Assembly (NCBI RefSeq): GCF_020529025.1
Contig: NZ_JACNMM010000010.1
Coordinates: 62,001-126,000 of the forward strand
Direction: 5' to 3'
Origin: Oceaniglobus trochenteri
Lineage (GTDB): Bacteria; Pseudomonadota; Alphaproteobacteria; Rhodobacterales; Rhodobacteraceae
Length of the DNA stretch: 64,000 nucleotides
The position numbers and the translations under genes were made by a program. Within the stretch, counting starts at the first letter, position 1. Each line of letters opens with the position of its first letter. Under the pieces are notes generated by a model, which saw only the letters and a list, made by a program, of their open reading frames with translations, was not told the origin of the DNA and made no database searches. Shown piece after piece: positions 1 to 64,000 of the stretch.

Positions 1-835
1 GGTCATAGGGGGCATCCTTGGCGATGCCGCTGTTGGCCTGGGTCATCTCGGTGTCGCCCACGGGGGTCTCGGCGGCCTGCTGCTCGGCGAGAACCTCTTC
101 GACGGCGGCTTCTTCCATGGCGCCCATGTCGACGCCGGCGGCGCTCATCTGGGCGGACATGCCGTCAAGTGCGGCGCGCGCGGCCAGATCGCAGTACAGC
201 GCGATGGCACGGGCGGCGTCGTCGTTGCCGGGGATGATATAGTCGATGCCATCGGGCGAGCAGTTGGAGTCGACCACGGCAACCACGGGAATGCCCAGCT
301 TCTTGGCTTCGGCGATGGCCAGGTCTTCCTTGTTCACGTCGATCACGAACAGAAGGTCGGGCACGCCGCCCATTTCGCGGATACCGCCCAGCGATGCGTT
401 CAGCTTGGCCTGGTCACGCTCCATGCTCAGGCGTTCGCGCTTGGTCAGGCCCTCGGCGCCCTGCTCCATCTTCTCGTCGATGGATTTCAGGCGGTTGATC
501 GACTGGGAAACGGTTTTCCAGTTGGTCAGCGTGCCGCCCAGCCAGCGGTGGTTCATGTAGTACTGCGCGCATTTCTCGGCGGCGTCGGCGATGGGCTTTT
601 GTGCCTGACGCTTGGTGCCGACGAACAGGATGCGGCCGTTCTTGGCGACGGTGTCACGGATGACCTTCAGCGCCTGGTCCAGCATCGGAACCGTCTGGGT
701 CAGGTCGAGAATGTGAATGCCGTTGCGGTCGCCGTAGATGAATTCCTGCATCCGCGGGTTCCAGCGCTGAGTCTGGTGACCATAGTGAACGCCAGCTTCC
801 AGAAGCTGACGCAGGGAGAAATCGGGGAGCGCCAT
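1..835 (-). CDS. rpsB: 30S ribosomal protein S2 (3' end outside window)
   Basis: Ribosomal protein S2 binds the small subunit near the neck and is needed to assemble it. The protein begins [20 protein letters not shown] and contains the family's [27 protein letters not shown] and [17 protein letters not shown] segments, all in the usual order. About 278 codons are visible and the gene runs off the left edge. The visible C-terminal part is an acidic, alanine-rich tail ([20 protein letters not shown]) of the kind seen in alphaproteobacterial S2. The start is the ATG whose complement is at 833-835. tsf would be expected next, outside the window. Confidence 0.97.
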
Positions 836-994
836 GTCCATTTTCCTTTTCCGGTTTGCGCCTCGGCAGGGCCATCAGAGCATACGCTCAACCGGCGGAC
901 CGTAACGGGATGTCTCCCCGTCAGGCCCAAGCCCCACCTGTGAAGTGGGGGCGCGATACACCGGTTGCGCGCCATGTGCAAGGGCGGCGATGCA

Positions 995-1125
995 GGAAAC
1001 CGCAGGACGCCTCCGGCGGGAGTACTTGGGCAAGAAAGAAACCCGACCGTCGCGGACCGGCTTCTTCGTTGCGAAAATACTCGGATGGCGTAGCGTCCGC
1101 CATCTTGCGCCAGGGGGCGGGCTGC
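995..1125. repeat. Two short copies of the dispersed AAATACTC repeat, in opposite orientations
   Basis: The 304-bp gap 836-1139 between rpsB and psuK contains no gene. It holds one minus-strand copy (about 995-1050; reads TTTCTTGCCCAAGTACTCCC then GCCGGAGGC) and one plus-strand copy (about 1060-1125; CTTCGTTGCGAAAATACTCG). Both match the 5' part of the 147-bp repeats at 7838, 9968 and 57895. The plus-strand copy continues into CGCCATCTTGCGC, which is also found after the copy at 23.2 kb. The leader and promoter of rpsB must also lie here but I could not place them. Confidence 0.5.
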
Positions 1126-1139
1126 TGCAAAACCGCCGG

Positions 1140-2027
1140 ATGAACACGCCTGACATCCTTTGCATCGGTTCCGTCCTGTGGGACATCATCGGCCGCACCG
1201 CCACCCCGATGCGGCTGGGCTCGGACGTGGCCGGGCGCATCACGCGCCTGCCCGGTGGCGTTGCCATGAACATCGCGATGACCCTGCGCCGCTTCGATCT
1301 GACGCCCGTGCTTCTGAGCGCCGTGGGCCGCGATGCCGAGGGGGACGAGCTTTTGGCCGCCTGCGCCGGCCTTGGCATGGTCACCGATCACGTCCACCGC
1401 CCCGAGAGCCTGCCCACCGATCTTTACATGGCCATCGAGGGGGCCGGCGGCCTGGTCGCCGCCATTGCCGATGCCCACACGCTTGAGGCGGCGGGCGATG
1501 CCATCCTGGCACCCCTTGGCGACGGGCGCCTGGGCACCGCCGATGCGCCCTTCGGCGGGATGATCGCGCTGGACGGCAACCTTACCATCGACCTGCTGAG
1601 CCAGATCGCGCTGAGCCCCTTGTTTCGCGCCGCCGATCTGCGCGTCGCCCCCGCGTCCCCCGGCAAGGCCGAACGCCTGGCGGGGCTGTTCGACCATCCG
1701 AACGCCACCTTCTATGTCAACCTGGAAGAGGCCGGCATCCTGGCGCAGACGCCGTTCACGAATGCCGCCAGCGCCGCCGCCACGCTGATCGAACGCGGCG
1801 CGCACCGGGTGCTGGTGACCGATGGCGGTTCGATGGCGGCCATGGCGGACGCCAGCGGCGTGCTGACCGCCCTGCCCCCGCCGATCACCGTTGCCCGCGT
1901 CACCGGCGCCGGCGATACCTTCATGGCCGCCCACATGGCGGCCGATCTGGGCGGTGCGCCGCCACAGGATGCCTTGCACCGCGCCCTGGGCGCGGCGGCC
2001 GAATATGTTTCAGGAGTTTCCCTCTGA
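1140..2027 (+). CDS. psuK: PfkB-family carbohydrate kinase, probable pseudouridine kinase
   Basis: A 295-aa ribokinase/PfkB-fold kinase. It has the N-terminal GSVLWDIIGR strand, the PGGVAMNIAMTLRR substrate-binding motif and the C-terminal anion-hole/catalytic motif VTGAGDTF, whose Asp is near residue 259. Its stop overlaps the start of psuG (TGATG), so the two are translationally coupled. That partner is the reason to assign pseudouridine as substrate: PsuK phosphorylates it to pseudouridine 5'-phosphate and PsuG cleaves the C-C glycosidic bond. The ATG at 1140 was chosen because the homologous region begins there; the frame is open further upstream through repeat sequence. Specificity is inferred from context only. 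Confidence 0.85.
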   Translation: MNTPDILCIGSVLWDIIGRTATPMRLGSDVAGRITRLPGGVAMNIAMTLRRFDLTPVLLSAVGRDAEGDELLAACAGLGMVTDHVHRPESLPTDLYMAIEGAGGLVAAIADAHTLEAAGDAILAPLGDGRLGTADAPFGGMIALDGNLTIDLLSQIALSPLFRAADLRVAPASPGKAERLAGLFDHPNATFYVNLEEAGILAQTPFTNAASAAATLIERGAHRVLVTDGGSMAAMADASGVLTALPPPITVARVTGAGDTFMAAHMAADLGGAPPQDALHRALGAAAEYVSGVSL

Positions 2028-2950
2028 TGTCGCTTCCCCTGCGTTTTTCCCCCGAAGTCGAAGAGGCCCGCGAAGGTGGCCTGCCCATCGTCGCCCTTGA
2101 AAGCACGATCATCACCCACGGCATGCCCTATCCGCAGAACGTGGAAACCGCGATGCTGGTGGAACAGACCGTGCGCGACATGGGCGCCGTTCCCGCCACC
2201 ATCGCCGTGATCGCCGGTGCCATTCACATCGGGCTGAGCGAGAGCGAACTGACCGCCCTGGGCCAGGCGCAATCGGTGGCCAAGCTGTCGCGCGCCGATC
2301 TGGCCGCCTGCGTGGCCACCGGTGGCACCGGCGCCACCACGGTTGCCGCCACCATGATCGCCGCCCGGCTGGCCGGGATCGAGGTTTTCGCCACTGGCGG
2401 GGTTGGCGGTGTCCACCGCGGGGCCGAGCGCAGCTTCGACGTTTCGGCCGACCTTCAGGAACTGGCGCAGACGGCGGTGACAGTGGTGGCCGCCGGGGCC
2501 AAGGCCATTCTCGACGTGCCCAAGACGCTTGAGGTGCTGGAAACGCTGGGCGTTCCGGTCATCGCCTATGGGCAGGACAGTTTCCCGGCCTTCTGGTCGC
2601 GCGAATCCGATCTTGCGGCGCCGCTGCGCATGGATGGCGCCGGCGATATTGCCGCGGCGCATGTGATCCGGGGGCGGATGGGTCTGCCCGGCGGGCAGTT
2701 GATCGCCAACCCGATCCCCCGGGACGAGGAGATTCCCGCGGCCGAACTTTCGCCGATCATTGCCCAGGCGGTGCAAGAGGCCGAGGCCCAGGGCATCGGC
2801 GCGAAATCGGTCACGCCCTTCCTGCTGGCGCGGATATTCGAACTGACCGAGGGCCAGTCCCTGCGCGCCAATATCGCGCTGGTGCTGAACAATGCGCGGC
2901 TGGCCTCGGAAATTGCCCGCGAAATCAGCGCCCTGCGCCGCCAGTCCTGA
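2027..2950 (+). CDS. psuG: Pseudouridine-5'-phosphate glycosidase
   Basis: A 307-aa PsuG/IndA-family enzyme that converts pseudouridine 5'-phosphate to uracil and ribose 5-phosphate. The family hallmarks are present: VALESTIITHGMPYPQN near residue 25 (catalytic-site Glu), KLSRADL (the family's Schiff-base Lys), GGTGATTVAATM, ATGGVGGVHRG and VIAYGQDSFPAFWSR. The length is normal. It is the second gene of a coupled psuK-psuG pair, which completes the intracellular salvage of pseudouridine from RNA turnover. No nucleoside transporter gene is adjacent. Confidence 0.95.
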   Translation: MSLPLRFSPEVEEAREGGLPIVALESTIITHGMPYPQNVETAMLVEQTVRDMGAVPATIAVIAGAIHIGLSESELTALGQAQSVAKLSRADLAACVATGGTGATTVAATMIAARLAGIEVFATGGVGGVHRGAERSFDVSADLQELAQTAVTVVAAGAKAILDVPKTLEVLETLGVPVIAYGQDSFPAFWSRESDLAAPLRMDGAGDIAAAHVIRGRMGLPGGQLIANPIPRDEEIPAAELSPIIAQAVQEAEAQGIGAKSVTPFLLARIFELTEGQSLRANIALVLNNARLASEIAREISALRRQS

Positions 2951-3024
2951 CAAGCACCGCTGTGACATTGCGCGACGCCCGTCGAGCCCCTAGATAGCAT
3001 GGGCAGCGATTACAACGGTTCCAG

Positions 3025-3726
3025 ATGACACCCGGACATAACGACGAACACGATTCCAAGCGGCGACGCCCCCTCTTCGGCAGCCTGCGCGCCAGCTTTC
3101 TGACCGGTCTGGTGGTGATCGCGCCCATTGCGCTGACCATGTGGCTGATCTGGTCCGTCGTCGGCTGGATCGACAGTTGGGTGCTGCCCTTCGTGCCCCA
3201 TCAGTTCAAGCCGGAAACCTATATCGGCATCAACCTGCGCGGTGTGGGCGTGGTGATCTTCCTGATCTTCACGGTGATCGTCGGCTGGATGGCCAAGGGG
3301 CTGATCGGGCGGTCGCTGATCCGCTGGGGCGAGGGCATCGTCGATCGCATGCCGGTGGTAAGATCGGTCTATAACGGGTTGAAACAGATCGCGGAAACCG
3401 TCTTTGCCCAGACCGACACCTCGTTCGACAAGGCCTGCCTGATCGAATATCCCCGCCGGGGCATCTGGGCCATCGCTTTTGTCTCCACCGATGCCAAGGG
3501 CGAGATCGAGGCGCGGATTCCCGCGGACCAGGGCAAGATCTCGGTGTTCCTGCCCACCACGCCCAACCCGACCTCGGGGTTTTTGCTGTTCGTGCCGCGC
3601 TCCGAGGTGATCGAGCTGGACATGTCGGTCGAGGATGCGGCCAAGCTGGTGATTTCCGCTGGCCTTGTCTATCCCACGCCCAAGGCGGCCCCGCCCCTGA
3701 AGCTGCCCGACCGGGCGGCGGAATAG
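3025..3726 (+). CDS. DUF502 family membrane protein
   Basis: A 233-aa protein. A basic, cytoplasmic N-terminus (about residues 1-17) is followed by two hydrophobic segments, about residues 20-45 and 70-90. A soluble domain then carries the family signature GEGIVDRMPVVRSVYNGLKQ. The later segment FLPTTPNPTSGFLLFVPRSE is also typical of DUF502. The molecular function is not established for the family. It lies 75 bp after psuG and its 3' end faces the patatin gene 4 bp away. The ATG at 3025 is the first in frame and gives the usual length. Confidence 0.85.
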   Translation: MTPGHNDEHDSKRRRPLFGSLRASFLTGLVVIAPIALTMWLIWSVVGWIDSWVLPFVPHQFKPETYIGINLRGVGVVIFLIFTVIVGWMAKGLIGRSLIRWGEGIVDRMPVVRSVYNGLKQIAETVFAQTDTSFDKACLIEYPRRGIWAIAFVSTDAKGEIEARIPADQGKISVFLPTTPNPTSGFLLFVPRSEVIELDMSVEDAAKLVISAGLVYPTPKAAPPLKLPDRAAE

Positions 3727-3730
3727 GCGC

Positions 3731-4750
3731 CTAGCCGAACATCTGTTTCAGATCGACGGTGCCGACCGTGTTCAGATCGTCCAGATGGGCGCTCAGGAAC
3801 CGGTCGGCCGCCCCACGCCCCGCCGCCCGCAGCCGCGACACGATCACCGGGGTTGCCACGGTTTTCGTCGCGACCCCCAGATCGTTCATCAGGGCATCGT
3901 CCGCGATCATGTGAACCAGCACGCGCTTCATGGTGCCCGGCGGCATGCGGCCTTCATCCAGAAGGCGCTGGACGAAATGCACCGCCCGCAGCTCCCGCAG
4001 GAGCGAGGTGTTGAAGCTGATCTCGTTGATGCGGTTGACGATCTGCTGGGGGGTGACCGGGATCGACGCCCGTTCGATGGGGTTGATGTTCACCACCACG
4101 ATGTCGTCGGGAAACCGGTCTTCATACAGCGGATAAAGCGCCGGATTGCCCGTGTAACCGCCATCCCAATAGGCCGCGCCGTCAATCTCGACCGCGCGGA
4201 ACAGCGTCGGCAGGCAGGCCGAGGCCAGGATCGCATCGGTGGTGATCGCGTCGCCGCTGAACACCTTGATCTTGCCGCTGCGCACATTGGTGGCCCCGAT
4301 GAACAGCTCGGGGCCCTCATCGGCACAGACATTGGCAAAGTCCATCTGTTCGACAATCCGGCGCAGGGGGTTCTCGATCCCCGTGCCAAAGGAATAGGGG
4401 CTGGCGGCGCGGGTCGCGGCATCCAGCATGAGATAGGCGGGCGACATCTCGAGCATGGCGCTGAACATGTCGGTGGGCATGGCCAGCGACGACAGCCAGT
4501 CGGCCACCTTCATGTCGTCCAGCCCGCTGACCTTGCTCCAAAGCCAGTCAAGATTGTCGCGCGCGCCCTGCCGCCCCCCGGCCACCAGCCCGGCCTTCAG
4601 TGCGGCACCGTTCAGTGCCCCCGCCGAGGTCCCGGAAATGCCGGCGATCTCGATCCGCCCTTCCTCAAGCAGCCTGTCCAGAACGCCCCAGGTAAAGGCG
4701 CCGTGAACGCCGCCCCCCTGAAGCGCCAGGTTGATACGCTTTACGCTCAC
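3731..4750 (-). CDS. Patatin-like phospholipase
   Basis: A 339-aa patatin-family acyl hydrolase with the Ser-Asp dyad set out as expected: oxyanion loop GGGVHGAF (residues 11-18), nucleophile elbow GTSAG (Ser about residue 42) and DGGYTGN (Asp about residue 197). No signal peptide is visible, so it is probably cytoplasmic. It overlaps the 3' end of the upstream 3-hydroxybutyrate dehydrogenase gene by 4 bp, so the two are co-transcribed. This pair is common beside polyhydroxybutyrate metabolism genes in Rhodobacteraceae. A role in membrane or PHB-granule lipid turnover is only an inference. It is not related to the CBASS patatin at 35.7 kb beyond the shared fold. Confidence 0.88.
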   Translation of the reverse strand: MSVKRINLALQGGGVHGAFTWGVLDRLLEEGRIEIAGISGTSAGALNGAALKAGLVAGGRQGARDNLDWLWSKVSGLDDMKVADWLSSLAMPTDMFSAMLEMSPAYLMLDAATRAASPYSFGTGIENPLRRIVEQMDFANVCADEGPELFIGATNVRSGKIKVFSGDAITTDAILASACLPTLFRAVEIDGAAYWDGGYTGNPALYPLYEDRFPDDIVVVNINPIERASIPVTPQQIVNRINEISFNTSLLRELRAVHFVQRLLDEGRMPPGTMKRVLVHMIADDALMNDLGVATKTVATPVIVSRLRAAGRGAADRFLSAHLDDLNTVGTVDLKQMFG

Positions 4751-5520
4751 AATGCGGTCCAGCCACCATCGACGCTGATGGTGGTGCCGGTGATCTGGGC
4801 CGCCGCATCCGAACAGAGGAACACGCAGGTGCCGCCCATCTGTTCGACGGTCGCGAATTCCTTCGAAGGCTGGCGTTTGAGCATGACCTCCTTGATGACG
4901 GTCTCCCGGTCCATGTCGTATTCCTTCATGGTATCGGGGATCTGCGATTCAACCAGCGGCGTCAGGACATAGCCGGGGCAGATGGCATTGCAGGTGATCG
5001 GCTCCTGCGCGGTTTCCAGCGCGACGGTTTTCGAAAGTCCCACGATGCCGTGCTTGGCTGCGATATAGGCCGATTTATAGGGGCTGGCGGTCAGACCATG
5101 GGCGCTGGCGATGTTCACCACCCTGCCCCATCCGGCCTTGCGCATCATCGGCAGGGCGGCGGCCGTGGTGTGAAAGGCGCTGGTCAGGTTGATGGCGATG
5201 ATCGCGTCCCACTTGCCGGTCGGAAACGCGTCGATGGGCGCGACATGCTGAATGCCGGCATTGTTCACCAGGATATCACAGCGACCGGCCTGTTCGATCA
5301 GGGCGCGGCATTCCTCGCCCTTGCTCATGTCGGCCTTGATATAGCGGGCCGTCACCCCTGTTTCCTCGGCGATCTCGCGGGCCAGCGCGTGATCCTCGTC
5401 GCGGTCGGTGAAGGAATTCAGCACCACATCGGCCCCGGCCCGCGCCAGTTCGCGCGCGATGCCCAACCCGATGCCCGAGTTTGATCCGGTGATGATGGCG
5501 GTCTTGCCTGAAAGTTGCAT
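4747..5520 (-). CDS. bdhA: D-beta-hydroxybutyrate dehydrogenase
   Basis: A 257-aa short-chain dehydrogenase. It has the cofactor loop TGSNSGIG, the NNAG motif, the catalytic Ser in VNIASAHG and the YIAAKHG Tyr-Lys pair. The C-terminal part (ICPGYVLTPLVESQIPD) matches 3-hydroxybutyrate dehydrogenases. It interconverts D-3-hydroxybutyrate and acetoacetate with NAD+, linking PHB breakdown to central metabolism. First gene of a two-gene operon with the patatin. The start ATG (5518-5520) gives a full-length Rossmann N-terminus (MQLSGKTAIITGSNSG). Confidence 0.92.
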   Translation of the reverse strand: MQLSGKTAIITGSNSGIGLGIARELARAGADVVLNSFTDRDEDHALAREIAEETGVTARYIKADMSKGEECRALIEQAGRCDILVNNAGIQHVAPIDAFPTGKWDAIIAINLTSAFHTTAAALPMMRKAGWGRVVNIASAHGLTASPYKSAYIAAKHGIVGLSKTVALETAQEPITCNAICPGYVLTPLVESQIPDTMKEYDMDRETVIKEVMLKRQPSKEFATVEQMGGTCVFLCSDAAAQITGTTISVDGGWTAL

Positions 5521-5808
5521 GTCAGCTCCTGCGTGAAATCCCTTATGCGCATCCTAGCGCCCATCGCCGCAATGGCCATGGGGCACGACACCATTGTGAT
5601 CGCGGGGGATTCGCAGGGTCGATTCGACGCGCCATCAGGCACTTGCGCCGCGCTCCGAGACATGAGACAGGCGCACATCACCGGCGTCCTGCCACGGGCG
5701 CACGCCACCGGTGGAAAACAGCGGATCATCAAGGATAAAAGGCGTTTCAGCGCGGCTGCGCCATTGGCCGTACATGCAGAACGCCGGACAAACCTGCCGG
5801 ATCAAACG

Positions 5809-5836
5809 AAAAAAAACGCCCGCACAAGGCGGGCGT
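5809..5836 (-). terminator. Intrinsic terminator of the candidate small RNA
   Basis: On the minus strand an 8-bp perfect stem (ACGCCCGC, loop CTTGT, GCGGGCGT) is followed by an uninterrupted U run. The A run is at 5809-5816 on the plus strand, so the terminator serves minus-strand transcription. It does not belong to either neighbouring gene. Confidence 0.75.
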
Positions 5837-5884
5837 CAAGTTATTGAGGCAGGTTTCATACAGGCAAGAAACCTATCGAGCAGT
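5809..5884 (-). ncRNA. Candidate small RNA with own promoter and terminator
   Basis: In the 475-bp gap between two divergent genes the minus strand carries a complete transcription unit of about 76 nt. A sigma70-like promoter (5891-5919) is followed by a 7-bp hairpin (arms AGGTTTC/GAAACCT at 5868-5874 and 5851-5857) and then an 8-bp GC-rich stem (ACGCCCGC/GCGGGCGT) running into eight U residues. No open reading frame of note lies inside. It is antisense to nothing annotated. I do not recognise the family. Confidence 0.6.
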
Positions 5885-5890
5885 GACGCC

Positions 5891-5919
5891 TTTATACCCA
5901 ATTACGTTCCGGCATCCAA
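5891..5919 (-). promoter_or_regulatory. Sigma70-like promoter of the candidate small RNA
   Basis: Read on the minus strand: -35 TTGGAT (5919-5914), a 17-bp spacer, -10 TATAAA (5896-5891). A start near 5884 is expected. Nothing else on this strand starts nearby; bdhA begins only at 5520, beyond the terminator at 5809-5836. Confidence 0.55.
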
Positions 5920-5995
5920 GCTAAAAGTTTGAAACACTTGGCAGACCTGCTTAGGGTCGGGTCAGACCCGAGGGAACGAAAGGACAAACCCGAAG

Positions 5996-7810
5996 ATGAG
6001 CATTCATCGTTTCCATTTCCTGCGCAATTCCGCCCTTGCCCTGGTGGCCACCCTGGCTGGCGGGATGGCCCTGGCCGAACCGAAACATGGCATCGCTATG
6101 TATGGAGAGCCCGCCAACCCACCGGATTTTGTGTCGCTACCCTTCGTCAACGCCGATGCCCCCAAGGGCGGGCGCATCGTACAGGGCGAGGTGGGCAGCT
6201 TCGATTCCCTCAATCCCTTCATCCTCAAGGGCTCCACCCCCTGGCAGCTTCAGTTCCTCGCCTTCGAGACGCTGATGGGGCGCAGCTATGATGAACCCTT
6301 CACGCTCTACGGCCTTCTGGCCGAATCGGTCGAAACGGACCCAGACCGCACCTGGGTGGAATTCACCCTGAACCCCGCCGCGAAATTCTCTGACGGCAGC
6401 CCCGTCACCGTGGAAGACGTGATGTGGAGTTACGAGACCCTGGGTACCGAGGGCCACCCCAAGTACCACGGCACCTGGAGCAAGGTCGAGAAGATGGAAC
6501 AGACCGGCGAACGTTCGGTCCGCTTCACCTTCAACGTGCCCGACCGCGAACTGGCACTGATCATGGGCATGCGCCCGATCCTGAAAAAGGCCCAATGGGA
6601 GGGCAAGGATTTCGCAGCCAGCGGAATCGATGACATCCCCATCGGCAGCGCGCCCTACGTCATCGCCGACTACGAACCGGGCCGCTACGTCTCGCTGAAA
6701 CGCGATCCCGATTACTGGGGCGCCGACCTGCCCTTCCGCAAGGGCACCAACAACCTCGATGAAATCCGCATGGAGTTCTTCGGCGACGGCACCGCCATGT
6801 TCGAGGCCTTCAAGGGCGGCCTGCTGAACACCATGCGCGAAACCAACGCCGAAAAGTGGAATACCCAATACGATTTCCCGGCGGTTCAATCGGGTGACGT
6901 GGTGAAATCGGAAATCCCGCACAAGCGCCCCGCCGGGCTCAAGGGGCTGGTAATGAACACCCGCAAGCCCCAGTTCGCCGACTGGCGCGTGCGCGAGGCG
7001 CTGATCCGCGCCTTCAACTTCGAATTCATCAACCAGACCCTGAACGGCGGCGTGAACCCGCGCATCACCTCCTATTTCGCCAACTCGGTCCTCGGGATGG
7101 AAGACGGCCCCGCCCCCGAACCGGTGCGCAGCCTTCTCGCCCCCTTCAGCGACAGCCTGCTGCCCGGCGCGCTCGACGGCTACGAGATGCCCGTCAGCGA
7201 TGGCTCGGAACGCAACCGCAAGGGCATTGCAAGCGCGATCGACATGATGGCCGAGGCCGGCTGGACCATCCAGAACGGCCAGATGAAGAACGCCGAGGGA
7301 ATGCCCTTCACCTTTGAAATCCTGCTGAAACAGGGCGCGAACGAACCCCAGCAGATCGTCGATCTCTATTTCTCGGCCCTCAAACGCATGGGCATCACCC
7401 CCACGATCACCACCGCCGATACCGCTCAGTACAAGGAACGCACCAACCGCTTCGATTTCGACATGGCCTATCACCTGATCGGCCTCTCGCTCAGCCCGGG
7501 TAACGAACAATATCTCTACTGGGGGTCAAAGGCCGCCGATACCGAAGGTTCGCGCAACTGGATGGGCATGAAAAGCGACGCCGCCGAGGCGATGATCGAC
7601 GCGATGCTGAACGCCCCCGACCGCGAGGGTTTCATCAACGCCACCCGCGCCCTTGACCGGGTGCTCACCTCGGGGCGCTACGTCATCCCGATCTGGTACG
7701 ATCCCGTTTCCTTCCTGGCCCACGCCAGACAGCTGAAATATCCCGACACCATCCCGATGTACGGCGATTGGCAAGGCTTCCAGCCCGATACCTGGTGGTG
7801 GGAAGACTGA
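5996..7810 (+). CDS. Peptide ABC transporter substrate-binding protein, YejA-like
   Basis: A 604-aa periplasmic binding protein of the SBP_bac_5 (oligopeptide/dipeptide) family. A Sec signal peptide is clear: basic N-terminus, a hydrophobic stretch and a cut after GMALA near residue 27. The segments HGIAMYGEP, NADAPKGG, GSFDSLNPFILKG and the long FSDGSPVTVEDVMWSYE resemble YejA, which supplies the YejBEF importer for oligopeptides and microcin C-like compounds. No permease or ATPase gene follows: the next gene on the strand is the frnE-like gene, and a terminator comes straight after the stop. The partner transporter must be encoded elsewhere. Confidence 0.88.
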   Translation: MSIHRFHFLRNSALALVATLAGGMALAEPKHGIAMYGEPANPPDFVSLPFVNADAPKGGRIVQGEVGSFDSLNPFILKGSTPWQLQFLAFETLMGRSYDEPFTLYGLLAESVETDPDRTWVEFTLNPAAKFSDGSPVTVEDVMWSYETLGTEGHPKYHGTWSKVEKMEQTGERSVRFTFNVPDRELALIMGMRPILKKAQWEGKDFAASGIDDIPIGSAPYVIADYEPGRYVSLKRDPDYWGADLPFRKGTNNLDEIRMEFFGDGTAMFEAFKGGLLNTMRETNAEKWNTQYDFPAVQSGDVVKSEIPHKRPAGLKGLVMNTRKPQFADWRVREALIRAFNFEFINQTLNGGVNPRITSYFANSVLGMEDGPAPEPVRSLLAPFSDSLLPGALDGYEMPVSDGSERNRKGIASAIDMMAEAGWTIQNGQMKNAEGMPFTFEILLKQGANEPQQIVDLYFSALKRMGITPTITTADTAQYKERTNRFDFDMAYHLIGLSLSPGNEQYLYWGSKAADTEGSRNWMGMKSDAAEAMIDAMLNAPDREGFINATRALDRVLTSGRYVIPIWYDPVSFLAHARQLKYPDTIPMYGDWQGFQPDTWWWED

Positions 7811-7821
7811 ACCCGTGAAAT

Positions 7822-7850
7822 GGGCGCGGATCACACCGCGCCCTTTTCTT
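7822..7850 (+). terminator. Intrinsic terminator after the YejA-like gene
   Basis: An 8-bp stem GGGCGCGG / CCGCGCCC with loop ATCACA is followed by TTTTCTTTCTT, 11 bp after the stop codon. The right arm overlaps the start of the dispersed repeat at 7838. Confidence 0.75.
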
Positions 7851-7982
7851 TCTTGCACCAAATACTCTCGCCGAAGGCGTCCCTGCGCATCAGCCTTCAC
7901 CACGCCCGATAACCTTACCCGCAGCCCGCCACGCGCGCCCGCAAAACATGTCGTGCGGGCGTCAGCCCGCTCCGCCGGATCA
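7838..7982 (+). repeat. Dispersed ~147-bp repeat, copy 1
   Basis: Starts GCGCCCTTTTCTTTCTTGCA and then CAAATACTC, CGCCGAAGGC. After a variable middle it ends with the hairpin GCGGGC-GTCA-GCCCGC and CCGCCGGATCA. It is 145 bp, against 147 bp for the copies at 9968 and 57895. The last 36 bp (7947-7982) differ from 10079-10114 at one base only. It lies between the YejA-like gene and the frnE-like gene. Confidence 0.7.
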
Positions 7983-8052
7983 CCCTTGCACCACCCGGCG
8001 TGACTCTCCCCAAGGACAGGCGTAGGAGGGCGCCATCCCGAAAGGAGCCGCA

Positions 8053-8703
8053 ATGACATCCGTGAAACTCGATATCCTGTCCGACCCGATCTGCCCCTGG
8101 TGTCTGATCGGCAAGACCTGGCTTGACCGCGCGCTGGAGCAACGCCCCGACCATCCCTTCCACATCGAATGGCACCCCTTCCAACTCAACCCCGACATGC
8201 CCCCCGAAGGCATGGAGCGGCGCGCCTATCTCGAGGCCAAGTTCGGCGGCAAGGAGGCCGCGGTGCGCGTCTATGCCCAGATCGAAGAGGCCGCCGAAAA
8301 GGCCGGCATCTCCATCGACTGGTCCAAAATCACCCGCACGCCCAACACCCTGAACGCCCATCGCCTGATCCATTGGGCCGGGCTGGAGGGCCGGCAGACG
8401 GCGGCGAAAAGCGCGCTGCTGAACGGGTACTTCCGCGAAGGGCGCGATATCGGCGACACCGGCGTCCTGCTCGACATCGCCGAGAAGATCGAGCTCGACC
8501 GCGACCTGATCGCACGGCTTCTGAACACCGACGCCGATGCCGATGACATCCGCGCCCGCGATGCCCATGCCCGCGAACGTGGCGTCTCCGGCGTGCCGAC
8601 CTTCGTGCTGGCCAACGCCCATGTGCTGCCCGGCGCGCAATCCACCGATCTCTGGCTCCAGGTGCTCGACGATATTGCCGCCCAGGCGGCGGATGCGTCA
8701 TGA
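8053..8703 (+). CDS. DsbA-family oxidoreductase, FrnE-like
   Basis: A 216-aa thioredoxin-fold protein with the active-site CPWC in DPICPWCLIGKTWLDRAL (residues 14-17). The FrnE/2-hydroxychromene carboxylate isomerase-like helical insertion and the cis-Pro loop GVSGVPTFVL come later. There is no signal peptide, so it is cytoplasmic, as for FrnE. Such proteins act as disulfide oxidoreductases or isomerases, and the D. radiodurans FrnE is stress-related; the substrate here is unknown. Its stop overlaps the start of the MFS gene (ATGA), so the two form an operon. Confidence 0.85.
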   Translation: MTSVKLDILSDPICPWCLIGKTWLDRALEQRPDHPFHIEWHPFQLNPDMPPEGMERRAYLEAKFGGKEAAVRVYAQIEEAAEKAGISIDWSKITRTPNTLNAHRLIHWAGLEGRQTAAKSALLNGYFREGRDIGDTGVLLDIAEKIELDRDLIARLLNTDADADDIRARDAHARERGVSGVPTFVLANAHVLPGAQSTDLWLQVLDDIAAQAADAS

Positions 8704-9938
8704 CGGCCCCGACGCGCGCCCTGCGCCAGGGGGAATTCGTCGCGCTGATGGCAATGATGATGGCCACCGTGGCCTTCTCCATCGATTCGATGCTGCCGGT
8801 CCTGCCCGAGATCGCGGCCCAGCTGACCCCCGAGGCGCCCAACAACGCCCAGCTCATTCTCACAACCTTCGTGCTGGGCATGGGAATCGGCACCTTCGTG
8901 GCCGGGCCGCTCTCAGACACGCTGGGGCGGCGCACCACCATGCTGCTGGGCTTCGCGCTCTATGCCCTGGGGGCCATCGCGGCGGTCTTCGCACCGACGC
9001 TGGAAACCCTGCTGGCCGCGCGGCTGGTCCAGGGGCTGGGCGCCTCGGGGCCGCGCGTCGTGTCCTCGGCGATGATCCGCGATCTCTACCAGGGCCGCCG
9101 CATGGCACAGATCCTGTCCTTCGTGATGATGATCTTCATCGTCATTCCCGCCATCGCCCCCTTCATCGGCGCACAGGTGATCGGGCTTTTCGGCTGGCGA
9201 TCAATCTTTGGCCTTTTCGTGATCTTCGCGATGACAGGCGCCCTCTGGATGATGCTGCGCCAGCCCGAAACCCTGCCCGTCGATCAGCGCCGACCCTTCC
9301 ACCTTGCCCCCCTGCGCAGCGCCTTCATCGAGGTGCTGGCCAACCCCATGGTGCGCCTCTACATCCTCGTGCTGTCGCTGGGCTTCGGCCAGATGTTCGG
9401 CATGCTCAGCTCGATCCAGCAGGTTTTCGACATCACCTTCGGTCTGGGCAACAGCTTCCCGCTCTATTTCATGGGCATCGCCATCCTGTCGGGGCTGGGC
9501 ACGGTGCTGAACGCGCGGCTGGTGATGCGGCTGGGCATGCGGCGCCTGGCCATCACGGCCTATGCCACGCAGACGGTCCTTTCGGGGGTTATCGTGCTGG
9601 TCACGCTGGCCGGGCTGATGCCCGCGGCACTGGCGCTGCCGGTGTTCCTTGGCTGGGCGGTATCGGTCTTCTTCATGGCCGGGCTGACCTTCGGCAACCT
9701 CAACGCCCTGGCGCTTGAGCCTCTGGGCCATATCGCGGGCATGGGGGCATCTGTCGTCGCGGGGGTCTCCACCGTCACGGCGGTGCTCATCGCCATCCCC
9801 ATCGGCCTGGCCTTCGACGGCACGCCGGTGCCCCTGACCCTGGGCACCCTGGCCTGTTCGGCCGCGGCATGGTGGCTCATGCGTAAATCGCGCGAGGCCG
9901 ATCCGACACCGAAGAAGACGCTTCCAGATCCGGGCTGA
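8700..9938 (+). CDS. Bcr/CflA-family multidrug efflux MFS transporter
   Basis: A 412-aa protein of about 12 hydrophobic segments. The N-terminal TVAFSIDSMLPVLPEIAAQL matches the DHA1 Bcr/CflA subfamily, in which an Asp in the first helix is conserved. The loop 2-3 motif appears as GPLSDTLGRR and motif C-like glycines as GLGASGPRVV. It would export drugs or metabolites by proton antiport in the inner membrane. It is coupled to the upstream frnE-like gene by a 4-bp overlap. A short hairpin, GGGCGC/GCGCCC at 9955-9973, may terminate the operon. Confidence 0.88.
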   Translation: MTAPTRALRQGEFVALMAMMMATVAFSIDSMLPVLPEIAAQLTPEAPNNAQLILTTFVLGMGIGTFVAGPLSDTLGRRTTMLLGFALYALGAIAAVFAPTLETLLAARLVQGLGASGPRVVSSAMIRDLYQGRRMAQILSFVMMIFIVIPAIAPFIGAQVIGLFGWRSIFGLFVIFAMTGALWMMLRQPETLPVDQRRPFHLAPLRSAFIEVLANPMVRLYILVLSLGFGQMFGMLSSIQQVFDITFGLGNSFPLYFMGIAILSGLGTVLNARLVMRLGMRRLAITAYATQTVLSGVIVLVTLAGLMPAALALPVFLGWAVSVFFMAGLTFGNLNALALEPLGHIAGMGASVVAGVSTVTAVLIAIPIGLAFDGTPVPLTLGTLACSAAAWWLMRKSREADPTPKKTLPDPG

Positions 9939-9967
9939 CCCGCCCGAACCGGAGGGGCGCAAAACAC

Positions 9968-10114
9968 GCGCCCTTCCCATCTTTGGTCTTCAAATATCCC
10001 CGCCGGAGGCTCCTGCGCTTTCCCCGGCCACAACGATGGCGGGGAAGCGCCGGGCGCCCGTCATGGGCGCCCCAAAGCCATGTCGTGCGGGCGTCAGCCC
10101 GCGCCGCCGGATCA
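9968..10114 (+). repeat. Dispersed ~147-bp repeat, copy 2
   Basis: Starts GCGCCCTTCCC, then CAAATATCCCCGCCGGAGGC, and ends with CATGTCGT, the hairpin GCGGGC-GTCA-GCCCGC and CCGCCGGATCA. The final TCA (10112-10114) is the complement of the stop codon of the minus-strand dehydrogenase, so the repeat ends exactly inside that gene's last codon. It lies between two convergent genes. Confidence 0.7.
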
Positions 10115-10984
10115 GTCCAGCGCCTTCAGACGCTTGAACAGCGACGAGGTGTCCCAGCGCCCGCCGCCCATCTTCTGCACATCCTTGTAGAACTGGTCGA
10201 CCAGCGCCGTCACCGGCAGCGACGCGCCGTTCTCGTCGGCGGTGTCCAGGCAGATGCCCAGGTCCTTGCGCATCCAGTCCACCGCGAAACCGTGGTCGAA
10301 TTTGTCGTCCAGCATGGTTTCATAGCGGTTGGCCATCTGCCACGATCCGGCCGCGCCCTGGCTGATCACCTCGACCACGGCGCGCCCGTCCAGCCCGGCC
10401 TTGTCGGCGAAATGCAGCGCCTCGGACAGCCCCTGCACCAGGCCCGCGATGGCGATCTGGTTGCACATCTTCGTCATCTGGCCCGCCCCCGACCCGCCGA
10501 TCCGGCGGCACAGCTTGGCATAGACCTCCATCACCGGTTCGGCCTTGTCATAGGCTGCCGCATCGCCGCCGCACATGATGGAAAGCTGGCCGTTCTCGGC
10601 CCCCGCCTGCCCGCCCGAAATCGGCGCATCCACGAAGGCGATGCCCGTCTCGGCGGCCAGGTCGTAAAGCTCGCGGGTCACCAGGGCCGACACCGTGGTA
10701 TGGTCGACAAAGACCGCGCCCTTTTCCATCCCGGCAAAGGCGCCCTCCTCGCCCCGGCAGACCGAGCGCAGATCGTCGTCGTTGCCCACGCAGGCCATCA
10801 CGAAATCGGCACCCTCGGCGGCGGCCTTGGGTGTCTTGGCGGCGCGCCCGCCGTGGGCCTTCACCCAGTCTTCGGCCTTGCTGAACGTACGGTTGTAGAC
10901 GCATACGTCGTGACCGGCCCTGGCCAGGTGGCCCGCCATGGGGGCCCCCATGACGCCAAGTCCCAGAAACGCTATCTTGGTCAT
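10112..10984 (-). CDS. 3-hydroxyisobutyrate dehydrogenase family protein
   Basis: A 290-aa beta-hydroxyacid dehydrogenase. The dinucleotide-binding FLGLGVMGAPMAGHLARAGH is at the N-terminus, followed by FVDAPISGGQAGAENGQLS (substrate loop) and GSGAGQMTKMCNQ, whose Lys is catalytic in the family. The length is normal. The family includes 3-hydroxyisobutyrate dehydrogenase (valine breakdown), tartronate semialdehyde reductase and related enzymes, and I cannot choose among them with certainty; no valine-pathway gene is adjacent. The stop codon is supplied by the end of the dispersed repeat. Confidence 0.88.
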   Translation of the reverse strand: MTKIAFLGLGVMGAPMAGHLARAGHDVCVYNRTFSKAEDWVKAHGGRAAKTPKAAAEGADFVMACVGNDDDLRSVCRGEEGAFAGMEKGAVFVDHTTVSALVTRELYDLAAETGIAFVDAPISGGQAGAENGQLSIMCGGDAAAYDKAEPVMEVYAKLCRRIGGSGAGQMTKMCNQIAIAGLVQGLSEALHFADKAGLDGRAVVEVISQGAAGSWQMANRYETMLDDKFDHGFAVDWMRKDLGICLDTADENGASLPVTALVDQFYKDVQKMGGGRWDTSSLFKRLKALD

Positions 10985-11055
10985 TGCTTTCCTCCGGGTT
11001 TCAAATCGCTTACGACCTTCCTAACCATCGCTTCCCAATGGTCAACCGAGGTTTC

Positions 11056-13512
11056 ATGTCCCTGTTCTTTCGCTGGCTGCTGCGCATCTTCATCGGTCTG
11101 ACCGGCCTTCTGCTTCTGGTGCTGGTGGTGGTCTACAGCTTCACCAGCCGCTCGATCCCGGATTACAGCGCGACATTCCGCGAACCGGCGCTTTCGGCGC
11201 CTGTCGAAATCGTGCGCGATCATGCCAATGTGCCGCATATCTTCGGCAGCCAGGATGCCGATGTCTATTTCGGGCTTGGCTTTGCCCATGCGCAGGACCG
11301 GCTGTGGCAGATGACCATGCTGCGCCGCACCGCCCAGGGGCGTCTGTCCGAGCTGTTCGGCGAACGCACGGTGCGCACCGACGATCTGTTGCGCCGTCTG
11401 GACATCTACAACCTGGCCACCCAATCCTTCGAGGCGCAGTCGGGGGAAACCAAGATCGCGCTGCGCGCCTATGCCGCCGGTGTGAACGCCTGGCTTGAGC
11501 AGGTGAACGACGGCGCCCGGGGCCGTGGCGCGCCCGAATTCTTCCTGTTCTCGCCCCAGATCGCCCCCTGGCAGCCCGCCGACAGCATCGCCATCATCAA
11601 GCTGATGGGCCTGCAACTTTCCTCGCACCTGGAAAACGAGGTGCTGCGCGCCCGCACCTCGCTGATGCTGCCCGACAACCGGGTGCGCGACATCCTGCCC
11701 GACGCGCCGGGCACCGGCATTGCCGCCCTGCCGGAATATGCCGCGCTCTTTCCCGATGTGCCGCGTTACGCGGCCGGAGATCCCACGCCCCCCGATCCGC
11801 TTTCGCCCTTCAAGCCGCGCGCCTTTGCCGGTGCGTCGAACGCCTGGGCGGCGGCGCCGTCACGCTCGGCCTCGGGGGGGACGCTGCTGGCCAACGATCC
11901 GCATCTCGGGTTCACCGCGCCCACCATCTGGTATCTGGCGCGCCTCGAGCTGCAATCGGGCGGCGTGATCGGTGCCACGATCCCGGGCCTGCCTGTCGTG
12001 CTGGTGGGCCGGTCGGCGCGGCTGGGCTGGGCCATCACCTCGTCCTATGTCGACGATCAGGATGTCTATATCGAGAAGCTGAATCCCGAAAACCCTCAGG
12101 AGGTGCTGACGCCCGATGGCTATGCGCCCCTGCGCACCCGCACCTCGATCCTGAACATCAAGGACCAGGACCCCCGCACCCTGACCCTGCGATGGAGCGA
12201 CAACGGCCCGATCCTGCCCGCCCATCACTATGACCTGGGCACCGTCACGCCGCCGGGCCACGTCGCCTCGGTGGCCTGGACCGTGCTGTCGGATGCCGAC
12301 ACCTCGATGACCGCCGCGATGGAGCTGATGCAGGCCGGTTCCATCGCCGAAGGCATGGAGGCCGGAGAAGGCTTCATCGCCCCCGCGCAGAACCTGACCT
12401 TGGTGGATGAAACCGACATCGCCATGAAGGTGATCGGCGCGATGCCCGCGCGCCATGACGATCATCAAAGCCTGGGGCGGATGCCCACGCCCGGCTGGCT
12501 TTCTGAAAACCGCTGGGAAGGCCGCCTGCCCTATTCGGCCAACCCGGAGTTCGTTTCGCCTCAGGGTGGCATCCTGGGCAATACCAACAACAAGACGGTG
12601 GATCGGCCCTTTCCCCTGCATGTGTCCTGGGAATGGGGCGACACCCAGCGCGTGCTGCGCTGGCGCCGCCTGATGCAAAGCCGCGAGGTGCACACCCGCG
12701 AAAGCTTTGTCGAGGCGCAGCTTGATACCGTCAGTCCGACGGCGCGCGCGCTGCTGCCGCTGGTGGCGGCCGATCTGTGGTTTACCGGCGAACCGGCGCC
12801 CGACGGCACCCCCGAACGCCTGCGCCAGCGCGCGCTTGAACTGCTGGCCGGCTGGAACGGTGAAATGAACGAACATCTGCCCGAACCGCTGATCTATGCG
12901 GCCTGGATGCGCGCGCTACAGGAACGGCTGATCCGCGACGAACTGGGCCCCCTTGCCGAAGAATTCGATCATGTCGATCCGGTCTTCATCGAACGGGTGT
13001 TCCGCAACACCGGCGGCGCGGCTGTCTGGTGCGACGTGCTGCAAAGCGCGCCGGTGGAAACCTGCCAGGACATCGCGCGCCAGTCGCTGGACGCCGCCCT
13101 GATCTGGATTTCCGAACGCTATGGCACGGCGCTTGAATCCCTGCGCTGGGGCGATGCGCACGAGGCGACGCACGATCACCCGGTCCTTGGCACAACGCCG
13201 ATCCTGCGCTGGTTCACCAACATCCGCCAATCCACCAGCGGCGGCGACAACACCCTGCGCCGTGGCCGCACCAGCGGCAAAGACCCAGATCCGTTCCAGA
13301 ACGTCCATGGCGCCGGATACCGCGGTGTCTATGATTTCGCCGACCCCGACAGCTCGGTGTTCATCATTTCAACCGGGCAATCGGGCCATCCGCTGTCGCG
13401 CCACTATGACGACCTGGGCGAACTTTGGCGCCGGGGCGAATACATCCCCATGTCGCTGGACCCCGAACTGGCCCGGGCGGCTGCCGTGGGCATCACGACG
13501 CTGACGCCCTGA
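11056..13512 (+). CDS. Penicillin acylase family protein (Ntn hydrolase)
   Basis: An 818-aa precursor of the penicillin G acylase/AHL acylase family. An N-terminal hydrophobic segment (residues 6-25) acts as signal or anchor, then comes the alpha-chain motif DVYFGLGFAHAQDRLWQMTM. The beta chain would begin at the Ser of GASNAWAAAP (about residue 260), the autocatalytic cleavage site and nucleophile, followed by GGTLLANDPHL. GNTNNKTVDRPFPLH is the conserved beta-chain Asn region. The ATG at 11056 gives a clean N-terminus; an in-frame ATG at 11038 is also possible. The natural substrate (N-acyl amino acids, AHLs or others) cannot be told from sequence. Confidence 0.88.
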   Translation: MSLFFRWLLRIFIGLTGLLLLVLVVVYSFTSRSIPDYSATFREPALSAPVEIVRDHANVPHIFGSQDADVYFGLGFAHAQDRLWQMTMLRRTAQGRLSELFGERTVRTDDLLRRLDIYNLATQSFEAQSGETKIALRAYAAGVNAWLEQVNDGARGRGAPEFFLFSPQIAPWQPADSIAIIKLMGLQLSSHLENEVLRARTSLMLPDNRVRDILPDAPGTGIAALPEYAALFPDVPRYAAGDPTPPDPLSPFKPRAFAGASNAWAAAPSRSASGGTLLANDPHLGFTAPTIWYLARLELQSGGVIGATIPGLPVVLVGRSARLGWAITSSYVDDQDVYIEKLNPENPQEVLTPDGYAPLRTRTSILNIKDQDPRTLTLRWSDNGPILPAHHYDLGTVTPPGHVASVAWTVLSDADTSMTAAMELMQAGSIAEGMEAGEGFIAPAQNLTLVDETDIAMKVIGAMPARHDDHQSLGRMPTPGWLSENRWEGRLPYSANPEFVSPQGGILGNTNNKTVDRPFPLHVSWEWGDTQRVLRWRRLMQSREVHTRESFVEAQLDTVSPTARALLPLVAADLWFTGEPAPDGTPERLRQRALELLAGWNGEMNEHLPEPLIYAAWMRALQERLIRDELGPLAEEFDHVDPVFIERVFRNTGGAAVWCDVLQSAPVETCQDIARQSLDAALIWISERYGTALESLRWGDAHEATHDHPVLGTTPILRWFTNIRQSTSGGDNTLRRGRTSGKDPDPFQNVHGAGYRGVYDFADPDSSVFIISTGQSGHPLSRHYDDLGELWRRGEYIPMSLDPELARAAAVGITTLTP

Positions 13513-13577
13513 CCCGCCATGCGGTTCGGCCGGCGGCTATGCCCCGATCGGCCGACCGCCCACCGCCACGGAAGCGC

Positions 13578-15116
13578 TCAGCGTCCCTTGAACAAGGTGC
13601 CGAAGATGCCGCGCACGATGCGCCGTCCGGTGGTGCCCTTCAGCTCTTTCACCACCATTTTCGCCATGGCCTCGCCGAAACTGTCATCGGCCTTGCGGCT
13701 GCGTCGGGTTGGTGTTTCGCGGTTCGGATCATAGCGGCGGGCATTGCGAAACTCGCGCTCCTTCTCTTCCTCGGCCTTCTCCGCCTCTTTCGCGGCCTGT
13801 TCGGCGCGGCGGGCCAGGATTTCGAAGGCGCTGTCGCGGTCCAGGCGCGTTTCGTATTTTCCCCGCAGCGGCGAAGCGGCAATCACATCGCCCCTTTGCT
13901 GATCGGTGATCGGGCCAAGCTGTGACGACGGCGGACGGATCAGGGTGCGTTCCACCATCCCCGGCACGCCCTTGCGTTCCAGGAACGAGGTCACCGCCTC
14001 GCCCACGCCCACCTCGCGGATCGCGTCTTCGGTGGAAAAGGCCGGGTTGTCGCGATAGGTCTGCGCCGCCTTGCGCAGATCGCTCTGGTCGCGGGCGGTG
14101 AAGGCGCGCAGGGCGTGCTGCACCCGGTTGCCAAGCTGGCCCAGCACATCCTCGGGCACATCCGCCGGGTTCTGGGTGATGAAATAAACCCCGACCCCCT
14201 TGGACCGGATCAGCCGCGCCACCTGTTCCACCTTGTCCACCAGCGCCTTGGGGGCGTCGTCAAACAGCAGGTGCGCCTCGTCGAAGAAGAACACCAGCTT
14301 CGGCTTGTCGGGGTCGCCCACCTCGGGCAGTTCCTCGAACAGCTCGCTCAGCAGCCACAGAAGGAAGGTGGCGTAGAGGCGAGGCGATGACATCAGCCGA
14401 TCCGCCGCCAGGATGTTGACCCGCCCGCGCCCTTCATCGTCAACCGCCATGACATCGGCCAGGTCCAGCGCTGGTTCGCCGAAGAGTTCCGCGCCCCCCT
14501 GATTTTCCAGCACCAGAAGACGGCGCTGAATCGCCCCGATCGAGGCGGTCGAAACGTTGCCGTAGCGCAGGCTGAGGTCCTTCGCATTCTCTCCGGCCCA
14601 GACCAGCAGCGCCTGAAGATCCTTGAGATCAAGCAGCGCCATGCTCTCCTCGTCGGCGACGCGGAAACAGATGTTGACGATCCCCTCCTGCGCCTCGGTC
14701 AGGTCCAGCAGCCGCGAGATGAGAAGCGGCCCCATCTCGGCCACGGTGGTGCGCACCGGATGCCCGGCCTTGCCGAACAGATCCCAGAAGGTGACCGGAA
14801 AGGACCGATAGGCATAGTCGGTGAACCCGATGGTGGCCGCGCGTTCGGAGAATGCGCCATGCAGCTTGAAATCCTCGGACCCCGCACGCGCCAGCCCGGA
14901 AAGATCGCCCTTCACATCCGACAGGAACACCGGCACCCCGGCGGCCGAAAACCCCTCGGCCAGGATTTGCAACGTCACGGTCTTGCCGGTGCCGGTCGCG
15001 CCGGCGATCAGGCCGTGCCGGTTGGCATATTTCAGAAGCAACCCCTGGGGCGTGCCATAGCCTTCGCCGCCCCCGCCCACAAATATCTGTTCTGCCACCC
15101 GCGCACCCCAATTCAT
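13578..15116 (-). CDS. DUF853 / HerA-like helicase domain ATPase (YjgR family)
   Basis: A 512-aa P-loop ATPase with Walker A GATGTGKT near residue 38, a Walker B-like KLVFFFDEAHLLFDD and the FITQNPADVPEDVLGQLGNR segment of the family. The C-terminal third has a highly charged, probably coiled region (EQAAKEAEKAEEEKERE). The family is HerA/FtsK-related but its role is unestablished. The start ATG is at 15114-15116. It is transcribed toward the penicillin acylase gene with a 65-bp gap. Confidence 0.85.
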   Translation of the reverse strand: MNWGARVAEQIFVGGGGEGYGTPQGLLLKYANRHGLIAGATGTGKTVTLQILAEGFSAAGVPVFLSDVKGDLSGLARAGSEDFKLHGAFSERAATIGFTDYAYRSFPVTFWDLFGKAGHPVRTTVAEMGPLLISRLLDLTEAQEGIVNICFRVADEESMALLDLKDLQALLVWAGENAKDLSLRYGNVSTASIGAIQRRLLVLENQGGAELFGEPALDLADVMAVDDEGRGRVNILAADRLMSSPRLYATFLLWLLSELFEELPEVGDPDKPKLVFFFDEAHLLFDDAPKALVDKVEQVARLIRSKGVGVYFITQNPADVPEDVLGQLGNRVQHALRAFTARDQSDLRKAAQTYRDNPAFSTEDAIREVGVGEAVTSFLERKGVPGMVERTLIRPPSSQLGPITDQQRGDVIAASPLRGKYETRLDRDSAFEILARRAEQAAKEAEKAEEEKEREFRNARRYDPNRETPTRRSRKADDSFGEAMAKMVVKELKGTTGRRIVRGIFGTLFKGR

Positions 15117-15220
15117 CCTGTTCGCGGATCAAGATACAAAATTAACCATTCTGTGCCAGTGTCGATCTGTTCCCCGGTGCATCGCGCGCCGAGTGCGGGA
15201 ACGATCCTCCCTGACTGACT

Positions 15221-15250
15221 GGCCGCGCCCTTCATGGCGCGGTCCTTTTT
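15221..15250 (+). terminator. Intrinsic terminator with no annotated gene upstream
   Basis: A 9-bp stem, GGCCGCGCC / GGCGCGGTC (one G-U pair) with loop CTTCAT, runs into TTTTT on the plus strand. The only gene to its left is on the minus strand, so it would end an unannotated plus-strand transcript within 15117-15220. Confidence 0.5.
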
Positions 15251-15333
15251 CAACTCCGGCCCATTTTGACGCGGCGTAAAAAACTGGAATTTTCCCTGTT
15301 GACGGGTGCCGACAAGTTTCATACCGTCGCCAT

Positions 15334-15407
15334 CAATGAATAAGTCGGCCAGTCCGGCAGGGAGAGAAAAGCGAGGAAAGGGCCTGTATATACAGGCCCT
15401 TTTTTTA
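15334..15407 (+). ncRNA. Candidate small RNA ending in a strong terminator
   Basis: The 402-bp gap 15117-15518 has two plus-oriented terminators and no plus-strand gene before them. The second follows a possible promoter TTGACG (15299-15304), a 17-bp spacer and TACCGT (15322-15327), which predicts a transcript of about 74 nt. The -10 box is weak, so the start is uncertain. An alternative is an attenuator in a long ialB leader. Confidence 0.35.
15378..15407 (+). terminator. Strong intrinsic terminator upstream of ialB
   Basis: A perfect inverted repeat AAGGGCCTGTA / TACAGGCCCTT (15378-15401, 2-nt centre) is followed by seven T. It lies 112 bp before the ialB-like start and is in the same direction. 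Confidence 0.8.
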
Positions 15408-15518
15408 CGCGCAGCGATTGCCATGGGTGGTTGTCCGCCAGCGCGCAAATCGCACCTGACAGCGGCTTTGCGTCGTGTTAAATCCCTGCCAGAACCGGAT
15501 TTGAGTGATGGGAACAAC

Positions 15519-16163
15519 ATGTCTGATCTTTTGAAAACATTGGGTATTGTGGCGATGGTCGCCTGGGCGCCGATGGCGATGGCCCAGTCCACCGAGACCC
15601 CCGCAGATGACAGCGCGACCGCGCAGGAAGAGGCCCCCGCCGCCGATGGCGTGACCGACAACGGCCTTGCCCTGGGCGAGGAAGTGGGCGCGAACGGCGA
15701 AGGCGGGGTCGGCTCGACCTATATTTCCGCCGAGCATGGCGATTGGGAGGTGCGCTGCGTGCGTGCCGCCGAGGGCGACGATCCCTGCCAGCTTTACCAG
15801 TTGCTTTCGGATGACCAGGGTAACGCCGTGGCCGAGATCAGCATCTTCGGCCTGCCCAAGGGCCAGCAGGCCGCTGCCGGTGCCACGGTGATCACGCCGC
15901 TGGAAACGCTGCTGACCGCACAGATGACCCTGGCCGTGGATGGCGGCAAGGCGAAACGCTATCCCTATACCTTCTGCGCCGCCAACGGCTGTTTCGCGCG
16001 GATCGGGTTCACCAGCGCCGATGTGGCCGGCTTCAAGGCTGGCGCCGCCGCAACGCTGACCATCGTTCCGGCCGCAGCGCCCGACGAGAAGGTCGCGCTG
16101 AAGGTGTCGCTTTCGGGCTTTACCGCCGGCTATGACGCGGTGAACGAAGCCAACGGAAACTGA
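15519..16163 (+). CDS. Invasion-associated locus B (IalB) family protein
   Basis: A 214-aa secreted protein. The signal peptide ends at WAPMAMA-QS near residue 22 and is followed by a low-complexity acidic and Ala/Thr-rich linker to about residue 65. The IalB domain then begins at HGDWEVRCV and has CQLYQLLSD, TAQMTLAVDG and the paired-cysteine segment FCAANGCFARIGFT. IalB is named from Bartonella, where it contributes to erythrocyte invasion; in free-living relatives the function is unknown. The start ATG at 15519 was preferred over the longer frame because it gives the signal peptide. Confidence 0.85.
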   Translation: MSDLLKTLGIVAMVAWAPMAMAQSTETPADDSATAQEEAPAADGVTDNGLALGEEVGANGEGGVGSTYISAEHGDWEVRCVRAAEGDDPCQLYQLLSDDQGNAVAEISIFGLPKGQQAAAGATVITPLETLLTAQMTLAVDGGKAKRYPYTFCAANGCFARIGFTSADVAGFKAGAAATLTIVPAAAPDEKVALKVSLSGFTAGYDAVNEANGN

Positions 16164-16186
16164 ACCCTTCCGCAATCCAGCATCAG

Positions 16187-16212
16187 ATGCCGCGCCCTTC
16201 GGGGGGCGGCAT
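16187..16212. terminator. Bidirectional hairpin between ialB and the fabF-like gene
   Basis: An 11-bp stem with one mismatch (ATGCCGCGCCC / GGGGGCGGCAT) and a TTCG loop lies between two convergent genes. The T tract is poor on either strand. Confidence 0.5.
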
Positions 16213-16236
16213 TTCTCGTTCTGGCGGGGCGCTGTC

Positions 16237-17445
16237 TTAGACCCGGCGCAGCGCAAGCACCGCGTTCAGCCCGCCGAAGGCAAAGGCGTTCGACAGAACC
16301 ACGTCCACCTGCGCGTCGCGGGCCAGGTTGGGCACCACGTCAAAGGCGCATTCGGGGTCGGGTTCCTCAAAGCCGATGGTGGGCGCGATCACCCCGTCAC
16401 GCAGGGCCATGATGCAGGCCAGAAGCTCGACCGCACCGGTGCCGCCAATCAGGTGGCCGTGCATCGACTTGGTGGAACTCATCATCAGGGTGTCGGCGTG
16501 GTGGCCGAACACATCGGCCACGGCGGCGCATTCAGTCTTGTCATTGGCGGCGGTGCCGGTGCCATGGGCGTTGATGTACCCAACCTGGTCACGGTTCACG
16601 CCCGCATCGCGCATGGCCCCCGCAATCGCGCGGGCCGCACCCTGCTTGCTGGGCATCACGATGTCGGCGGCGTCCGAAGTCATGGCGAAACCCGCCACCT
16701 CGGCCAGGATCTCGGCACCACGCGCGCGGGCGTGATCGTATTCCTCGAACACGAAAATCCCCGCGCCCTCGCCCTGAACCATGCCGTTGCGGCCTAGAGA
16801 GAACGGGCGGCAGGCGTCCTTGCTCATCACGCGCAGCCCCTCCCATGCCTTGACCCCGCCAAAGCACAGCATGGATTCCGACCCGCCCGTCACCATGACC
16901 GGCGCCATGCCGCTGCGGATCATCATGAAGGCCTGGCCCATGGCGTGGTTGGACGAGGCACAGGCCGTGGCCACGGTAAAGGCCGGGCCCTTGAGGTTGT
17001 ATTCCATGCTGACGTGCGACGCGGCAGCGTTGTTCATCAGCTTGGGCACGACGAAGGGGTGAACGCGGTTCTTCCCCTCTTCGTAGACGACGCGGTAATT
17101 CTCGTCCCAGGTCTGCACCCCGCCCCCGGCGGTGCCCAGAACGACACCCGAACGCGCGGCAAGGTCGCCCGAAAAGCTCAGCCCCGATTGCGCGATCGCC
17201 TCGCGCGCGGCCAGAAGCGTGAATTGGGTGAAACGGTCGTAAAGGGAAATCTGCTGGCGGTTGAACTCGGCCTCGGGATCATAGCCGCGCACCTGGCCGC
17301 CGATGCGGATCGAGAGACGTTCGACGTCGCGAAATTCAAGCGGGCCGATGCCGCAACGCCCCTCGCGCATGGCGGCAAGGGTATCGGGCACATTGTGTCC
17401 CAGCGCGTTGATTGTTCCCGCGCCGGTGATGACAACCCGTTTCAT
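16237..17445 (-). CDS. Beta-ketoacyl-ACP synthase (KAS II / FabF-like)
   Basis: A 402-aa condensing enzyme with the complete Cys-His-His triad: Cys162 in VATACASSNHA, His294 in NAHGTGT and His331 in KSMHGHLIGG. It elongates acyl-ACP with malonyl-ACP. It overlaps the preceding acp gene by 4 bp and follows an lpxD-like gene, so it is probably not the housekeeping FabF but part of a dedicated set that makes a special acyl chain. The rhizobial acpXL/fabF-XL set for very-long-chain lipid A acids is a comparison, not an identity. Confidence 0.85.
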   Translation of the reverse strand: MKRVVITGAGTINALGHNVPDTLAAMREGRCGIGPLEFRDVERLSIRIGGQVRGYDPEAEFNRQQISLYDRFTQFTLLAAREAIAQSGLSFSGDLAARSGVVLGTAGGGVQTWDENYRVVYEEGKNRVHPFVVPKLMNNAAASHVSMEYNLKGPAFTVATACASSNHAMGQAFMMIRSGMAPVMVTGGSESMLCFGGVKAWEGLRVMSKDACRPFSLGRNGMVQGEGAGIFVFEEYDHARARGAEILAEVAGFAMTSDAADIVMPSKQGAARAIAGAMRDAGVNRDQVGYINAHGTGTAANDKTECAAVADVFGHHADTLMMSSTKSMHGHLIGGTGAVELLACIMALRDGVIAPTIGFEEPDPECAFDVVPNLARDAQVDVVLSNAFAFGGLNAVLALRRV

Positions 17446-17711
17446 CCGTCTTTCTGTTCCCGCACGAGGCGTTCCACCGCGCCGATGATCGCGGCGACCG
17501 AGGAAATGTCGAAATCGCTTTCGCTGGGATCGTTGGCGTTGAAGGGCACCTGTATGTCAAATGCCTCTTCTATGGCGAAGATTGATTCCACCAGCCCCAG
17601 ACTGTCGATGCCCAGATCGGCCAGGGTATGGTCCTTGTGCACATCCGACGGTTCGATGACGGCCTGTTCGGCGATGATGCGGATAACGGTGTCTTCGATG
17701 GTGTCTGACAT
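17442..17711 (-). CDS. Acyl carrier protein
   Basis: An 89-aa ACP. The phosphopantetheine Ser is Ser37 in LGIDSLGLVES. The ATG at 17711 is preceded by GGAGG at the right spacing, so I prefer it to the in-frame TTG at 17729. The C-terminus is longer than in housekeeping AcpP (usually 77-80 aa), as in dedicated ACPs such as AcpXL. Stop and start overlap with the KAS gene. Likely to carry the acyl chain used by the neighbouring lpxD-like transferase. Confidence 0.88.
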   Translation of the reverse strand: MSDTIEDTVIRIIAEQAVIEPSDVHKDHTLADLGIDSLGLVESIFAIEEAFDIQVPFNANDPSESDFDISSVAAIIGAVERLVREQKDG

Positions 17712-17747
17712 GGCATCCTCCGGGGACAAGTTGCGCCTGAGGCTGAC

Positions 17748-18836
17748 TTAGTCACTCTGCCCGGTCTTTGGAACCGATTTCTTGCCGCCCAGATCGCGCA
17801 TCAGGCGGGGCAGTCGGCGGCTGGCCTTGTACATTTCCACATGCTGATCCATCCGCACCGCTGGATAGCCCATCATTACCCGGCCAGAAGGCACGTTCGA
17901 CAGGATCTTGGTGCCGCCGGTCGAAATCACGTCGTCACCGATGAAGATGTTGTCGGCCACGCCGCTTTGCCCGCCAAAGACACAGCGGTCGCCCACGGTG
18001 GTGCTTCCGGCGATACCCGTCTGTGCGGCCAGAAGGCAGTCGCGCCCCAGGATCACGTTGTGGGCCAGGTGGCATAGGTTGTCGATCTTGCAGCCGTCTC
18101 CCACCTCGGTATCGCGGATGGTGCCCCGGTCGATGCAGGCATTGGCGCCAAGTTCGACATCGTCTCCGATTTTCACCGACCCCAGCGAATGGATGCGCGT
18201 CCAGCTCTGCTCGAGGATCTCGCCCTGGTCGCCCAGGGAATGGCGCGCCCGTTCCACCCCCGAGGTCTGGGGCGTGACAAAGGACAGGCCGTCGGCACCG
18301 ATCACCGCACCGGGTTGGGCGATGAAACGGTCGCCGATGACGATCCGCGCGCCGATCCGCACGCCCGACAGGATCATCGCGTCGGCCCCGATGCGGCTGT
18401 CGTTTTCGATGCTGACATGCGCGGCGATGCGCGCGCGTGGCCCGATCCGTACGTTTGCGCCCACCACGACCAGCGGGCCGATGGCCGCGCCCTCGGCGAT
18501 CTGCGCCGAAGGGTCGATCACCGCGCTCGGGTGGATGCCCGGCGCGATCCGGGGGCCCGGGTCCATCATCCGGGTCAGATGCGCCATGGCATAGCGCGGG
18601 CGCGGCACGACAAGGGCGGCTTTCAGGCCCATGGCCTGCCAATCAGCCCCTTCCCACAGGATGGCGGCCTGCGCCTGGCCCTGCGATAGCCCCTCGGCAT
18701 ATTTCGGCTGCATCGCCAGCGCCAAGTCGCCGGGTCCGGCCGTGGCCGGTTCGGCCGCGCCGGTGATTTCAAGGTCAAGGGCGCCGAAGGCTTTCGCCTC
18801 CAGCGTCTCTGCAATCTGTCTGATCGTGAATGCCAT
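17748..18836 (-). CDS. LpxD-family UDP-3-O-acylglucosamine N-acyltransferase
   Basis: A 362-aa left-handed beta-helix acyltransferase. The N-terminal uridine-binding domain (about 1-95) includes the GDLALAMQPKYAE segment. About 25 hexapeptide-type repeats (IHPSAVIDPSAQIAEGAAIG and onward) follow, with the catalytic-type His in DNLCHLAHNV and a C-terminal helical extension (QHVEMYKASRRLPRLMRDLG). LpxD N-acylates the lipid A precursor. Here it sits with acp and a KAS gene, not in the usual bamA-lpxD-fabZ-lpxA cluster, so it may be a second copy or act on another amino sugar. The ATG at 18836 begins MAFTIRQIAETLEA, the family N-terminus. Confidence 0.82.
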   Translation of the reverse strand: MAFTIRQIAETLEAKAFGALDLEITGAAEPATAGPGDLALAMQPKYAEGLSQGQAQAAILWEGADWQAMGLKAALVVPRPRYAMAHLTRMMDPGPRIAPGIHPSAVIDPSAQIAEGAAIGPLVVVGANVRIGPRARIAAHVSIENDSRIGADAMILSGVRIGARIVIGDRFIAQPGAVIGADGLSFVTPQTSGVERARHSLGDQGEILEQSWTRIHSLGSVKIGDDVELGANACIDRGTIRDTEVGDGCKIDNLCHLAHNVILGRDCLLAAQTGIAGSTTVGDRCVFGGQSGVADNIFIGDDVISTGGTKILSNVPSGRVMMGYPAVRMDQHVEMYKASRRLPRLMRDLGGKKSVPKTGQSD

Positions 18837-18864
18837 GTGATGCCCCCTGAATACGGGGCAACAC

Positions 18865-20487
18865 TTAGCTGCCGATCTGCGGCATTTCCACCCCGGCCGC
18901 ACGCAGCGCGTTCAGGATCTTCGCGTCACGTCCATAGACATCGCCCCGATACTCCATCCCGCCGGTCGGCTTGGTATAGGCGGTGCGATAGACCAGGTGC
19001 ACGGGCACCGGCTGTTCGAGGTTCACGCGCGTCTCGGCGCCCGAGCGCAGGTACCGCTGGAATTCGCCAACCGGATCCTCGGTCTGCTTGGCCAGAAGAG
19101 CATAGCCGAAATCGAAGGGGTCGTTCAGACGGATACAGCCATGGCTGAAGGCGCGGCGTTCGCGCGAAAACAGGTTTTTCGCAGGCGTATCATGTAGATA
19201 GATATTGTACTTGTTCGGGAACATGAACTTGACCAGCCCCAGGGCGTTGCTGTTGCTGGGGGGCTGGCGCATGGAGAACGGGAAGGTGCGCGCGGTGTAC
19301 TGGCCAAATCCCCGGCCACGGTTCACCTCGCGCCCGCGGCTGTCGGTGATCTTCAGATAGCTCAGCGCATAGGGGTTGCGCCGCAGCACCGGAAGGTATT
19401 CGTTCACCACGATGGAACGCGGGATGTACCAGCTGGGGTTGATGACCATGTGGGTCATCGAATCCGAGAACTCGGGCGTCTTGCGGTCGCTGACATCCTT
19501 GCCGATCACGCTGCGGGTTTCGAAGGTGACTTCGCCATCGTCGATGATCTTGGCGCGGAAATCGGTCAGGTTCACCCAGATGTGGCGCTTTCCCCGCTCG
19601 ATGTTCATCCAGCGTTCGCGCTCCAGCGAAACAAGGATCTGGCCCAGCCGGGTTTCGGGGGCGACGTTGATCTCGCGGATGGTCGAGCTTCCGGCGACGC
19701 CGTCATCGGTCAGCCCGTTGTCGCGCTGAAACTGGGCCACGGCCTTCTGCATCTCGTCATCATAGACGCGGGTGGCGCTGCGCCGCAGATAGCCCTGGGC
19801 GATCAGGCGGTCGCGCAGGGCCACCACCTCGGCTCCGGTGGCGCCGGGTTTCAGCGAACCGGCACTGACGCGGGGGCCCCAGCCGCCCTGCCCGATCTGG
19901 CGCTGAATCTGCATCTTCTCGCGAATCAAGCGGGTGTATTCGGGCGAACGCGGGGTCAGCCCCCGAAGGTAGGCCAGCGGCAGGCTTTTCTCGAAGTCGT
20001 GCAGGGTTTGCAGCCGGTCGCGCAACGGCACCTCGCGCTTGATGCCGCTGTCCACTTGCGACGGGGTAAGAACGCCGGTGTTCAGGTCGCGCGCATAGCG
20101 CAGGAACATGCGGCTCATCTCGACCTCGATACGCCCGCGGTCGCGGGTGCTGCGCGCCGATGCCAGCAAGGCACGCACCGCATCGGGGCGGTAGCGGTCG
20201 GCGGGTAGCCCATGATCGACTGCCATTTCAATGACTTGCAAGAAGGCAGCACGGCGCTTCAGATCGTCTTCGCCATCGCCCACCCAGATCGGCTCGTACC
20301 CGTTTTCGCGATAGAAGGCGGAAATCGCTTCATCCTGGGCGGCCGATTCGGCGATCGCCTGCTTGAAAGCGGTCACCTGCGTGGCGGCGGCAACGGGAAG
20401 CGGGCCCAGCACCCCCGCCGACAGCAGCGCCGCGGTGGCCAGCGATCGAAACCGGGTCAGAGGGGCAGTCATCGAGGGTATTGGCAC
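18865..20487 (-). CDS. L,D-transpeptidase (YcbB/LdtD-like)
   Basis: A 540-aa periplasmic enzyme. A signal sequence (about residues 8-36, ending AAA-TQV) is followed by a scaffold domain, a peptidoglycan-binding domain (about 210-275: KPGATGAEVVALRDRLIAQG, FQRDNGLTDDGVAG) and a YkuD domain. The YkuD catalytic motif HGCIRLNDPFDF contains the nucleophile Cys, and the upstream IYLHDTPAKNLF segment the conserved His. It makes 3-3 cross-links between meso-diaminopimelate residues. The adjacent lpxD/acp/fabF genes suggest a shared envelope role. It is divergent from the DUF882 gene, another peptidoglycan-related family, across 341 bp. Confidence 0.9.
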   Translation of the reverse strand: MPIPSMTAPLTRFRSLATAALLSAGVLGPLPVAAATQVTAFKQAIAESAAQDEAISAFYRENGYEPIWVGDGEDDLKRRAAFLQVIEMAVDHGLPADRYRPDAVRALLASARSTRDRGRIEVEMSRMFLRYARDLNTGVLTPSQVDSGIKREVPLRDRLQTLHDFEKSLPLAYLRGLTPRSPEYTRLIREKMQIQRQIGQGGWGPRVSAGSLKPGATGAEVVALRDRLIAQGYLRRSATRVYDDEMQKAVAQFQRDNGLTDDGVAGSSTIREINVAPETRLGQILVSLERERWMNIERGKRHIWVNLTDFRAKIIDDGEVTFETRSVIGKDVSDRKTPEFSDSMTHMVINPSWYIPRSIVVNEYLPVLRRNPYALSYLKITDSRGREVNRGRGFGQYTARTFPFSMRQPPSNSNALGLVKFMFPNKYNIYLHDTPAKNLFSRERRAFSHGCIRLNDPFDFGYALLAKQTEDPVGEFQRYLRSGAETRVNLEQPVPVHLVYRTAYTKPTGGMEYRGDVYGRDAKILNALRAAGVEMPQIGS

Positions 20488-20828
20488 GTCATCAAACTCC
20501 GAAAGATAAAAAGCAACGTCATTGCACAGGTTTAGAACCCATAGCCGAAGTCAGGTTCGCCAGCAATTCCAACCCTGTCCATTCACGTTTGCGACAGGGC
20601 TGGATTTTTCCCCGACCGGGCATCGAGCGATGAAATCGGCAAATTGGGGCAATGAGAAGGCGCGTTAAGCAAATTTTTGCCGATCTGGGGTAAACCGGAC
20701 ACAGAATGGAACCTTCCGCCTTGGTCCGACGGGCGAGCCATGTCATAGAGGCTCTGCAACCTGGGGGACGAGGTGGCAAAAAATGCCGCAAAGGCGGCAG
20801 ACAGGTAAGAACGGGACAATAGTAATCA

Positions 20829-21398
20829 ATGACTGATACAAGCTCGAAGGGCCTGACCAGGCGTGCATTGCTGGGGGCCTTCGCCGCAACAACCGTGGCT
20901 GCGGCTCCGACCTATTCCAACGCTTTCGGCTTCCTGCGTGGTGGTGGCGACATCCGCCGTCTGAAGATGTATTCAGGCCGGACCGGCGAAAGCATCGACA
21001 TGATCTACTGGATCGAGGGCAACTACATCAAGGACGCCCTGACCGAGATCACGCATTTCATGCGCGACTGGCGGAACAACAAGGCCCTGAACATCGACGC
21101 GCGTACCGTCGACATCATGACCGCCGCGCACAACCTGATGGATACGTCCGAACCCTACATGCTGTTGTCGGGCTATCGGTCGCCGGAAACCAACGCGATG
21201 CTGCGCAGCCGGTCCTCGGGCGTGGCCAAGAATTCGCTGCACCTGCGCGGCCAGGCCGCCGATCTGCGGTTGCAATCGCGCTCCGTCAACCAGATGGCAC
21301 GCGCTGCTGCGGCCTGTGCGGCCGGCGGTGTCGGGCGCTATTCCCGGTCGGATTTCGTCCATATGGATTGCGGCGCCGTCCGGTCCTGGGGCAGCTGA
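20829..21398 (+). CDS. DUF882 / YcbK-family (peptidase M15-like) protein
   Basis: A 189-aa protein with a twin-arginine-like export signal (LTRRALLGAFAATTVAAAPT), then the M15_3/DUF882 fold: SGYRSPETNAMLR, SLHLRGQAADLR and SDFVHMD, whose His and Asp residues match the D-Ala-D-Ala peptidase-like metal site. E. coli YcbK (MepK) is a 3-3 cross-link endopeptidase, so the divergent pairing with an L,D-transpeptidase is functionally sensible. The 341-bp gap 20488-20828 must hold both promoters; I could not define them. Confidence 0.85.
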   Translation: MTDTSSKGLTRRALLGAFAATTVAAAPTYSNAFGFLRGGGDIRRLKMYSGRTGESIDMIYWIEGNYIKDALTEITHFMRDWRNNKALNIDARTVDIMTAAHNLMDTSEPYMLLSGYRSPETNAMLRSRSSGVAKNSLHLRGQAADLRLQSRSVNQMARAAAACAAGGVGRYSRSDFVHMDCGAVRSWGS

Positions 21399-21449
21399 TC
21401 GTCTGACTGATGTGGTGGCCCGTGCCGCCATCTGAAATTCCGTTCGCCT

Positions 21450-21480
21450 TAGGCGGCTGCATCACGCAGTCGCCTTTTTT
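21450..21480 (+). terminator. Terminator after the DUF882 gene
   Basis: Stem AGGCGGCTGC / GCAGTCGCCT with loop ATCAC, then TTTTTT, 52 bp after the stop. Confidence 0.75.
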
Positions 21481-21531
21481 GATTGCTACGCTGACAACTC
21501 TGAAAGGCGCATCGGGTTCCACAGGCGCATG

Positions 21532-21560
21532 AAAAAACCGCCCGACGCCATGCCGGGCGG
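21532..21560 (-). terminator. Terminator after the mttB-like gene
   Basis: On the minus strand CCGCCCG and CGGGCGG pair around an ATGGCGT loop and run into TTTTTT, 27 bp beyond the stop of the mttB-like gene. Confidence 0.75.
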
Positions 21561-21586
21561 CCTGATAAGGCAGAAGCGTGGCAAAC

Positions 21587-23131
21587 TCAGCCGAAAGCGT
21601 CGGGCATCGAGGCCTTTCTTTCCGCCACATAGGCATCAAGCGATTCGGCAATTGCCGGATCAAGCGGCGGCTGAACGTAGTCACCCAACAGCTTCTGCAC
21701 TCGAAGGGCCGCCAGCGCCTGGGTGTCGCGCGCGCCTTCCTCGTCCCATGTCTCGAAAGGTTTGTAGTCGAACATCTCCGAGCGCCAGAAGGCGGCCTTG
21801 AAATTGTTCTGGGTATGCGCGCAGCCCAGGTAATGCCCCCCCGGTCCCACCTCGGCGATGGCATCCATGGCCTGACCGTTTTCGGTAATGTCGACGCCCC
21901 GCGCCAACCCGTGCAGGGCGCCAAGCTGATCGGCATCCATGACGAACTTCTCGTATGACGACACAAGCCCGCCCTCCAGCCACCCACAGGCATGAAGCAT
22001 GAAGTTCACCCCCGACAACAACCCCATGTTCAGCGAGTTCGAAGTCTCATAGGCCGCCTGCGCATCGGGCAGCTTGCTGCCGCAGAACGACCCGGCCGAG
22101 CGGTACGGAAGGCCAAGGCGGCGCACCAACTGCCCCGCGCCATAGGTGATCTGTGCCGCCTCGGGCGTGCCGAAGGTGGGCGCGCCGCTATTCATGTCGA
22201 TGCTGGTGACGAAGGCCCCCGCCACCACCGGCGCACCGGGGCGCACCAATTGCGAATAGGCGACGCCCGCCAGGATCTCGGCCAGAACCTGGGTCAGCGT
22301 GCCCGCCACCGACACCGGCGCCATGGCCCCGCCGACAATGAAGGGCGACACGATGCAGGCCTGGTTTGCGGCGGCGTAGACCTCAAGCGCGCCCATCATC
22401 GTCGCATCGAATGTCAGGGGCGAGTTGATGTTGATGAGCGAGGTCATCACCGTGTTGGCACCCACGAAATCGGCACCAAACAGCAGCTTGCACATCTCGA
22501 CGGAATCCCGCGCGCGCACGGGCTCGGTCACCGACCCCATGAAGGGCTTGTCCGAAAGCACCATGTGGGCCTGCAGCATATCCAGGTGACGCTTGTTCAC
22601 CGCAACGTCCGTCGGCTCGCAAACCGTACCGCCGGAATGGTGCAGCCACTTGGACATATAGCCCAGCTTCACGAAGTTGCGGAAATCCTCCATCGTGGCA
22701 TAGCGCCGCCCGCCGCTGGCATCGCGCACGAAGGGCGGCCCATAGACCGGCGCCAACACCAGGTTGCGCCCTCCGATCTCGACGTTGCGCGCCGGGTTGC
22801 GGGCATGCTGGGTAAAGGTGGCAGGCGCGGTTTCGCACAGCTTGCGGGCCAGGCCGCGAGGGATGCGCACCCGCTCGCCGTCGATCTCGGCGCCCGCGTT
22901 GCGCCAGCGCTCCAGTGCGGCGGGGTTCTCGGGGAAATTCACGCCGATCTCGGCCAAGACCGTTTCGGCGTTACGCTCGATCAGCTCGATCGCCTCGGCG
23001 TTCAGAATCTCGAAGTTCGGAATGTTGCGCTCGATGAAGCGGGCGGATTCGATCCTGACGGCGGTCCGCTCGGCGCGTCGTGCTGCTCCGCCACCGCCCC
23101 TGGCCCGTCGGGGTGCTGCTGTTTCGGACAT
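21587..23131 (-). CDS. Trimethylamine methyltransferase family protein (non-pyrrolysine MttB homologue)
   Basis: A 514-aa MttB-superfamily protein (ETVLAEIGVNFPENPAALE, GGRRYATMEDFRNFVKLGY, GVNFMLHACGWLEGGL). The reading frame is unbroken, with no in-frame UAG, so it lacks the pyrrolysine of true MttB. Known non-Pyl members demethylate quaternary amines such as glycine betaine or proline betaine, using a corrinoid partner. No corrinoid protein or reductase gene is adjacent. The N-terminus is basic and Gly/Ala/Arg-rich. Substrate unknown. Confidence 0.85.
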   Translation of the reverse strand: MSETAAPRRARGGGGAARRAERTAVRIESARFIERNIPNFEILNAEAIELIERNAETVLAEIGVNFPENPAALERWRNAGAEIDGERVRIPRGLARKLCETAPATFTQHARNPARNVEIGGRNLVLAPVYGPPFVRDASGGRRYATMEDFRNFVKLGYMSKWLHHSGGTVCEPTDVAVNKRHLDMLQAHMVLSDKPFMGSVTEPVRARDSVEMCKLLFGADFVGANTVMTSLININSPLTFDATMMGALEVYAAANQACIVSPFIVGGAMAPVSVAGTLTQVLAEILAGVAYSQLVRPGAPVVAGAFVTSIDMNSGAPTFGTPEAAQITYGAGQLVRRLGLPYRSAGSFCGSKLPDAQAAYETSNSLNMGLLSGVNFMLHACGWLEGGLVSSYEKFVMDADQLGALHGLARGVDITENGQAMDAIAEVGPGGHYLGCAHTQNNFKAAFWRSEMFDYKPFETWDEEGARDTQALAALRVQKLLGDYVQPPLDPAIAESLDAYVAERKASMPDAFG

Positions 23132-23224
23132 CGTGATACTCCCCGTGTGTCTGACATGGATGTAACCCCTCGCCCGGCCCCGTCAGCGCCGGTTTTCGCC
23201 CCATCCGGGCCAATAGCGACCTTG

Positions 23225-23290
23225 CCGTTTCTTCTTTGCAGAAATACTCAAATCCGCCGCTGCGCCACGCGCCATCTTGCGCAAGGGCGC
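23225..23290 (+). repeat. Short copy of the dispersed AAATACTC repeat upstream of guaA
   Basis: TTTCTTCTTTGCAGAAATAC followed by TC, then CGCCATCTTGCGCAAGGG. It matches the 5' part of the 147-bp repeats and, more fully, the copy near 1060-1125. It lies 20-90 bp before the guaA start. Confidence 0.5.
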
Positions 23291-23312
23291 GCCCTGCCAT
23301 ATCCCGCTTGCC

Positions 23313-24875
23313 ATGACCGATATATCCCACGAACGCCTACTCATCATCGACTTCGGAAGCCAGGTGACCCAGCTTATCGCGCGGCGTCTGCGTGAACTGA
23401 ATGTCTATTGCGAAATCCACCCGTTCCAGAACGTGAGCGAGGCGTTCCTGGCCGACTTCGCGCCACGGGCCGTCATCCTCTCGGGGGGGCCGGCCAGCGT
23501 GATCGACGCCGATTCTCCGCGCCCGCCCGCCGGCGTGTTCGAACTGGGCGTGCCGGTTCTGGGCATCTGTTACGGTCAGCAGGTGATGATGCAGATGCTG
23601 GGCGGCGAGGTGCTGCGCGGTCATGGCACGGCGGAATTCGGGCGCGCCTGGGTCACGCCCACCGATCACAAGACCGACCTTCTGACCGGCTGGTTCCTCG
23701 AGAACCGCGAACAGGTCTGGATGAGCCATGGCGATCATGTTGCCAAGATCGCCCCCGGATTCGGGGTTTCGGCCACCTCGCCCAATGCCCCCTTCGCGGT
23801 GATCTCCGACACCGAACGGCGGTTTTACGCGGTGCAGTTCCACCCCGAGGTGCACCACACCCCCAACGGCAAGACGCTGCTTGAGAATTTCGTCAAGATC
23901 GCCGGGTTTTCCGGCGACTGGACCATGGGCGCCTACCGCGAACAGGCGGTGCAGGCGATCCGCGACCAGGTGGGCGACGCCAAGGTGATCTGCGCGCTGT
24001 CGGGCGGAGTGGATTCCTCGGTCGCGGCCGTGCTGATCCACGAGGCGATCGGCGAACAGCTGACTTGCGTCTATGTCGATCATGGCCTTATGCGCGAGGG
24101 TGAATCCGAACAGGTCGTCGGCATGTTCCGCGAACATTACAACCTGCCCCTGATCCACGCCGATGAAAGCGATCTGTTCCTGGGTGAACTTGACGGTGTA
24201 AGCGACCCGGAAACCAAGAGAAAAATCATCGGCCGCCTCTTCATCGACGTGTTCCAGAAACATGCTGATGCCATCGGCGGCGCCCAGTTCCTGGCCCAGG
24301 GAACGCTGTACCCCGACGTCATCGAATCGGTCAGCTTTTCCGGCGGCCCCTCCGTCACGATCAAGAGCCACCACAACGTCGGCGGTCTGCCCGAGAAGAT
24401 GGGCATGAAGCTCGTCGAACCCCTGCGCGAACTGTTCAAGGACGAGGTGCGCGCCCTGGGTCGCGAGCTTGGCCTGCCCGACAGCTTCATCGGCCGCCAC
24501 CCCTTCCCCGGACCCGGCCTTGCCATCCGCTGCCCCGGAGAGATCACCCGCGAAAAGCTGGCGATCCTGCGCCGCGCCGATGCCGTCTATATCGACCAGA
24601 TCCGCAAGCACGGGCTGTACGATGAGATCTGGCAGGCCTTCGTCGCCATCCTGCCCGTGCGCACCGTCGGCGTCATGGGCGATGGGCGCACCTATGATTT
24701 TGCCTGCGCCCTGCGCGCGGTGACCTCGGTCGATGGCATGACGGCCGATTATTACCCCTTTACCCATGATTTCCTGGGCGAAACGGCCACCCGCATCATC
24801 AACGAGGTGCCGGGCATCAACCGCGTCACCTATGACATCACGTCAAAGCCCCCGGGCACCATCGAATGGGAATAG
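23313..24875 (+). CDS. guaA: GMP synthase (glutamine-hydrolysing)
   Basis: A 520-aa two-domain enzyme that converts XMP to GMP. The N-terminal class I glutamine amidotransferase domain has GICYGQQ (nucleophile Cys) and the His-Glu pair in FHPEVHHT. The ATP-pyrophosphatase domain begins near residue 200 with the P-loop [10 protein letters not shown]. The C-terminal dimerisation domain ends [17 protein letters not shown]. The ATG at 23313 gives [20 protein letters not shown]; the frame is open further upstream but has no homology. Confidence 0.97.
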
Positions 24876-25780
24876 GCGCGGCCATTTCGCCGCGCCCCCT
24901 GTCCGACCCACAACCGTTCAAGGCGGCGCTCTGGATGGCGGGGGCCATCGCCTCGTTCTCGACGATGGCGGTGGCCGGGCGATCCCTCTCGTCCGAACTT
25001 GATACCTTCGAGATCATGCTCTTCCGCTCGATCGTCGGCTTCATCCTGGTGCTGTCGGTCGCGGGTCTTGCCGGCACCCTGCGCCAGGTGGAAACCCGGC
25101 GCCTGCGCCTACACATCCTGCGCAACATTTTCCATTTCACCGGCCATAACCTGTGGTTCTTCGCGATAACCGTGGCGCCCCTGGCCCAGGTCTTCGCGAT
25201 CGAGTTTTCGTCGCCCATCTGGGTTGCCCTGGCCGCGCCCTTCTTCCTGGCCGAGCGGCTGACGCGCATCCGGCTGCTGACCGCCTTCCTCGGCTTCATC
25301 GGCATCCTGATCGTGGCGCGCCCCTCGCTGAGCACGGTCGATCCCGGTCTCCTGGCCGCTGCCCTGGCCGCCATCGGGTTTGCCTCCACCAACATCATCA
25401 CCAAGATCCTGACCCGCGACCAGACGATCACATGCATCCTGTTCTGGCTGACGGGTATCCAGACGATTCTGGGCCTTCTTTGCGCGGGTATCGACGGGGA
25501 TATCGCTATACCTTCGGTTGAACTCTGGCCCTGGGTTCTGCTGGTGGGGCTTGCGGGCCTTCTTGCGCATTTCTGTCTGACCAAGGCGCTTTCCGTGGCC
25601 CCGGCCACCATCGTGATGCCTTTCGATTTCCTGCGCCTGCCGGTCATCGCCATCGTCGGAATGCTGATTTATGGTGAAAGTCTGGATATTTACGTGCTGA
25701 TCGGGGCCGTCATCATCTTCGGTGCCAACTACCTGAATATCTGGACCGAAAAAAAGCGGCACAAAAGTAACGGTTCTTAA
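24866..25780 (+). CDS. EamA-family (DMT superfamily) transporter
   Basis: A 304-aa inner-membrane protein of ten hydrophobic segments in two EamA repeats (about residues 12-145 and 155-290). The first repeat has [14 protein letters not shown] and [12 protein letters not shown], the second [20 protein letters not shown]. The start overlaps the end of guaA by 10 bp, suggesting co-transcription. Substrate unknown; DMT proteins export small metabolites such as amino acids. Confidence 0.85.
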
Positions 25781-25873
25781 CCGATAAATTACTGACGCCG
25801 CGTCAAGAATTGACCCGTGGCGCGCTCTGCTCAAAGTAGTATGCGACAGATCAACGCATCGGGGGGAGTATCG

Positions 25874-27019
25874 ATGATGAACAAATTCATGTTGGCCGGA
25901 CTGGCCGGAGCAATGACCGCAGGTGTCGCCCATGCCGGCGCCGTGGACCGTTCCGGGCAATCCGTCGCCGTCATCTTCGAACCCGGCAACTACTTCGAAG
26001 CCAGCTTCGGCAGCGTGTCGCCCAAGGTCAGCGGTGTCGGCACCGCCTTTAGCCCCACCCCGGGTGGCAGCTCGGGCAACATGACCGAATCCTATACCCA
26101 GATCGGCACCGCCTATAAGCACGACTTCGGCAATGGCCTGGCCGCCGCGCTGATCTTCGATCAGCCCTTCGGCGCCGATGTGAACTATCCCGCGACCCAG
26201 CCCTATTTCGCGCGCGGATCGGTTGCCGAACTTTCGGCCGATGCCCTGACGGCGGTGGTGAAATACAAGTTCGCCTCGAACGTCAGCCTCTATGGCGGTC
26301 TGCGCTATCAGACCTTCAGCGCCGATGCGACGATCCCCTTCGTCACCGCAGGTCCGGGCACGCCGGGCGTCGTGAACCCCGGTGCCGTCTACACCGCCAA
26401 GGCCGACAAGGACGAAGGCTTCGGCTATCTGCTGGGCGTCGCCTATGAAAAGCCGGAAGTCGCGCTGCGTGTCGCGCTGACCTACAATTCGAAGATCAAG
26501 CATTCGCTGGCCACCAGCGAAACCTCGGCCTTCGGCGGCCCGGTCAACACCACGACCGAAATCGAAACGCCCCAGTCCGTGAACCTTGAATTCCAGACCG
26601 GCGTTGCCAAGGATACCCTGGTCTTCGGTTCGGTCCGCTGGGTCAACTGGAGCGATTTCGACATCACGCCCGTCGTCTATCAGGGCCTGACCGGCAACTC
26701 GCTCGTCAGCTATGCCAAGGATATCTACACTCTGAACCTGGGTGTGGGCCGCAAGCTGAACGAAAACTGGTCGGTCGCCGCCAGCGTCGGCTATGAAGAG
26801 CAGCAGGGCGGTTTCTCGTCCAACCTCGGCCCGACCGACGGCAACGTCTCGTTCGGCCTGGGCGCGACCTATACCCAGGACCGCATCAAGGTGACCGGCG
26901 GCATCCGCTATGTCGACATCGGCAATGCCCAGACCACTCTGGGTGGCGGTGTTGCAGCCTCCGAGTTCAGCTCGAACCACGCCGTCGGCTTTGGCCTGAA
27001 GGTCGGCTATACCTTCTGA
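25874..27019 (+). CDS. FadL/OmpP1/TodX-family outer membrane transporter
   Basis: A 381-aa outer membrane beta-barrel. The signal peptide MMNKFMLAGLAGAMTAGVAHA is cut before GAVDRSGQ. The domain start (VIFEPGNYFEASFGSVSPKV) matches the FadL family, which lets long-chain fatty acids or hydrophobic compounds cross the outer membrane. Alternating amphipathic strands continue to the terminal HAVGFGLKVGYTF, with the expected C-terminal Phe for BAM recognition. The ATG at 25874 follows a GGGGGGAG ribosome-binding site; the longer frame upstream is not likely to be used. Confidence 0.88.
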   Translation: MMNKFMLAGLAGAMTAGVAHAGAVDRSGQSVAVIFEPGNYFEASFGSVSPKVSGVGTAFSPTPGGSSGNMTESYTQIGTAYKHDFGNGLAAALIFDQPFGADVNYPATQPYFARGSVAELSADALTAVVKYKFASNVSLYGGLRYQTFSADATIPFVTAGPGTPGVVNPGAVYTAKADKDEGFGYLLGVAYEKPEVALRVALTYNSKIKHSLATSETSAFGGPVNTTTEIETPQSVNLEFQTGVAKDTLVFGSVRWVNWSDFDITPVVYQGLTGNSLVSYAKDIYTLNLGVGRKLNENWSVAASVGYEEQQGGFSSNLGPTDGNVSFGLGATYTQDRIKVTGGIRYVDIGNAQTTLGGGVAASEFSSNHAVGFGLKVGYTF

Positions 27020-27044
27020 TCCGCCCAAAGGGTGAAAACGAACC

Positions 27045-27074
27045 GGCCCCGGACCATGCGTCCGGGGCCTTTTT
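27045..27074 (+). terminator. Terminator after the FadL-type gene
   Basis: A perfect 10-bp stem GGCCCCGGAC / GTCCGGGGCC with loop CATGC, then TTTTT, 25 bp after the stop. Confidence 0.85.
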
Positions 27075-27144
27075 CATGTCTGGCGCACTGTCTTGCCGCA
27101 GGAATCGGATCGTGTGGCGAACCGCCCGCTGCTAGGACAGTGCG

Positions 27145-28074
27145 ATGTCAGATCAACGCAGCCTTTCCCCCCGCGCCTGGAGCGAGCTTTTGCTCCTTTC
27201 CCTCATCTGGGGCGCCTCGTTCCTTTCGATCCGCGTGGCGCTGGATGAGATCGGCGTTGCCACCACCGTTGCCCACCGGGTCGGCTGGGCGGCGCTGATC
27301 CTTTGGGCGGTCGTCGCGTTCCGCCGCCTTCCCCTGCCGCGTGATCCCCGCATCTGGGGCGCCTTCCTGGTGATGGGTGTGCTGAACAACGTGATTCCCT
27401 TTTCGCTCATGGCCTGGGGGCAGTTGCATATCGAAACCGGCCTCACCTCGATCCTGAATGCGGCGACGGCCATCTTCGGGGTGCTGGTCGCCGCGCTGGT
27501 CTTTGCCGACGAACGCCTGACGTTGCGCCGGATGATCGGCGTTTCGCTTGGTTTTCTCGGGGTGGCCACGGCCATCGGGCTGGATGCGCTGGCCGGGTTC
27601 GACCTTCGGTCGCTGGCGCAACTGGCGGTGCTGGGCGGCACGCTCAGCTATGCCTTTGCCGGGGCCTGGGCGCGGCGCATGCTGGGCGGGCTGCGCCCCG
27701 AGGTGGCCGCCGTCGGCACGCTTACCGGTTCGGCCGTCGTGATGATCCCGGCGGCCTGGATGATCGACGGGCCCATCACCCTGGATCTTCGGCCGCGCAC
27801 CATGCTGGCCATCGCCTATTACGCGGCAATCGCGACGGCACTGGCCTATCTGCTGTATTACCGCGTGCTGGCCATGGCGGGTGTGGGCAACCTGCTGCTG
27901 TGCACCCTGCTGATTCCGCCGGTCGCCATCGTTCTGGGGGTGCTGGTGCGCGGTGAAGCCCTGCATCCGGGCGCCTACCTGGGCTTTGCGCTTCTGGCGA
28001 TCGGCCTGCTGATCCTCAACGGGCATCCTCGCCGGCGCATTCGCCCTCTACCAAATTCCCGGCGGGCAGGATAA
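27145..28074 (+). CDS. EamA-family (DMT superfamily) transporter
   Basis: A 309-aa protein with two EamA repeats. Its first motif, LLSLIWGASFLSIRVALDEIG, followed by HRVGWAALILW, is typical of the family; the second repeat has ALAYLLYYRVLAMAGVGNLL. The C-terminus is short and basic. It is not closely similar to the EamA protein at 24.9 kb. Substrate unknown. It is 27 bp from the ATPase gene and may be co-transcribed with it. Confidence 0.85.
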   Translation: MSDQRSLSPRAWSELLLLSLIWGASFLSIRVALDEIGVATTVAHRVGWAALILWAVVAFRRLPLPRDPRIWGAFLVMGVLNNVIPFSLMAWGQLHIETGLTSILNAATAIFGVLVAALVFADERLTLRRMIGVSLGFLGVATAIGLDALAGFDLRSLAQLAVLGGTLSYAFAGAWARRMLGGLRPEVAAVGTLTGSAVVMIPAAWMIDGPITLDLRPRTMLAIAYYAAIATALAYLLYYRVLAMAGVGNLLLCTLLIPPVAIVLGVLVRGEALHPGAYLGFALLAIGLLILNGHPRRRIRPLPNSRRAG

Positions 28075-28101
28075 GACCGCCGGAAAACGCCCGGAGGTGC
28101 A

Positions 28102-28980
28102 ATGCTTTATCCCACCGCTGAAGACTGGAACGCCGCCCCGGGCAAACGGGTGATGCTGTTCGGCATGTCGGGCCTGGGCAAGACCCATGTCGCCAACATG
28201 CTGCGCGAGGGGGGCGGCTGGTTTCACTATTCCATCGATTACCGCATCGGCACCCGCTACATGGGCGAACATATCGCCGACAATTTCAAACGCGAGGCCA
28301 TGAAGGTGCCGCTTTTGCGCGAACTGCTGCTGAGCGACAGCATCTATGTCGCCTCGAACATCACCTTCGACAACCTTGCGCCCCTGTCCACCTACCTTGG
28401 CAAACCGGGCAACCCCGACAAAGGCGGCCTGCCCTTCGACGAATACATGCGCCGCCAGGCCCTTCACCGCGAGGCGGAAACCGCTGCCCTGCTGGACACG
28501 GGCCATTTCATTGACCGGGCGCACGGGCTTTACGGTTACGACAATTTCGTCTGCGACACCGGCGGTTCGATCTGCGAGGTGGTCAACCCCGAAGATCCGG
28601 GCGATCCGGTGATGGCGGCGCTGGCGGCGCAGGTTCTGCCGGTCTGGATCGAAGGGTCCGAGGCCCATACCGCCGAACTGATCCGCCGCTTCGATCGGGC
28701 GCCAAAGCCGATGTATTATCATCCCGATTTCCTGTCGGGCTGCTGGGCGGAATACCTTTCTGAAAACAAGGTGGAAGAGGGCGAAGTTAACCCAGATGCC
28801 TTTGTGCGCTGGACCTATGCCCGTGCCCTGGCCCACCGCCAGCCCCGCTATCGCGCGATGGCCCGGAACTGGGGTGTCAGCGTCACCGCCGAAGAGGTTT
28901 CGGCCCTGCGCGGCCCCGATGACTTCAACGCCCTGATCGCCGCGGCGATCGCCAGAACACCTTCCCGCGACGAGGGTTGA
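28102..28980 (+). CDS. P-loop ATPase of unknown role
   Basis: A 292-aa protein with a kinase-like P-loop near the N-terminus (MLFGMSGLGKTHVANMLR, about residues 18-35). This is followed by HYSIDYRIGTRYMGEHIADNF and later FVCDTGGSICEVV, which recur in a conserved alphaproteobacterial ATPase family without assigned function. It has no membrane segment. GGAGGTGCA precedes the ATG. It lies between an EamA gene and metA, 51 bp before metA. Confidence 0.75.
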   Translation: MLYPTAEDWNAAPGKRVMLFGMSGLGKTHVANMLREGGGWFHYSIDYRIGTRYMGEHIADNFKREAMKVPLLRELLLSDSIYVASNITFDNLAPLSTYLGKPGNPDKGGLPFDEYMRRQALHREAETAALLDTGHFIDRAHGLYGYDNFVCDTGGSICEVVNPEDPGDPVMAALAAQVLPVWIEGSEAHTAELIRRFDRAPKPMYYHPDFLSGCWAEYLSENKVEEGEVNPDAFVRWTYARALAHRQPRYRAMARNWGVSVTAEEVSALRGPDDFNALIAAAIARTPSRDEG

Positions 28981-29031
28981 GAGACCGCCCGCCGCCCCCT
29001 ATCTGACCAACGCCATCAAAGGAACATCGTC

Positions 29032-29949
29032 ATGCCCATCAAACTGCCCTCCGACCTGCCGGCCTTCAGCGTGCTGAAGAACGAGGGCGTGATGGTGATG
29101 GACGAAACCGATGCCGCCCGTCAGGACATCCGCCCGCTGCGCATCGCCCTGCTGAACCTGATGCCCAAGAAGATACAGACGGAGAACCAGTTCGCCCGCC
29201 TGATCGGTTCGACGCCGCTGCAGATCGACCTGCACCTGATCCGCATGTCCGAACACCAGACCAGGAACACCGCCGCCGAACACATGGAGAATTTCTATCG
29301 CCCCTTCCAGGAGGCCAAGCACGAGAAATTCGACGGGTTGATCATCACCGGCGCCCCCATCGAACACCTGCCCTTCGAACAGGTCACCTACTGGGATGAA
29401 CTGCGCGAGGTCATGGACTGGACCCAGACCAACGTGCATTCCACCTTCGGCGTCTGCTGGGGCGGGATGGCGATGATCAATCATTTTCACGGCGTGCAGA
29501 AACACATCCTCCCCGCCAAGGCCTTTGGCTGTTTCCGCCACACCAACCTTGCGCCGACATCGCCCTATCTGAACGGGTTTTCCGACGATTGCGTGATCCC
29601 CGTCAGCCGCTGGACGGAGATGCTGCAATCCGAGATCAGCGCCGCCCCCGGCCTGACCACCCTTCTGGCCAGCGATCAGGTGGGCCCCTGCCTTGTGGAA
29701 GATCCGGCGCATCGCGCGCTCTATATCTTCAATCATTTCGAATACGACAGCGACACCCTGAAACAGGAATACGATCGCGACGTGGCCGACGGCACGCCGG
29801 TTAACGTGCCCGACAACTATTATCCCGGGAACGATCCGGCGCAGAAGCCGTTGAACCGTTGGAGAAGCCACGCCCACCTTCTCTATGGCAATTGGCTCAA
29901 CCAGATATATCAGACCACGCATTATGACATTTCCCAGATTGGCAGTTAG
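29032..29949 (+). CDS. metA: MetA-type homoserine O-acyltransferase, predicted acetyl-CoA specific
   Basis: A 305-aa MetA-family enzyme for the first step of methionine synthesis from homoserine. The nucleophile is Cys142 ([10 protein letters not shown]) and the His/Glu pair is in [11 protein letters not shown]. Residue 111, in [11 protein letters not shown], is Glu. In this family Glu111 favours acetyl-CoA (as in Bacillus cereus MetA) and Gly111 favours succinyl-CoA (as in E. coli), so the product is probably O-acetylhomoserine although annotation pipelines usually say succinyl. No SAM-II riboswitch fits in the 51-bp gap upstream. Confidence 0.93.
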
Positions 29950-30904
29950 TCTCGTCGCCGCCGCAGCCCTTGCCGGGTGCGGCGTCTTTGTCGATGACCG
30001 CGCCGACCGCCGCGAAGCGCTGGCCGAGGAACAATATCCCCCAGAAGGCCGGTTCGTGACCGTCGAAGGGCGCCGGGTGCACTATGTCGAGGCCGGGCAA
30101 GGCCCCGACCTGATCCTGATCCACGGTGCCAGCGGCAGCACCCGCGATTTCAGCTTCCGGTTCATCGACCGCGTGAAAGACCGCTATCACGTCATCGCCT
30201 TCGACCGGCCCGGCCTTGGCTATACCGATCGGATCTCCGAGGCCTTCAGCGGCGCCACCAACACCGCCGCCGAAAGCCCCCGCCAACAGGCCGCCTTCCT
30301 GAAGGCCGCCGCCGACAAGCTGGGCGTGCAGCGTCCCATCGTCCTGGGCCATTCCTACGGTGGCGCGGTGGCGCTGGCCTGGGGGCTTGATCATGATCCG
30401 GCGGCGCTTGTGGTGGTCTCGGCGGCCTCCAACCCCTGGCCTGGCGGGCTTGGCGCGCTTTACAACATCGCATCCTCGGCGTTCGGCGGGGCCGCCATCG
30501 TGCCGCTCATCACCGCCTTCGCGCCCACCGGCCAGGTCAAAAGCACGATCGAGTCGATCTTCGAACCGCAGGAACCACCCCCCGGCTATGCCGAATATGT
30601 CGGCCCCGGCCTGACCCTGCGCCGTGCCAGCTTTCGCGCCAACGCCCGGCAGGTCAATTCCCTGCGCCCCCATGTGGTGGAAATGTCCAAACACTACGGT
30701 GACCTGACCATGCCGGTCGAAATCCTGCACGGCACCGCCGATGACATTGTGCCGCTGGATATCCACTCCGAGCCGCTGTCCCGCCAGGTGCCCGGCGCCA
30801 CCCTGACCCGGCTTGAGGGCATCGGCCACATGCCCCATCACGTCGTGCCCGACGCGGTAACCGACGCCATCGACCGCGCCGCAAAGCGCGCCGGATTGCG
30901 CTAG
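29924..30904 (+). CDS. Alpha/beta hydrolase, predicted lipoprotein
   Basis: A 326-aa protein. The N-terminal signal ends in the lipobox LAGC (Cys about residue 18), so it is likely to be lipid-anchored in the envelope. The alpha/beta-hydrolase fold has the oxyanion HGASGS, the nucleophile elbow GHSYGGA, an Asp in [10 protein letters not shown] and the His in GIGHMPHH. The start overlaps the 3' end of metA by 26 bp. Substrate unknown; the MetX homoserine acetyltransferases share the fold but not these motifs. Confidence 0.82.
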
Positions 30905-30949
30905 GGCGCAGCCCGCAATACTGTCGGGCGACATCAACAGGAGACAGCC

Positions 30950-31816
30950 ATGCCCCTGCCCTTCGACGGCGCCATCAGCCAGTATTTCGAGATCGAGGCG
31001 CCCGAACCGGTGCGGGATGTGATCCGTTCCAGCAGCAAGAAAGACATGCTGGACCCGAACTTCCCCTATGACCGGAAGATGGACAGCGACACCTACGACG
31101 AAACCATGGAACGGCTGCAACTGAACCTCGTGCGCCTTCAGGCCGATGTGAAGGCCACCGGCAAGCGCATCGCCGTGGTGTTCGAAGGCCGCGACGCGGC
31201 CGGAAAAGGCGGCGCAATCAAGAGGTTCCGCGAAAATCTTAACCCACGCGTTGCCCATGTCGCCGCCCTGCCCAAACCCACCGAACGCGAGATGAGCGAA
31301 TGGTACTTCCAACGCTACATCCACCACCTGCCCGCGGCGGGTGAAATCGTGCTGTTCGACCGTTCGTGGTACAACCGCGGCGTGGTCGAACATGTCTTCG
31401 GCTTCTGCACCCCGGAGCAGCGCGAAAGGTTCTTCCAGCAGGTGGATGAATTCGAACACATGCTGGTCAACGACGGCATCATCCTGGTCAAGCTCTGGCT
31501 CAACGTCGGACGGGCCGAACAGCTGCGCCGTTTCCTGAAACGCGAACGCGACCCCCTGAAGCAATGGAAGCTCAGCTGGATCGACGTCGAGGGGCTGAAG
31601 CGCTGGGATGCCTATTCCGAGGCGATCACCGAAACGCTGGCGCGCAGCAACACCGCCAGCGCCCCCTGGACGGTCATCCGTGCCGACGACAAGAAACGCG
31701 CCCGCATCGCCAGCATTCAGGCCGTGCTGCAGAATATTGACTTCAAAGGAAAATCAGACGATCTTGGCGAACCCGACCCCAGAATTTCGGGCGGTCTAGA
31801 AAGTTGGAATGGCTAA
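30950..31816 (+). CDS. ppk2: Polyphosphate kinase 2
   Basis: A 288-aa PPK2-family enzyme that transfers phosphate between polyphosphate and nucleoside di- or monophosphates. Walker A is [16 protein letters not shown], the lid region is [22 protein letters not shown] with Walker B-type Asp, and [15 protein letters not shown] follows. One-domain length matches class I PPK2. It overlaps the TetR-family gene by 8 bp, suggesting a two-gene operon. Confidence 0.92.
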
Positions 31817-32426
31817 ACGCGGATATCACCACGGCAACCTGCGCCAGGCCCTTGTCGACTCAGCGCTCGAGCTGATCCGCGACAAGGGGCCCAACGGGTT
31901 CACCCTGTCCGAAGCGGCCAAGCAGGCCGGCGTTACCCCCGCCGCCGTCTATCGCCATTTCGAGGGCCGCGAAGACCTGATCGCCGAGGCCGCAACCCAA
32001 GGCTACGCCATCTTCGCCGATCTGATGCAATATGCGTATGACAGCGGCCAACCTTCGGACCTTGCCAGTTTCGAGGCGACGGGCCGCGCCTACCTCGCCT
32101 TCGCGCGCCGCTATCCGGGGCACTACGTCGCGATGTTCGAATCCGGCATCTCGGTGAACCGCACGCCGGAACTGGCGCGCACGGCCAACAAGGCCCAGGC
32201 GGTGCTGGAAAAGGCGGCCGTCAAACTGTCCGAACATATCCCCCCCGCCAAACGCCCCCCACCCCAGATGTTCAGCGCCCATATCTGGGCCATGTCCCAC
32301 GGGGTGGTCGAACTCTTCGCGCGCGGCAGCCCCGGGCGCACCTCGCCCTTCCCGCCCGAAGACCTTCTGGAAACCGGCATCGGCATCTACCTGCGCGGCC
32401 TCGGCCTGATCCGGCCCGACAATTGA
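31809..32426 (+). CDS. TetR/AcrR-family transcriptional regulator
   Basis: A 205-aa regulator. The N-terminal helix-turn-helix (about residues 10-55: [40 protein letters not shown]) is typical of TetR. The C-terminal ligand domain resembles TetR_C_33-type regulators. Translated with an 8-bp overlap from ppk2. It is the last intact core gene before the genomic island. Ligand and targets unknown. Confidence 0.9.
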
Positions 32427-32487
32427 CGCAGCCCGCACAGGACGCGCCGACCGCAATCGGAACGAGAAGTCATTCACCGAGGAAATA

Positions 32488-32532
32488 TGGCGGACCCAAG
32501 AGGATTCGAACCTCTGGCCTCTGCCTTCGGAG
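32488..32532 (-). pseudogene. 3' half of a split tRNA-Arg(CCG) gene (left island junction)
   Basis: On the minus strand this is nucleotides 33-77 of a tRNA-Arg(CCG): anticodon loop CTCCGAA, 3' anticodon arm GGCAG, T arm AGAGG-TTCGAAT-CCTCT, acceptor TGGGTCC, G and CCA. The matching 5' half is at 57798-57839: its acceptor GGACCCA and anticodon arm CTGCC pair with this half. Together they make a perfect 77-nt cloverleaf. The 10-nt word shared by both halves (GCCTTCGGAG on the plus strand, 32523-32532 and 57798-57807) is the crossover core. Confidence 0.9.
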
Positions 32533-32661
32533 CAATTAATCGTGGCCTATCCGAAATGCGCGACGCAGCACGCCACGGCACGCTAACATCTTAAAATCGC
32601 TTGTGTTTAAGTTCGCTCGTCGTCGAAACCAGTAGCCGCAACTACTCCGTAGCTTTCGCCC

Positions 32662-32685
32662 GACTGCTTACGTGGTGCTTACGCG
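32662..32685 (+). repeat. Integrase arm-type repeat, left copy
   Basis: Two TGCTTACG units (GACTGCTTACG, then GTGCTTACGCG). The same word with two changed bases is at 57675-57698. It lies 27-50 bp before the integrase start codon, the usual place for arm sites in attP next to int. The stretch 32533-32700 between the core and the integrase holds no gene. Confidence 0.55.
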
Positions 32686-32711
32686 GCTCAGTTGCTCTGA
32701 TGACGAGGTTG

Positions 32712-32831
32712 ATGATGCCAAAGATCACAAAACGGCTGGTTGAAAGCGTCAAGAGCCAGAAGAAGGACTACGTTGTCTGGGACAGCGACCTGCCTGGCTT
32801 CGGGTTGCGTGTTTTCGCTTCTGGGACCTAA
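32712..32831 (+). pseudogene. Truncated tyrosine recombinase (P4-type integrase), N-terminus only
   Basis: Only 39 codons remain: MMPKITKRLVESVKSQKKDY, then VVWDSDLPGFGLRVFASG. This is the arm-binding (DUF4102-like) N-terminus of P4/Bordetella-type tRNA integrases. The frame ends with ACC TAA where the family continues into the SYVVQYR-type strand. The catalytic domain is absent. Its end coincides with the antisense 3' end of the ImmA gene, so one deletion probably joined the two truncated genes. Confidence 0.8.
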
Positions 32832-33468
32832 GCGCCGCTTTGCTGGGCTTCGCCCAATGGGCGAATCCCTCATTCGACACCACCATGATTGCCCGCGTCT
32901 CGGTGTATTCGAGCCAGCGCAGAATCGTCGCTGTCAATGAAACGCCATAGCGCTTTGCCAGTCGACCGAGCGCTTCGAAATCGGCGCGAGCCTTGGCTGG
33001 CAGTTGGCGACGAAAGTCATGAAATGGCATCAGCAACGCGGCGGCGAACTCGTCTGCATCCTGCTCGATGCCGGATCCGTCGCGCCGAACCACCGCGTTC
33101 TCGTCACAATAGATGCCGCCGTCGTAACGCCCATCCTCTTCAATCAACTGGCGGTGCAGCACGTAGTGGGCGAACTCGTGCCCCACGGTGAACGAGCGAC
33201 GTCCATCAGACTGACCTGCATGGTACATGATCGCCCATTGGCGCGGCCGCGCCTCCCCATAGACCAGCGCGCCGACGCAGCCCGGGATGTTACGCTCGAC
33301 GACCTCGTGGATGGGACTGTCCGGCGCGACCTGACGAGAATACTCCAGCGCGAGGCCGATCACATCGACCGGCGCTCGATCAAACCGATCCGCTCCAAGG
33401 ACCAGGTCGAGCATTTGCGTGATGCGGGCCGCCTCCTTCAACGGCTGGAGGCGGATCCGCTCGCTCAT
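32749..33468 (-). CDS. ImmA/IrrE-family metallo-endopeptidase, probably C-terminally altered
   Basis: A 239-aa protein with the zinc site HEFAH (residues 97-101) and the downstream acidic segment EQDADEFAAALLMP. ImmA peptidases cleave or inactivate a partner XRE repressor to switch on mobile-element or defence genes. The partner is the adjacent XRE gene, whose stop overlaps this start (ATGA). From about residue 213 the protein is read from the antisense of the integrase stump (QKRKHATRSQAGRCPRQR), so the normal C-terminus appears lost through a deletion. Activity is uncertain, though the catalytic core is complete. Confidence 0.82.
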   Translation of the reverse strand: MSERIRLQPLKEAARITQMLDLVLGADRFDRAPVDVIGLALEYSRQVAPDSPIHEVVERNIPGCVGALVYGEARPRQWAIMYHAGQSDGRRSFTVGHEFAHYVLHRQLIEEDGRYDGGIYCDENAVVRRDGSGIEQDADEFAAALLMPFHDFRRQLPAKARADFEALGRLAKRYGVSLTATILRWLEYTETRAIMVVSNEGFAHWAKPSKAALRSQKRKHATRSQAGRCPRQRSPSSGS

Positions 33469-33785
33469 TTGCGGGTCTTCGTGTCGAGGATGCGAGCCAT
33501 CTCGCGAATCTGCCGGCGCGTTTCTTCCGGGAGGCCGCTGTACTGCCGGAAGAAGGCGGTGTCCTCCGCCTCGCTGAGGGTCTGCGTGTCAGCCCCGATT
33601 AGGTAGTCGACGGTCACCCCCAAGGCACCAGCAATTGCGGACAGCTTCTCGGCCGATGGCCTGGGCGGATTCTTGTTCTCAAGTTCCCAGATGTAGCTCT
33701 TCGATGAGCCGGTCTCCTGCGCAAGCTGATCGAGCGTCAGGCCCTTTTTCGTTCGTAAGTCCTTGATTCGCTCACCAAATTTCAT
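33465..33785 (-). CDS. XRE-family (HTH_3) transcriptional regulator
   Basis: A 106-aa protein. Residues 5-62 form a Cro/C1-type helix-turn-helix (RIKDLRTKKGLTLDQLAQ, then SKSYIWELENKN), followed by a short tail (GLPEETRRQIREMARILDTK). The ATG at 33785 was chosen because the HTH begins there. It is co-transcribed with the ImmA gene and divergent from the CBASS operon, with promoters that overlap in the 185-bp gap. Probable repressor of one or both promoters and target of the ImmA peptidase. Confidence 0.88.
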   Translation of the reverse strand: MKFGERIKDLRTKKGLTLDQLAQETGSSKSYIWELENKNPPRPSAEKLSAIAGALGVTVDYLIGADTQTLSEAEDTAFFRQYSGLPEETRRQIREMARILDTKTRK

Positions 33786-33820
33786 AACCGGCCCTTCTAC
33801 TCGATCCGCCCCAACCCTGC

Positions 33821-33887
33821 GTTCGGAGTAGCTATATTCTATGTCCCTTGACAGACGCATTCAAGCTTCCCATCTTGTTCGGAGTAG
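33821..33887. promoter_or_regulatory. Overlapping divergent promoters with repeated operator-like words
   Basis: Plus strand, toward CBASS: TTGACA (33848-33853), 17 bp, CATCTT (33871-33876). Minus strand, toward the XRE gene: TTGAAT (33864-33859), 17 bp, TAGAAT (33841-33836). The 11-bp word GTTCGGAGTAG occurs twice, at 33821-33831 and 33877-33887. Each copy lies just downstream of one -10 box, over the predicted start site. A CTACTC inverted copy is at 33797-33802. This fits binding by the XRE protein. Confidence 0.6.
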
Positions 33888-33970
33888 ACGCACTTAGATT
33901 CATATCATCCCGAACATCGCGCGGGCGGTGGCGAGATGCACAGACGCAGCAGCCCGCCACGGAGATCGAT

Positions 33971-35218
33971 GTGAACATTCAACTTGCGCCGACTGGCCTC
34001 AATCCCTTCGACGACCCTCTCGACCGCATCCTTGCCGAGATCGCGCTCAGCGTTCAGTTGCCGCCCTCGCTGCATGACAAGGCGAAGTCGCGTTACGAGG
34101 CGGTGCGGCGCCATCTCGCGGCCACGACGGCCTTCTTCGACCAGATCGAACACTTCTACCCGCAGGGCTCCATGGCGATCGACGCCACGATCTCGACGCG
34201 CGGCACCGACGACGAATATGATCTCGACATCGTCTCGCAGGTCGGCGGCCGCTTTCGTGGCATGACGCCTCTCGAAATCCTCACCGAGCTCGAAGCCGCC
34301 CTCGCCGACTATCCGGTCCAGCGGGTGTTGCGGCAGACGCGCTGCGTCACCCTGTTCTACGCCGACAAGATGCATCTCGACGTCACGCCGTCGTTGCGTG
34401 TCTACGGCACGCTCGATCGCGAAAGCCTGATCACTCACGCCAAGGGCCCGCGCTGGTCGGCCGACGACCGGTTCGTCGACATGAACGCCTATGGTTTCGC
34501 GCAGTGGTATGCGAGCAGGACGCCGCTCGAACTTCGCATGGCGAAGGAATTCCATCGGCGGTGGCTTGACCATGCCGGTCTTGCCGCTCGCGCCGACGCC
34601 GATGTGGATGATGTTCCGGATCAGTGCGATTTCATCGTCAAGAACACCGCGACGCTCGCCCTCCAGCTCCTCAAGCGCTTTCGCAACATTCGCTACGCGA
34701 GCTACACCGGCCGCATCCCGCCGTCGGTGATGCTCTCCTACTACGCCGGGCTCGCCGCGCAGCCGAACATGTCGCTCAGCGCCATGCTCGTTCGCCTTGC
34801 GAGCTGGATCATCCGCGACATCGAGCAGGCTTCGCTCTACAGGCGGCTTCTGCATGTCGCCAATCCGATCTGCGAGACCGATGTCTTCACGGACCGCTGG
34901 CCCGAATCCATCGCTCAACAGGACGAGTTCGCCGGGCATCTGCGCGAGCTCATCCGTTCGCTCGAGGCGATGCGCAAGGGGGAGATGTTCCCCGACACGA
35001 TGATGGACACGCTGCGCGGGAACTTCGGGGACCGCGTCGTGACCCGGGCCGCCGACCAGATCGCCACCGAGCTCGGCGGCGGCATCCAGCAATCCCGTCA
35101 GCTCTACACGCGACGCGGCGGCCTCCTGTTGCCTTCTGCCGCTGCGGTCGCGGCGCCGATGGTCAATCCGGCGGTTTCGGTGGCACGGCCTCACACCTTC
35201 TTCGGGCGCAAGATCTGA
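33971..35218 (+). CDS. CBASS CD-NTase (cyclic oligonucleotide synthase)
   Basis: A 415-aa nucleotidyltransferase of the cGAS/DncV-like (SMODS) fold. The active site is complete: GSMAIDATISTRG (Gly66-Ser67), Asp84 and Asp86 in DDEYDLDIV, and Asp137 in MHLDVTPS. On phage infection such enzymes make a cyclic di- or trinucleotide that activates the effector. The GTG at 33971, with GGAG 6 bp upstream, is the likely start; the frame extends to a TTG at 33848 but that is the -35 box. The stop overlaps the E2-like gene (TGATG). Which nucleotide is made cannot be told from sequence. Confidence 0.88.
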   Translation: MNIQLAPTGLNPFDDPLDRILAEIALSVQLPPSLHDKAKSRYEAVRRHLAATTAFFDQIEHFYPQGSMAIDATISTRGTDDEYDLDIVSQVGGRFRGMTPLEILTELEAALADYPVQRVLRQTRCVTLFYADKMHLDVTPSLRVYGTLDRESLITHAKGPRWSADDRFVDMNAYGFAQWYASRTPLELRMAKEFHRRWLDHAGLAARADADVDDVPDQCDFIVKNTATLALQLLKRFRNIRYASYTGRIPPSVMLSYYAGLAAQPNMSLSAMLVRLASWIIRDIEQASLYRRLLHVANPICETDVFTDRWPESIAQQDEFAGHLRELIRSLEAMRKGEMFPDTMMDTLRGNFGDRVVTRAADQIATELGGGIQQSRQLYTRRGGLLLPSAAAVAAPMVNPAVSVARPHTFFGRKI

Positions 35219-35670
35219 TGACAGCGGCGATCCTCTCCATCGACGAGCAGGTCGCCGCGATGAAGGCGGCCTGGCCGCAGTTCGCGGCGCGCCGGATCGA
35301 TCGCCGCGCGCAGTCCGCGCGGTGGGTGGGGAGCGTGAGACCGCAATATGCGAACTACTCGCTGGAGATCCGCTATGAGGTCGGGTCGTTCCCCGAGGTG
35401 CGCGTACTCTCACCCAAACTGGTTCGGTTGCCCGGCAATTCCGAGGGCCAGCTGCCCCACGTCTATCCGCCGGCCGAGGATCCGACCCTTTGCTTGTTCG
35501 ACCCCCGTGAAAGGGAATGGACAGCGGCGATGACAATCGCGAGCACGACCGCCCCTTGGGCGCTCGACTGGCTCGCTTGCTACGAACTTTGGGTGATGAC
35601 CGGGCGCTGGACCGGCGGCGGGCGCCACGCCGGACAGGACATCGGCGAGGCAAGGGAGACAACACGATGA
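35218..35670 (+). CDS. CBASS E2-like ubiquitin-conjugating-fold protein
   Basis: A 150-aa protein between the CD-NTase and the patatin, overlapping both neighbours by a few bases. It has the E2-like order of a beta-sheet (NYSLEIRYEVGSFPEVRVL), a Pro-rich turn (LPHVYPPAEDPTLCLFDP) holding the candidate catalytic Cys, and a C-terminal helical part (APWALDWLACYELWVMTGRW). No E1 or JAB gene is present, which is the type II-short CBASS arrangement. By analogy it would modify or prime the CD-NTase. Assignment rests on position and on the Cys motif. Confidence 0.75.
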   Translation: MTAAILSIDEQVAAMKAAWPQFAARRIDRRAQSARWVGSVRPQYANYSLEIRYEVGSFPEVRVLSPKLVRLPGNSEGQLPHVYPPAEDPTLCLFDPREREWTAAMTIASTTAPWALDWLACYELWVMTGRWTGGGRHAGQDIGEARETTR

Positions 35671-36701
35671 ACTATGTTCCGCCGCGGCGATCGGACGGCA
35701 CAATCCAGCACGCGCGTCTGAAGCAGCCATGGCCACAGGGCCGCCCGTTTCGTATTCTGTCGATCGACGGCGGCGGAATTCGTGGCGTCTTTCCTGCAGC
35801 CGTCCTGGCCGAACTCGAAAGCCGCTTCCTGGGCGGCGCGTCCATCGCCAATCACTTCGACATGATCGCGGGCACGTCGACGGGCGGCATCATCGCGCTC
35901 GCCCTTGCCCATGGGATGACGGCTCGACAGGCATTGAACATCTATCTCGAGCGCGGCGACCGCATCTTTCCGCCAGCGGCTGGGCTCGGCAAGGTGTCGA
36001 GGGCGCTGCGCTGGGTGTTCAAGCCGAAGCACGACCAGGCCGCCCTCAAGGATGAGCTGCTGCGGATCTTTGGTGACAAGGTGCTCGATGATGCCATCAC
36101 CCGGCTGGTGATCCCCAGCTTCGAAGGGCGCCACGGCGAGCCGTTCCTCTACAAGACGCCACACCACCCGGACTACCAGAAGGACCGCCACAAGAAGTTC
36201 GCGCATGTGGCGCTCCACACAACGGCGGCCCCGTCCTATTACCCCGGCGTCGAGGACGATGGTTACGTCATGATCGATGGCGGCATCTGGGCCAACAATC
36301 CGGTCATGAACGCCCTGGTCGACGCCCTCGCCTGTTTCGACATTGCGCGCGAGGACGTGCGTATCCTGAGCCTGGGCACCGGTGAGTCCACCTTCTCTGT
36401 CGATGAGCGGGCGCGCAACGGCGGCATCAAGGATTGGGCGTTCCTGCGCTCCTTCAATGCGGCCGCCCGTGCGCAGTCCCGCAATGCCCTCGGCCAAGCC
36501 TATCTGCTGGTCGGCAAGAACAACGTCACACGGATCGATGTGCCGGAAAGCGATGCGCCGATCGCGATGGATGACGTGCAGCGCTCCGTCCGGGAACTGC
36601 CGATGGTGGCGCGCAGTCTCGTCGAAGGCGCAGGGCATCACATCGAGCGCATGTTTCTCGACGGCGCGGTCGAGCAATTCATCCGCTGCCCGATGACGTA
36701 G
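35667..36701 (+). CDS. capV: CBASS effector: patatin-like phospholipase (CapV-like)
   Basis: A 344-aa patatin. The oxyanion loop is DGGGIRGVF (residues 34-42), the nucleophile Ser71 is in GTSTGG and the dyad Asp204 is in DGGIWANNP. In known systems CapV is activated by the cyclic nucleotide and degrades the inner membrane, killing the infected cell. It is the third gene of the operon, its start overlapping the E2-like stop (ATGA), with a GGGAG ribosome-binding site. The ATG at 35667 excludes an unlikely 50-codon upstream extension. Confidence 0.9.
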   Translation: MNYVPPRRSDGTIQHARLKQPWPQGRPFRILSIDGGGIRGVFPAAVLAELESRFLGGASIANHFDMIAGTSTGGIIALALAHGMTARQALNIYLERGDRIFPPAAGLGKVSRALRWVFKPKHDQAALKDELLRIFGDKVLDDAITRLVIPSFEGRHGEPFLYKTPHHPDYQKDRHKKFAHVALHTTAAPSYYPGVEDDGYVMIDGGIWANNPVMNALVDALACFDIAREDVRILSLGTGESTFSVDERARNGGIKDWAFLRSFNAAARAQSRNALGQAYLLVGKNNVTRIDVPESDAPIAMDDVQRSVRELPMVARSLVEGAGHHIERMFLDGAVEQFIRCPMT

Positions 36702-36723
36702 ACGTCTGGTCGAGCACCAGTCC

Positions 36724-37164
36724 CTACCGGGCCGTAAGCAGACGACAGGCCAGTTCTCGCTCGCCCCAGCGTGTCGAGAAAGTGTCGGAGACCTCGAACC
36801 AGCTTCCGTCATTGCCCATGCCATGATTGGCACCCATGCAGGAACACTGGCATTCGTGCCCCTGTGCTTCTTGGCACGCTCGCGCGCAGATCTCCTGCTC
36901 CCGATAAGGCTGGATGATGTAGACCTTGCCGTAGCGCTGCAGCGCCCGATCGACGAAGTCGTTGAACCAGGATTTCGGCAGCTCCCAATAAGCATGATCG
37001 CCGCCGATCCACTCCGGTGCCGTTCGCCGGCCGTCCTGAAGCCATTGCCGATTGTCGTCAGCAAACGGTAGTCGCACTCGAAGCTTCTCACCACGCCCAG
37101 TCCGGCGCAGTACGACTGGCGTTGTCTTCTGCTTCCAGACGTAGTTGAGGGTGAGCCGCTCCAT
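36724..37164 (-). CDS. Hypothetical protein with cysteine-rich motif
   Basis: A 146-aa protein I cannot name. Residues about 60-80 have WELPKSWFNDFVDRALQRYG, then YIIQPYREQEICARACQEA and GHECQCSCMGANHG. The Cys and His spacing (C-x3-C ... H-x-C-x-C-x-C ... NHG) suggests a metal site. The segment GHEC-x-CSC-x-G-x-NHG recurs in uncharacterised bacterial proteins as I remember them. It is convergent with capV across 22 bp and so is not part of the CBASS operon. The ATG at 37164 is preferred to a GTG six bases upstream. Confidence 0.6.
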   Translation of the reverse strand: MERLTLNYVWKQKTTPVVLRRTGRGEKLRVRLPFADDNRQWLQDGRRTAPEWIGGDHAYWELPKSWFNDFVDRALQRYGKVYIIQPYREQEICARACQEAQGHECQCSCMGANHGMGNDGSWFEVSDTFSTRWGERELACRLLTAR

Positions 37165-37348
37165 GGACACCTTCTCCAGTTCACCGGCCGCCGCGTCGTG
37201 CTCGGCTGAGAATTGATCTTAGCGCGACTGCCGCTCAAGGGCCTGCGCGCAGGCGTCATCCACATTCCCGGCCCGCACATAAACAAGACAAGTAATACTC
37301 CACGATTTTCGCTGGAAAACCAGACCGAAGTCGCATGCCGGAGGATCC

Positions 37349-37486
37349 ATGACCAAAGATGAACTGCTGGAATTACTGAAGGCGCGCAAAGCGTTCATCG
37401 CTCAATGCGCGCGGCCAGGTAAGGCTGATAAAGGTCTCCGCATGCATCCTCGCGCCGCGTCTCCCTGCGCGCGAGTCGCACCATGA
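37349..37486 (+). pseudogene. Short reading frame, probable gene fragment
   Basis: A 45-codon frame starting MTKDELLELLKARKAFIAQC with a strong GGAGG ribosome-binding site 5 bp before the ATG. The first half looks like a real amphipathic helix; the second half (CARPGKADKGLRMHPRAASP) does not. It is most likely the head of a gene whose body was lost. The 368-bp gap 37165-37532 contains nothing else I can identify. Confidence 0.3.
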
Positions 37487-37532
37487 CTCATGCAACGTTT
37501 TCTGCTATTTTGCGTGCGCTGGGGGAAGAAAA

Positions 37533-37742
37533 TTGAATATCACGGAAGACCAAGATGAGGCGACCGAGTCGCCTGCAAAGGTGAAGTCGGTCGCCGCTAC
37601 TCTTCTTGGCGAGTTCTTCGACTCCCTGGAAAAAGAAGAAGGCTTCGGCGAAATAGCGCCCAGGCTTCGCAAGGTTGTTCTCGAAGACGGTGTCTTCGCA
37701 GAACCGTCAATTCGCGCCGCCTTGTTTCCGGACGCCTCATGA
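37533..37742 (+). CDS. Small acidic protein paired with an SMC-like ATPase
   Basis: A 69-aa protein with a TTG start 5 bp after a GGGGGAAG ribosome-binding site. It is acidic (MNITEDQDEATESPAKVKSV) and probably two helices (LLGEFFDSLEKEEGFGEIAP, RLRKVVLEDGVFAEPSIRAA). Its stop overlaps the ATPase start (ATGA), so the two are coupled. Small partners of this kind often precede defence ATPases; the function is unknown. Confidence 0.65.
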   Translation: MNITEDQDEATESPAKVKSVAATLLGEFFDSLEKEEGFGEIAPRLRKVVLEDGVFAEPSIRAALFPDAS

Positions 37743-40195
37743 TCCGGATCGAGAAGATACATATTAAGGAATTTCGCGGTATCCGAGAGCTGACACTTGA
37801 GCTGAAGGGTCAGAACTTCGCCGCCTGCGGACCGAATGGAACCGGCAAGAGCGGGATCGTGGACGCGATCGAGTTCGCTCTGACGGGCAACATCTCGCGC
37901 CTGGCCGGCGCCGGAACCGGAGGTCTCTCTGTCAAGGCGCACGGTCCGCATGTCGACAGCCGTAACAAGCCCGAGACGGCGTCAGTCACCCTGGATGTCA
38001 TCATCCCCTCACTTGGCAACAAGAAGGCCCAGATTCGCCGCACCGTGAAGTCGGCAAGCGCGCCGGAAATTAAGCCCGCAGACAAGGGCGTCATCGCCGC
38101 GTTCGAGAGCGTCAACCTTCACCCAGAGTTCGTCCTTTCACGCCGCGAGCTGATCCGATACGTCCTCTCCGAGCCGGGTCAACGGTCGAAAGAGGTCCAA
38201 TCGCTCCTGCGCCTCGACGACATCGAAAAGTTGCGAGGTGTACTGCAGAAGATAGCCAACGCCTGCACCAAGGACCTCCCGGGGTTGGAGCGCGCGGAGA
38301 AAGACGCCATCACCAACCTTCTTGCTGCACTCGACACCGCGCAGCTCAGCAAGAAATCCGTCCTCGACGCCGTCAATCCGCGACGGGAGTTACTCAGTCT
38401 CCCGCCGTTGACCGACCTCGACGCTAACACCTCAGTAAAGGACGGGCTGACCACCACCGCTGCAAGCGCGCCGGGCTGCGTGCCGAAGGTGCAGGCTGCC
38501 GCAGATCTTTCGACATTGCGAGAAACGCTTCTCGCGCTCCAGGCCGATCCATTCAAGCATGCGTGCTCAACCGCCGACGCGAGCGCCGCGGAACTCGGGA
38601 AGGACGCCGAGAGCCTCAACGGCCTATCGCGCGAGTCCCTCCTGAAGTCGGCGCTGGAGCTGTATGACGGGACCGCCTGCCCGGTATGCGACACGCCGTT
38701 CGAGCCCGACGCCTTCACGGGTCACCTAGCCGGAAAGCTGGCGCACCTCGAAGACGTAAGCAAACGGCGCGCAGCACTCGAAGCTGAACTTAAGCCAATC
38801 CTCGACGCCCTCCATGCCGCTGGCACGGCCCTGAACACCATGATCGATCACGCTGGCATGTTCTCCCCGAAGATCGACGCCACCGCGCTCACCGAGTTCA
38901 GGACCGTTCTTCGAGGACGATACCTGCAGCTTCAAAAACTCCTGCCGCTCGATGATACACGCGCGGTCCTATCGGCGGCTCACAGCATCTCGGACATGGA
39001 GCCATCGCTGGCCGCGCTTGCCGCTGCGATTGCTGCGATACCAGAACCCACCAAGCAGGATGCGGCGCGCGACTTCCTCGTTCTCGCGCAGGAGCGGCTG
39101 GAGACCTACCGAACCGCGCGGCTCAGGTTCGCGGCCGGCAAGGTTCGTGCGGACCGCGCCACAAAGGTCTTCACCAGCTATGGCACCGTGACGACGACCG
39201 CCCTCGAAAAGATCTACAAGAACGTCGAGACTGCTTTCGCAGGCTACTACAGCAAGATCAACGAGGACGACGAGAAGGCGTTCACCGCGAAGCTTATGCC
39301 CTCGATCGGCAAACTCGGCTTCGATGTGGACTTCTACGGCCGCGGCCATTTCCCGCCCGTGGCGTACCATAGCGAGGGCCATCAGGACGGAATGGGGCTC
39401 TGCCTGTATCTCGCGCTCATGAACTATCTGCTGGGTGGAAACTTCACGTTCGCGGTCCTCGACGACGTGCTGATGTCCGTCGACGCTGGCCACCGCCGTC
39501 AGGTCTGCACCCTCATCAAGGAGATGTTCCCCAACACACAGTTCATCTTCACGACGCATGACGAAATCTGGCTGCGCCACATGAAGTCCGAGGGTCTCAT
39601 CAAGGGGCGCAACTTTGCCCACTTCCGGACCTGGACGGTTGATTTTGGACCGACCGAGTGGGACGATCGCGACGTCTGGGCGGAGCAGGAAAGCTACCTC
39701 GCCAAAAACGACGTCCGCGCCGCTGCCGGTCTGCTTCGCCACTACCTCGAGCATTTCGCAAAAGAAGCGTGTGATCGCCTGCGGGCAAATGTCGAATTCC
39801 GCGGTGATGCCCAGTTCATGCTAGGCGATCTTCTTCCGAACGCGACCAGCTCGCTGGGCGAACTCCTCAAGAAGGCCAAGGTCGCTGCCAACTCTTGGAA
39901 CCAGAAGGATGTCGTTGAGCGGATCAGCGCTATCGAGGTCGCGTTCGGTGAAGCCAAGACCAAGACCGGTTACGAGAATTGGCAGATCAACACTGCCGTC
40001 CACTTCAACGAATGGGCCGACCTCAAGAAAGAGGATTTCGCCCCCGTGGTAACGGCGTTCCGCGCATTCACTAGCGCTTTCGGCTGCAATACATGCAACG
40101 AGATGTATTTCGTTGCTCCCGACCGTGGCAAGAAGGAAGCGCTACGGTGCGGATGCGGATCCTTAAATCTCAATCTTTTGCAGAAAGGCGGTTAG
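37739..40195 (+). CDS. Rad50/SMC-like AAA ATPase with zinc-hook and C-terminal zinc ribbon
   Basis: An 818-aa protein. Walker A is GPNGTGKS (31-38). A CPVC hook motif (Cys314, Cys317) lies between helical arms (about 150-310 and 330-480). The ABC signature region is YHSEGHQDGMGLCLYLAL, Walker B is FAVLDDVLMSVDAGHRR and the H-loop is FTTHDEIW. A C-terminal CNTC ... CGC ribbon may bind zinc. Arms are short compared with Rad50. No nuclease is fused or adjacent, so it is not SbcCD. Its location between CBASS and other defence genes suggests a defence role, but it does not match Lamassu, Septu or Gabija gene sets as I know them. Confidence 0.78.
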   Translation: MIRIEKIHIKEFRGIRELTLELKGQNFAACGPNGTGKSGIVDAIEFALTGNISRLAGAGTGGLSVKAHGPHVDSRNKPETASVTLDVIIPSLGNKKAQIRRTVKSASAPEIKPADKGVIAAFESVNLHPEFVLSRRELIRYVLSEPGQRSKEVQSLLRLDDIEKLRGVLQKIANACTKDLPGLERAEKDAITNLLAALDTAQLSKKSVLDAVNPRRELLSLPPLTDLDANTSVKDGLTTTAASAPGCVPKVQAAADLSTLRETLLALQADPFKHACSTADASAAELGKDAESLNGLSRESLLKSALELYDGTACPVCDTPFEPDAFTGHLAGKLAHLEDVSKRRAALEAELKPILDALHAAGTALNTMIDHAGMFSPKIDATALTEFRTVLRGRYLQLQKLLPLDDTRAVLSAAHSISDMEPSLAALAAAIAAIPEPTKQDAARDFLVLAQERLETYRTARLRFAAGKVRADRATKVFTSYGTVTTTALEKIYKNVETAFAGYYSKINEDDEKAFTAKLMPSIGKLGFDVDFYGRGHFPPVAYHSEGHQDGMGLCLYLALMNYLLGGNFTFAVLDDVLMSVDAGHRRQVCTLIKEMFPNTQFIFTTHDEIWLRHMKSEGLIKGRNFAHFRTWTVDFGPTEWDDRDVWAEQESYLAKNDVRAAAGLLRHYLEHFAKEACDRLRANVEFRGDAQFMLGDLLPNATSSLGELLKKAKVAANSWNQKDVVERISAIEVAFGEAKTKTGYENWQINTAVHFNEWADLKKEDFAPVVTAFRAFTSAFGCNTCNEMYFVAPDRGKKEALRCGCGSLNLNLLQKGG

Positions 40196-40308
40196 TCGCG
40201 GCCAACTAACGGATTTATCGGCGGGCTTCCCGAATCCATGGCAACCTGTTTGTTTGACCCCCTCTAGAATCCAAGAATAACCGTCATTTCAAGATCGCTT
40301 CGACCACA

Positions 40309-40441
40309 ATACTGCGCTGCCGTCAGGTGGCATACCCCCTCGTTGACCAAGTTGCGAACTTGCTTCTGTCCTCCCGAATGGCCGTTGTTGCAAGGTTGCT
40401 GCGATTGCCATGCCGCGCTGCCATCAGTCGGCTTCCCGCCC
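40309..40441 (-). repeat. Left member of an inverted repeat pair flanking a debris region
   Basis: Read on the minus strand, GGGCGGGAAGC, CTGATGGCAG, GCGGCATGGC and CGCA-CAAC (40394-40441) are followed about 100 bp later by CCTGACGGCAGCGCAGTAT (40309-40330). The same words in the same order and spacing are on the plus strand at 44529-44670. The surrounding gap 40196-40630 contains no gene I recognise. Confidence 0.5.
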
Positions 40442-40630
40442 CTTCGTGCCATAGCCAAGACGAAGTGCGGCCATGGCCCATTCGTCGGCCTCGACGCGTC
40501 AATCGTAGGCAGCCCAGGGCAGCACAAAGCTCTGCTCCGGCGCCTAACATTCAGTTGGAACTGAGAATTCCTCACGCGCTGAGACCTTTGCCTCATGCAT
40601 ACTTCCCCCGCCAAGATGTGGAGGAAGAAT

Positions 40631-41048
40631 ATGCAGGTCGGCGATCCAATTCCTGAGGAAATCATCATCCGAGCACGAGAAAGCTTTGCACGACAGGGAC
40701 TTATGGCGCATCTAGGGGCCGAAATGGCGGATATGCGCGCGGGGCTTGTCACGCTGCGACTGCCGTTCCGCCAAGAACTCACGCAGCAGCATGGCTACTT
40801 CCATGCTGGCGGGACATCGGCCACCCGAAGCCGTCTCGCGGCTCGCCCCTGAGTTCGGTCTCAAATCCGAAGCCCTTCTGGCCGGCATCGCCGACCCTGC
40901 CCTGAAAGAAAAAGTCCGGAAGATCGGAGAAGACGCGGTGGCACGGGGCGTCTTCGGATCTCCCATCTTCATCGTCGATGAAGAGCCTTTCTGGGGCTGG
41001 GACCGCATAGAGATGATGGCAGAGTGGGTCAGGACCGGCGGATGGTGA
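40631..41048 (+). pseudogene. Fused fragments: PaaI-type thioesterase head and HCCA isomerase/DsbA tail
   Basis: From 40631 the protein reads MQVGDPIPEEIIIRARESFA and ends at about 40820 with QELTQQHGYFHAGGTSA. This is the first half of a PaaI/hotdog thioesterase, stopping where GGTSAIADSAGGYA-like sequence should follow. A different frame then gives SRLAPEFGLKSEALLAGIAD and GVFGSPIFIVDEEPFWGWDR to the stop at 41048. That is the C-terminus of a 2-hydroxychromene-2-carboxylate isomerase-type DsbA protein. Neither piece is functional. The junction points to a deletion or recombination scar. Confidence 0.75.
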
Positions 41049-41515
41049 ACGTACCGACGATCCGCCGCCTGTCCGCCGCGGACGCTCCGCGCCTTGCCGA
41101 TCTGATGACGGCCTATCGGAGAGCCATGAGCGGACCGGCAGAGGCAATGACGCCGGAACAGGCCACACCTCTGATCGAGCGGGCCGGCAGCGAGCCGGAT
41201 CTGCTGCTTCTCGGGGCGGTCCATGGCGGCGCGCTTGCCGGCTTCGCGCTGGCCTTCGACTTGCCCGAGATCATCTCAGGAAGCCGTGCCGGTCAGCTCG
41301 ACGACCTCTTCGTCATGCCAGAGGCCCGGGGAAGCGGCCTTGCCCGCGCCCTGATTGGCCAGTTGACCGAGATCGGTACCGCGCGCGGCTGGACCCATCT
41401 GCGCTGGCTGGTGCCGCAGGACAATCTGACGGCGAAACGGTTGTATCTGTCGATCGCCGATCCCGCGCCGTGGGACAGTTTTCGGATCGAGCTGAGCCAA
41501 CGCCGCTCAATCTAG
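41042..41515 (+). CDS. GNAT-family N-acetyltransferase
   Basis: A 157-aa protein with the acetyl-CoA-binding segment LDDLFVMPEARGSGLARALI (motif A about residues 85-105) and the C-terminal QDNLTAKRLYLSIAD-PWDSF typical of GNAT enzymes. It seems intact although debris surrounds it. The ATG at 41042 overlaps the end of the isomerase fragment. Substrate unknown. Confidence 0.75.
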   Translation: MVNVPTIRRLSAADAPRLADLMTAYRRAMSGPAEAMTPEQATPLIERAGSEPDLLLLGAVHGGALAGFALAFDLPEIISGSRAGQLDDLFVMPEARGSGLARALIGQLTEIGTARGWTHLRWLVPQDNLTAKRLYLSIADPAPWDSFRIELSQRRSI

Positions 41516-41640
41516 GTCGATCCGGTACCGTTTCACCGGATCGAGCGTGGCAATCCGGTCATAGAGCCGCTGCGCAATGAGGTTCTCATCGCCGGTTTCC
41601 CATTCGATGCGGCGCCAGCCCTGCTCGCGCCCCTCCGACC
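41507..41640 (-). pseudogene. GNAT acetyltransferase, C-terminal fragment
   Basis: The minus strand translates from 41638 as SEGREQGWRRIEWETGDENL, then IAQRLYDRIATL-DPVKRYRIDLD and stop. This is the C-terminal 43 residues of a second GNAT enzyme, tail to tail with the intact one. It has no start; the sequence changes abruptly at about 41640, where a methyltransferase fragment begins on the other strand. Confidence 0.65.
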
Positions 41641-41642
41641 CA

Positions 41643-41873
41643 ACCACCTTTGGTGCGTCGAGCTATCGGGAACTCGCAAAGGCGGGATGTTTCGCGCATG
41701 GCAGCGCGTACCTGGCTGACCAATTCGAAACCTGCGGTTTCGAGATCTGCGAAGTCAGCGAGATCATCCATGAGCAAAGCTCCACGCAGAAAATCCCGGG
41801 TTTCGTCGCGGTGCTGCGCAAGAGGAACGGCGTTGAAGGCCCCCTAAGCAACGGCCCCTTGCCGGGCCATTGA
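41643..41873 (+). pseudogene. SAM-dependent methyltransferase, C-terminal fragment
   Basis: The plus strand reads SSYRELAKAGCFAHGSAYLA, DQFETCGFEICEVSEIIH, then KIPGFVAVLRK, which resembles the last strand region of class I (UbiE/Cypher-like) methyltransferases. There is no SAM-binding part and no start. It is another truncated piece in the 40.6-41.9 kb debris. Confidence 0.5.
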
Positions 41874-41888
41874 TCTGAGCGATCCCGT

Positions 41889-42407
41889 CTATTGCCCGGA
41901 AGCGGCAGGTCTCTTCCCGATGATGTTCATCGCCTTGAAGCTGGCGACCACCTCGTCGCGCTGGTTCACCGCCTCCACAAAAGAATGCACCAGCCCCCGG
42001 TCCGCCTTCGTTCTTGACGGTCGGGCTTCTGTGATCGTGATCCTCACCTGGAGCTGATCGCCCGGACGCACGGGCACAGACCACCGTATCTCATCCACTC
42101 CCGGAGACGCCATACTTGCAACAGAGGTCAGGTAGTGTTCCACGAAGAGCCTCATCATCAGGCCAATCGTATGCCAGCCACTGGCAATGATTCCACGAAA
42201 TGGGCCGCTCTCTGCGGCGCCCCGATCTATGTGGATTGGCTGCGGATCAAACTGGGCGGCAAATTCGATGATTTCGTTTTCGTGAACCTCCACCCTGCCA
42301 AACTGGAAGCAACTTCTGGCGACGTAGTCCTCAAAATAACGCGCATTCCTGGGGACTTCGAAGGACGTCTGAACTGGGGGGTCTTGGCTCATGTCTCGCA
42401 CCTTCAT
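41889..42407 (-). CDS. MaoC-family (R)-specific dehydratase
   Basis: A 172-aa hotdog-fold protein. RVEVHENEIIEFAAQFDPQP followed by IHID is the hydratase-2 motif with the catalytic Asp and His. GPFRGIIASGWHTIGLMMRL and VRPGDQLQVRITITEARPS are also typical. It probably hydrates enoyl-CoA thioesters in accessory metabolism. Either GTG/ATG near 42407 or the ATG at 42392 could be the start. It seems intact but isolated, next to conjugation remnants. Confidence 0.8.
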   Translation of the reverse strand: MKVRDMSQDPPVQTSFEVPRNARYFEDYVARSCFQFGRVEVHENEIIEFAAQFDPQPIHIDRGAAESGPFRGIIASGWHTIGLMMRLFVEHYLTSVASMASPGVDEIRWSVPVRPGDQLQVRITITEARPSRTKADRGLVHSFVEAVNQRDEVVASFKAMNIIGKRPAASGQ

Positions 42408-42491
42408 CCATTAGGAAGCGGGGCACAGCATTCACCGCAGCCCCGCTCAGCTCATGCGAGCTGAGTTCGATTGAAGGCAATATCTGCCGGG

Positions 42492-43319
42492 TCAGCTCAG
42501 CAGCTTCGTCGCATCCAGCTTGTCCATGAGAGTGGCCCGGGTCGACCAGCGATAGGGAAAGGCCAGCCGGTTCAGTTCGTCGAGCAGGCCCGGCGTCGTG
42601 ACGCCAGGAAAGCCGGTGATCGTCAGGACGCGAAGGTGATGATTACCCAGGCGCGGCTCCAGCCCGCCGGCCAGCGCCTGGTCGGGCAAGAGTGCATCGA
42701 GATAGACCGGCACCTCGGGCACGCGCACGTGGTGCCGGTTGGTCGAGATCGTCGAATGCAGGTAGGTCAGCGTAGCGGCGTCATCGAGCCAGTGGCAGTC
42801 TGGCATGAAGCCGTCGAGCAGCGCCAGCACGCGATCGGTGCGGTCGATGAAACCGCGGACCTGTTCCCAGGGGTTCACACCTGAGGTCTCGCGGCCCTCG
42901 TAGAGCCAGGACTCCGAACGCGCCGCGTCCTCGGCAGGCGGAAGCCAGAGGAGCGTCAGGAAATAGCCGGAGACGAAATGGCTCCCCTCCTCCTCAAATT
43001 CGGCCTTGCGCTCGGAATCGACCAGCGCCGATGCCGCATCCGGAAAGATGCTCACCGGATACGTCGCGGCCTCAGAGCGCTGTGCTTCCACGAAGATCGC
43101 CCACCCGGAACCGAGGCGGCGGAAGGCGTTGTTCAGCCGTCCTGCCACCGCGACCAGTTCGGCCGCGACCGCGCTGTCGAGATCGGGACCCCGAAACGTC
43201 GCTGTCCTCTGAAACGAGCCGTCCTTGTTGAGGACCACGCCCTCCCCGACCAGCGCCACCCAGGGCAGGTAGTCGGCGAGGCGCGAGGCAGTGTGACGGT
43301 ATTCTGCGAGATTCATCAT
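42492..43319 (-). pseudogene. trbE: TrbE (VirB4-type conjugation ATPase), N-terminal third only
   Basis: The frame begins MMNLAEYRHTASRLADYLPW and continues with RTATFRGPDLDSAVAAELVA and the CagE/TrbE/VirB N-domain to YRWSTRATLMDKLDATKLLS, then stops. It has 275 residues against roughly 800 in TrbE; the Walker A/B ATPase domain is missing. Downstream trb genes are absent. Confidence 0.85.
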
Positions 43320-43325
43320 GGGAGT

Positions 43326-43619
43326 TCACACCGAGAGATGACCGGGAATGCGCAAATGGCGGCGCGCAACCTCGACGAAGAGCGGATCGCGCCTTGCCGC
43401 CCAGACAGCAGCGATGTGGCCGACGGCCCAGATCAGGATCCCGACCAGCCAGAGCTGAAGCCCGAGGCCGACCGCACCGGCCAGGGTGCCGTTCAGGATC
43501 GCGACCGAACGCGGTGCGCCGCCGAGTAGGATCGGCTCGGTCAGCGCGCGGTGAACCGGCACGCTGAACCCCGGCACCGCGTCGAGGGCTTCGAAACTTT
43601 GCCATTCGCTACCGCTCAT
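43326..43619 (-). CDS. trbD: TrbD conjugal transfer protein
   Basis: A 97-aa VirB3-like protein: PVHRALTEPILLGGAPRSVA followed by a hydrophobic hairpin (ILNGTLAGAVGLGLQLWLVG, then ILIWAVGHIAAVWAA) and RRDPLFVEVARRHLRIP. The length is normal. It immediately precedes trbE as in complete trb loci, but trbC is missing between it and trbB, so it cannot form a working channel here. Confidence 0.85.
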   Translation of the reverse strand: MSGSEWQSFEALDAVPGFSVPVHRALTEPILLGGAPRSVAILNGTLAGAVGLGLQLWLVGILIWAVGHIAAVWAARRDPLFVEVARRHLRIPGHLSV

Positions 43620-43690
43620 GGTGTTCCTCCCTCGAAACGCTCCCCCGGAGCCTTTCGTGTCCCTGCGGGCCAACGGTCGTCACCATCAGA

Positions 43691-44326
43691 TCAGCGCTCC
43701 GCCAGGCTTGCCACTCCGTCCTTGGTGCGCATCGCCACAAGGTTCGGCGCGGCGCATTGCAGTTCTCGGGTGTCTTCGATGATCACGACGCGATCGGAGG
43801 ACTTGGCCACCTCGGCGAGCAGCGCATTGGTCAGCGTGGTCTTGCCGGTCGAGGTACCCCCCGCCACCAGGATATTGGCACGTGCCGCAACCGCCTGGCG
43901 CAGCGCCTCGGCCTGCATCAAGGTCATGGTTCTGGCGGTGACGTAATCTTCGAGGGTGAAGACGGCGACAGCGGGTTTGCGGATGGCGAAAGCCGGAGCG
44001 GCAACCACGGGAGGCAACAGCCCCTCGAAGCGCTCGCCTGTTTCCGGGAGTTCCGCAGAGACGCGAGGGGAGAGGCCATGAACTTCGACCCCAACATGGT
44101 GGGCGACGAGGCGAACAATACGCTCGCCGTCCGCTGCGCTGAGCGTTTTGCCGCTGTCGGCCAACCCCTCGGAAAGTCGGTCGACCCAGAGCCGCCCATC
44201 GGGGTTGAGCATCACCTCGACGGTCATGGGGTCGTCCAAAAAACCGGCGATCGCCGGCCCGAGCGCGGTGCGCAGCATCCGCGCGCCTCTCCGGATCACC
44301 TCTGGTCTCTGATCGGTCTTTGCCAT
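43691..44326 (-). pseudogene. trbB: TrbB (VirB11-type ATPase), C-terminally truncated
   Basis: Residues 1-211 of a protein normally of about 320. N-domain, then Walker A GGTSTGKTT (156-164) and the Asp box IIEDTRELQCAAPN are present; the frame then ends at VASLAER-stop. The remaining ATPase part and all of trbC are lost in one deletion whose right edge is near 43690. With the trbE stump this shows decay of a conjugative element. Confidence 0.8.
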
Positions 44327-44528
44327 GCCGGCCCCGTTCCCTTACGGGCGCCTCCAACAGGCCGCCCTGGATCGGGGTCGATTAAGAAAGCCGTAGATGC
44401 CTACGGCTCAACAGGTTTCCGAGGGGTGTAGTAGCGTGGCGTGCAATGACAGGAAAACGGCGGAATGATCCCCAGTTTCATTCCGTGAGGAAGGTATAGT
44501 GGCAACCGTCATGAGAACATGGTGAATT

Positions 44529-44670
44529 CGGGCGGGAAGCAGCCTGATGGCAGTGCGGCATGGCGAGCGCAACAACTCTGGCGAACCAGACGTTCATGCA
44601 GGTCGCCGCGACCACCGTGGGCGAGTATTCCGTGTCGAACGGAGATCGGCCTGACGGCAATGCAGCATCC
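44529..44670 (+). repeat. Right member of the inverted repeat pair
   Basis: GGCGGGAAGC, CTGATGGCAGTGCGGCATGG and CGCAACAAC at 44531-44575, then GGCCTGACGGCAATGCAGCA about 106 bp further on. It matches 40309-40441 in inverted orientation. The pair brackets the thioesterase/GNAT/MaoC/trb region. The gap 44327-44902 holds nothing else I recognise. Confidence 0.5.
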
Positions 44671-44902
44671 CCTACTTCTCCGGCCTCCATCGCCGCAAGT
44701 GCCTGGCAATTTACGAGCGCGCCGCGACCAGCCACCTGTCATACTCGGACGTCGTCGAACTCGAAAGCCTGGGCGGGTTGATCCGCACGCTTCAAAATCT
44801 CAAGATTCGCTTGTTTTTCGACCTACAGAGGTCGTAGTACTCAATGTGTGTCTGTCATCAGCAATGCACGATTTGGCCACTCCGCCAGATTGGATTTCAT
44901 CA

Positions 44903-46186
44903 ATGAGCGCCACCTTCAACAATCTGCTTTTGGAGCGTGGTATTGCTCCAGGGGAGGTCGCGCTTCTTCGCCATCACACTCCCAAACGCGGCGCTTCCGC
45001 AGCGAGCATCGCAGATCTTTGGCGCGACGACCCGGAGGGTTTCATCCTCTACCAAGACACCCAAGAGAAGGACCGCCCTATCTTGCGCAAGCGAAGGATA
45101 TGGGCCTCGTTCGTCTCACCGAATCCGGGCGATACACTCTTCGTCGGGCTATTCGATGCGAAGTATTTGAATACGGGAGTGGCCGATTGGACCTGTCCGT
45201 ATCGCGGGGACCAGCCCGGTGAAGGAAAGCCCGTCGACCGCTTTTCCACGCACCTCCGGAGCGAACTGTCCGAGCAGATTGGAAAGCTCCACGTTGACTG
45301 GCCGGATTCCAATGTCCGAACCTGGAAACGCAAAGCTGAGGGGCTGACCCTCCCGGTGGTCCCATCGACGCTCGTGCGGCAGACTGGACTTCCTATTCAT
45401 GATGCGGACCTTGTCGATGCGCTGGAGACGTTGGGTTTCGAACAGCGTAATCACACCGGCAAGGTAGTGCAGATGCGACGCGGCGATTTCATTGTTTACG
45501 TGAAGCGGGAAACTGCTATTCGGCCCCTGGTCGTTCACCCAGGCTTCCTCGACGTGGCGGATAGCCTTCGGGCTCTAGGCGTCGATACCGTTGAGCCACC
45601 TCGGAGCTACGTGAACGCGCATCTTCGGGAATTCCCGGAATACATCGCGCCACATCGCACGACCGTCGGCCGTCACGGGTTTGCTCTCGGCGTCTCCGAT
45701 AGCAATCTGGCTGCTACGATCGCGTTGTTGGAGCGCGCAAGTCGCCTGGAGACTGACGACGGCCCAGTCAGGGTGGTGGCGCCTCCCGAGGACCCGCTCA
45801 CTGAAAAGGAGCGCTTGCAAGCCGCGAGGATCGGTCAAGGCGACTTTCGGAACGCCCTCGTCGTCGCTTGGGGCGGGACGTGTCCGCTGGCTGGCGTTGA
45901 TCACCTTCCGCTTTTGCGTGCCTCCCACATCAAGCCGTGGCGAAGCTCCACGAACACTGAGCGGCTCGACCCCTTCAACGGACTCTTGCTCGCAGTGCAT
46001 GTCGATGCCTTGTTCGATCGAGGTCTCATTTCCTTCCAGGACAACGGAACGTTGCTCGTCTCCAACACGCTGAGCCAGGATAATCTCGACCGATTGGGTA
46101 TCGTCCGAGGCGCGATGATCTCCGGACTCGACGCACGCCATGGGGCGTACCTTGCGCATCATCGCGCCCACTGTTTCGTCCCATAG
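44903..46186 (+). CDS. HNH endonuclease with uncharacterised N-terminal domain
   Basis: A 427-aa protein. The C-terminal HNH_2-type nuclease (about residues 325-385) has CPLAGVDHLPLLRASHIKPW, then ERLDPFNGLLLAVHVDALFD and RGLI, matching the family's C ... LL-ASHI-PW ... NGL-L ... D-LFD-GLI. The N-terminus (VALLRHHTPKRGASAASIAD, WRDDPEGFILYQ, IWASFVSPNPGDTLFVGLFD) resembles a domain I have seen with HNH or GIY-YIG nucleases and may read modified DNA. A modification-dependent restriction role is plausible but unproved. ATG at 44903 or 44864. Confidence 0.72.
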   Translation: MSATFNNLLLERGIAPGEVALLRHHTPKRGASAASIADLWRDDPEGFILYQDTQEKDRPILRKRRIWASFVSPNPGDTLFVGLFDAKYLNTGVADWTCPYRGDQPGEGKPVDRFSTHLRSELSEQIGKLHVDWPDSNVRTWKRKAEGLTLPVVPSTLVRQTGLPIHDADLVDALETLGFEQRNHTGKVVQMRRGDFIVYVKRETAIRPLVVHPGFLDVADSLRALGVDTVEPPRSYVNAHLREFPEYIAPHRTTVGRHGFALGVSDSNLAATIALLERASRLETDDGPVRVVAPPEDPLTEKERLQAARIGQGDFRNALVVAWGGTCPLAGVDHLPLLRASHIKPWRSSTNTERLDPFNGLLLAVHVDALFDRGLISFQDNGTLLVSNTLSQDNLDRLGIVRGAMISGLDARHGAYLAHHRAHCFVP

Positions 46187-46198
46187 CGCGGCTCCGTA

Positions 46199-46780
46199 AT
46201 GAGCACGTTTTCCCACATCACATTGGAGGGCCGTGACAAACCCCTGACCCTGGCCTTGCCGGCGACGGGCAACGCCGCAGCATTCCTGCATTTCGCCCGC
46301 GCGGACGCCTGGAGGGGCTTCATCGCCGGGCTGGGGATAGCCCGGCGAATCCCAGAGAATATCCAGCGAAAATTCGTCCGGGCGCAGACGCTCTACCTGT
46401 TGGGCTGGATCGACTTCAGCCTGATCAAGGCCGGCGAGCTGGCGGCACTGATTGCGCTCGAACGGGCCGTGATGGACCGCCACGGCGGGGAGCTCTTGAA
46501 GAGAAAACGCAGCTTCTCTGCACGCCTCAAGCATATGGTGACAGCCGATGGGCTGACCGGCAGGGACATACCTACGGTCGAGCGCTGCGGTGGGACAGCG
46601 ATCGGGCAGTTCGCCGGCGACGTTCACCCAACCCTTGCCGAGCGGCGGAACACACTCGCCCACGGCGACCCGTTCGACGGCCTCCCGACCGGCAGCCTCC
46701 TTGAGCTCGTCCGCGACCTGATCAACTACGCTTATCGCGATTGCATCGCCGAGGCAGCTTCGTTGGGAGCGCCAACATGA
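46199..46780 (+). CDS. Hypothetical protein, HEPN-like
   Basis: A 193-aa all-helical protein. Near residue 150 it reads LAERRNTLAHGDPFDG, which fits the HEPN Arg-x4-His motif (RNTLAH). It follows the HNH gene by 12 bp and overlaps the next gene (ATGA), which overlaps the third (TGATG), so the three form one operon. HEPN proteins are often RNases or their adaptors in toxin and defence systems. Fold is an inference from the motif. Confidence 0.55.
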   Translation: MSTFSHITLEGRDKPLTLALPATGNAAAFLHFARADAWRGFIAGLGIARRIPENIQRKFVRAQTLYLLGWIDFSLIKAGELAALIALERAVMDRHGGELLKRKRSFSARLKHMVTADGLTGRDIPTVERCGGTAIGQFAGDVHPTLAERRNTLAHGDPFDGLPTGSLLELVRDLINYAYRDCIAEAASLGAPT

Positions 46781-47511
46781 CCACGTTTCGCTGGAAGAAC
46801 TGCTTCGCCGACGTCCTGACGAGCAAGCACGGCCTGACCATCCACTCCTACCTGGACGACGTGATGGTGCCGGCGCTCGAGACGCTCGACGCAAAGATCG
46901 CGGAACTGGGGGCGAGTGACTCGCCCGGTCATCAATTCGCTCAGGCCGACATGGAAGCGGTGAAGAGTGAGGCGATCTTGGCCTTCGGCTTGTCGATCCA
47001 GTCGATCTGGGAACGGCAGATTCGCAGCTATCTGCGCGGTTGCGCGAACAAACTACGCCCCGGCGAGCCCATCGCCGACAAGATCGACAAGGCCAACTGG
47101 AAAGATTTGCAAAAGTGGTTCCGAAGTTTGCGCGGCATAAATTTGGACGAGTTTCCGAGCTTCCCGCTCATCGATATCCTCCAGCACCTCGGCAATGCGT
47201 GCCGCCATGGTGACGGGGACTCGGCGATAGAGCTGCATCGGCGCCGACCCGACCTTTGGCCTGTGATGCCGCCCATGCCGCCCGGCTTTGGCGAGCCGCA
47301 GGCAGGGCCCGCGCCACCGCCTGCAGGCTCGATGGTGATCCCGGTCGCCGCCCTGCGCGAGTTCGTCACCGCGATCGCCGCGTTCTGGCGGGATGCCGAA
47401 TATATCTACAATGAAAGCATTGAACGGAAGCACGAGAACCTCGAAGCCCATCTGGTCAAGCAGCGGGCGGAGCGCAGCTGGTTTCCACAGGCGCGCAACG
47501 AGGCCGGCTGA
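46777..47511 (+). CDS. Hypothetical protein, possible second HEPN-like component
   Basis: A 244-aa protein, mostly helical, with SEAILAFGLSIQSIWERQIR and, near residue 145, LQHLGNACRHGDGDSAIEL. The N-x2-RHG-D segment resembles the active-site region of some HEPN families. A proline-rich linker (PVMPPMPPGFGEPQAGPAPP) near 170 precedes a final helical part. Middle gene of a three-gene operon with overlapping ends. No named homologue recognised. Confidence 0.5.
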   Translation: MTTFRWKNCFADVLTSKHGLTIHSYLDDVMVPALETLDAKIAELGASDSPGHQFAQADMEAVKSEAILAFGLSIQSIWERQIRSYLRGCANKLRPGEPIADKIDKANWKDLQKWFRSLRGINLDEFPSFPLIDILQHLGNACRHGDGDSAIELHRRRPDLWPVMPPMPPGFGEPQAGPAPPPAGSMVIPVAALREFVTAIAAFWRDAEYIYNESIERKHENLEAHLVKQRAERSWFPQARNEAG

Positions 47512-49040
47512 TGGGCGCGAACGCCGCCATGATCACCGTGGTCGAGGATCTCTGGCGCATCCCTCGGCCAGGCCCCAAGAACCTCCTGAGAGCGCCGCGC
47601 TTCAACGCTCTGAGCGAGCTCTGCGCGGCGGAGTATGGCATCGACAAGCCCGTGTTCGCGCTCAGCACCGCTCTGCGATCGCTTGGGCTCCCGTGCCATC
47701 TGCCGGAAGGGAAGACTCATCTGGCGCTCGATCCTGTCGTTGCGGCGAAGGCTCTCGATGAGGCTTGCCGCCGCAAGACGTCGGTGCGCCGTCACTTATG
47801 CCCGCTCGATCTCGCCGACGATCTCCCGGTCATGACGTTTGGGCGGTCGCGGGTTGCGCAATTCAGTGCCGGCGAGTTGGCCGCTCTTTTCGATGCCCCA
47901 CGGATTGAGCGGACCATGCCCAACGAGCCGCTCGACGCTCGGCGGCTTGCGCAATTTCAATGGTTGGTCGTCGAGGAGGAGATTGCCCTCGATCCTCAGC
48001 CGGAGAAGCGCGCGTCGCCGTGGCTGTATATGGCGATGAACCGCGACTTCGGGGAGATCGACCCGCACCTTGGGCAATTTCCGCCGGCAGTTGAGGCTGC
48101 GCTCTTCTACTTGATCCTCGCCCCGTGGGAGGACTGGTCGACTATGCAGGAGGTCGACTGGCGCGGCTTCCGGCTGCCCTGGATTCACACGGTGGACGAG
48201 GACCTGTTCATCCGGCCGGCGACCCCACCGAGCGCGGACAGCCTTACGCTCGAACCATGGATTGTCGATGACGACGGCGAAGAGATCGAACTTGAGCGGG
48301 CGACTGAGCTTCCACTGAGCGACGATGCCAAGCGGGGGCTCGCGTTGATGACCGATCAGGCTTGGCGCGTCGTTGAGACTGCCCGCGCAACCCCCCTATT
48401 CGAGACGCCGATCGTGCACTTTCTAGTGCGGGCCTTCCTGTCGGACGGCATCGATGAGGTCATGGCCCACATGACCGCGATCGAAGCGGCGGTTGGTCTG
48501 GAGATGGATCACAAGGCGTTTACCGCCGAGCGACAGCGCCTGGCGGAAGGTCAGCCAATGCTGGGTTGGATAGCCCTGCTGAATGACGGCGCCCCAGAGG
48601 ATCAGGACATTGATCCCGGAATACTGCCGACCCGTGCTGGCGTTGCGCGGCATGGCGAGCGGCGCTTGCGCCGCCGCCGTCCCCCAGGGCTGGACCCAGG
48701 GCAGCCGGCCCTCCTCCAGCTCGGCGATGATCTTGTCGGTGATGTCGTCATAAAAGTTGGTGCGCGGGCCGCTTTTGCGGGCCGCGTGATGCTCACTGGT
48801 CATCGGGATGATCTCCGCGACGGGCGCCGGAGGCCTCTCCTCCAGCCCTCAACCCGTCACGGAAAACCCGTCCGCACTTTCACTCTCAGGGGGCGTTGCG
48901 GGGTCTCCCCGCTGATGGGGGTGTGTCGGCAACGCCAGTTCCAACCAGGGGGAAGGCTTTCGGCAGAGGTGCTGCGAGCGATACCGCACCAGCGCGGCAC
49001 CACGCCCCAATTTATGCAGGCCAGCATGATTGTCGCTTGA
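47511..49040 (+). pseudogene. Large hypothetical protein, 3' end replaced by antisense of ardC
   Basis: About 340 native residues: a helical N-terminus, then WLYMAMNRDFGEIDPHLGQF, an acidic middle (WIVDDDGEEIELERATELP) and FETPIVHFLVRAFLSDGIDE, VMAHMTAIEAAVGLEMDH. The last is like the start of an Apea-type HEPN domain. From about 48525 the frame runs through the reverse complement of an ArdC gene and beyond as low-complexity RRRRPPGLDPGQPALLQ-type sequence to 49040. The catalytic Arg/His part of the HEPN domain would lie in the lost segment, so the third component of the operon is probably inactive. Confidence 0.55.
48525..48803 (-). pseudogene. ArdC-type antirestriction / ssDNA-binding protein, N-terminal fragment
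   Basis: The minus strand reads TNFYDDITDKIIAELEEGRL, PWVQPWG, NASTGRQYSGINVLILWGAV and TQHWLTFRQALSLGG. This is the DUF1738 N-terminal domain of ArdC/TraC-like proteins, common on conjugative elements. The frame continues to 48423 but after SLGGK the sequence belongs to the opposite-strand gene. The metallopeptidase domain is missing. Confidence 0.75.
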
Positions 49041-49110
49041 AAAGCAAACTAAGAACAAGCTTTCTAGGTTTCAGTGCGTCCCTGAAACATGGATCTTAAC
49101 TGCAAAAATC
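48804..49110. other. Intergenic stretch upstream of the ardC remnant
   Basis: About 307 bp without a supported gene. It contains GC-rich short palindromes (for example GGGGTCTCCCC with GCGTTGC/GCAACGC nearby at 48895-48935). On conjugative elements the region before ardC often holds regulatory or transfer-origin sequence. I see nothing decisive. Confidence 0.3.
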
Positions 49111-50199
49111 CTATGGATCCGAGGTATGATCGCCAAGCAACCCAAGCTGCCTGTCGATTTCCTTGAGTCGCAGCCGAACTGACGCTCGGTCAGATATCGG
49201 ACTACGCGGCGCACTTCGATCGGGAGCACCAGACAACAATGCAATTAGCTCGTCGCGCTCGTCCTCCAATCCCGCCAACTGCTCAACGCGATTTCGTTCA
49301 GATTCACTCTTGGAGAGGCGTTCCTTGGCTTCACTATCTTGCCTCAGACTTTGTTCCACCGCGTCGAGATCTTTCTGAATCTCCGGATGATGTTCGGCGG
49401 CGATCCGTATGAAATTCCCAAATTCGTAGATGTGAAAGTCCTGATCGCTTTCCCGTTTGAACTCTTCGACCAGTTCCGGCCGCGGTCCAAGCTTTTTGCC
49501 CTTATGGATCCACCACCAGTCCTCCTTGACGTCATCGGATATGAAAATGATCGGTCTTTTCTCGGCTTTCGCCTTCTCGATCATGTCTTTCCATATGATC
49601 AGGTCTCCGTACTTGCGGTACTCGTCACCATCCTTCTTCGCGTCGAGGTATCCAGGGGGAACTTTGGCCGCGTATCGGGTCTCTCCCTCTTTCTTGATCT
49701 TCACGAGTTCCGCGTCCGGCCAGCGCTCTCCGACACGATCCTCCAAGAGCTCCGTCAGGCGGTCAACCACCGTCCCGATCTCCGCCTCGGGGTGTGCGTT
49801 CCGCGCGGCATCGATCCTATCTTTGAAATCCGCCAGCTGGACGTCGAGCGCCGAGACCTCGCGCTCAATGTCTATCGTGGGGTGCGCCCTCAACTGTCTC
49901 AGTTGGTCGCGAGCCTGCCGGATCGTCTTCTCGTAGTCCCGGAGGATTTGATCATAGGCGTCCACCACGGAACGCTCGACGTCGAGCCGGTTTCGATGAA
50001 ACTCCAACGCCACCTGATAGGGCACCCAAAGGGACGGTTGCAGGACTCCGAAGAGCCGAAGCAACTCCTCGCGCACCGCTTTCGGGTGCCGCACGCAGTG
50101 CAGCAAGATATTCGCGTCGGGAACGAAGAGCGCGTGCTCCCAGATGTTGGCGAGCTCCTCGGCCGTTTTCGGATACCATCCCTCAAGCGCCTTCCGCAT
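49111..50199 (-). CDS. PIN-like domain protein (predicted RNase)
   Basis: A 362-aa protein with a PIN_8-type fold. LFVPDANILLHCVRHPKAVR carries the first Asp. A long helical insertion with heptad character (IRQARDQLRQLRAHPTIDIE) follows. KYGDLIIWKDMIEKAKAEKR and IIFISDDVKEDWWW hold the later acidic residues. The C-terminus is a charged coiled coil (RVEQLAGLEDERDELIALLS). Last gene of a six-gene operon, 3 bp after the preceding stop. Probably an RNA- or DNA-cleaving effector attached to the methyltransferase system; target unknown. Confidence 0.72.
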   Translation of the reverse strand: MRKALEGWYPKTAEELANIWEHALFVPDANILLHCVRHPKAVREELLRLFGVLQPSLWVPYQVALEFHRNRLDVERSVVDAYDQILRDYEKTIRQARDQLRQLRAHPTIDIEREVSALDVQLADFKDRIDAARNAHPEAEIGTVVDRLTELLEDRVGERWPDAELVKIKKEGETRYAAKVPPGYLDAKKDGDEYRKYGDLIIWKDMIEKAKAEKRPIIFISDDVKEDWWWIHKGKKLGPRPELVEEFKRESDQDFHIYEFGNFIRIAAEHHPEIQKDLDAVEQSLRQDSEAKERLSKSESERNRVEQLAGLEDERDELIALLSGAPDRSAPRSPISDRASVRLRLKEIDRQLGLLGDHTSDP

Positions 50200-50202
50200 C
50201 CC

Positions 50203-50730
50203 TCACTCCCACCAAACGATCGGATCGACACCGAGGCGCGCGGCGGCGTCTCGAACCAGTTCTCGCGTATCGAGATCGACCGTTTTGCCATTCTCAATCA
50301 CGACCACCGAGCACGCTTTCGCGCGAGACGACGCTCGCTGCCGCTCGAAAGCCGCCATCAGAAGGTGCTTCCAATCCCGGCTGTTTCCCCAGCAGACCAC
50401 CCGTCCATCGCTCAAGAGCAGGCCGTGAGGTTTAATGTATTTTCGGACGATCGTGAGTTCTGGTGGAATGTCGAGGGCGCGAAGAACTTGATCCGCGCTT
50501 GCAAGCAACCGCTCGCGGGCGTAGTCCTTGACCAAAGTATCCTTGATATAAACCCGGACAGCGCGCGGATCCATGAAATGCCCGAGCTTGCCGCCGATCT
50601 CCGGCGCGCGGGTCCATTGCTCATAAAAGTTCGAGTGGTCGGCGTCCGACATGGTCAGCCAGCTCAAATCATCCAGCTTCGCCCAAAGCGCCTCCTTGAT
50701 CGCGCGCCTGATCTCCTCGGGCATATTCAT
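50203..50730 (-). CDS. Hypothetical protein in the methyltransferase/GHKL operon
   Basis: A 175-aa protein I do not recognise. Notable segments are DLSWLTMSDADHSNFYEQWT, MDPRAVRVYIKDTLVKDYAR, GLLLSDGRVVCWGNSRDWKH and a basic middle (ERQRASSRAKACSVV). It is soluble and mixed alpha/beta. It overlaps the helicase gene by 4 bp and is 3 bp from the PIN gene, so it belongs to the same transcript. It may be an adaptor or specificity subunit. Confidence 0.6.
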   Translation of the reverse strand: MNMPEEIRRAIKEALWAKLDDLSWLTMSDADHSNFYEQWTRAPEIGGKLGHFMDPRAVRVYIKDTLVKDYARERLLASADQVLRALDIPPELTIVRKYIKPHGLLLSDGRVVCWGNSRDWKHLLMAAFERQRASSRAKACSVVVIENGKTVDLDTRELVRDAAARLGVDPIVWWE

Positions 50731-52400
50731 TGTACGGTCCCCCCGCCATGAGGCTCCGGGAAGTCGAAGCGAGGCAGTTCCAGCATCGCGTCGCCCTCGC
50801 GAGAGAAAAGATCAGCCTGATCCTTCATCCATTCCAACATGAAGCTCCCGGCGCTGGCGTCGCGGAACTCCACCACCCCGGGCAGGCGAAGGCGCTCGAT
50901 GTCGCCCTTCGCGCCTCGCTCCAGTTCGATCACCTCCGAAATCCTGCGGATATCACTCACGAAGTCCAGGACCACCACTTTGTCTTTGGTCGGACTTGTA
51001 CGCAGGCCTCGCCCCAACTGTTGCACGAAGATTCTGCGACTATGGGTCACTCGCATGAACGCGATGAGGTCGACGTCAGGCACGTCCACGCCCTCGTTGA
51101 AGAGATCGCGGGTCGTGACCAGGTCGAGGGCCCCACTCCTGAAACGGGCCATCACCTCGTCACGTTCGCGAGCGGACATCTCACCGGTGATGGCCTCGCA
51201 GCGTAGACCGAAGAGCCCCAGCATCGCCGCGAAGCTTTTTGCGTGCAAAACGGTGGAGCAAAACACGATACCGGACCGGCGGGCTTCGGCGTCGAACACC
51301 TCCCTGATCCTGCGGGCGGCCTCCTCGTCGCGAGTCGGCAGCAGCAAACGCTTGTTCAACTGCGTGATCGAATATGCGTTGCGGGATTGATCACGCACGA
51401 GTTGCCAATCGATGTCGTCGGCGAACATGCGGTAGTCGGCCTCGCACAGAAAGCCGCGCTTCAGCCCTTCCGCGATTCCTACTCGAATAACGGGAGGCCC
51501 TAGAAGTGTGTCGATGTCATAGCCGTCCCCTCGCCAGGGTGTCGCGGTGACGCCGCCAATCATGGAATCCACCATGCGATCGGTTACTTGGCGGAAGGTG
51601 TCGGAGCCCACATGATGCGCCTCGTCGATCAAGACGAGCCCGAAGTCCGGAAGCTCGTCGAGCCGAGCGACCGCGCTCTGAACGGTCGCGAAGGTTATCC
51701 CCTCCCAGAACGCCGGCGTCTCGCCTCCGATCAGGCGATGGGTCGGGATTGATTTCGGTAGCTGATCCCAGAACGCGCGTTGCAACTGGTCCACGAGTTC
51801 GCGTGTTCCGGCCAACACAAGGGCTCTGCCATCCGGGATACGCGCGTCCGCGAAGAGACGCGCGGTCGCCTCCGACATCACCACGGTCTTGCCGAGACCT
51901 GTGGCGAGCACGACCTGCCCCCTACCCGTCTCCCGAAGCGCGCCCACGAAAAGCTCCACGGCGCTTTCCTGATAGTCCCTCAGATCTCTGCGCGCTGGTG
52001 GGAATTCCGGGCTCTTTTGGGCCATTGCGAGGAGTGTCGCAGGTTCAAGAACCCCGATCTTCAGACCAAGTTTGCCCCAGCGTTCAATGGCGGAGCGTGT
52101 CGCGGGGCCCGCAGGGCGAGAGGTCGCCACATACATGCGCGATGCGCGGTAGAAGCGCCCCGCCTCGGCGACCTCGTCCACTGCGGCGGCCGCCGCGTAA
52201 CCATTTGTGGTGAACTTACATTGGATGACCCAGAGTTCGCCATTCTTCCGACCCAAAACATCCGCGCCGCGATCGCCGGACCCACCCACAACCCGAACAT
52301 CCTGGAAACCATTGCAGATCAACAGCCGAGCGACATCACGCTCGAAGGCCTGCCAAGGCCCTTTCAGTAGTCGTCTGGCATCCAGAAAGGCGTCCGTCAT
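50727..52400 (-). CDS. Mrr-type nuclease fused to DEAD/DEAH superfamily II helicase
   Basis: A 557-aa protein. The N-terminal PD-(D/E)xK domain (about 15-125) has FERDVARLLICNGFQDVRVV, Asp47 in GDRGADVLG and the QCK motif (60-62). The helicase follows: motif I ATGLGKTVV, motif II DEAHH, motif III TATPW, motif V-like RDLFNEGVDVPDVDLIAF and motif VI QQLGRGLR. The combination suits an ATP-driven restriction enzyme. It overlaps the GHKL gene upstream and the unknown gene downstream by 4 bp each. Confidence 0.86.
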   Translation of the reverse strand: MTDAFLDARRLLKGPWQAFERDVARLLICNGFQDVRVVGGSGDRGADVLGRKNGELWVIQCKFTTNGYAAAAAVDEVAEAGRFYRASRMYVATSRPAGPATRSAIERWGKLGLKIGVLEPATLLAMAQKSPEFPPARRDLRDYQESAVELFVGALRETGRGQVVLATGLGKTVVMSEATARLFADARIPDGRALVLAGTRELVDQLQRAFWDQLPKSIPTHRLIGGETPAFWEGITFATVQSAVARLDELPDFGLVLIDEAHHVGSDTFRQVTDRMVDSMIGGVTATPWRGDGYDIDTLLGPPVIRVGIAEGLKRGFLCEADYRMFADDIDWQLVRDQSRNAYSITQLNKRLLLPTRDEEAARRIREVFDAEARRSGIVFCSTVLHAKSFAAMLGLFGLRCEAITGEMSARERDEVMARFRSGALDLVTTRDLFNEGVDVPDVDLIAFMRVTHSRRIFVQQLGRGLRTSPTKDKVVVLDFVSDIRRISEVIELERGAKGDIERLRLPGVVEFRDASAGSFMLEWMKDQADLFSREGDAMLELPRFDFPEPHGGGTVQ

Positions 52401-54727
52401 TCCAAATCCACATCCGGCTTCATGAGACGGAGGGAGCAGGTCGCTCGAATGATCTCGTCGCGGTTCGCCGTCTCAAGGTCGCGAGAGGACTGGTTCGCCA
52501 ACCAGAGCGTATCGCCCAGATAGGCCTCATAGCGTGAGACGAGACGACGCCGAGCCTCCTCATCGATATGGTCAGCGCCAAAACTCAAGGTCTCATAGGG
52601 GTCCGACCAATACTTGCCATCGAAGAACAGTTCTGGATGCCGAGTGAAGGTCGCGACGACCGCCTGAGGATCCATATATTCCCAGAAACGGCCTTCGGAA
52701 ATCACCTTGGGCACATCCACGACCCCGCGCGCCGCCATTCTTCGCGCCACATGCTCCCGATCGGGCTTCGAGAGCTCGGCGTAATATGTTTGGCCTTGAC
52801 CCTCCGGGATCAGGTTCGCCACCGCCTTCGCGAACTCCTCGAGGCCCGTGTTCGCCATCGATATGACTTCGGACGGCTCCAACCGTGTCGCGCTGGCGTA
52901 GCTCGAGCGGTAATCGGCGAGAATATTCGCCAGCGTCACGTCATGCACCTGACCTTTCAGGAAATCCAGGGTCTGCACAGAGAGCTCAGTCAATAGCGCG
53001 TCCATAGCGGTCATCGTAGTCGACCGAAACACGTCATGGGTTGGGTTCATCACAAACGCGTAGGTTCGGGTCGCCACGTCGTCGAGTTCAAACGACCAGG
53101 GAAGACTACCCGTGAGCGCCTTGTCAGTTGGCTCCGAGGCGAAGGCTTCCACTTGGAACTCAACTCGGTAAGTCGGGTGCACGTATTTGCGCGATAGCTC
53201 ATGGATTTGATTGCGCTCGGCTGGCGGCTCCGCCGGTTCCGGCTCCGGCAAGACGTCCGCGCCATCGGTATCACCCTGCGAGCCGCCGCTGGTCGACCCG
53301 TCCTCCCCATCGTCGAGGAAGCCGTCAGGAAGGTCGGTGTCGCCACTCTCCCCCAAAATTTCCTTGTCCTGCTCCTCGACCAGCTTCCACCACCGCTCGT
53401 CGTCAAGATAGTCGGCGTCGTTCTCATAGAACGACTGGGCCATCTGCTCGGATCGATCGTTGTCTTTGACCACGAGTACCCTCGACCAAAGGCCGTTTTT
53501 GCCTTGCGGACTGGAGCGTCGGAACGCCTGGAATAACTTGTAGAGAGGGCTGGGGTTTCCGTCGAAGCCACTTTGCTTCGCCGCTTGCGGCCGCAAGGGG
53601 CCCTCTCCCCTGACGACTCGGACCATCTCCTCCCAAGACGGGTCGTCCCTCTCGAAGCGATCTTTAGTGTAGCTGACACGGCAATGGTCAAGATGAACCT
53701 CTCCCACAAAACGACCGCGGCTCCGCGGATCGTCAATCGGATACTCGATCTCCGCATTGTCCCCGTTGTTCCAAGCGAAAAGGTCTTTCGAGCCGATCTC
53801 GATCTTGCGGCCGTTTCGAACGAAGTCGATACCGAAGTCTGATTTGTGCAGATAGCGTTGGAGCCCAACCCATCCCCTCACCCGGCGTTCCGTAGTCACG
53901 ATCTCGCAATTTGGACCACCGTTGGGGCATTGCTCCTCATCGCCGCTCAAGGCCCGCATGCAATGCGTGCAATACCTCCGCGGCGCGAGCGCGACGTCGA
54001 ACCGCTCGACCGCGTGGACAACCGTCCCGTCGCTCAGCTCCACCGAACGGTCGGGATCCCAGTGACAATGGCGCCTGGGTTCCAGCTTCGTTCCGTTCAC
54101 CTTCAGTCTGATCCGGCCCGCCTCGGATTCGCGCAAGATCGCGGAATAGGCGCGCGCGAGATGCTTGCGGATCGTTCCGAGATTGGCCGATCGCGCGAGA
54201 TAGGCGCGCTGATCGGGCTTCAGCTTCGTGATGATGATTTCGGTTCCGTGCTGGGTGTGGTTCGGCTTCACCCGTGTTTGTCGCGGTGTTTTGTAGCTCT
54301 GGCTCGCCCGAAGCCCCTCGAGGTCGATGCGCACACCGACCCATTCCGGCTCGCCTGCGCGCGTGGTCCAAACCTCGGTTACCGTGCCGAGCCGCGCCGT
54401 GGCGATGTTGAAACCCATGCCGAACAGCCCGAGATTGGTCAGAGGGTTGTTCCCCGACCAACCAGCTCGCACCGCGCGCTCCAGCACATCGATCGCCATG
54501 CCTGGACCGTTATCCCGGATGGAGAGACGCGCGTCGCTCTTGTTCGACGTCGGGATCGTGATCGTGATTTCAGGATGGTCTATCGGCGTGCCCGCTCGAG
54601 CCGCCCCGACGAAACCGTCAATGCTGTTGTCGATCAGTTCCGCGACGCAACGCCATTGATGAAGATTGATCTCACCGAGCATCTGCAAGACGCGGGCGTC
54701 GGGAGTGAGATCAAATTCTTGAGTCAT
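52397..54727 (-). CDS. GHKL ATPase related to MutL/MORC (paraMORC-like)
   Basis: A 776-aa protein. The GHKL ATP site has the N-box ELIDNSIDG (Glu30, Asn34), G1 RDNGPGMA (71-78) and G2 LGLFGMGFN (99-107). An S5-like transducer region with a CTHC ... CPNGGPNC cysteine cluster (about 255-280) follows, then an acidic linker (GESGDTDLPDGFLDDGEDGS) and a long C-terminal domain. Prokaryotic MORC/paraMORC proteins are known from gene neighbourhoods to accompany helicases, nucleases and methylases in restriction-modification loci, as here. Probably a DNA-topology-sensing clamp. It is not MutL: no MutL C-terminal endonuclease motif. Confidence 0.85.
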   Translation of the reverse strand: MTQEFDLTPDARVLQMLGEINLHQWRCVAELIDNSIDGFVGAARAGTPIDHPEITITIPTSNKSDARLSIRDNGPGMAIDVLERAVRAGWSGNNPLTNLGLFGMGFNIATARLGTVTEVWTTRAGEPEWVGVRIDLEGLRASQSYKTPRQTRVKPNHTQHGTEIIITKLKPDQRAYLARSANLGTIRKHLARAYSAILRESEAGRIRLKVNGTKLEPRRHCHWDPDRSVELSDGTVVHAVERFDVALAPRRYCTHCMRALSGDEEQCPNGGPNCEIVTTERRVRGWVGLQRYLHKSDFGIDFVRNGRKIEIGSKDLFAWNNGDNAEIEYPIDDPRSRGRFVGEVHLDHCRVSYTKDRFERDDPSWEEMVRVVRGEGPLRPQAAKQSGFDGNPSPLYKLFQAFRRSSPQGKNGLWSRVLVVKDNDRSEQMAQSFYENDADYLDDERWWKLVEEQDKEILGESGDTDLPDGFLDDGEDGSTSGGSQGDTDGADVLPEPEPAEPPAERNQIHELSRKYVHPTYRVEFQVEAFASEPTDKALTGSLPWSFELDDVATRTYAFVMNPTHDVFRSTTMTAMDALLTELSVQTLDFLKGQVHDVTLANILADYRSSYASATRLEPSEVISMANTGLEEFAKAVANLIPEGQGQTYYAELSKPDREHVARRMAARGVVDVPKVISEGRFWEYMDPQAVVATFTRHPELFFDGKYWSDPYETLSFGADHIDEEARRRLVSRYEAYLGDTLWLANQSSRDLETANRDEIIRATCSLRLMKPDVDLE

Positions 54728-54866
54728 TTTTTTCCACCAAGCAGTACACGTCGTTCATGAAATAATTGAATTGATAGCGTGAAAAAAGCGCGACATCACA
54801 ATCGCCTTGAAAAATCACCGATCAGCCTTTCGGGGGAGGAGCGATTTTCAAGAATTTGAGTTCTTG

Positions 54867-55640
54867 CTAAGATCGGGCGATCAACGTGCCGCTCGGGAAA
54901 CGCCGATCGTCATTTTTGTAGCAGATGACATGGCTCGGAAGCGCCGTCGCATGCCATCCCGAGGGAAGTGCGGCGATGCAACGCTCAAGTACCTCGCGTG
55001 TCGTGATGTCAGGTCGCGGAATATCAACTTCGCTAGTTTCAAAATCTGGCTCGAAGGAATTTCGGGACGTCGCGTTCGGGCGCTGGAAGCGTAGCAGGAA
55101 GGGAAGGCCATCCTTGAGCTGCTGCATGACGTCCGCGACCGACTGTTTTCCAACTTTGAACTCAACGAAACAGTGATCCAAACGGATAGGATGCTGGGTG
55201 TCGAAATGGTCTGGTTTGTATGTCGTAGTATCTCGTTGTTGCCCGGGATCGTTCGAGCCAAAGCCGGAATGGTTCCAAGGGAGCTTCCCTTCCCCGCCAT
55301 AGTGCGAGATCAAGGCTGCTTCGAGATCCATGGCAGCAAAGACGAATATTCGTATTGCCTTGAAGTGAATATCGCCCGGGCTGATGTACTGCCTACCATC
55401 CAACTTGCGCATGTGGCGGGTCAGCCGGTTCAGCAGGCCTTTCGAGCTTTCTGCTTTGCCAATATAGAGTAGTTCTCCCGTCACGCTGGAGCTAAGAGCA
55501 TAAACGCCCGGCGCGTCCGAGACGCGCGTCAGGTTCAGGGCGGTAAGTTCAGCAGAATTCATCCCGTCAAGGAGGGCAACAATGTCCCTCAATAGGGCTC
55601 TTGGCAGATCAAATTCGAGCTCTGCATAGCCGTCGCTCAT
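54867..55640 (-). CDS. GIY-YIG restriction endonuclease, Eco29kI-like
   Basis: A 257-aa protein. GIY-YIG core: PGVYALSS (Tyr47), ELLYIGKAE (Tyr59), the Arg in LLNRLTRHM, Glu107 in DLEAALISHYG and Asn123 in PWNHSGFGSNDPG. The SGFGSNDPG-x-x-RD stretch matches Eco29kI, a GIY-YIG type II enzyme that cuts CCGCGG. Its start overlaps the stop of the C5 methyltransferase gene (ATGA), the usual R-M pairing. A 139-bp gap separates it from the GHKL gene; nothing recognised lies in that gap. Site specificity is inferred and needs testing. Confidence 0.8.
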   Translation of the reverse strand: MSDGYAELEFDLPRALLRDIVALLDGMNSAELTALNLTRVSDAPGVYALSSSVTGELLYIGKAESSKGLLNRLTRHMRKLDGRQYISPGDIHFKAIRIFVFAAMDLEAALISHYGGEGKLPWNHSGFGSNDPGQQRDTTTYKPDHFDTQHPIRLDHCFVEFKVGKQSVADVMQQLKDGLPFLLRFQRPNATSRNSFEPDFETSEVDIPRPDITTREVLERCIAALPSGWHATALPSHVICYKNDDRRFPSGTLIARS

Positions 55641-56851
55641 ACAGTCTCCGCCATGTCCAATTTTTTAGCGACGCTGTCTCCAACCACGCGCGCCAATTCG
55701 GCGGGCACGGCGTTCCCGAGTTGACGCATGCTTTCGCTCCACGACCCGTGGAATCGATAGTCATCGGGGAACGTCTGCAGTCGGGCGGACTCCCGAACGG
55801 TGAAGTAGCGAACGAAACCATCCGCACGACGAAGCATGTTTTCTCCACCAGGCACTCCGTGCACGCCTGCCTTCAGAGTCTTCGAGGGTTCGTCCAAATG
55901 GCTGCCAGTGTGCCCCTTGTAGCTGCGGGCGCCAGGCTGGAAGCGGTGATCATGAAAGGCGGTGGCACGCTGCGTGTGTCGCGGATCGGGCAAATCCCCG
56001 ATCGCGTCGCGCGTTGTCCGCCAAGGCTTTCCTTCGGGCTTCTCGTCTCGGGACATTCTCGCCGCTATCTGCGCAGCGCGTCCCTCCAGCTCACGATGGG
56101 GTTTGGGCACCTCATGGCGATCCCAATAGTCGCCGTAAATTTGGTCCCAAATCAGCGCGCGCTGATTGAACTCACCCTCTCCAAAGCTCCAGCACGCGTC
56201 CACATCATCGCGAAATCCAACGAACAATACCCGCTCACGACGTTGCGGCACACCATAGTTGGCGGCGTTTAGTAGCTTCGTGACCACGTTGTAGTGGAGG
56301 CCGGGCCGGCGGGTTGAGGTGTGATGTTGCTGCAGACGGGCCAAGTGTCCCTGCCAAGCCTCTTCGTCGCGGGCCAATAGCTCCGGATGCTCAAGCTGTA
56401 GCTGCACATAAGAGAAATAGTCCGCGAAGGCGGCACGGGTGAGGCCTTTCACGTTTTCGAAGATGAATGCCTTCGGCCGTGCCTCTCTTACCGCGCGAAC
56501 AGCTTGCGGAAACATGTCTCTCGCGTCGTCATATGCACGATGCCGCCCCCCCAAGCTGAAGGGTTGGCATGGCGGTCCACCGGAAATCAGATCAAGAGCG
56601 CCTTCGTGGGCCGTGAAGTCTACGGAGCGTACATCGCCCTCAATCACATTCCAGGCGCACATGTCCGCAGGATCGGCGCCATCCAGAACGCCATGGTTTT
56701 CGCGTAACGTGTCACAACACCACCGATCATACTCGACGACCGCTTTAGGGATGAATCCAGCCTGCGCCAGTCCGATGCCCAAACCGCCCGCTCCGGCGAA
56801 GAGTTCGATCGAAGCACGTTGCCTCGTGATATTCGCCAGTTCGATAGACAT
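55637..56851 (-). CDS. DNA (cytosine-5-)-methyltransferase
   Basis: A 404-aa C5 methyltransferase with all main motifs in order: I ELFAGAGGLGIGLAQAGF (about 16-33), IV GGPPCQPFSLGGR with catalytic Cys95, VI ENVKGLTR, VIII QRRERVLFVGFR, then a target-recognition region (about 215-320) and IX/X YFTVRESARLQTFPDDYRFH, GNAVPAELARVVG. First gene of the operon methyltransferase, GIY-YIG, GHKL, nuclease-helicase, unknown, PIN. It protects host sites from the linked nuclease. The alternative recognition class (Dcm with Vsr) is unlikely: no vsr gene is present. Confidence 0.92.
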   Translation of the reverse strand: MSIELANITRQRASIELFAGAGGLGIGLAQAGFIPKAVVEYDRWCCDTLRENHGVLDGADPADMCAWNVIEGDVRSVDFTAHEGALDLISGGPPCQPFSLGGRHRAYDDARDMFPQAVRAVREARPKAFIFENVKGLTRAAFADYFSYVQLQLEHPELLARDEEAWQGHLARLQQHHTSTRRPGLHYNVVTKLLNAANYGVPQRRERVLFVGFRDDVDACWSFGEGEFNQRALIWDQIYGDYWDRHEVPKPHRELEGRAAQIAARMSRDEKPEGKPWRTTRDAIGDLPDPRHTQRATAFHDHRFQPGARSYKGHTGSHLDEPSKTLKAGVHGVPGGENMLRRADGFVRYFTVRESARLQTFPDDYRFHGSWSESMRQLGNAVPAELARVVGDSVAKKLDMAETV

Positions 56852-57576
56852 GTTGACACCTGACTCCGTTTTCTCGTGTTAGACCAGATGGCACGCTGTG
56901 GATCAAGGCTGCCAAGTCAAGATATAGAGCAGAACCCTAAGATTTCCTCAATAACTAGCACCCCACACTACGTTACCGCCACATACCTTCTGATCACCCA
57001 CCAACGGGGTAGACGGAACGGACCCCAACTCCCACCTGCTCCTCGACGACGCATGTCGAAAGACTCCCTTGTCAGAACAGGTCGAACAGTCACGTGTCGG
57101 CAGTCGCCTCCGTCCGGAAACCGCCCCCTAAACATGATAGCAGAGAGCGCCAATCGAAAGCACACGAAACCGTCGAACGTTAAGAGCTCGCGCCGCCTTT
57201 TCGTCTAAGTTTCGCGAACGCCTTCCAGAGGTTTCTGAAGGAAAATCGCATTCGTTCACTGCCGCAGGCACTGTGTCGATGATCCCGCCATAGAAACGTG
57301 CGCAGGCAACACGAAACACCTTGGCTAACTAGGTGAGCACGACGCACTCCAGCGGCGCCTTCCCCCGCCAAACCAACCCACCACTCTTGACACCCCAACC
57401 TCACTCTCGCTCTTAAGCGGGAACCTAAAAGCGCGACAGCGACCCTTGAGGCCCTCTTCCGGATGCCCCCAGCCGATAGGAAATAGGAGAAGCAGAAAGC
57501 CTCCCCATCCAGTCGCGGTACACGACCTTAAGTTAGAGTCGACAATCAGACCAACATCTTGGAATTTCGAGGTTAA
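56852..57576. other. 725-bp region without a supported gene
   Basis: Upstream of the methyltransferase. It must contain that operon's promoter. Several short frames exist on both strands but none has family motifs or a good ribosome-binding site. The base composition is visibly more AT-rich than in the operon. Probably decayed island sequence. Confidence 0.4.
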
Positions 57577-57653
57577 TGGCGCACCCATCAGGATTCGAAC
57601 CTGAGGCCTTCGCCTTCGGAGGGCGACGCTCTATCCAGCTGAGCTATGGGTGC
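57577..57653 (-). tRNA. tRNA-Arg(CCG), complete, inside the island
   Basis: A 77-nt cloverleaf on the minus strand: acceptor GCACCCA/TGGGTGC, D arm GCTC/GAGC, anticodon stem TCGCC/GGCGA with loop CTCCGAA (anticodon CCG), variable AGGCC, T arm TCAGG-TTCGAAT-CCTGA, discriminator G and encoded CCA. It differs from the split tRNA-Arg(CCG) in acceptor, anticodon-stem and T-stem pairs, each with the matching change on the other side. So it is a separate functional-looking gene, and could replace the interrupted one. Confidence 0.93.
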
Positions 57654-57674
57654 GCAGTAGAACCGTCAGGCCCT

Positions 57675-57698
57675 GACTGCTTACGCAGTGCTTACGCG
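57675..57698 (+). repeat. Integrase arm-type repeat, right copy
   Basis: Two TGCTTACG units (GACTGCTTACG, then AGTGCTTACGCG); 22 of 24 bases match 32662-32685 in the same orientation. It lies 100 bp from the right core and 22 bp upstream of the complete tRNA-Arg, where it would overlap that tRNA's promoter. Confidence 0.55.
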
Positions 57699-57797
57699 AC
57701 TTCTCCAGCCTTTAAATCGAAAAACGATCTGCTCGGCAAGAGCTTGGTATCACGTATCTTTCTTAGTCCTCTTCATCACGGCATCCCCTTGACATCA

Positions 57798-57839
57798 GCC
57801 TTCGGAGGGCAGCGCTCTATCCAGCTGAGCTATGGGTCC
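57798..57839 (-). pseudogene. 5' half of the split tRNA-Arg(CCG) gene (right island junction)
   Basis: Minus strand: acceptor GGACCCA, D arm GCTC-AGCTGGATA-GAGC, anticodon arm CTGCC and loop CTCCGAA, then GGC. These are nucleotides 1-42 of the tRNA whose remainder is at 32488-32532. After nucleotide 42 the sequence (TGATGTCAAGGGGATGCC) is not tRNA, so the gene was not restored on integration. Confidence 0.9.
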
Positions 57840-57894
57840 ACGAGGGCTCTATACCCGGCTGATCGGCCCCCCGCAACGGCGAATTGCACAATCT

Positions 57895-58041
57895 GCGCCC
57901 CTGTTCTTTCTTGCCGAAAATACTCCCGCCGGAGGCTACGACAGCGCAGCTTCGCGCATCGCTGCGAACCGGCTCGATACCACGGGCAAAAGGCGTGCCC
58001 AAAGAATATCGTGGCGCGCATCGCGCGCCTCCGCCGGATCA
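57895..58041 (+). repeat. Dispersed ~147-bp repeat, copy 3
   Basis: GCGCCCCTGTTCTTTCTTGC, then GAAAATACTCCCGCCGGAGG, ending CCCAAAGAATATCGTG, hairpin GCGCGC-AT-CGCGCGC and CCGCCGGATCA. It is 147 bp, like copy 2. The hairpin arms differ from copies 1 and 2 but still pair. The final TCA (58039-58041) is the complement of the sufS stop codon, as in copy 2 at the dehydrogenase gene. Confidence 0.7.
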
Positions 58042-59259
58042 GGCAAAAAGATCGTGGCAGAGTTCCAGCGCGTCGATCAGGGCGTCGACCTCGGCGCGGG
58101 TATTGTAGAGCCCGAAGGACGCGCGGCAGGTGGCGTTGAGGCCCAGGTGCTCCATCAGGGGGCCGACGCAATGCTGGCCGGCGCGCACCGCGATGCCGCG
58201 CTTGTCCAGAACGGTCGAAATGTCGTGGGCATGGGCCTGGCCGTCCAGCGTGAAGGAGAATATCGCGCCCTTGTCCGGCGTCGTACCCTGCACCTGCATC
58301 CAGTTCAGCCCGGCAAACCGACCCACCGCGTAGTCCCGAAGGTCGGCCTCGTGGGCGGCGATGTTCTCCATCCCGAGGCCCATCATGTAATCCAGCGCGA
58401 CGCCCAGGCCGATCTGCTGCACGATGCCCGGTGTGCCCGCCTCGAACTTCATCGGCGCGTCGTTATAGTCGATCCCGTCGCGGCGCACCTCGCGGATCAT
58501 GTCGCCACCGCCCAGGAAGGGCCGCATCTCGGCCATCCGCTCGCGGCGCACGAAGATCGCGCCCGATCCCGAGGGACCATAGAGCTTGTGCCCCGTCACC
58601 GGGTAGAAATCGCAACCGATATCCTGCACATCGACCGGCCCGTGCACCGCCGCCTGGGAACCGTCCACAAGGACCGGGACGCCCTTTTGGCGCGCGCCTG
58701 CACAGATCGCCTTCACGTCCACGCGGGTGCCCAACACGTTCGACATATGCGTCACCGCGATCAGCCGGGTGCGCGGGGTGATGGCATCCAGCACGGCCTG
58801 CGGGTCAAGCGCGCCGTTGGCGTCCACATCCACCCATTTCAGCACCACGCCCTGGCGTTCGCGCAGGAAGTGCCAGGGCACGATATTGGCGTGGTGTTCC
58901 ATGACCGAGAGGATGATCTCGTCGCCCGCCTCCATACGCGGTGCGGCCCAGCCATAGGCCACCATGTTGATGCCCTCGGTGGTGCCGGTGTTCATGATGA
59001 TCTCGTCTTCCGAACCGGAGTTCAGGAAGCGCGCGATGGTGCCGCGCACGGCCTCGTACTTGTCGGTGGCCAGGTTCGACAGGTAATGCAGCCCGCGATG
59101 GACATTGGCATATTCCATCGAATAGGCCTCGCTCACCGCGTCGATCACTACCTTGGGCTTTTGCGCCGAGGCGCCATTGTCGAGATATACCAGGGGCTTG
59201 CCGTTCACCTGTCGCGACAGGATCGGAAAATCGGCGCGGACAGCATTCACGTCGTACAT
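58039..59259 (-). CDS. sufS: Cysteine desulfurase SufS
   Basis: A 406-aa PLP enzyme that takes sulfur from cysteine for Fe-S assembly. YLDNGASAQKP and NVHRGLHYLS at the N-terminus, VMEHHANIVPW (cofactor His), DGSQAAVHGPVDVQDIGCDF, the PLP Lys in VTGHKLYGPSG and the sulfur-accepting Cys in NATCRASFGLYNT are all group II SufS signatures. It is the last gene of the suf cluster in this window and its stop lies in the dispersed repeat. SufE or SufU is not seen here. Confidence 0.95.
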   Translation of the reverse strand: MYDVNAVRADFPILSRQVNGKPLVYLDNGASAQKPKVVIDAVSEAYSMEYANVHRGLHYLSNLATDKYEAVRGTIARFLNSGSEDEIIMNTGTTEGINMVAYGWAAPRMEAGDEIILSVMEHHANIVPWHFLRERQGVVLKWVDVDANGALDPQAVLDAITPRTRLIAVTHMSNVLGTRVDVKAICAGARQKGVPVLVDGSQAAVHGPVDVQDIGCDFYPVTGHKLYGPSGSGAIFVRRERMAEMRPFLGGGDMIREVRRDGIDYNDAPMKFEAGTPGIVQQIGLGVALDYMMGLGMENIAAHEADLRDYAVGRFAGLNWMQVQGTTPDKGAIFSFTLDGQAHAHDISTVLDKRGIAVRAGQHCVGPLMEHLGLNATCRASFGLYNTRAEVDALIDALELCHDLFA

Positions 59260-59265
59260 GGCGGA

Positions 59266-59856
59266 TCACTCCATGCCGGGAACGGAGACACCGATCACGG
59301 CAAGTATCAGGGACAGACCGAAGGCGAAGCCGAAGCTGGTGCCGATGATCATCAGAAAGGTTTTCGCAAGCGAGGTGAAACCGTGCAGGATGGCGATGAA
59401 ATGGGTCAGCAGCCACAGAAACAGGATCAGGCCGAACACCCCGACGACCCAGGCCAGCATCGGCATGATCAGAAGCGCGACCGTCTGGATCACCTGCAGG
59501 CAGGCCATGATGAACTGAAGCCAGACGACAAGGACCAGCCCATCCTGGAACCGCCCCGTTCCGCCACAGGCCCGTCCCACCCAGAAGATGGCAAAGACCA
59601 TCATCACCAGAAGCGAAAGCTGGATCAGCCCCATGCGCAGCGGGCTGATGAACAGGCTGGGGGCGCCGCCCCCCGTCCATGTGCCAAGGGCCAGGTTGCT
59701 GATCTCGGCCAGCAGGATCGAGATGACCACCACCAGCGCCAGCGCCTGCCACAGCACGGCCCGCCCCAGGTTCAGCGCCATCAGCCTTTCGGCAATCGCG
59801 CGGGGGTTCTGCACCGTCTGCACCGCCATGGGCACAAGCGTCGTCAAGTTCATCAT
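59266..59856 (-). CDS. YIP1-family membrane protein
   Basis: A 196-aa integral membrane protein with about five hydrophobic segments from residue 33 onward. MMNLTTLVPMAVQTVQNPRA and ERLMALNLGRAVLWQALALV begin the Yip1 domain. It overlaps the second YIP1 gene by 4 bp and is 6 bp from sufS, so it is in the suf transcript. The two adjacent YIP1 genes recur in suf loci of related bacteria as far as I recall; the role is unknown. Confidence 0.78.
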   Translation of the reverse strand: MMNLTTLVPMAVQTVQNPRAIAERLMALNLGRAVLWQALALVVVISILLAEISNLALGTWTGGGAPSLFISPLRMGLIQLSLLVMMVFAIFWVGRACGGTGRFQDGLVLVVWLQFIMACLQVIQTVALLIMPMLAWVVGVFGLILFLWLLTHFIAILHGFTSLAKTFLMIIGTSFGFAFGLSLILAVIGVSVPGME

Positions 59857-60347
59857 CCTGTCGGCTCCGTTCGCCATTCGATCGTCCAGAACCCGACGCC
59901 CCAGATCCCCAGAAACGCCAGCAGCGCCACAAGGCCCGTCAGGTCCAGCGCGGCACCCTCGCCGATGAATCCGGCGACAAGGCCCCAAAGCAGCCACAGC
60001 GGCGAGGCCGCCAGCAGCGCCCAGAACAGGGCCATGCGCGCGCCAAACCAGCTTCCCTGCCCGCCCAGCATCCGTGCCACGATATGGCTGAGGGCCGCAA
60101 TGGCATAAAGCGCCAGTGGCATGATGAAGACCCAGCCCAGAAGCGCCCCGCCGAACAGGACATCGAACTCCTGACCGGTGATGAAGGCTTCGCGTGACAG
60201 CCGCGGCCACTGGGCCACGAAGATCAGCGCACAGGCCACCATGACTGTGACAAGGGCGCGGTCTTCGCGCACGCCCCCCCCGATGTGGCGCAAAAGCACC
60301 GCACCAGGGTTGCGATAGCTGCCCAGTATGTCCGTGGTCAGCGCCAT
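59853..60347 (-). CDS. YIP1-family membrane protein
   Basis: A 164-aa protein with about four hydrophobic segments (ALVTVMVACALIFVAQWP, ALLGWVFIMPLALYAIAALS, MALFWALLAASPLWLLWGLV, LVALLAFLGIWGVGFWTIEW). N-terminus: MALTTDILGSYRNPGAVLLR. It lies 4 bp after sufD and overlaps the next YIP1 gene by 4 bp. The start ATG at 60347 was chosen over an upstream frame that would overlap sufD. Confidence 0.72.
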   Translation of the reverse strand: MALTTDILGSYRNPGAVLLRHIGGGVREDRALVTVMVACALIFVAQWPRLSREAFITGQEFDVLFGGALLGWVFIMPLALYAIAALSHIVARMLGGQGSWFGARMALFWALLAASPLWLLWGLVAGFIGEGAALDLTGLVALLAFLGIWGVGFWTIEWRTEPTG

Positions 60348-60351
60348 GGCC

Positions 60352-61637
60352 CTAGCTGCGGCGCCGGGCCAGCCAGGCGGCAAGGCGCGTCGTCAGATCG
60401 GCGGCGATCTCCTTGTCGTCGATCTCTTCCAGGGCCTCGGCCAGGAAGGACAGAACCATGAGATCCTGCGCCTCGGCCAGCGGAACGCCGCGCGAGCGCA
60501 GATAGAACAGCGCGGTTTCGTCGATCGCGCCGGTAGTGGACCCGTGCGAACAGGCCACGTCGTCGGCATAGATCTCAAGCTCGGGCTTGGCCAGGAACTG
60601 GCTGTCGTCATCCAGCAGCAACGCCTGGGAAATCTGGTAGCCGTCGGTCTTCTGGGCGTCGGCCTTGACCAGGATCTTGCCCTGGAACACGCCCGTCGCA
60701 CCGTTGCGCAGCACCTTCTTGAACACCTGGCGGCTTTCGCAGTTCAGCGCGTCGTGGGTGATGAACACGGTGTCGTCGTGGTGGAAATCACCATCGCCCA
60801 CCGCCGCGCCGGCCACATGGGCCTGGGCGTCGTCGCCGGTCAGCTCGATCACGCATTCGTTGCGCGTCATCACTCCGTTCACCGTCAGCGTGAAGGATTT
60901 GAACACGCTTTCGGTGCCCAGCCGGGCAAAGGCATGGGTGGCGGCGCGGCGTTCATGGTCGCGCCCCTGAATGCGAATGTGGTGGAAGGCGGCGTTGTCG
61001 GCAACCTCAACCTCCATCACGGTGTTGAAGCGCGCGGCACCGGGGCCGTTCTCGAGCAGGGTCAGCGCGGCGCCTTCCTCGATGCGCACAACGTGGTGCA
61101 GCATCGCATCCGCCGTTTCGTCGCGGTGCTGATAGATCAGCGAAACCGGCCGGTCCGCCTTGCCGGTGGCGCGGATCAGAACGCCATCGGAGGCATAGGC
61201 GGTGTTCAGCGTGGCCAGGGGGCGGGCAACCGGGGTCTGCCCTGCGGTTTCCAGGCTGCCGTACAGCCCGCGCGCCCAGTGGATATCGCTTTGCGCGGCG
61301 GTTTCCAGACGCTCGATCTCGATGCCTGCAAGCTCCAGGTCGTCCGAGGCTTCGGCGTCGAAAACACCATCCACGAAGACAATCTTTAGCTGCGCCTGTC
61401 CGTCGAACAGCGGCGCCTCTTCGGCATCGAAGATCGCGGCCTTCTCGGCCTCGGGCGAGGTCAGGCTCTCGGGGCGGGTATAGCGCCAGTATTCATCCCG
61501 GCGATGCGGCAGGCCCGTGGCGCGCAGGCGCGCCAGCGCATCCTTGCGCGCGGGCTCCGACCACCCTGCCACCTCGGGCAGGGCCAGCGCGGCAATCCGC
61601 GCCTCGGTCAGATCGGTTTTCTGTTGCGGCAGTGCCA

Positions 61638-61638
<1 letters not shown>
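60352..61638 (-). CDS. sufD: Fe-S cluster assembly protein SufD
   Basis: A 428-aa SufBD-fold protein (beta-helix core flanked by helical ends). HVVRIEEGAALTLLENGPGA, RNECVIELTGDDAQAHVAGA, CSHGSTTGAIDETALFYLRS and the final FLAEALEEIDDKEIAADL are diagnostic. It partners SufB and SufC in the SufBC2D scaffold in the cytoplasm. Its start shares its last base with the sufC stop, showing tight coupling. Confidence 0.93.
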
Positions 61639-62393
<755 letters not shown>

Positions 62394-62411
62394 GATCTTT
62401 TCCTTGTCCTT

Positions 62412-63302
62412 TCAGACGCCCGCAGGCGCCGGTGATTTTGCCTGATCGGGCAGCATCGCGGCATATCGTGCCGCCGCCGCCCCATCGGCCTGTTCGCGTT
62501 CAACCAGATGTTCGACACAGCGCAGGGCAATGTCGAAACTTTCAAAAACCGTGTCGGCCAGGATGGCCATGTGTTTCAGCGTTTCATCGCCGATCGCCTC
62601 GGGCCGGCGCAGCGACCGCAGGAACACCGCGTCGCCATCCAGAAGCTGGTTGGCGTGGCCCTGCTTGTTCAGGCCCGTGTTCAGCCCCCCACGCAACGAG
62701 AAGCTTTTGAGGAACAGGAACTTGTGCAGGTCCAGCCCGCTTTCGCGCAGCCGCGCCATCTGCGAATCCAGCAGCGGCTGATCCTCGTAAAGCGGCACGA
62801 AGGCCACCTCGGTTATCACGGCCGCCACCGTGGAAAGCCGCGCGCGCGCACCGTCGTAGACCTGCAATTCGCCCCCCTGCACGTCGATCTTCAACAGATC
62901 GAAGGGAGGAATCTCGTCCAGATCGTCCAGCCGCACGGTATCGACCGGAACTTCACGCTCAACCGTCGTGGGCCCGTTCAGCCGCTGGAAAAACGCGGTG
63001 GTCCGGGCATCGGGGCGCAGCAGCGACGACAGCGAGATCGACCGGCAGACATGGAATGTGCCACGCGTGCCATCGCCCACCGCAACGGGCAGATAGGTTT
63101 CATGGGGCCCGGGTTTCAGGCGGGCAAAGGCGCGTTCCTCGGGCTCGAACCCCCAAACATCGCAGGCGCCCATGGCCAGAAGGTTGCCATAGGGGTTCTC
63201 GTTGATCGGGTTGGCGCCGACCTCGACAATACGCGTGCGCCGTGCGGGCGCCAGCAGGTCGATCAGCGCGCGCGCCCGGTCTTGATCGAAATACCGTCCC
63301 AT
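62412..63302 (-). CDS. FkbM-family methyltransferase
   Basis: A 296-aa SAM-dependent methyltransferase. EVGANPINENPYGNLLAMGA is a variant motif I, VWGFEPEERAFARL motif II, and IPPFDLLKIDVQGGELQVYD the FkbM signature. It probably O-methylates a glycan or other small molecule. It is inserted between sufC (18 bp away) and small membrane protein genes, so it may be transcribed with suf. No link with Fe-S metabolism is evident. Confidence 0.8.
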   Translation of the reverse strand: MGRYFDQDRARALIDLLAPARRTRIVEVGANPINENPYGNLLAMGACDVWGFEPEERAFARLKPGPHETYLPVAVGDGTRGTFHVCRSISLSSLLRPDARTTAFFQRLNGPTTVEREVPVDTVRLDDLDEIPPFDLLKIDVQGGELQVYDGARARLSTVAAVITEVAFVPLYEDQPLLDSQMARLRESGLDLHKFLFLKSFSLRGGLNTGLNKQGHANQLLDGDAVFLRSLRRPEAIGDETLKHMAILADTVFESFDIALRCVEHLVEREQADGAAAARYAAMLPDQAKSPAPAGV

Positions 63303-63357
63303 GATCACCCTGCCCTCCGCGACCAAGGCGGATTGTCCAAAACCCGTTGCATCAAGT

Positions 63358-63573
63358 CTAGCCCCGGCGCCGCGCAAGGCCCGACAGAACCCACCGCCCC
63401 GCCAGCGTTCCACACAGCCCGCTGACAAAGCCGGCGACAACGATCTGCCACAGCGCGCCGTTCAGCCACCAGCCGGAACTCACCAGCATCAGCATGAAGG
63501 TGACCACAGCCACCACCAGCCAATAGAGCCAGCCCTTGCCCTTGGGCTCCTTGATGCGGTCAAGTCCGCTCAT
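63358..63573 (-). CDS. Small membrane protein
   Basis: A 71-aa protein: a charged N-terminus (MSGLDRIKEPKGKGW) and two hydrophobic segments (LYWLVVAVVTFMLMLVSSGW, IVVAGFVSGLCGTLAGRWVL), ending in basic residues. It overlaps the next small gene by 14 bp. Unknown function. Confidence 0.6.
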   Translation of the reverse strand: MSGLDRIKEPKGKGWLYWLVVAVVTFMLMLVSSGWWLNGALWQIVVAGFVSGLCGTLAGRWVLSGLARRRG

Positions 63574-63844
63574 GCCGATGCCTTTCCGTGGTCTGGATGT
63601 CCTGGCCCGTCAGCCGGAACGCGAAAAACAGGTACAGCGCCTTCAGCATCGCGAAGACCACCGCACAAAGCAGAAGAACCGCCGTTGTCTCCAGCCCGCT
63701 GTGGGCCTTGGGCCAAAGCGCCAGCCCGATATACAGCGGAGCGGCAAAGGCCATGGGCAAAAGCGCGCCCACCGCCATCTGCGTCAGCATGCTGGCGGGA
63801 AAGACGGCCCGCCAGCTCCATTTTCCGCGAAGCCCGAACCGCAT
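63560..63844 (-). CDS. Small membrane protein
   Basis: A 94-aa protein with two or three hydrophobic segments (MLTQMAVGALLPMAFAAPLY, TAVLLLCAVVFAMLKALYLF) and a histidine-rich charged tail (ERHRHERT). It begins 2 bp after the sufB stop, suggesting translation from the suf transcript. Unknown function. Confidence 0.6.
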   Translation of the reverse strand: MRFGLRGKWSWRAVFPASMLTQMAVGALLPMAFAAPLYIGLALWPKAHSGLETTAVLLLCAVVFAMLKALYLFFAFRLTGQDIQTTERHRHERT

Positions 63845-63845
63845 G

Positions 63846-64000
63846 TCAGCCGACCGACCCTTCCAGTGAGATCGCCACAAGCTGTTGCGCTTCCATGGCA
63901 AATTCCATCGGCAGGGCCTGAAGAACCTCCTTGCAGAAGCCGTTTACCACCAGTGCCACCGCCTCTTCCTCGTCCATGCCGCGCGAACGGCAATAGAACA
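63846..64000 (-). CDS. sufB: Fe-S cluster assembly protein SufB (C-terminus only)
   Basis: Only the last 50 residues are in the window. CYCRSRGMDEEEAVALVVNG and FCKEVLQALPMEFAMEAQQL, ending ISLEGSVG, are the SufB C-terminus. sufB is the first suf gene visible, transcribed toward sufC, sufD and sufS. The rest is beyond the right edge. Confidence 0.93.
   Translation of the reverse strand, partial: FYCRSRGMDEEEAVALVVNGFCKEVLQALPMEFAMEAQQLVAISLEGSVG

Follow-up and report, generated by a model that had tools for sequence, protein, structure and literature searches.

A genomic island in Oceaniglobus trochenteri that splits a tRNA-Arg(CCG) gene and carries a second, complete tRNA-Arg(CCG)

Islands targeted to tRNA genes are described as restoring their target, leaving one regenerated gene and one displaced fragment (Islander; PMC4383910). 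This rebuild-the-target rule underlies island-finding software as well as explanations of tRNA genes as safe targets. Tycheposons occur in Prochlorococcus. Those of Methylophilaceae carry cargo, a tyrosine recombinase and a tRNA gene at their border (PMC10872708). In S. meliloti, a single-copy tRNA-Arg located outside the main chromosome, on pSymB, has been reported as one of the two essential genes of pSymB (PMC4207669); according to the title of diCenzo 2013, cited in PMC4207669, it moved there from the chromosome, along with engA, by translocation. Among engineered systems, Cleave and Rescue (ClvR) drives disrupt an essential gene with a nuclease that cuts the target and carry a linked, recoded, resistant copy (PMC7951863).

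Here, we analyzed a 64,000-nucleotide stretch of O. trochenteri DNA (hereafter the window), in which a first-pass annotation had proposed a tRNA-Arg(CCG) gene split in the anticodon loop at a 10-nt core (Table 1). The coordinates of both halves were exactly borne out. The core, CTCCGAAGGC, lies in the anticodon loop and is common to both resident halves; joining them there yields a gene of 77 nt, identified by ARAGORN as tRNA-Arg(ccg), with 7/7 acceptor pairs and 5/5 anticodon-stem pairs, hence the perfect tRNA that had been predicted. The proposal that neither island end restores the tRNA was likewise confirmed. Across the whole window, neither resident fragment was called by itself, whether by ARAGORN or by Rfam at gathering score, and the sequence downstream of the 5' half (TGATGTCAAGGGG...) is not tRNA. 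Since no rebuilt tRNA gene was found at either junction and the shared core spans only about 10 bp, conventional restoration of the target by the island was rejected.

Table 1. Features of the split tRNA-Arg(CCG) locus, with positions in the window.
Feature	Position	Strand	Remarks
Resident tRNA-Arg(CCG) 5' half, nt 1-42	57839-57798	minus	right junction
Resident tRNA-Arg(CCG) 3' half, nt 33-77	32532-32488	minus	left junction
Core, right junction	57798-57807	minus	CTCCGAAGGC
Core, left junction	32523-32532	minus	CTCCGAAGGC
Island body, 25.3 kb	32533-57797	no strand	bounded by both junctions
Left repeat, which includes TGCTTACGTGGTGCTTACGCG (presumed arm-type site of the integrase)	32659-32688	+	same in G267
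Integrase remnant: first 38 residues of ~450-aa tyrosine integrase, then stop	32715-32831	+	
Cargo, CD-NTase (CBASS oligonucleotide cyclase)	33848-35218	+	PDLC00800, 1.4e-178
Cargo, patatin-like phospholipase (CBASS effector)	35517-36701	+	PDLC00757, 1.7e-119
Cargo, SMC/AAA ATPase	37739-40195	+	best PADLOC match LmuB, 5.2e-18
Cargo, HNH endonuclease-domain protein	44519-46186	+	
Cargo, PIN_8-domain protein	49111-50199	minus	
Cargo, helicase with Mrr-type nuclease domain	50727-52400	minus	
Cargo, GHKL ATPase	52397-54727	minus	
Cargo, Eco29kI-like restriction endonuclease	54867-55640	minus	26 bits, under Pfam cut-off 30.8
Cargo, C5-cytosine DNA methyltransferase	55637-56851	minus	
Spare, complete tRNA-Arg(CCG)	57577-57653	minus	ARAGORN, Rfam
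Spacer, resident 5' half to spare (right island end)	57654-57797	minus	99% identical in G007 and G267
Right repeat, which includes TGCTTACGCAGTGCTTACGCG (presumed arm-type site of the integrase)	57672-57701	+	occurs in relatives
Right flank, class-V aminotransferase, called sufS (gene name inferred)	58039-59259	minus	

The layout, namely an insertion in a tRNA gene with a common core at both ends, is that of a tRNA-targeted tyrosine-integrase island, and a tyrosine integrase is found at one end, in the window only as a 38-residue remnant. No attP-borne tRNA piece that would rebuild the target on integration was found in the window, and relatives share this layout. Like the anticodon-centred attP class of Islander, the locus combines an anticodon-loop crossover, a tyrosine integrase beside the attachment site and a split target; unlike in Islander-type islands, the two halves here remain without partners, and the element supplies a complete gene that is separate from the target and not identical to it (PMC4383910).

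This different complete tRNA-Arg(CCG), which had also been proposed, was located inside the island and is the sole tRNA gene of the window called by ARAGORN or by Rfam at gathering score. Three stems (acceptor, anticodon and T) distinguish the spare from the rejoined resident gene; the anticodon stem of the spare reads TCGCC/GGCGA versus CTGCC/GGCAG in the resident. The locus shares cargo, recombinase and border tRNA gene with the Methylophilaceae tycheposons, for which the available text describes no split resident with a separate spare (PMC10872708). Neither is the pSymB tRNA-Arg, to which the spare can be likened as a single-copy gene reported essential outside the main chromosome, described as an island spare in the available text (PMC4207669). 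More generally, no description of an island family with a separate complete tRNA replacing the split one was found in the accessible portions of the literature.

Did the island bring the spare? Two other genera share the right end together with the spare at 98-99% identity, with resident 5' halves of different sequence in front of it, and two relatives of the same genus (G001 and G005) harbor a single CCG gene, intact, at the sufS locus. On these two grounds, we assign the spare to the island. The alternative is that the host had two adjacent tRNA-Arg(CCG) genes and that the island entered one of them. Both genes do lie on one strand within 0.3 kb, but we rejected this scenario as extremely improbable: besides the one CCG gene each in G001 and G005, 12 sufS-gene loci of relatives with an intact gene lack another 5' half over 460 nt of upstream sequence, and the spacer and spare stay 98-99% identical across three genera whose resident halves differ. 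Nor is the combination of split gene and spare a chance arrangement, since the same junction and spare recur in two genera, versus 0/30 target-type tRNA-Arg(CCG) genes with a 5'-half-like sequence within 459 nt upstream (inspected genes drawn from 133 matches in a class-wide sample). Of 29 relative loci retrieved around the sufS gene, 14 hold a tRNA-Arg(CCG). A left flank adjoining tRNA-Arg(CCG) was sought in relatives and not found. The PPK2-TetR region of the left flank is kept in the genus but elsewhere; in G001, about 240 kb separate it from the tRNA within a single contig.

The own genome (33 contigs) was searched with the spare as query, and its 40 Rfam tRNA matches were typed. The search returned the spare, both halves and one tRNA-Arg(CCT), and a single CCG gene was present among the Rfam matches; no second intact chromosomal tRNA-Arg(CCG) was therefore found by either route. 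In seven chromosomal genes of the flanks, CGG accounts for 34 of the 161 Arg codons. Together with the reported essentiality of the pSymB tRNA-Arg (PMC4207669), these figures speak for an addiction module proper, in which the split and the spare would have been selected so that losing the island kills. The first-pass annotation had held that island loss would be lethal if CGG is read only by this tRNA; this could apply to inexact loss only, because excision that is exact from core to core would reconstitute the resident gene. In an addictive island, protection would extend to the spare and the ~0.3 kb of right end that holds it, and not to the cargo: deletions within the island would leave the spare in place, and differing cargo is found behind the same ends. 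We consequently regard an addiction module as unlikely.

The difference in cargo emerged from comparison with the G267 element. From the left junction, 339 bp are 95% identical to the left end of that element, and the likeness breaks off at about 32826, within the integrase remnant. The comparison covered 77 kb of the G267 element (about 232 kb in all); there, the island matches only the two ends and a single 448-bp stretch, plus a 92-bp partial repeat of that stretch, so the cargo differs behind the same ends. As to conjugation genes and a relaxase, the Pfam-scanned island ORFs gave only a 211-aa T2SSE match (43691-44326); as to structural or packaging genes of a phage, a PHROGs search with nine window ORFs yielded a single weak match, of terminase-like type (3.4e-5). 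The integrase is full-length in relatives (PHROG integrase match, 2e-60). No other member of the integrase family was found in the own genome at E <= 1e-10, so that, with only a stub left, exact excision by the island's own enzyme looks closed.

The split with a spare is a trait of an alphaproteobacterial integrase family, not of one island, and the earlier view that the island destroys a tRNA and supplies a spare is hence supported beyond this locus. The resident 3' half lies within 450 nt of the integrase gene in 75/80 related integrase loci. A resident 5' half followed by a complete spare on the same strand was found in at least 35 of the 39 genomes searched, the spare beginning about 165-312 nt past the start of the broken 5' half; these 35 pairs were counted from coordinates and 29 of them were seen in sequence. 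In the other four genomes (G428, G434, G450 and G451), the pair was not among the matches listed; G451 carries two intact copies. In B. septentrionale pBs1S1a, a 3' half lies beside the integrase, but the record yielded no tRNA-Arg match above threshold. A related integrase (49.6% identity) on psymB of S. meliloti strain USDA1157 has the same isoacceptor and the 3' part of the gene beside int; there, by contrast, one intact tRNA and one 3' fragment were found and no 5' half, which fits the ordinary restoring layout.

Stem pairing was assessed on 34 elements, which are related rows with 27 distinct pairs and 12 distinct spares. Rejoining the resident halves gave 12/12 stem pairs in 32/34 elements, as did the spares in 34/34, versus 397 of 1,122 combinations when halves were swapped between genomes. 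Hybrids of a spare 5' part with a resident 3' part never reached 12/12 stem pairs (0/34), and those of a resident 5' part with a spare 3' part did so in 12/34.

Architecturally, a gene is destroyed and a replacement supplied, as in ClvR; here, however, integration does the disrupting and resistance is inferred from sequence only, whereas ClvR is engineered and its nuclease cuts the target (PMC7951863). The replacement also differs at the attacked site, the stem strands being distinct in 42/43 spare-resident pairs (the identical pair is that of G027), although a single identical pair versus the 2.4 expected on shuffling spares among residents is not significant (P = 0.24). The stem CTGCC or TTGCC occurs in 33/43 residents and 0/43 spares; the spares display seven stem types, the commonest target type being absent. 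Their stem changes are compensating, i.e. paired and structure-keeping. Mismatches concentrate in the stem (1.97 between spare and resident vs 0.71 between residents), nt 1-27 being more alike between spare and resident (0.85) than between residents (1.16). Among 289 class genomes, an intact target-type gene was found in 132 and listed other types in 22; P = 0.0015 even with the 12 distinct spares only and with pattern-less class genomes taken as non-target.

From these differences, we infer that the spare may be a rescue copy poorly recognized by the element's own integrase, with partial protection. A fully immune spare is weakened by several observations. TCGCC and CCGCC, the stems of 19/43 spares, are also those of 10/43 split residents, so such stems can be entered by some integrase of the family or another. 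In both G374 and G413, a left end adjoins a 3' half of TCGGC type; this type was thus recombined, which suggests that resistance is not absolute for one stem type. The identical pair of G027 also counts here. The broken first copy in G454 is target-type, and A. tumefaciens pAtK224b carries an intact spare with a target-type stem, the element being at a non-tRNA site. The same observations would fit a spare without any resistance, where any tRNA-Arg(CCG) compensates and the stem differences merely record the source lineages of a few captured spares. There are indeed only 12 distinct spares among the 34, the shuffle reveals no significant avoidance, a target-type spare exists and a TCGGC-type tRNA was recombined. 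Against it stand the seven stem types, none of them the commonest target type, the concentration of differences in the stem and the class-wide P value. We consider this alternative a serious one, while leaning slightly away from it.

How the spare would be expressed raises a further possibility: a promoterless spare might be read from the resident promoter through the broken 5' half, and would then be switched on only after integration. Such promoter capture agrees with the arrangement of the 35 pairs, in which resident half and spare are closely spaced on one strand, with the repeats of G027 and G454, which stop about 4 nt before the spare, and with the window itself, where the spacer shows nothing resembling a terminator and the scanned region nothing resembling a sigma-70 site. 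Promoter-consensus scores upstream of the resident and of the spare are nonetheless alike in 33 elements (P = 0.70); relative to their own shuffles, residents are slightly above and spares slightly below. We find promoter capture plausible without thinking it probable. A promoter of another kind is possible for the spare.

Taken together, we consider it probable that an integrase of this family splits tRNA-Arg(CCG), that the element carries a stem-altered spare as replacement and that the island is locked in here. Against this reading count the stems common to spares and residents, the target-type spare, the recombined TCGGC type, the four genomes without a listed pair, pBs1S1a, the left flank that does not adjoin tRNA-Arg(CCG) in relatives, the promoter scores that do not tell resident from spare, and the relatedness of the elements. 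The island would be a decayed member of an alphaproteobacterial integrative-element family whose tyrosine integrase recombines a short core in the anticodon loop of tRNA-Arg(CCG). The overlap between the element's attachment site and the target is only about 10 bp, so integration leaves the gene unrebuilt, as two non-tRNA halves; the spare on the right end would take over CGG decoding. Its altered stem may be a poorer substrate for the element's integrase, giving a partly protected rescue copy. Since only the first 38 codons of the integrase gene remain here, the island appears locked in. We propose only tentatively that such elements are natural integrate-and-rescue selfish elements, which would break a single-copy tRNA and supply a copy rewritten pair by pair against their own integrase.

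Because the family breaks the rebuild rule, software that searches for a regenerated gene plus a displaced fragment may draw such elements wrongly. The question of resistance is directly testable, the att sites, integrases and stem variants being known from sequence. If the altered stem does hinder the integrase, the family would offer a natural counterpart of cleave-and-rescue and a route by which a mobile element takes over a core translation gene. Were the integrate-and-rescue proposal true, successive elements would overwrite the host tRNA-Arg(CCG), turning a housekeeping gene into a succession of mobile-element genes.

The island enters the tRNA-Arg(CCG) gene in its anticodon loop without restoring it and carries a spare, that is a different, complete tRNA-Arg(CCG), on the same strand, whose anticodon stem departs from that of the split resident gene while preserving pairing. 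The first-pass annotation had read the locus as such a split with a separate copy inside the island, and the located pieces bear this out: both carry the core CTCCGAAGGC, which spans the anticodon loop and reaches into the first bases of the stem, and once rejoined they form a 77-nt gene accepted by ARAGORN, with 12/12 acceptor and anticodon-stem pairs. The spare is the sole tRNA seen in the window with ARAGORN and Rfam; its core and the one in the broken 5' half are 186 nt apart.

Features of the split locus and its island (window positions)
Feature	Position	Strand
PPK2-TetR flank	30950-32477	
Resident tRNA-Arg(CCG), 3' part (nt 33-77)	32532-32488	minus
Island body	32533-57797	
Integrase remnant frame	32715-32831	
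CBASS-like pair	33848-36701	
47-nt inverted repeat	40395-40441 / 44530-44576	
448-bp stretch common with G267	48520-48967	
Spare tRNA-Arg(CCG)	57577-57653	minus
Resident tRNA-Arg(CCG), 5' part (nt 1-42)	57839-57798	minus

In this genome of 4.59 Mb, with 33 contigs and a listed completeness of 100%, Rfam gave 40 tRNA matches, all typed, with arginine genes for CCG (the spare), TCT, ACG and CCT; this list is not exhaustive, a tRNA-Tyr gene adjoining one listed gene being absent from it. BLAST with the spare as query, the stronger test of copy number, returned, besides the spare itself, only the two halves and the CCT gene, and no second intact tRNA-Arg(CCG) on the 33 contigs. To our knowledge, CGG is read by the CCG anticodon only, given such a set of arginine tRNAs; it accounts for 34/161 arginine codons in seven flanking chromosomal genes.

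Of five other genomes of the genus, G001 to G005, three could be compared here: G001, G005 and G003. The first two have one intact tRNA-Arg(CCG) after sufS. G003 (locus L089) has a split gene with a spare, as does G018 (L092); their right ends, on the spare side, are quite different from the window's, with 122-140 nt from core to core, and possibly belong to elements of other integrase types with the same strategy. A 147-nt probe from the interval that separates the 5' half from the spare had matches in 13/394 genomes of the family, including its own, 10 of them over 22-29 nt of a repeat only. Two genomes of other genera, G007 and G267, are 99% identical over the probe region, which is followed by an identical spare, and their resident 5' halves start with GCACCCG versus GGACCCA here. 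Judged by this comparison, the spare is part of the island. Synteny was also sought on the left side in relatives and not found, the PPK2-TetR region being located elsewhere: this flank is chromosomal in the genus and, in relatives, is not a neighbour of tRNA-Arg(CCG), suggestive of a rearrangement to the left of the island.

The ends are conserved among elements, and the cargo mostly is not. In G267, where the halves lie ~232 kb apart (G267:C1:2517820-2750090) and the ends resemble the window's, comparison over 77 kb revealed a common left end (integrase side; 339 bp, 95%), a common right end (290 bp, 98%) and a third stretch (448 bp, 95%) inside a 509-aa ORF without Pfam match; 92 bp of the third stretch also match a second place at 79%. 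This stretch is also present in G007 (90%), and the island's cargo around it is not similarly conserved in the G007 and G267 elements. Against G330, two stretches of 1,082 and 575 bp matched at 69-73%. The cargo is rich in defence genes: a CD-NTase with a patatin phospholipase forms a CBASS-like pair, and an Mrr-type helicase, an SMC-like ATPase, a C5 methyltransferase and one weak match to a restriction endonuclease are present as well; the inverted repeat (87% complementary), around ~4 kb of cargo, could mark the ends of a smaller inserted unit. The integrase remnant aligns with the N-terminal end of a tyrosine integrase up to a stop, which is also where similarity to the G267 left end stops. 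Full-length relatives (~450 aa) occupy left ends in G330, G180, G374 and G413, and the window's own genome gave no further integrase match at E <= 1e-10.

A scan of 84,980 species genomes retrieved 313 integrase relatives, in hosts that, by record title, are Rhodobacteraceae, Hyphomonadaceae, rhizobia, sphingomonads, acetic acid bacteria and others; the best 80 of the 313 were analysed. In 75/80 loci, the 450 nt upstream of the integrase contain a tRNA-Arg(CCG) 3' half, the five others being L163 and L219 (just 173 and 154 nt available), L192, L193 and L228. Genome-wide search for 5' half/spare pairs covered 39 genomes, from 40 of these loci: among the matches listed, 35/39 have the resident 5' half and, after it on that contig and strand, a complete spare, ~165-312 nt from start to start. 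The 5' half was seen in sequence at 27/30 fetched spare loci, as well as at another locus in G423 and in a further stretch in G446, where, 1.4 kb beyond the spare, there is an additional 3' half; the remaining 6 of the 35 pairs rest on coordinates. The pair is lacking in G428, G434, G450 and G451 (among the matches listed for G434 and G450), and G451 has two intact tRNA-Arg(CCG) copies.

Whether the halves belong together was examined in 34 elements with both halves (29 of the 39 genomes, plus the window's genome, G267, G330, G180 and G374). Resident halves rejoin to 12/12 stem pairs in 32/34, the exceptions being G422 (11 pairs) and the chimeric G374 (10), and spares reach 12/12 in 34/34. Halves swapped between genomes do so in 397/1,122 combinations, spare 5' with resident 3' halves in 0/34 and the converse in 12/34.

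Adding G007, G195, G027, G370, G125, G249, G413, G003 and G018 gave 43 pairs for stem comparison. The resident 5' stem strand is CTGCC (25), TTGCC (8), TCGCC (6) or CCGCC (4), and that of the spare TCGCC (14), CCACC (12), TCGGC (9), CCGCC (5) or one of three singles. A single pair, in G027, has identical stems, against 17 expected for spare stems drawn from those of the residents; reassigning the observed spares to residents by shuffling gave 2.4 identical pairs on average (P = 0.24), so the signal lies in which stem types the spares have, not in pair-by-pair avoidance. Among 289 genomes of the class, 132 have an intact gene whose stem is of the target type (CTGCC or TTGCC) and 22 have other listed stems, three of them behind a 5' half, while 135 matched neither pattern. 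For the target-type stem in 0/43 spares against 132/151, Fisher's test gives 1.7e-28, or 7e-11 with all unmatched genomes counted as non-target and 0.0015 when that count uses the 12 distinct spares only; because the rows are related, all these values overstate the significance. Over nt 1-27, spares differ from their own resident by 0.85 mismatches and residents from each other by 1.16; the stem shows the opposite order (1.97 versus 0.71).

The stem pattern has exceptions. TCGCC and CCGCC, the stems of 19 spares, are also those of 10 split residents. On A. tumefaciens pAtK224b (L151, L154), an element at a non-tRNA plasmid site has a spare whose stem is of the target type; on B. septentrionale pBs1S1a (L153), a tRNA-Arg 3' half adjoins an integrase of the family, and the plasmid record gave no tRNA-Arg match at E <= 0.01 and no complete gene. 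In G374 and G413, a TCGGC-type 3' half adjoins a left end. The metagenome-assembled G454 (L285 229-637) has two right ends in succession, alike in printed sequence, each behind a target-type 5' half, with an intact TCGCC spare last; from this layout, the first spare was apparently hit, then replaced, serially.

In the available text of Islander (PMC4383910) and of a tyrosine recombinase review (PMC8371274), integration restores the tRNA. The S. meliloti psymB relative (USDA1157; L152, L155, L156; ~50% integrase identity) has apparently entered the tRNA-Arg(CCG) locus, apparently restoring it, and fits that layout, unlike the window's island. Our literature search for islands with a separate complete tRNA replacing the split one found no report; the closest design to the split-plus-spare layout, from the available text, is the engineered Cleave-and-Rescue drive (PMC7951863).

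We propose that the core sites of the integrase would lie in the anticodon stem, the anticodon stem-loop fitting those of tyrosine recombinases in the review's available text (PMC8371274). The spare would supply the CGG-reading tRNA, and the stem differences would make the element less prone to recombine with the spare it carries. The first-pass annotation had further suggested that, if CGG is read only by this tRNA, loss of the island would be lethal, which would make it addictive. This holds only in part: with exact excision the resident gene is put together again, so the design alone is no poison; in this genome, because the integrase is a stub, the island's right end may, as far as the sequence indicates, now be a host necessity, with the cargo free to change.
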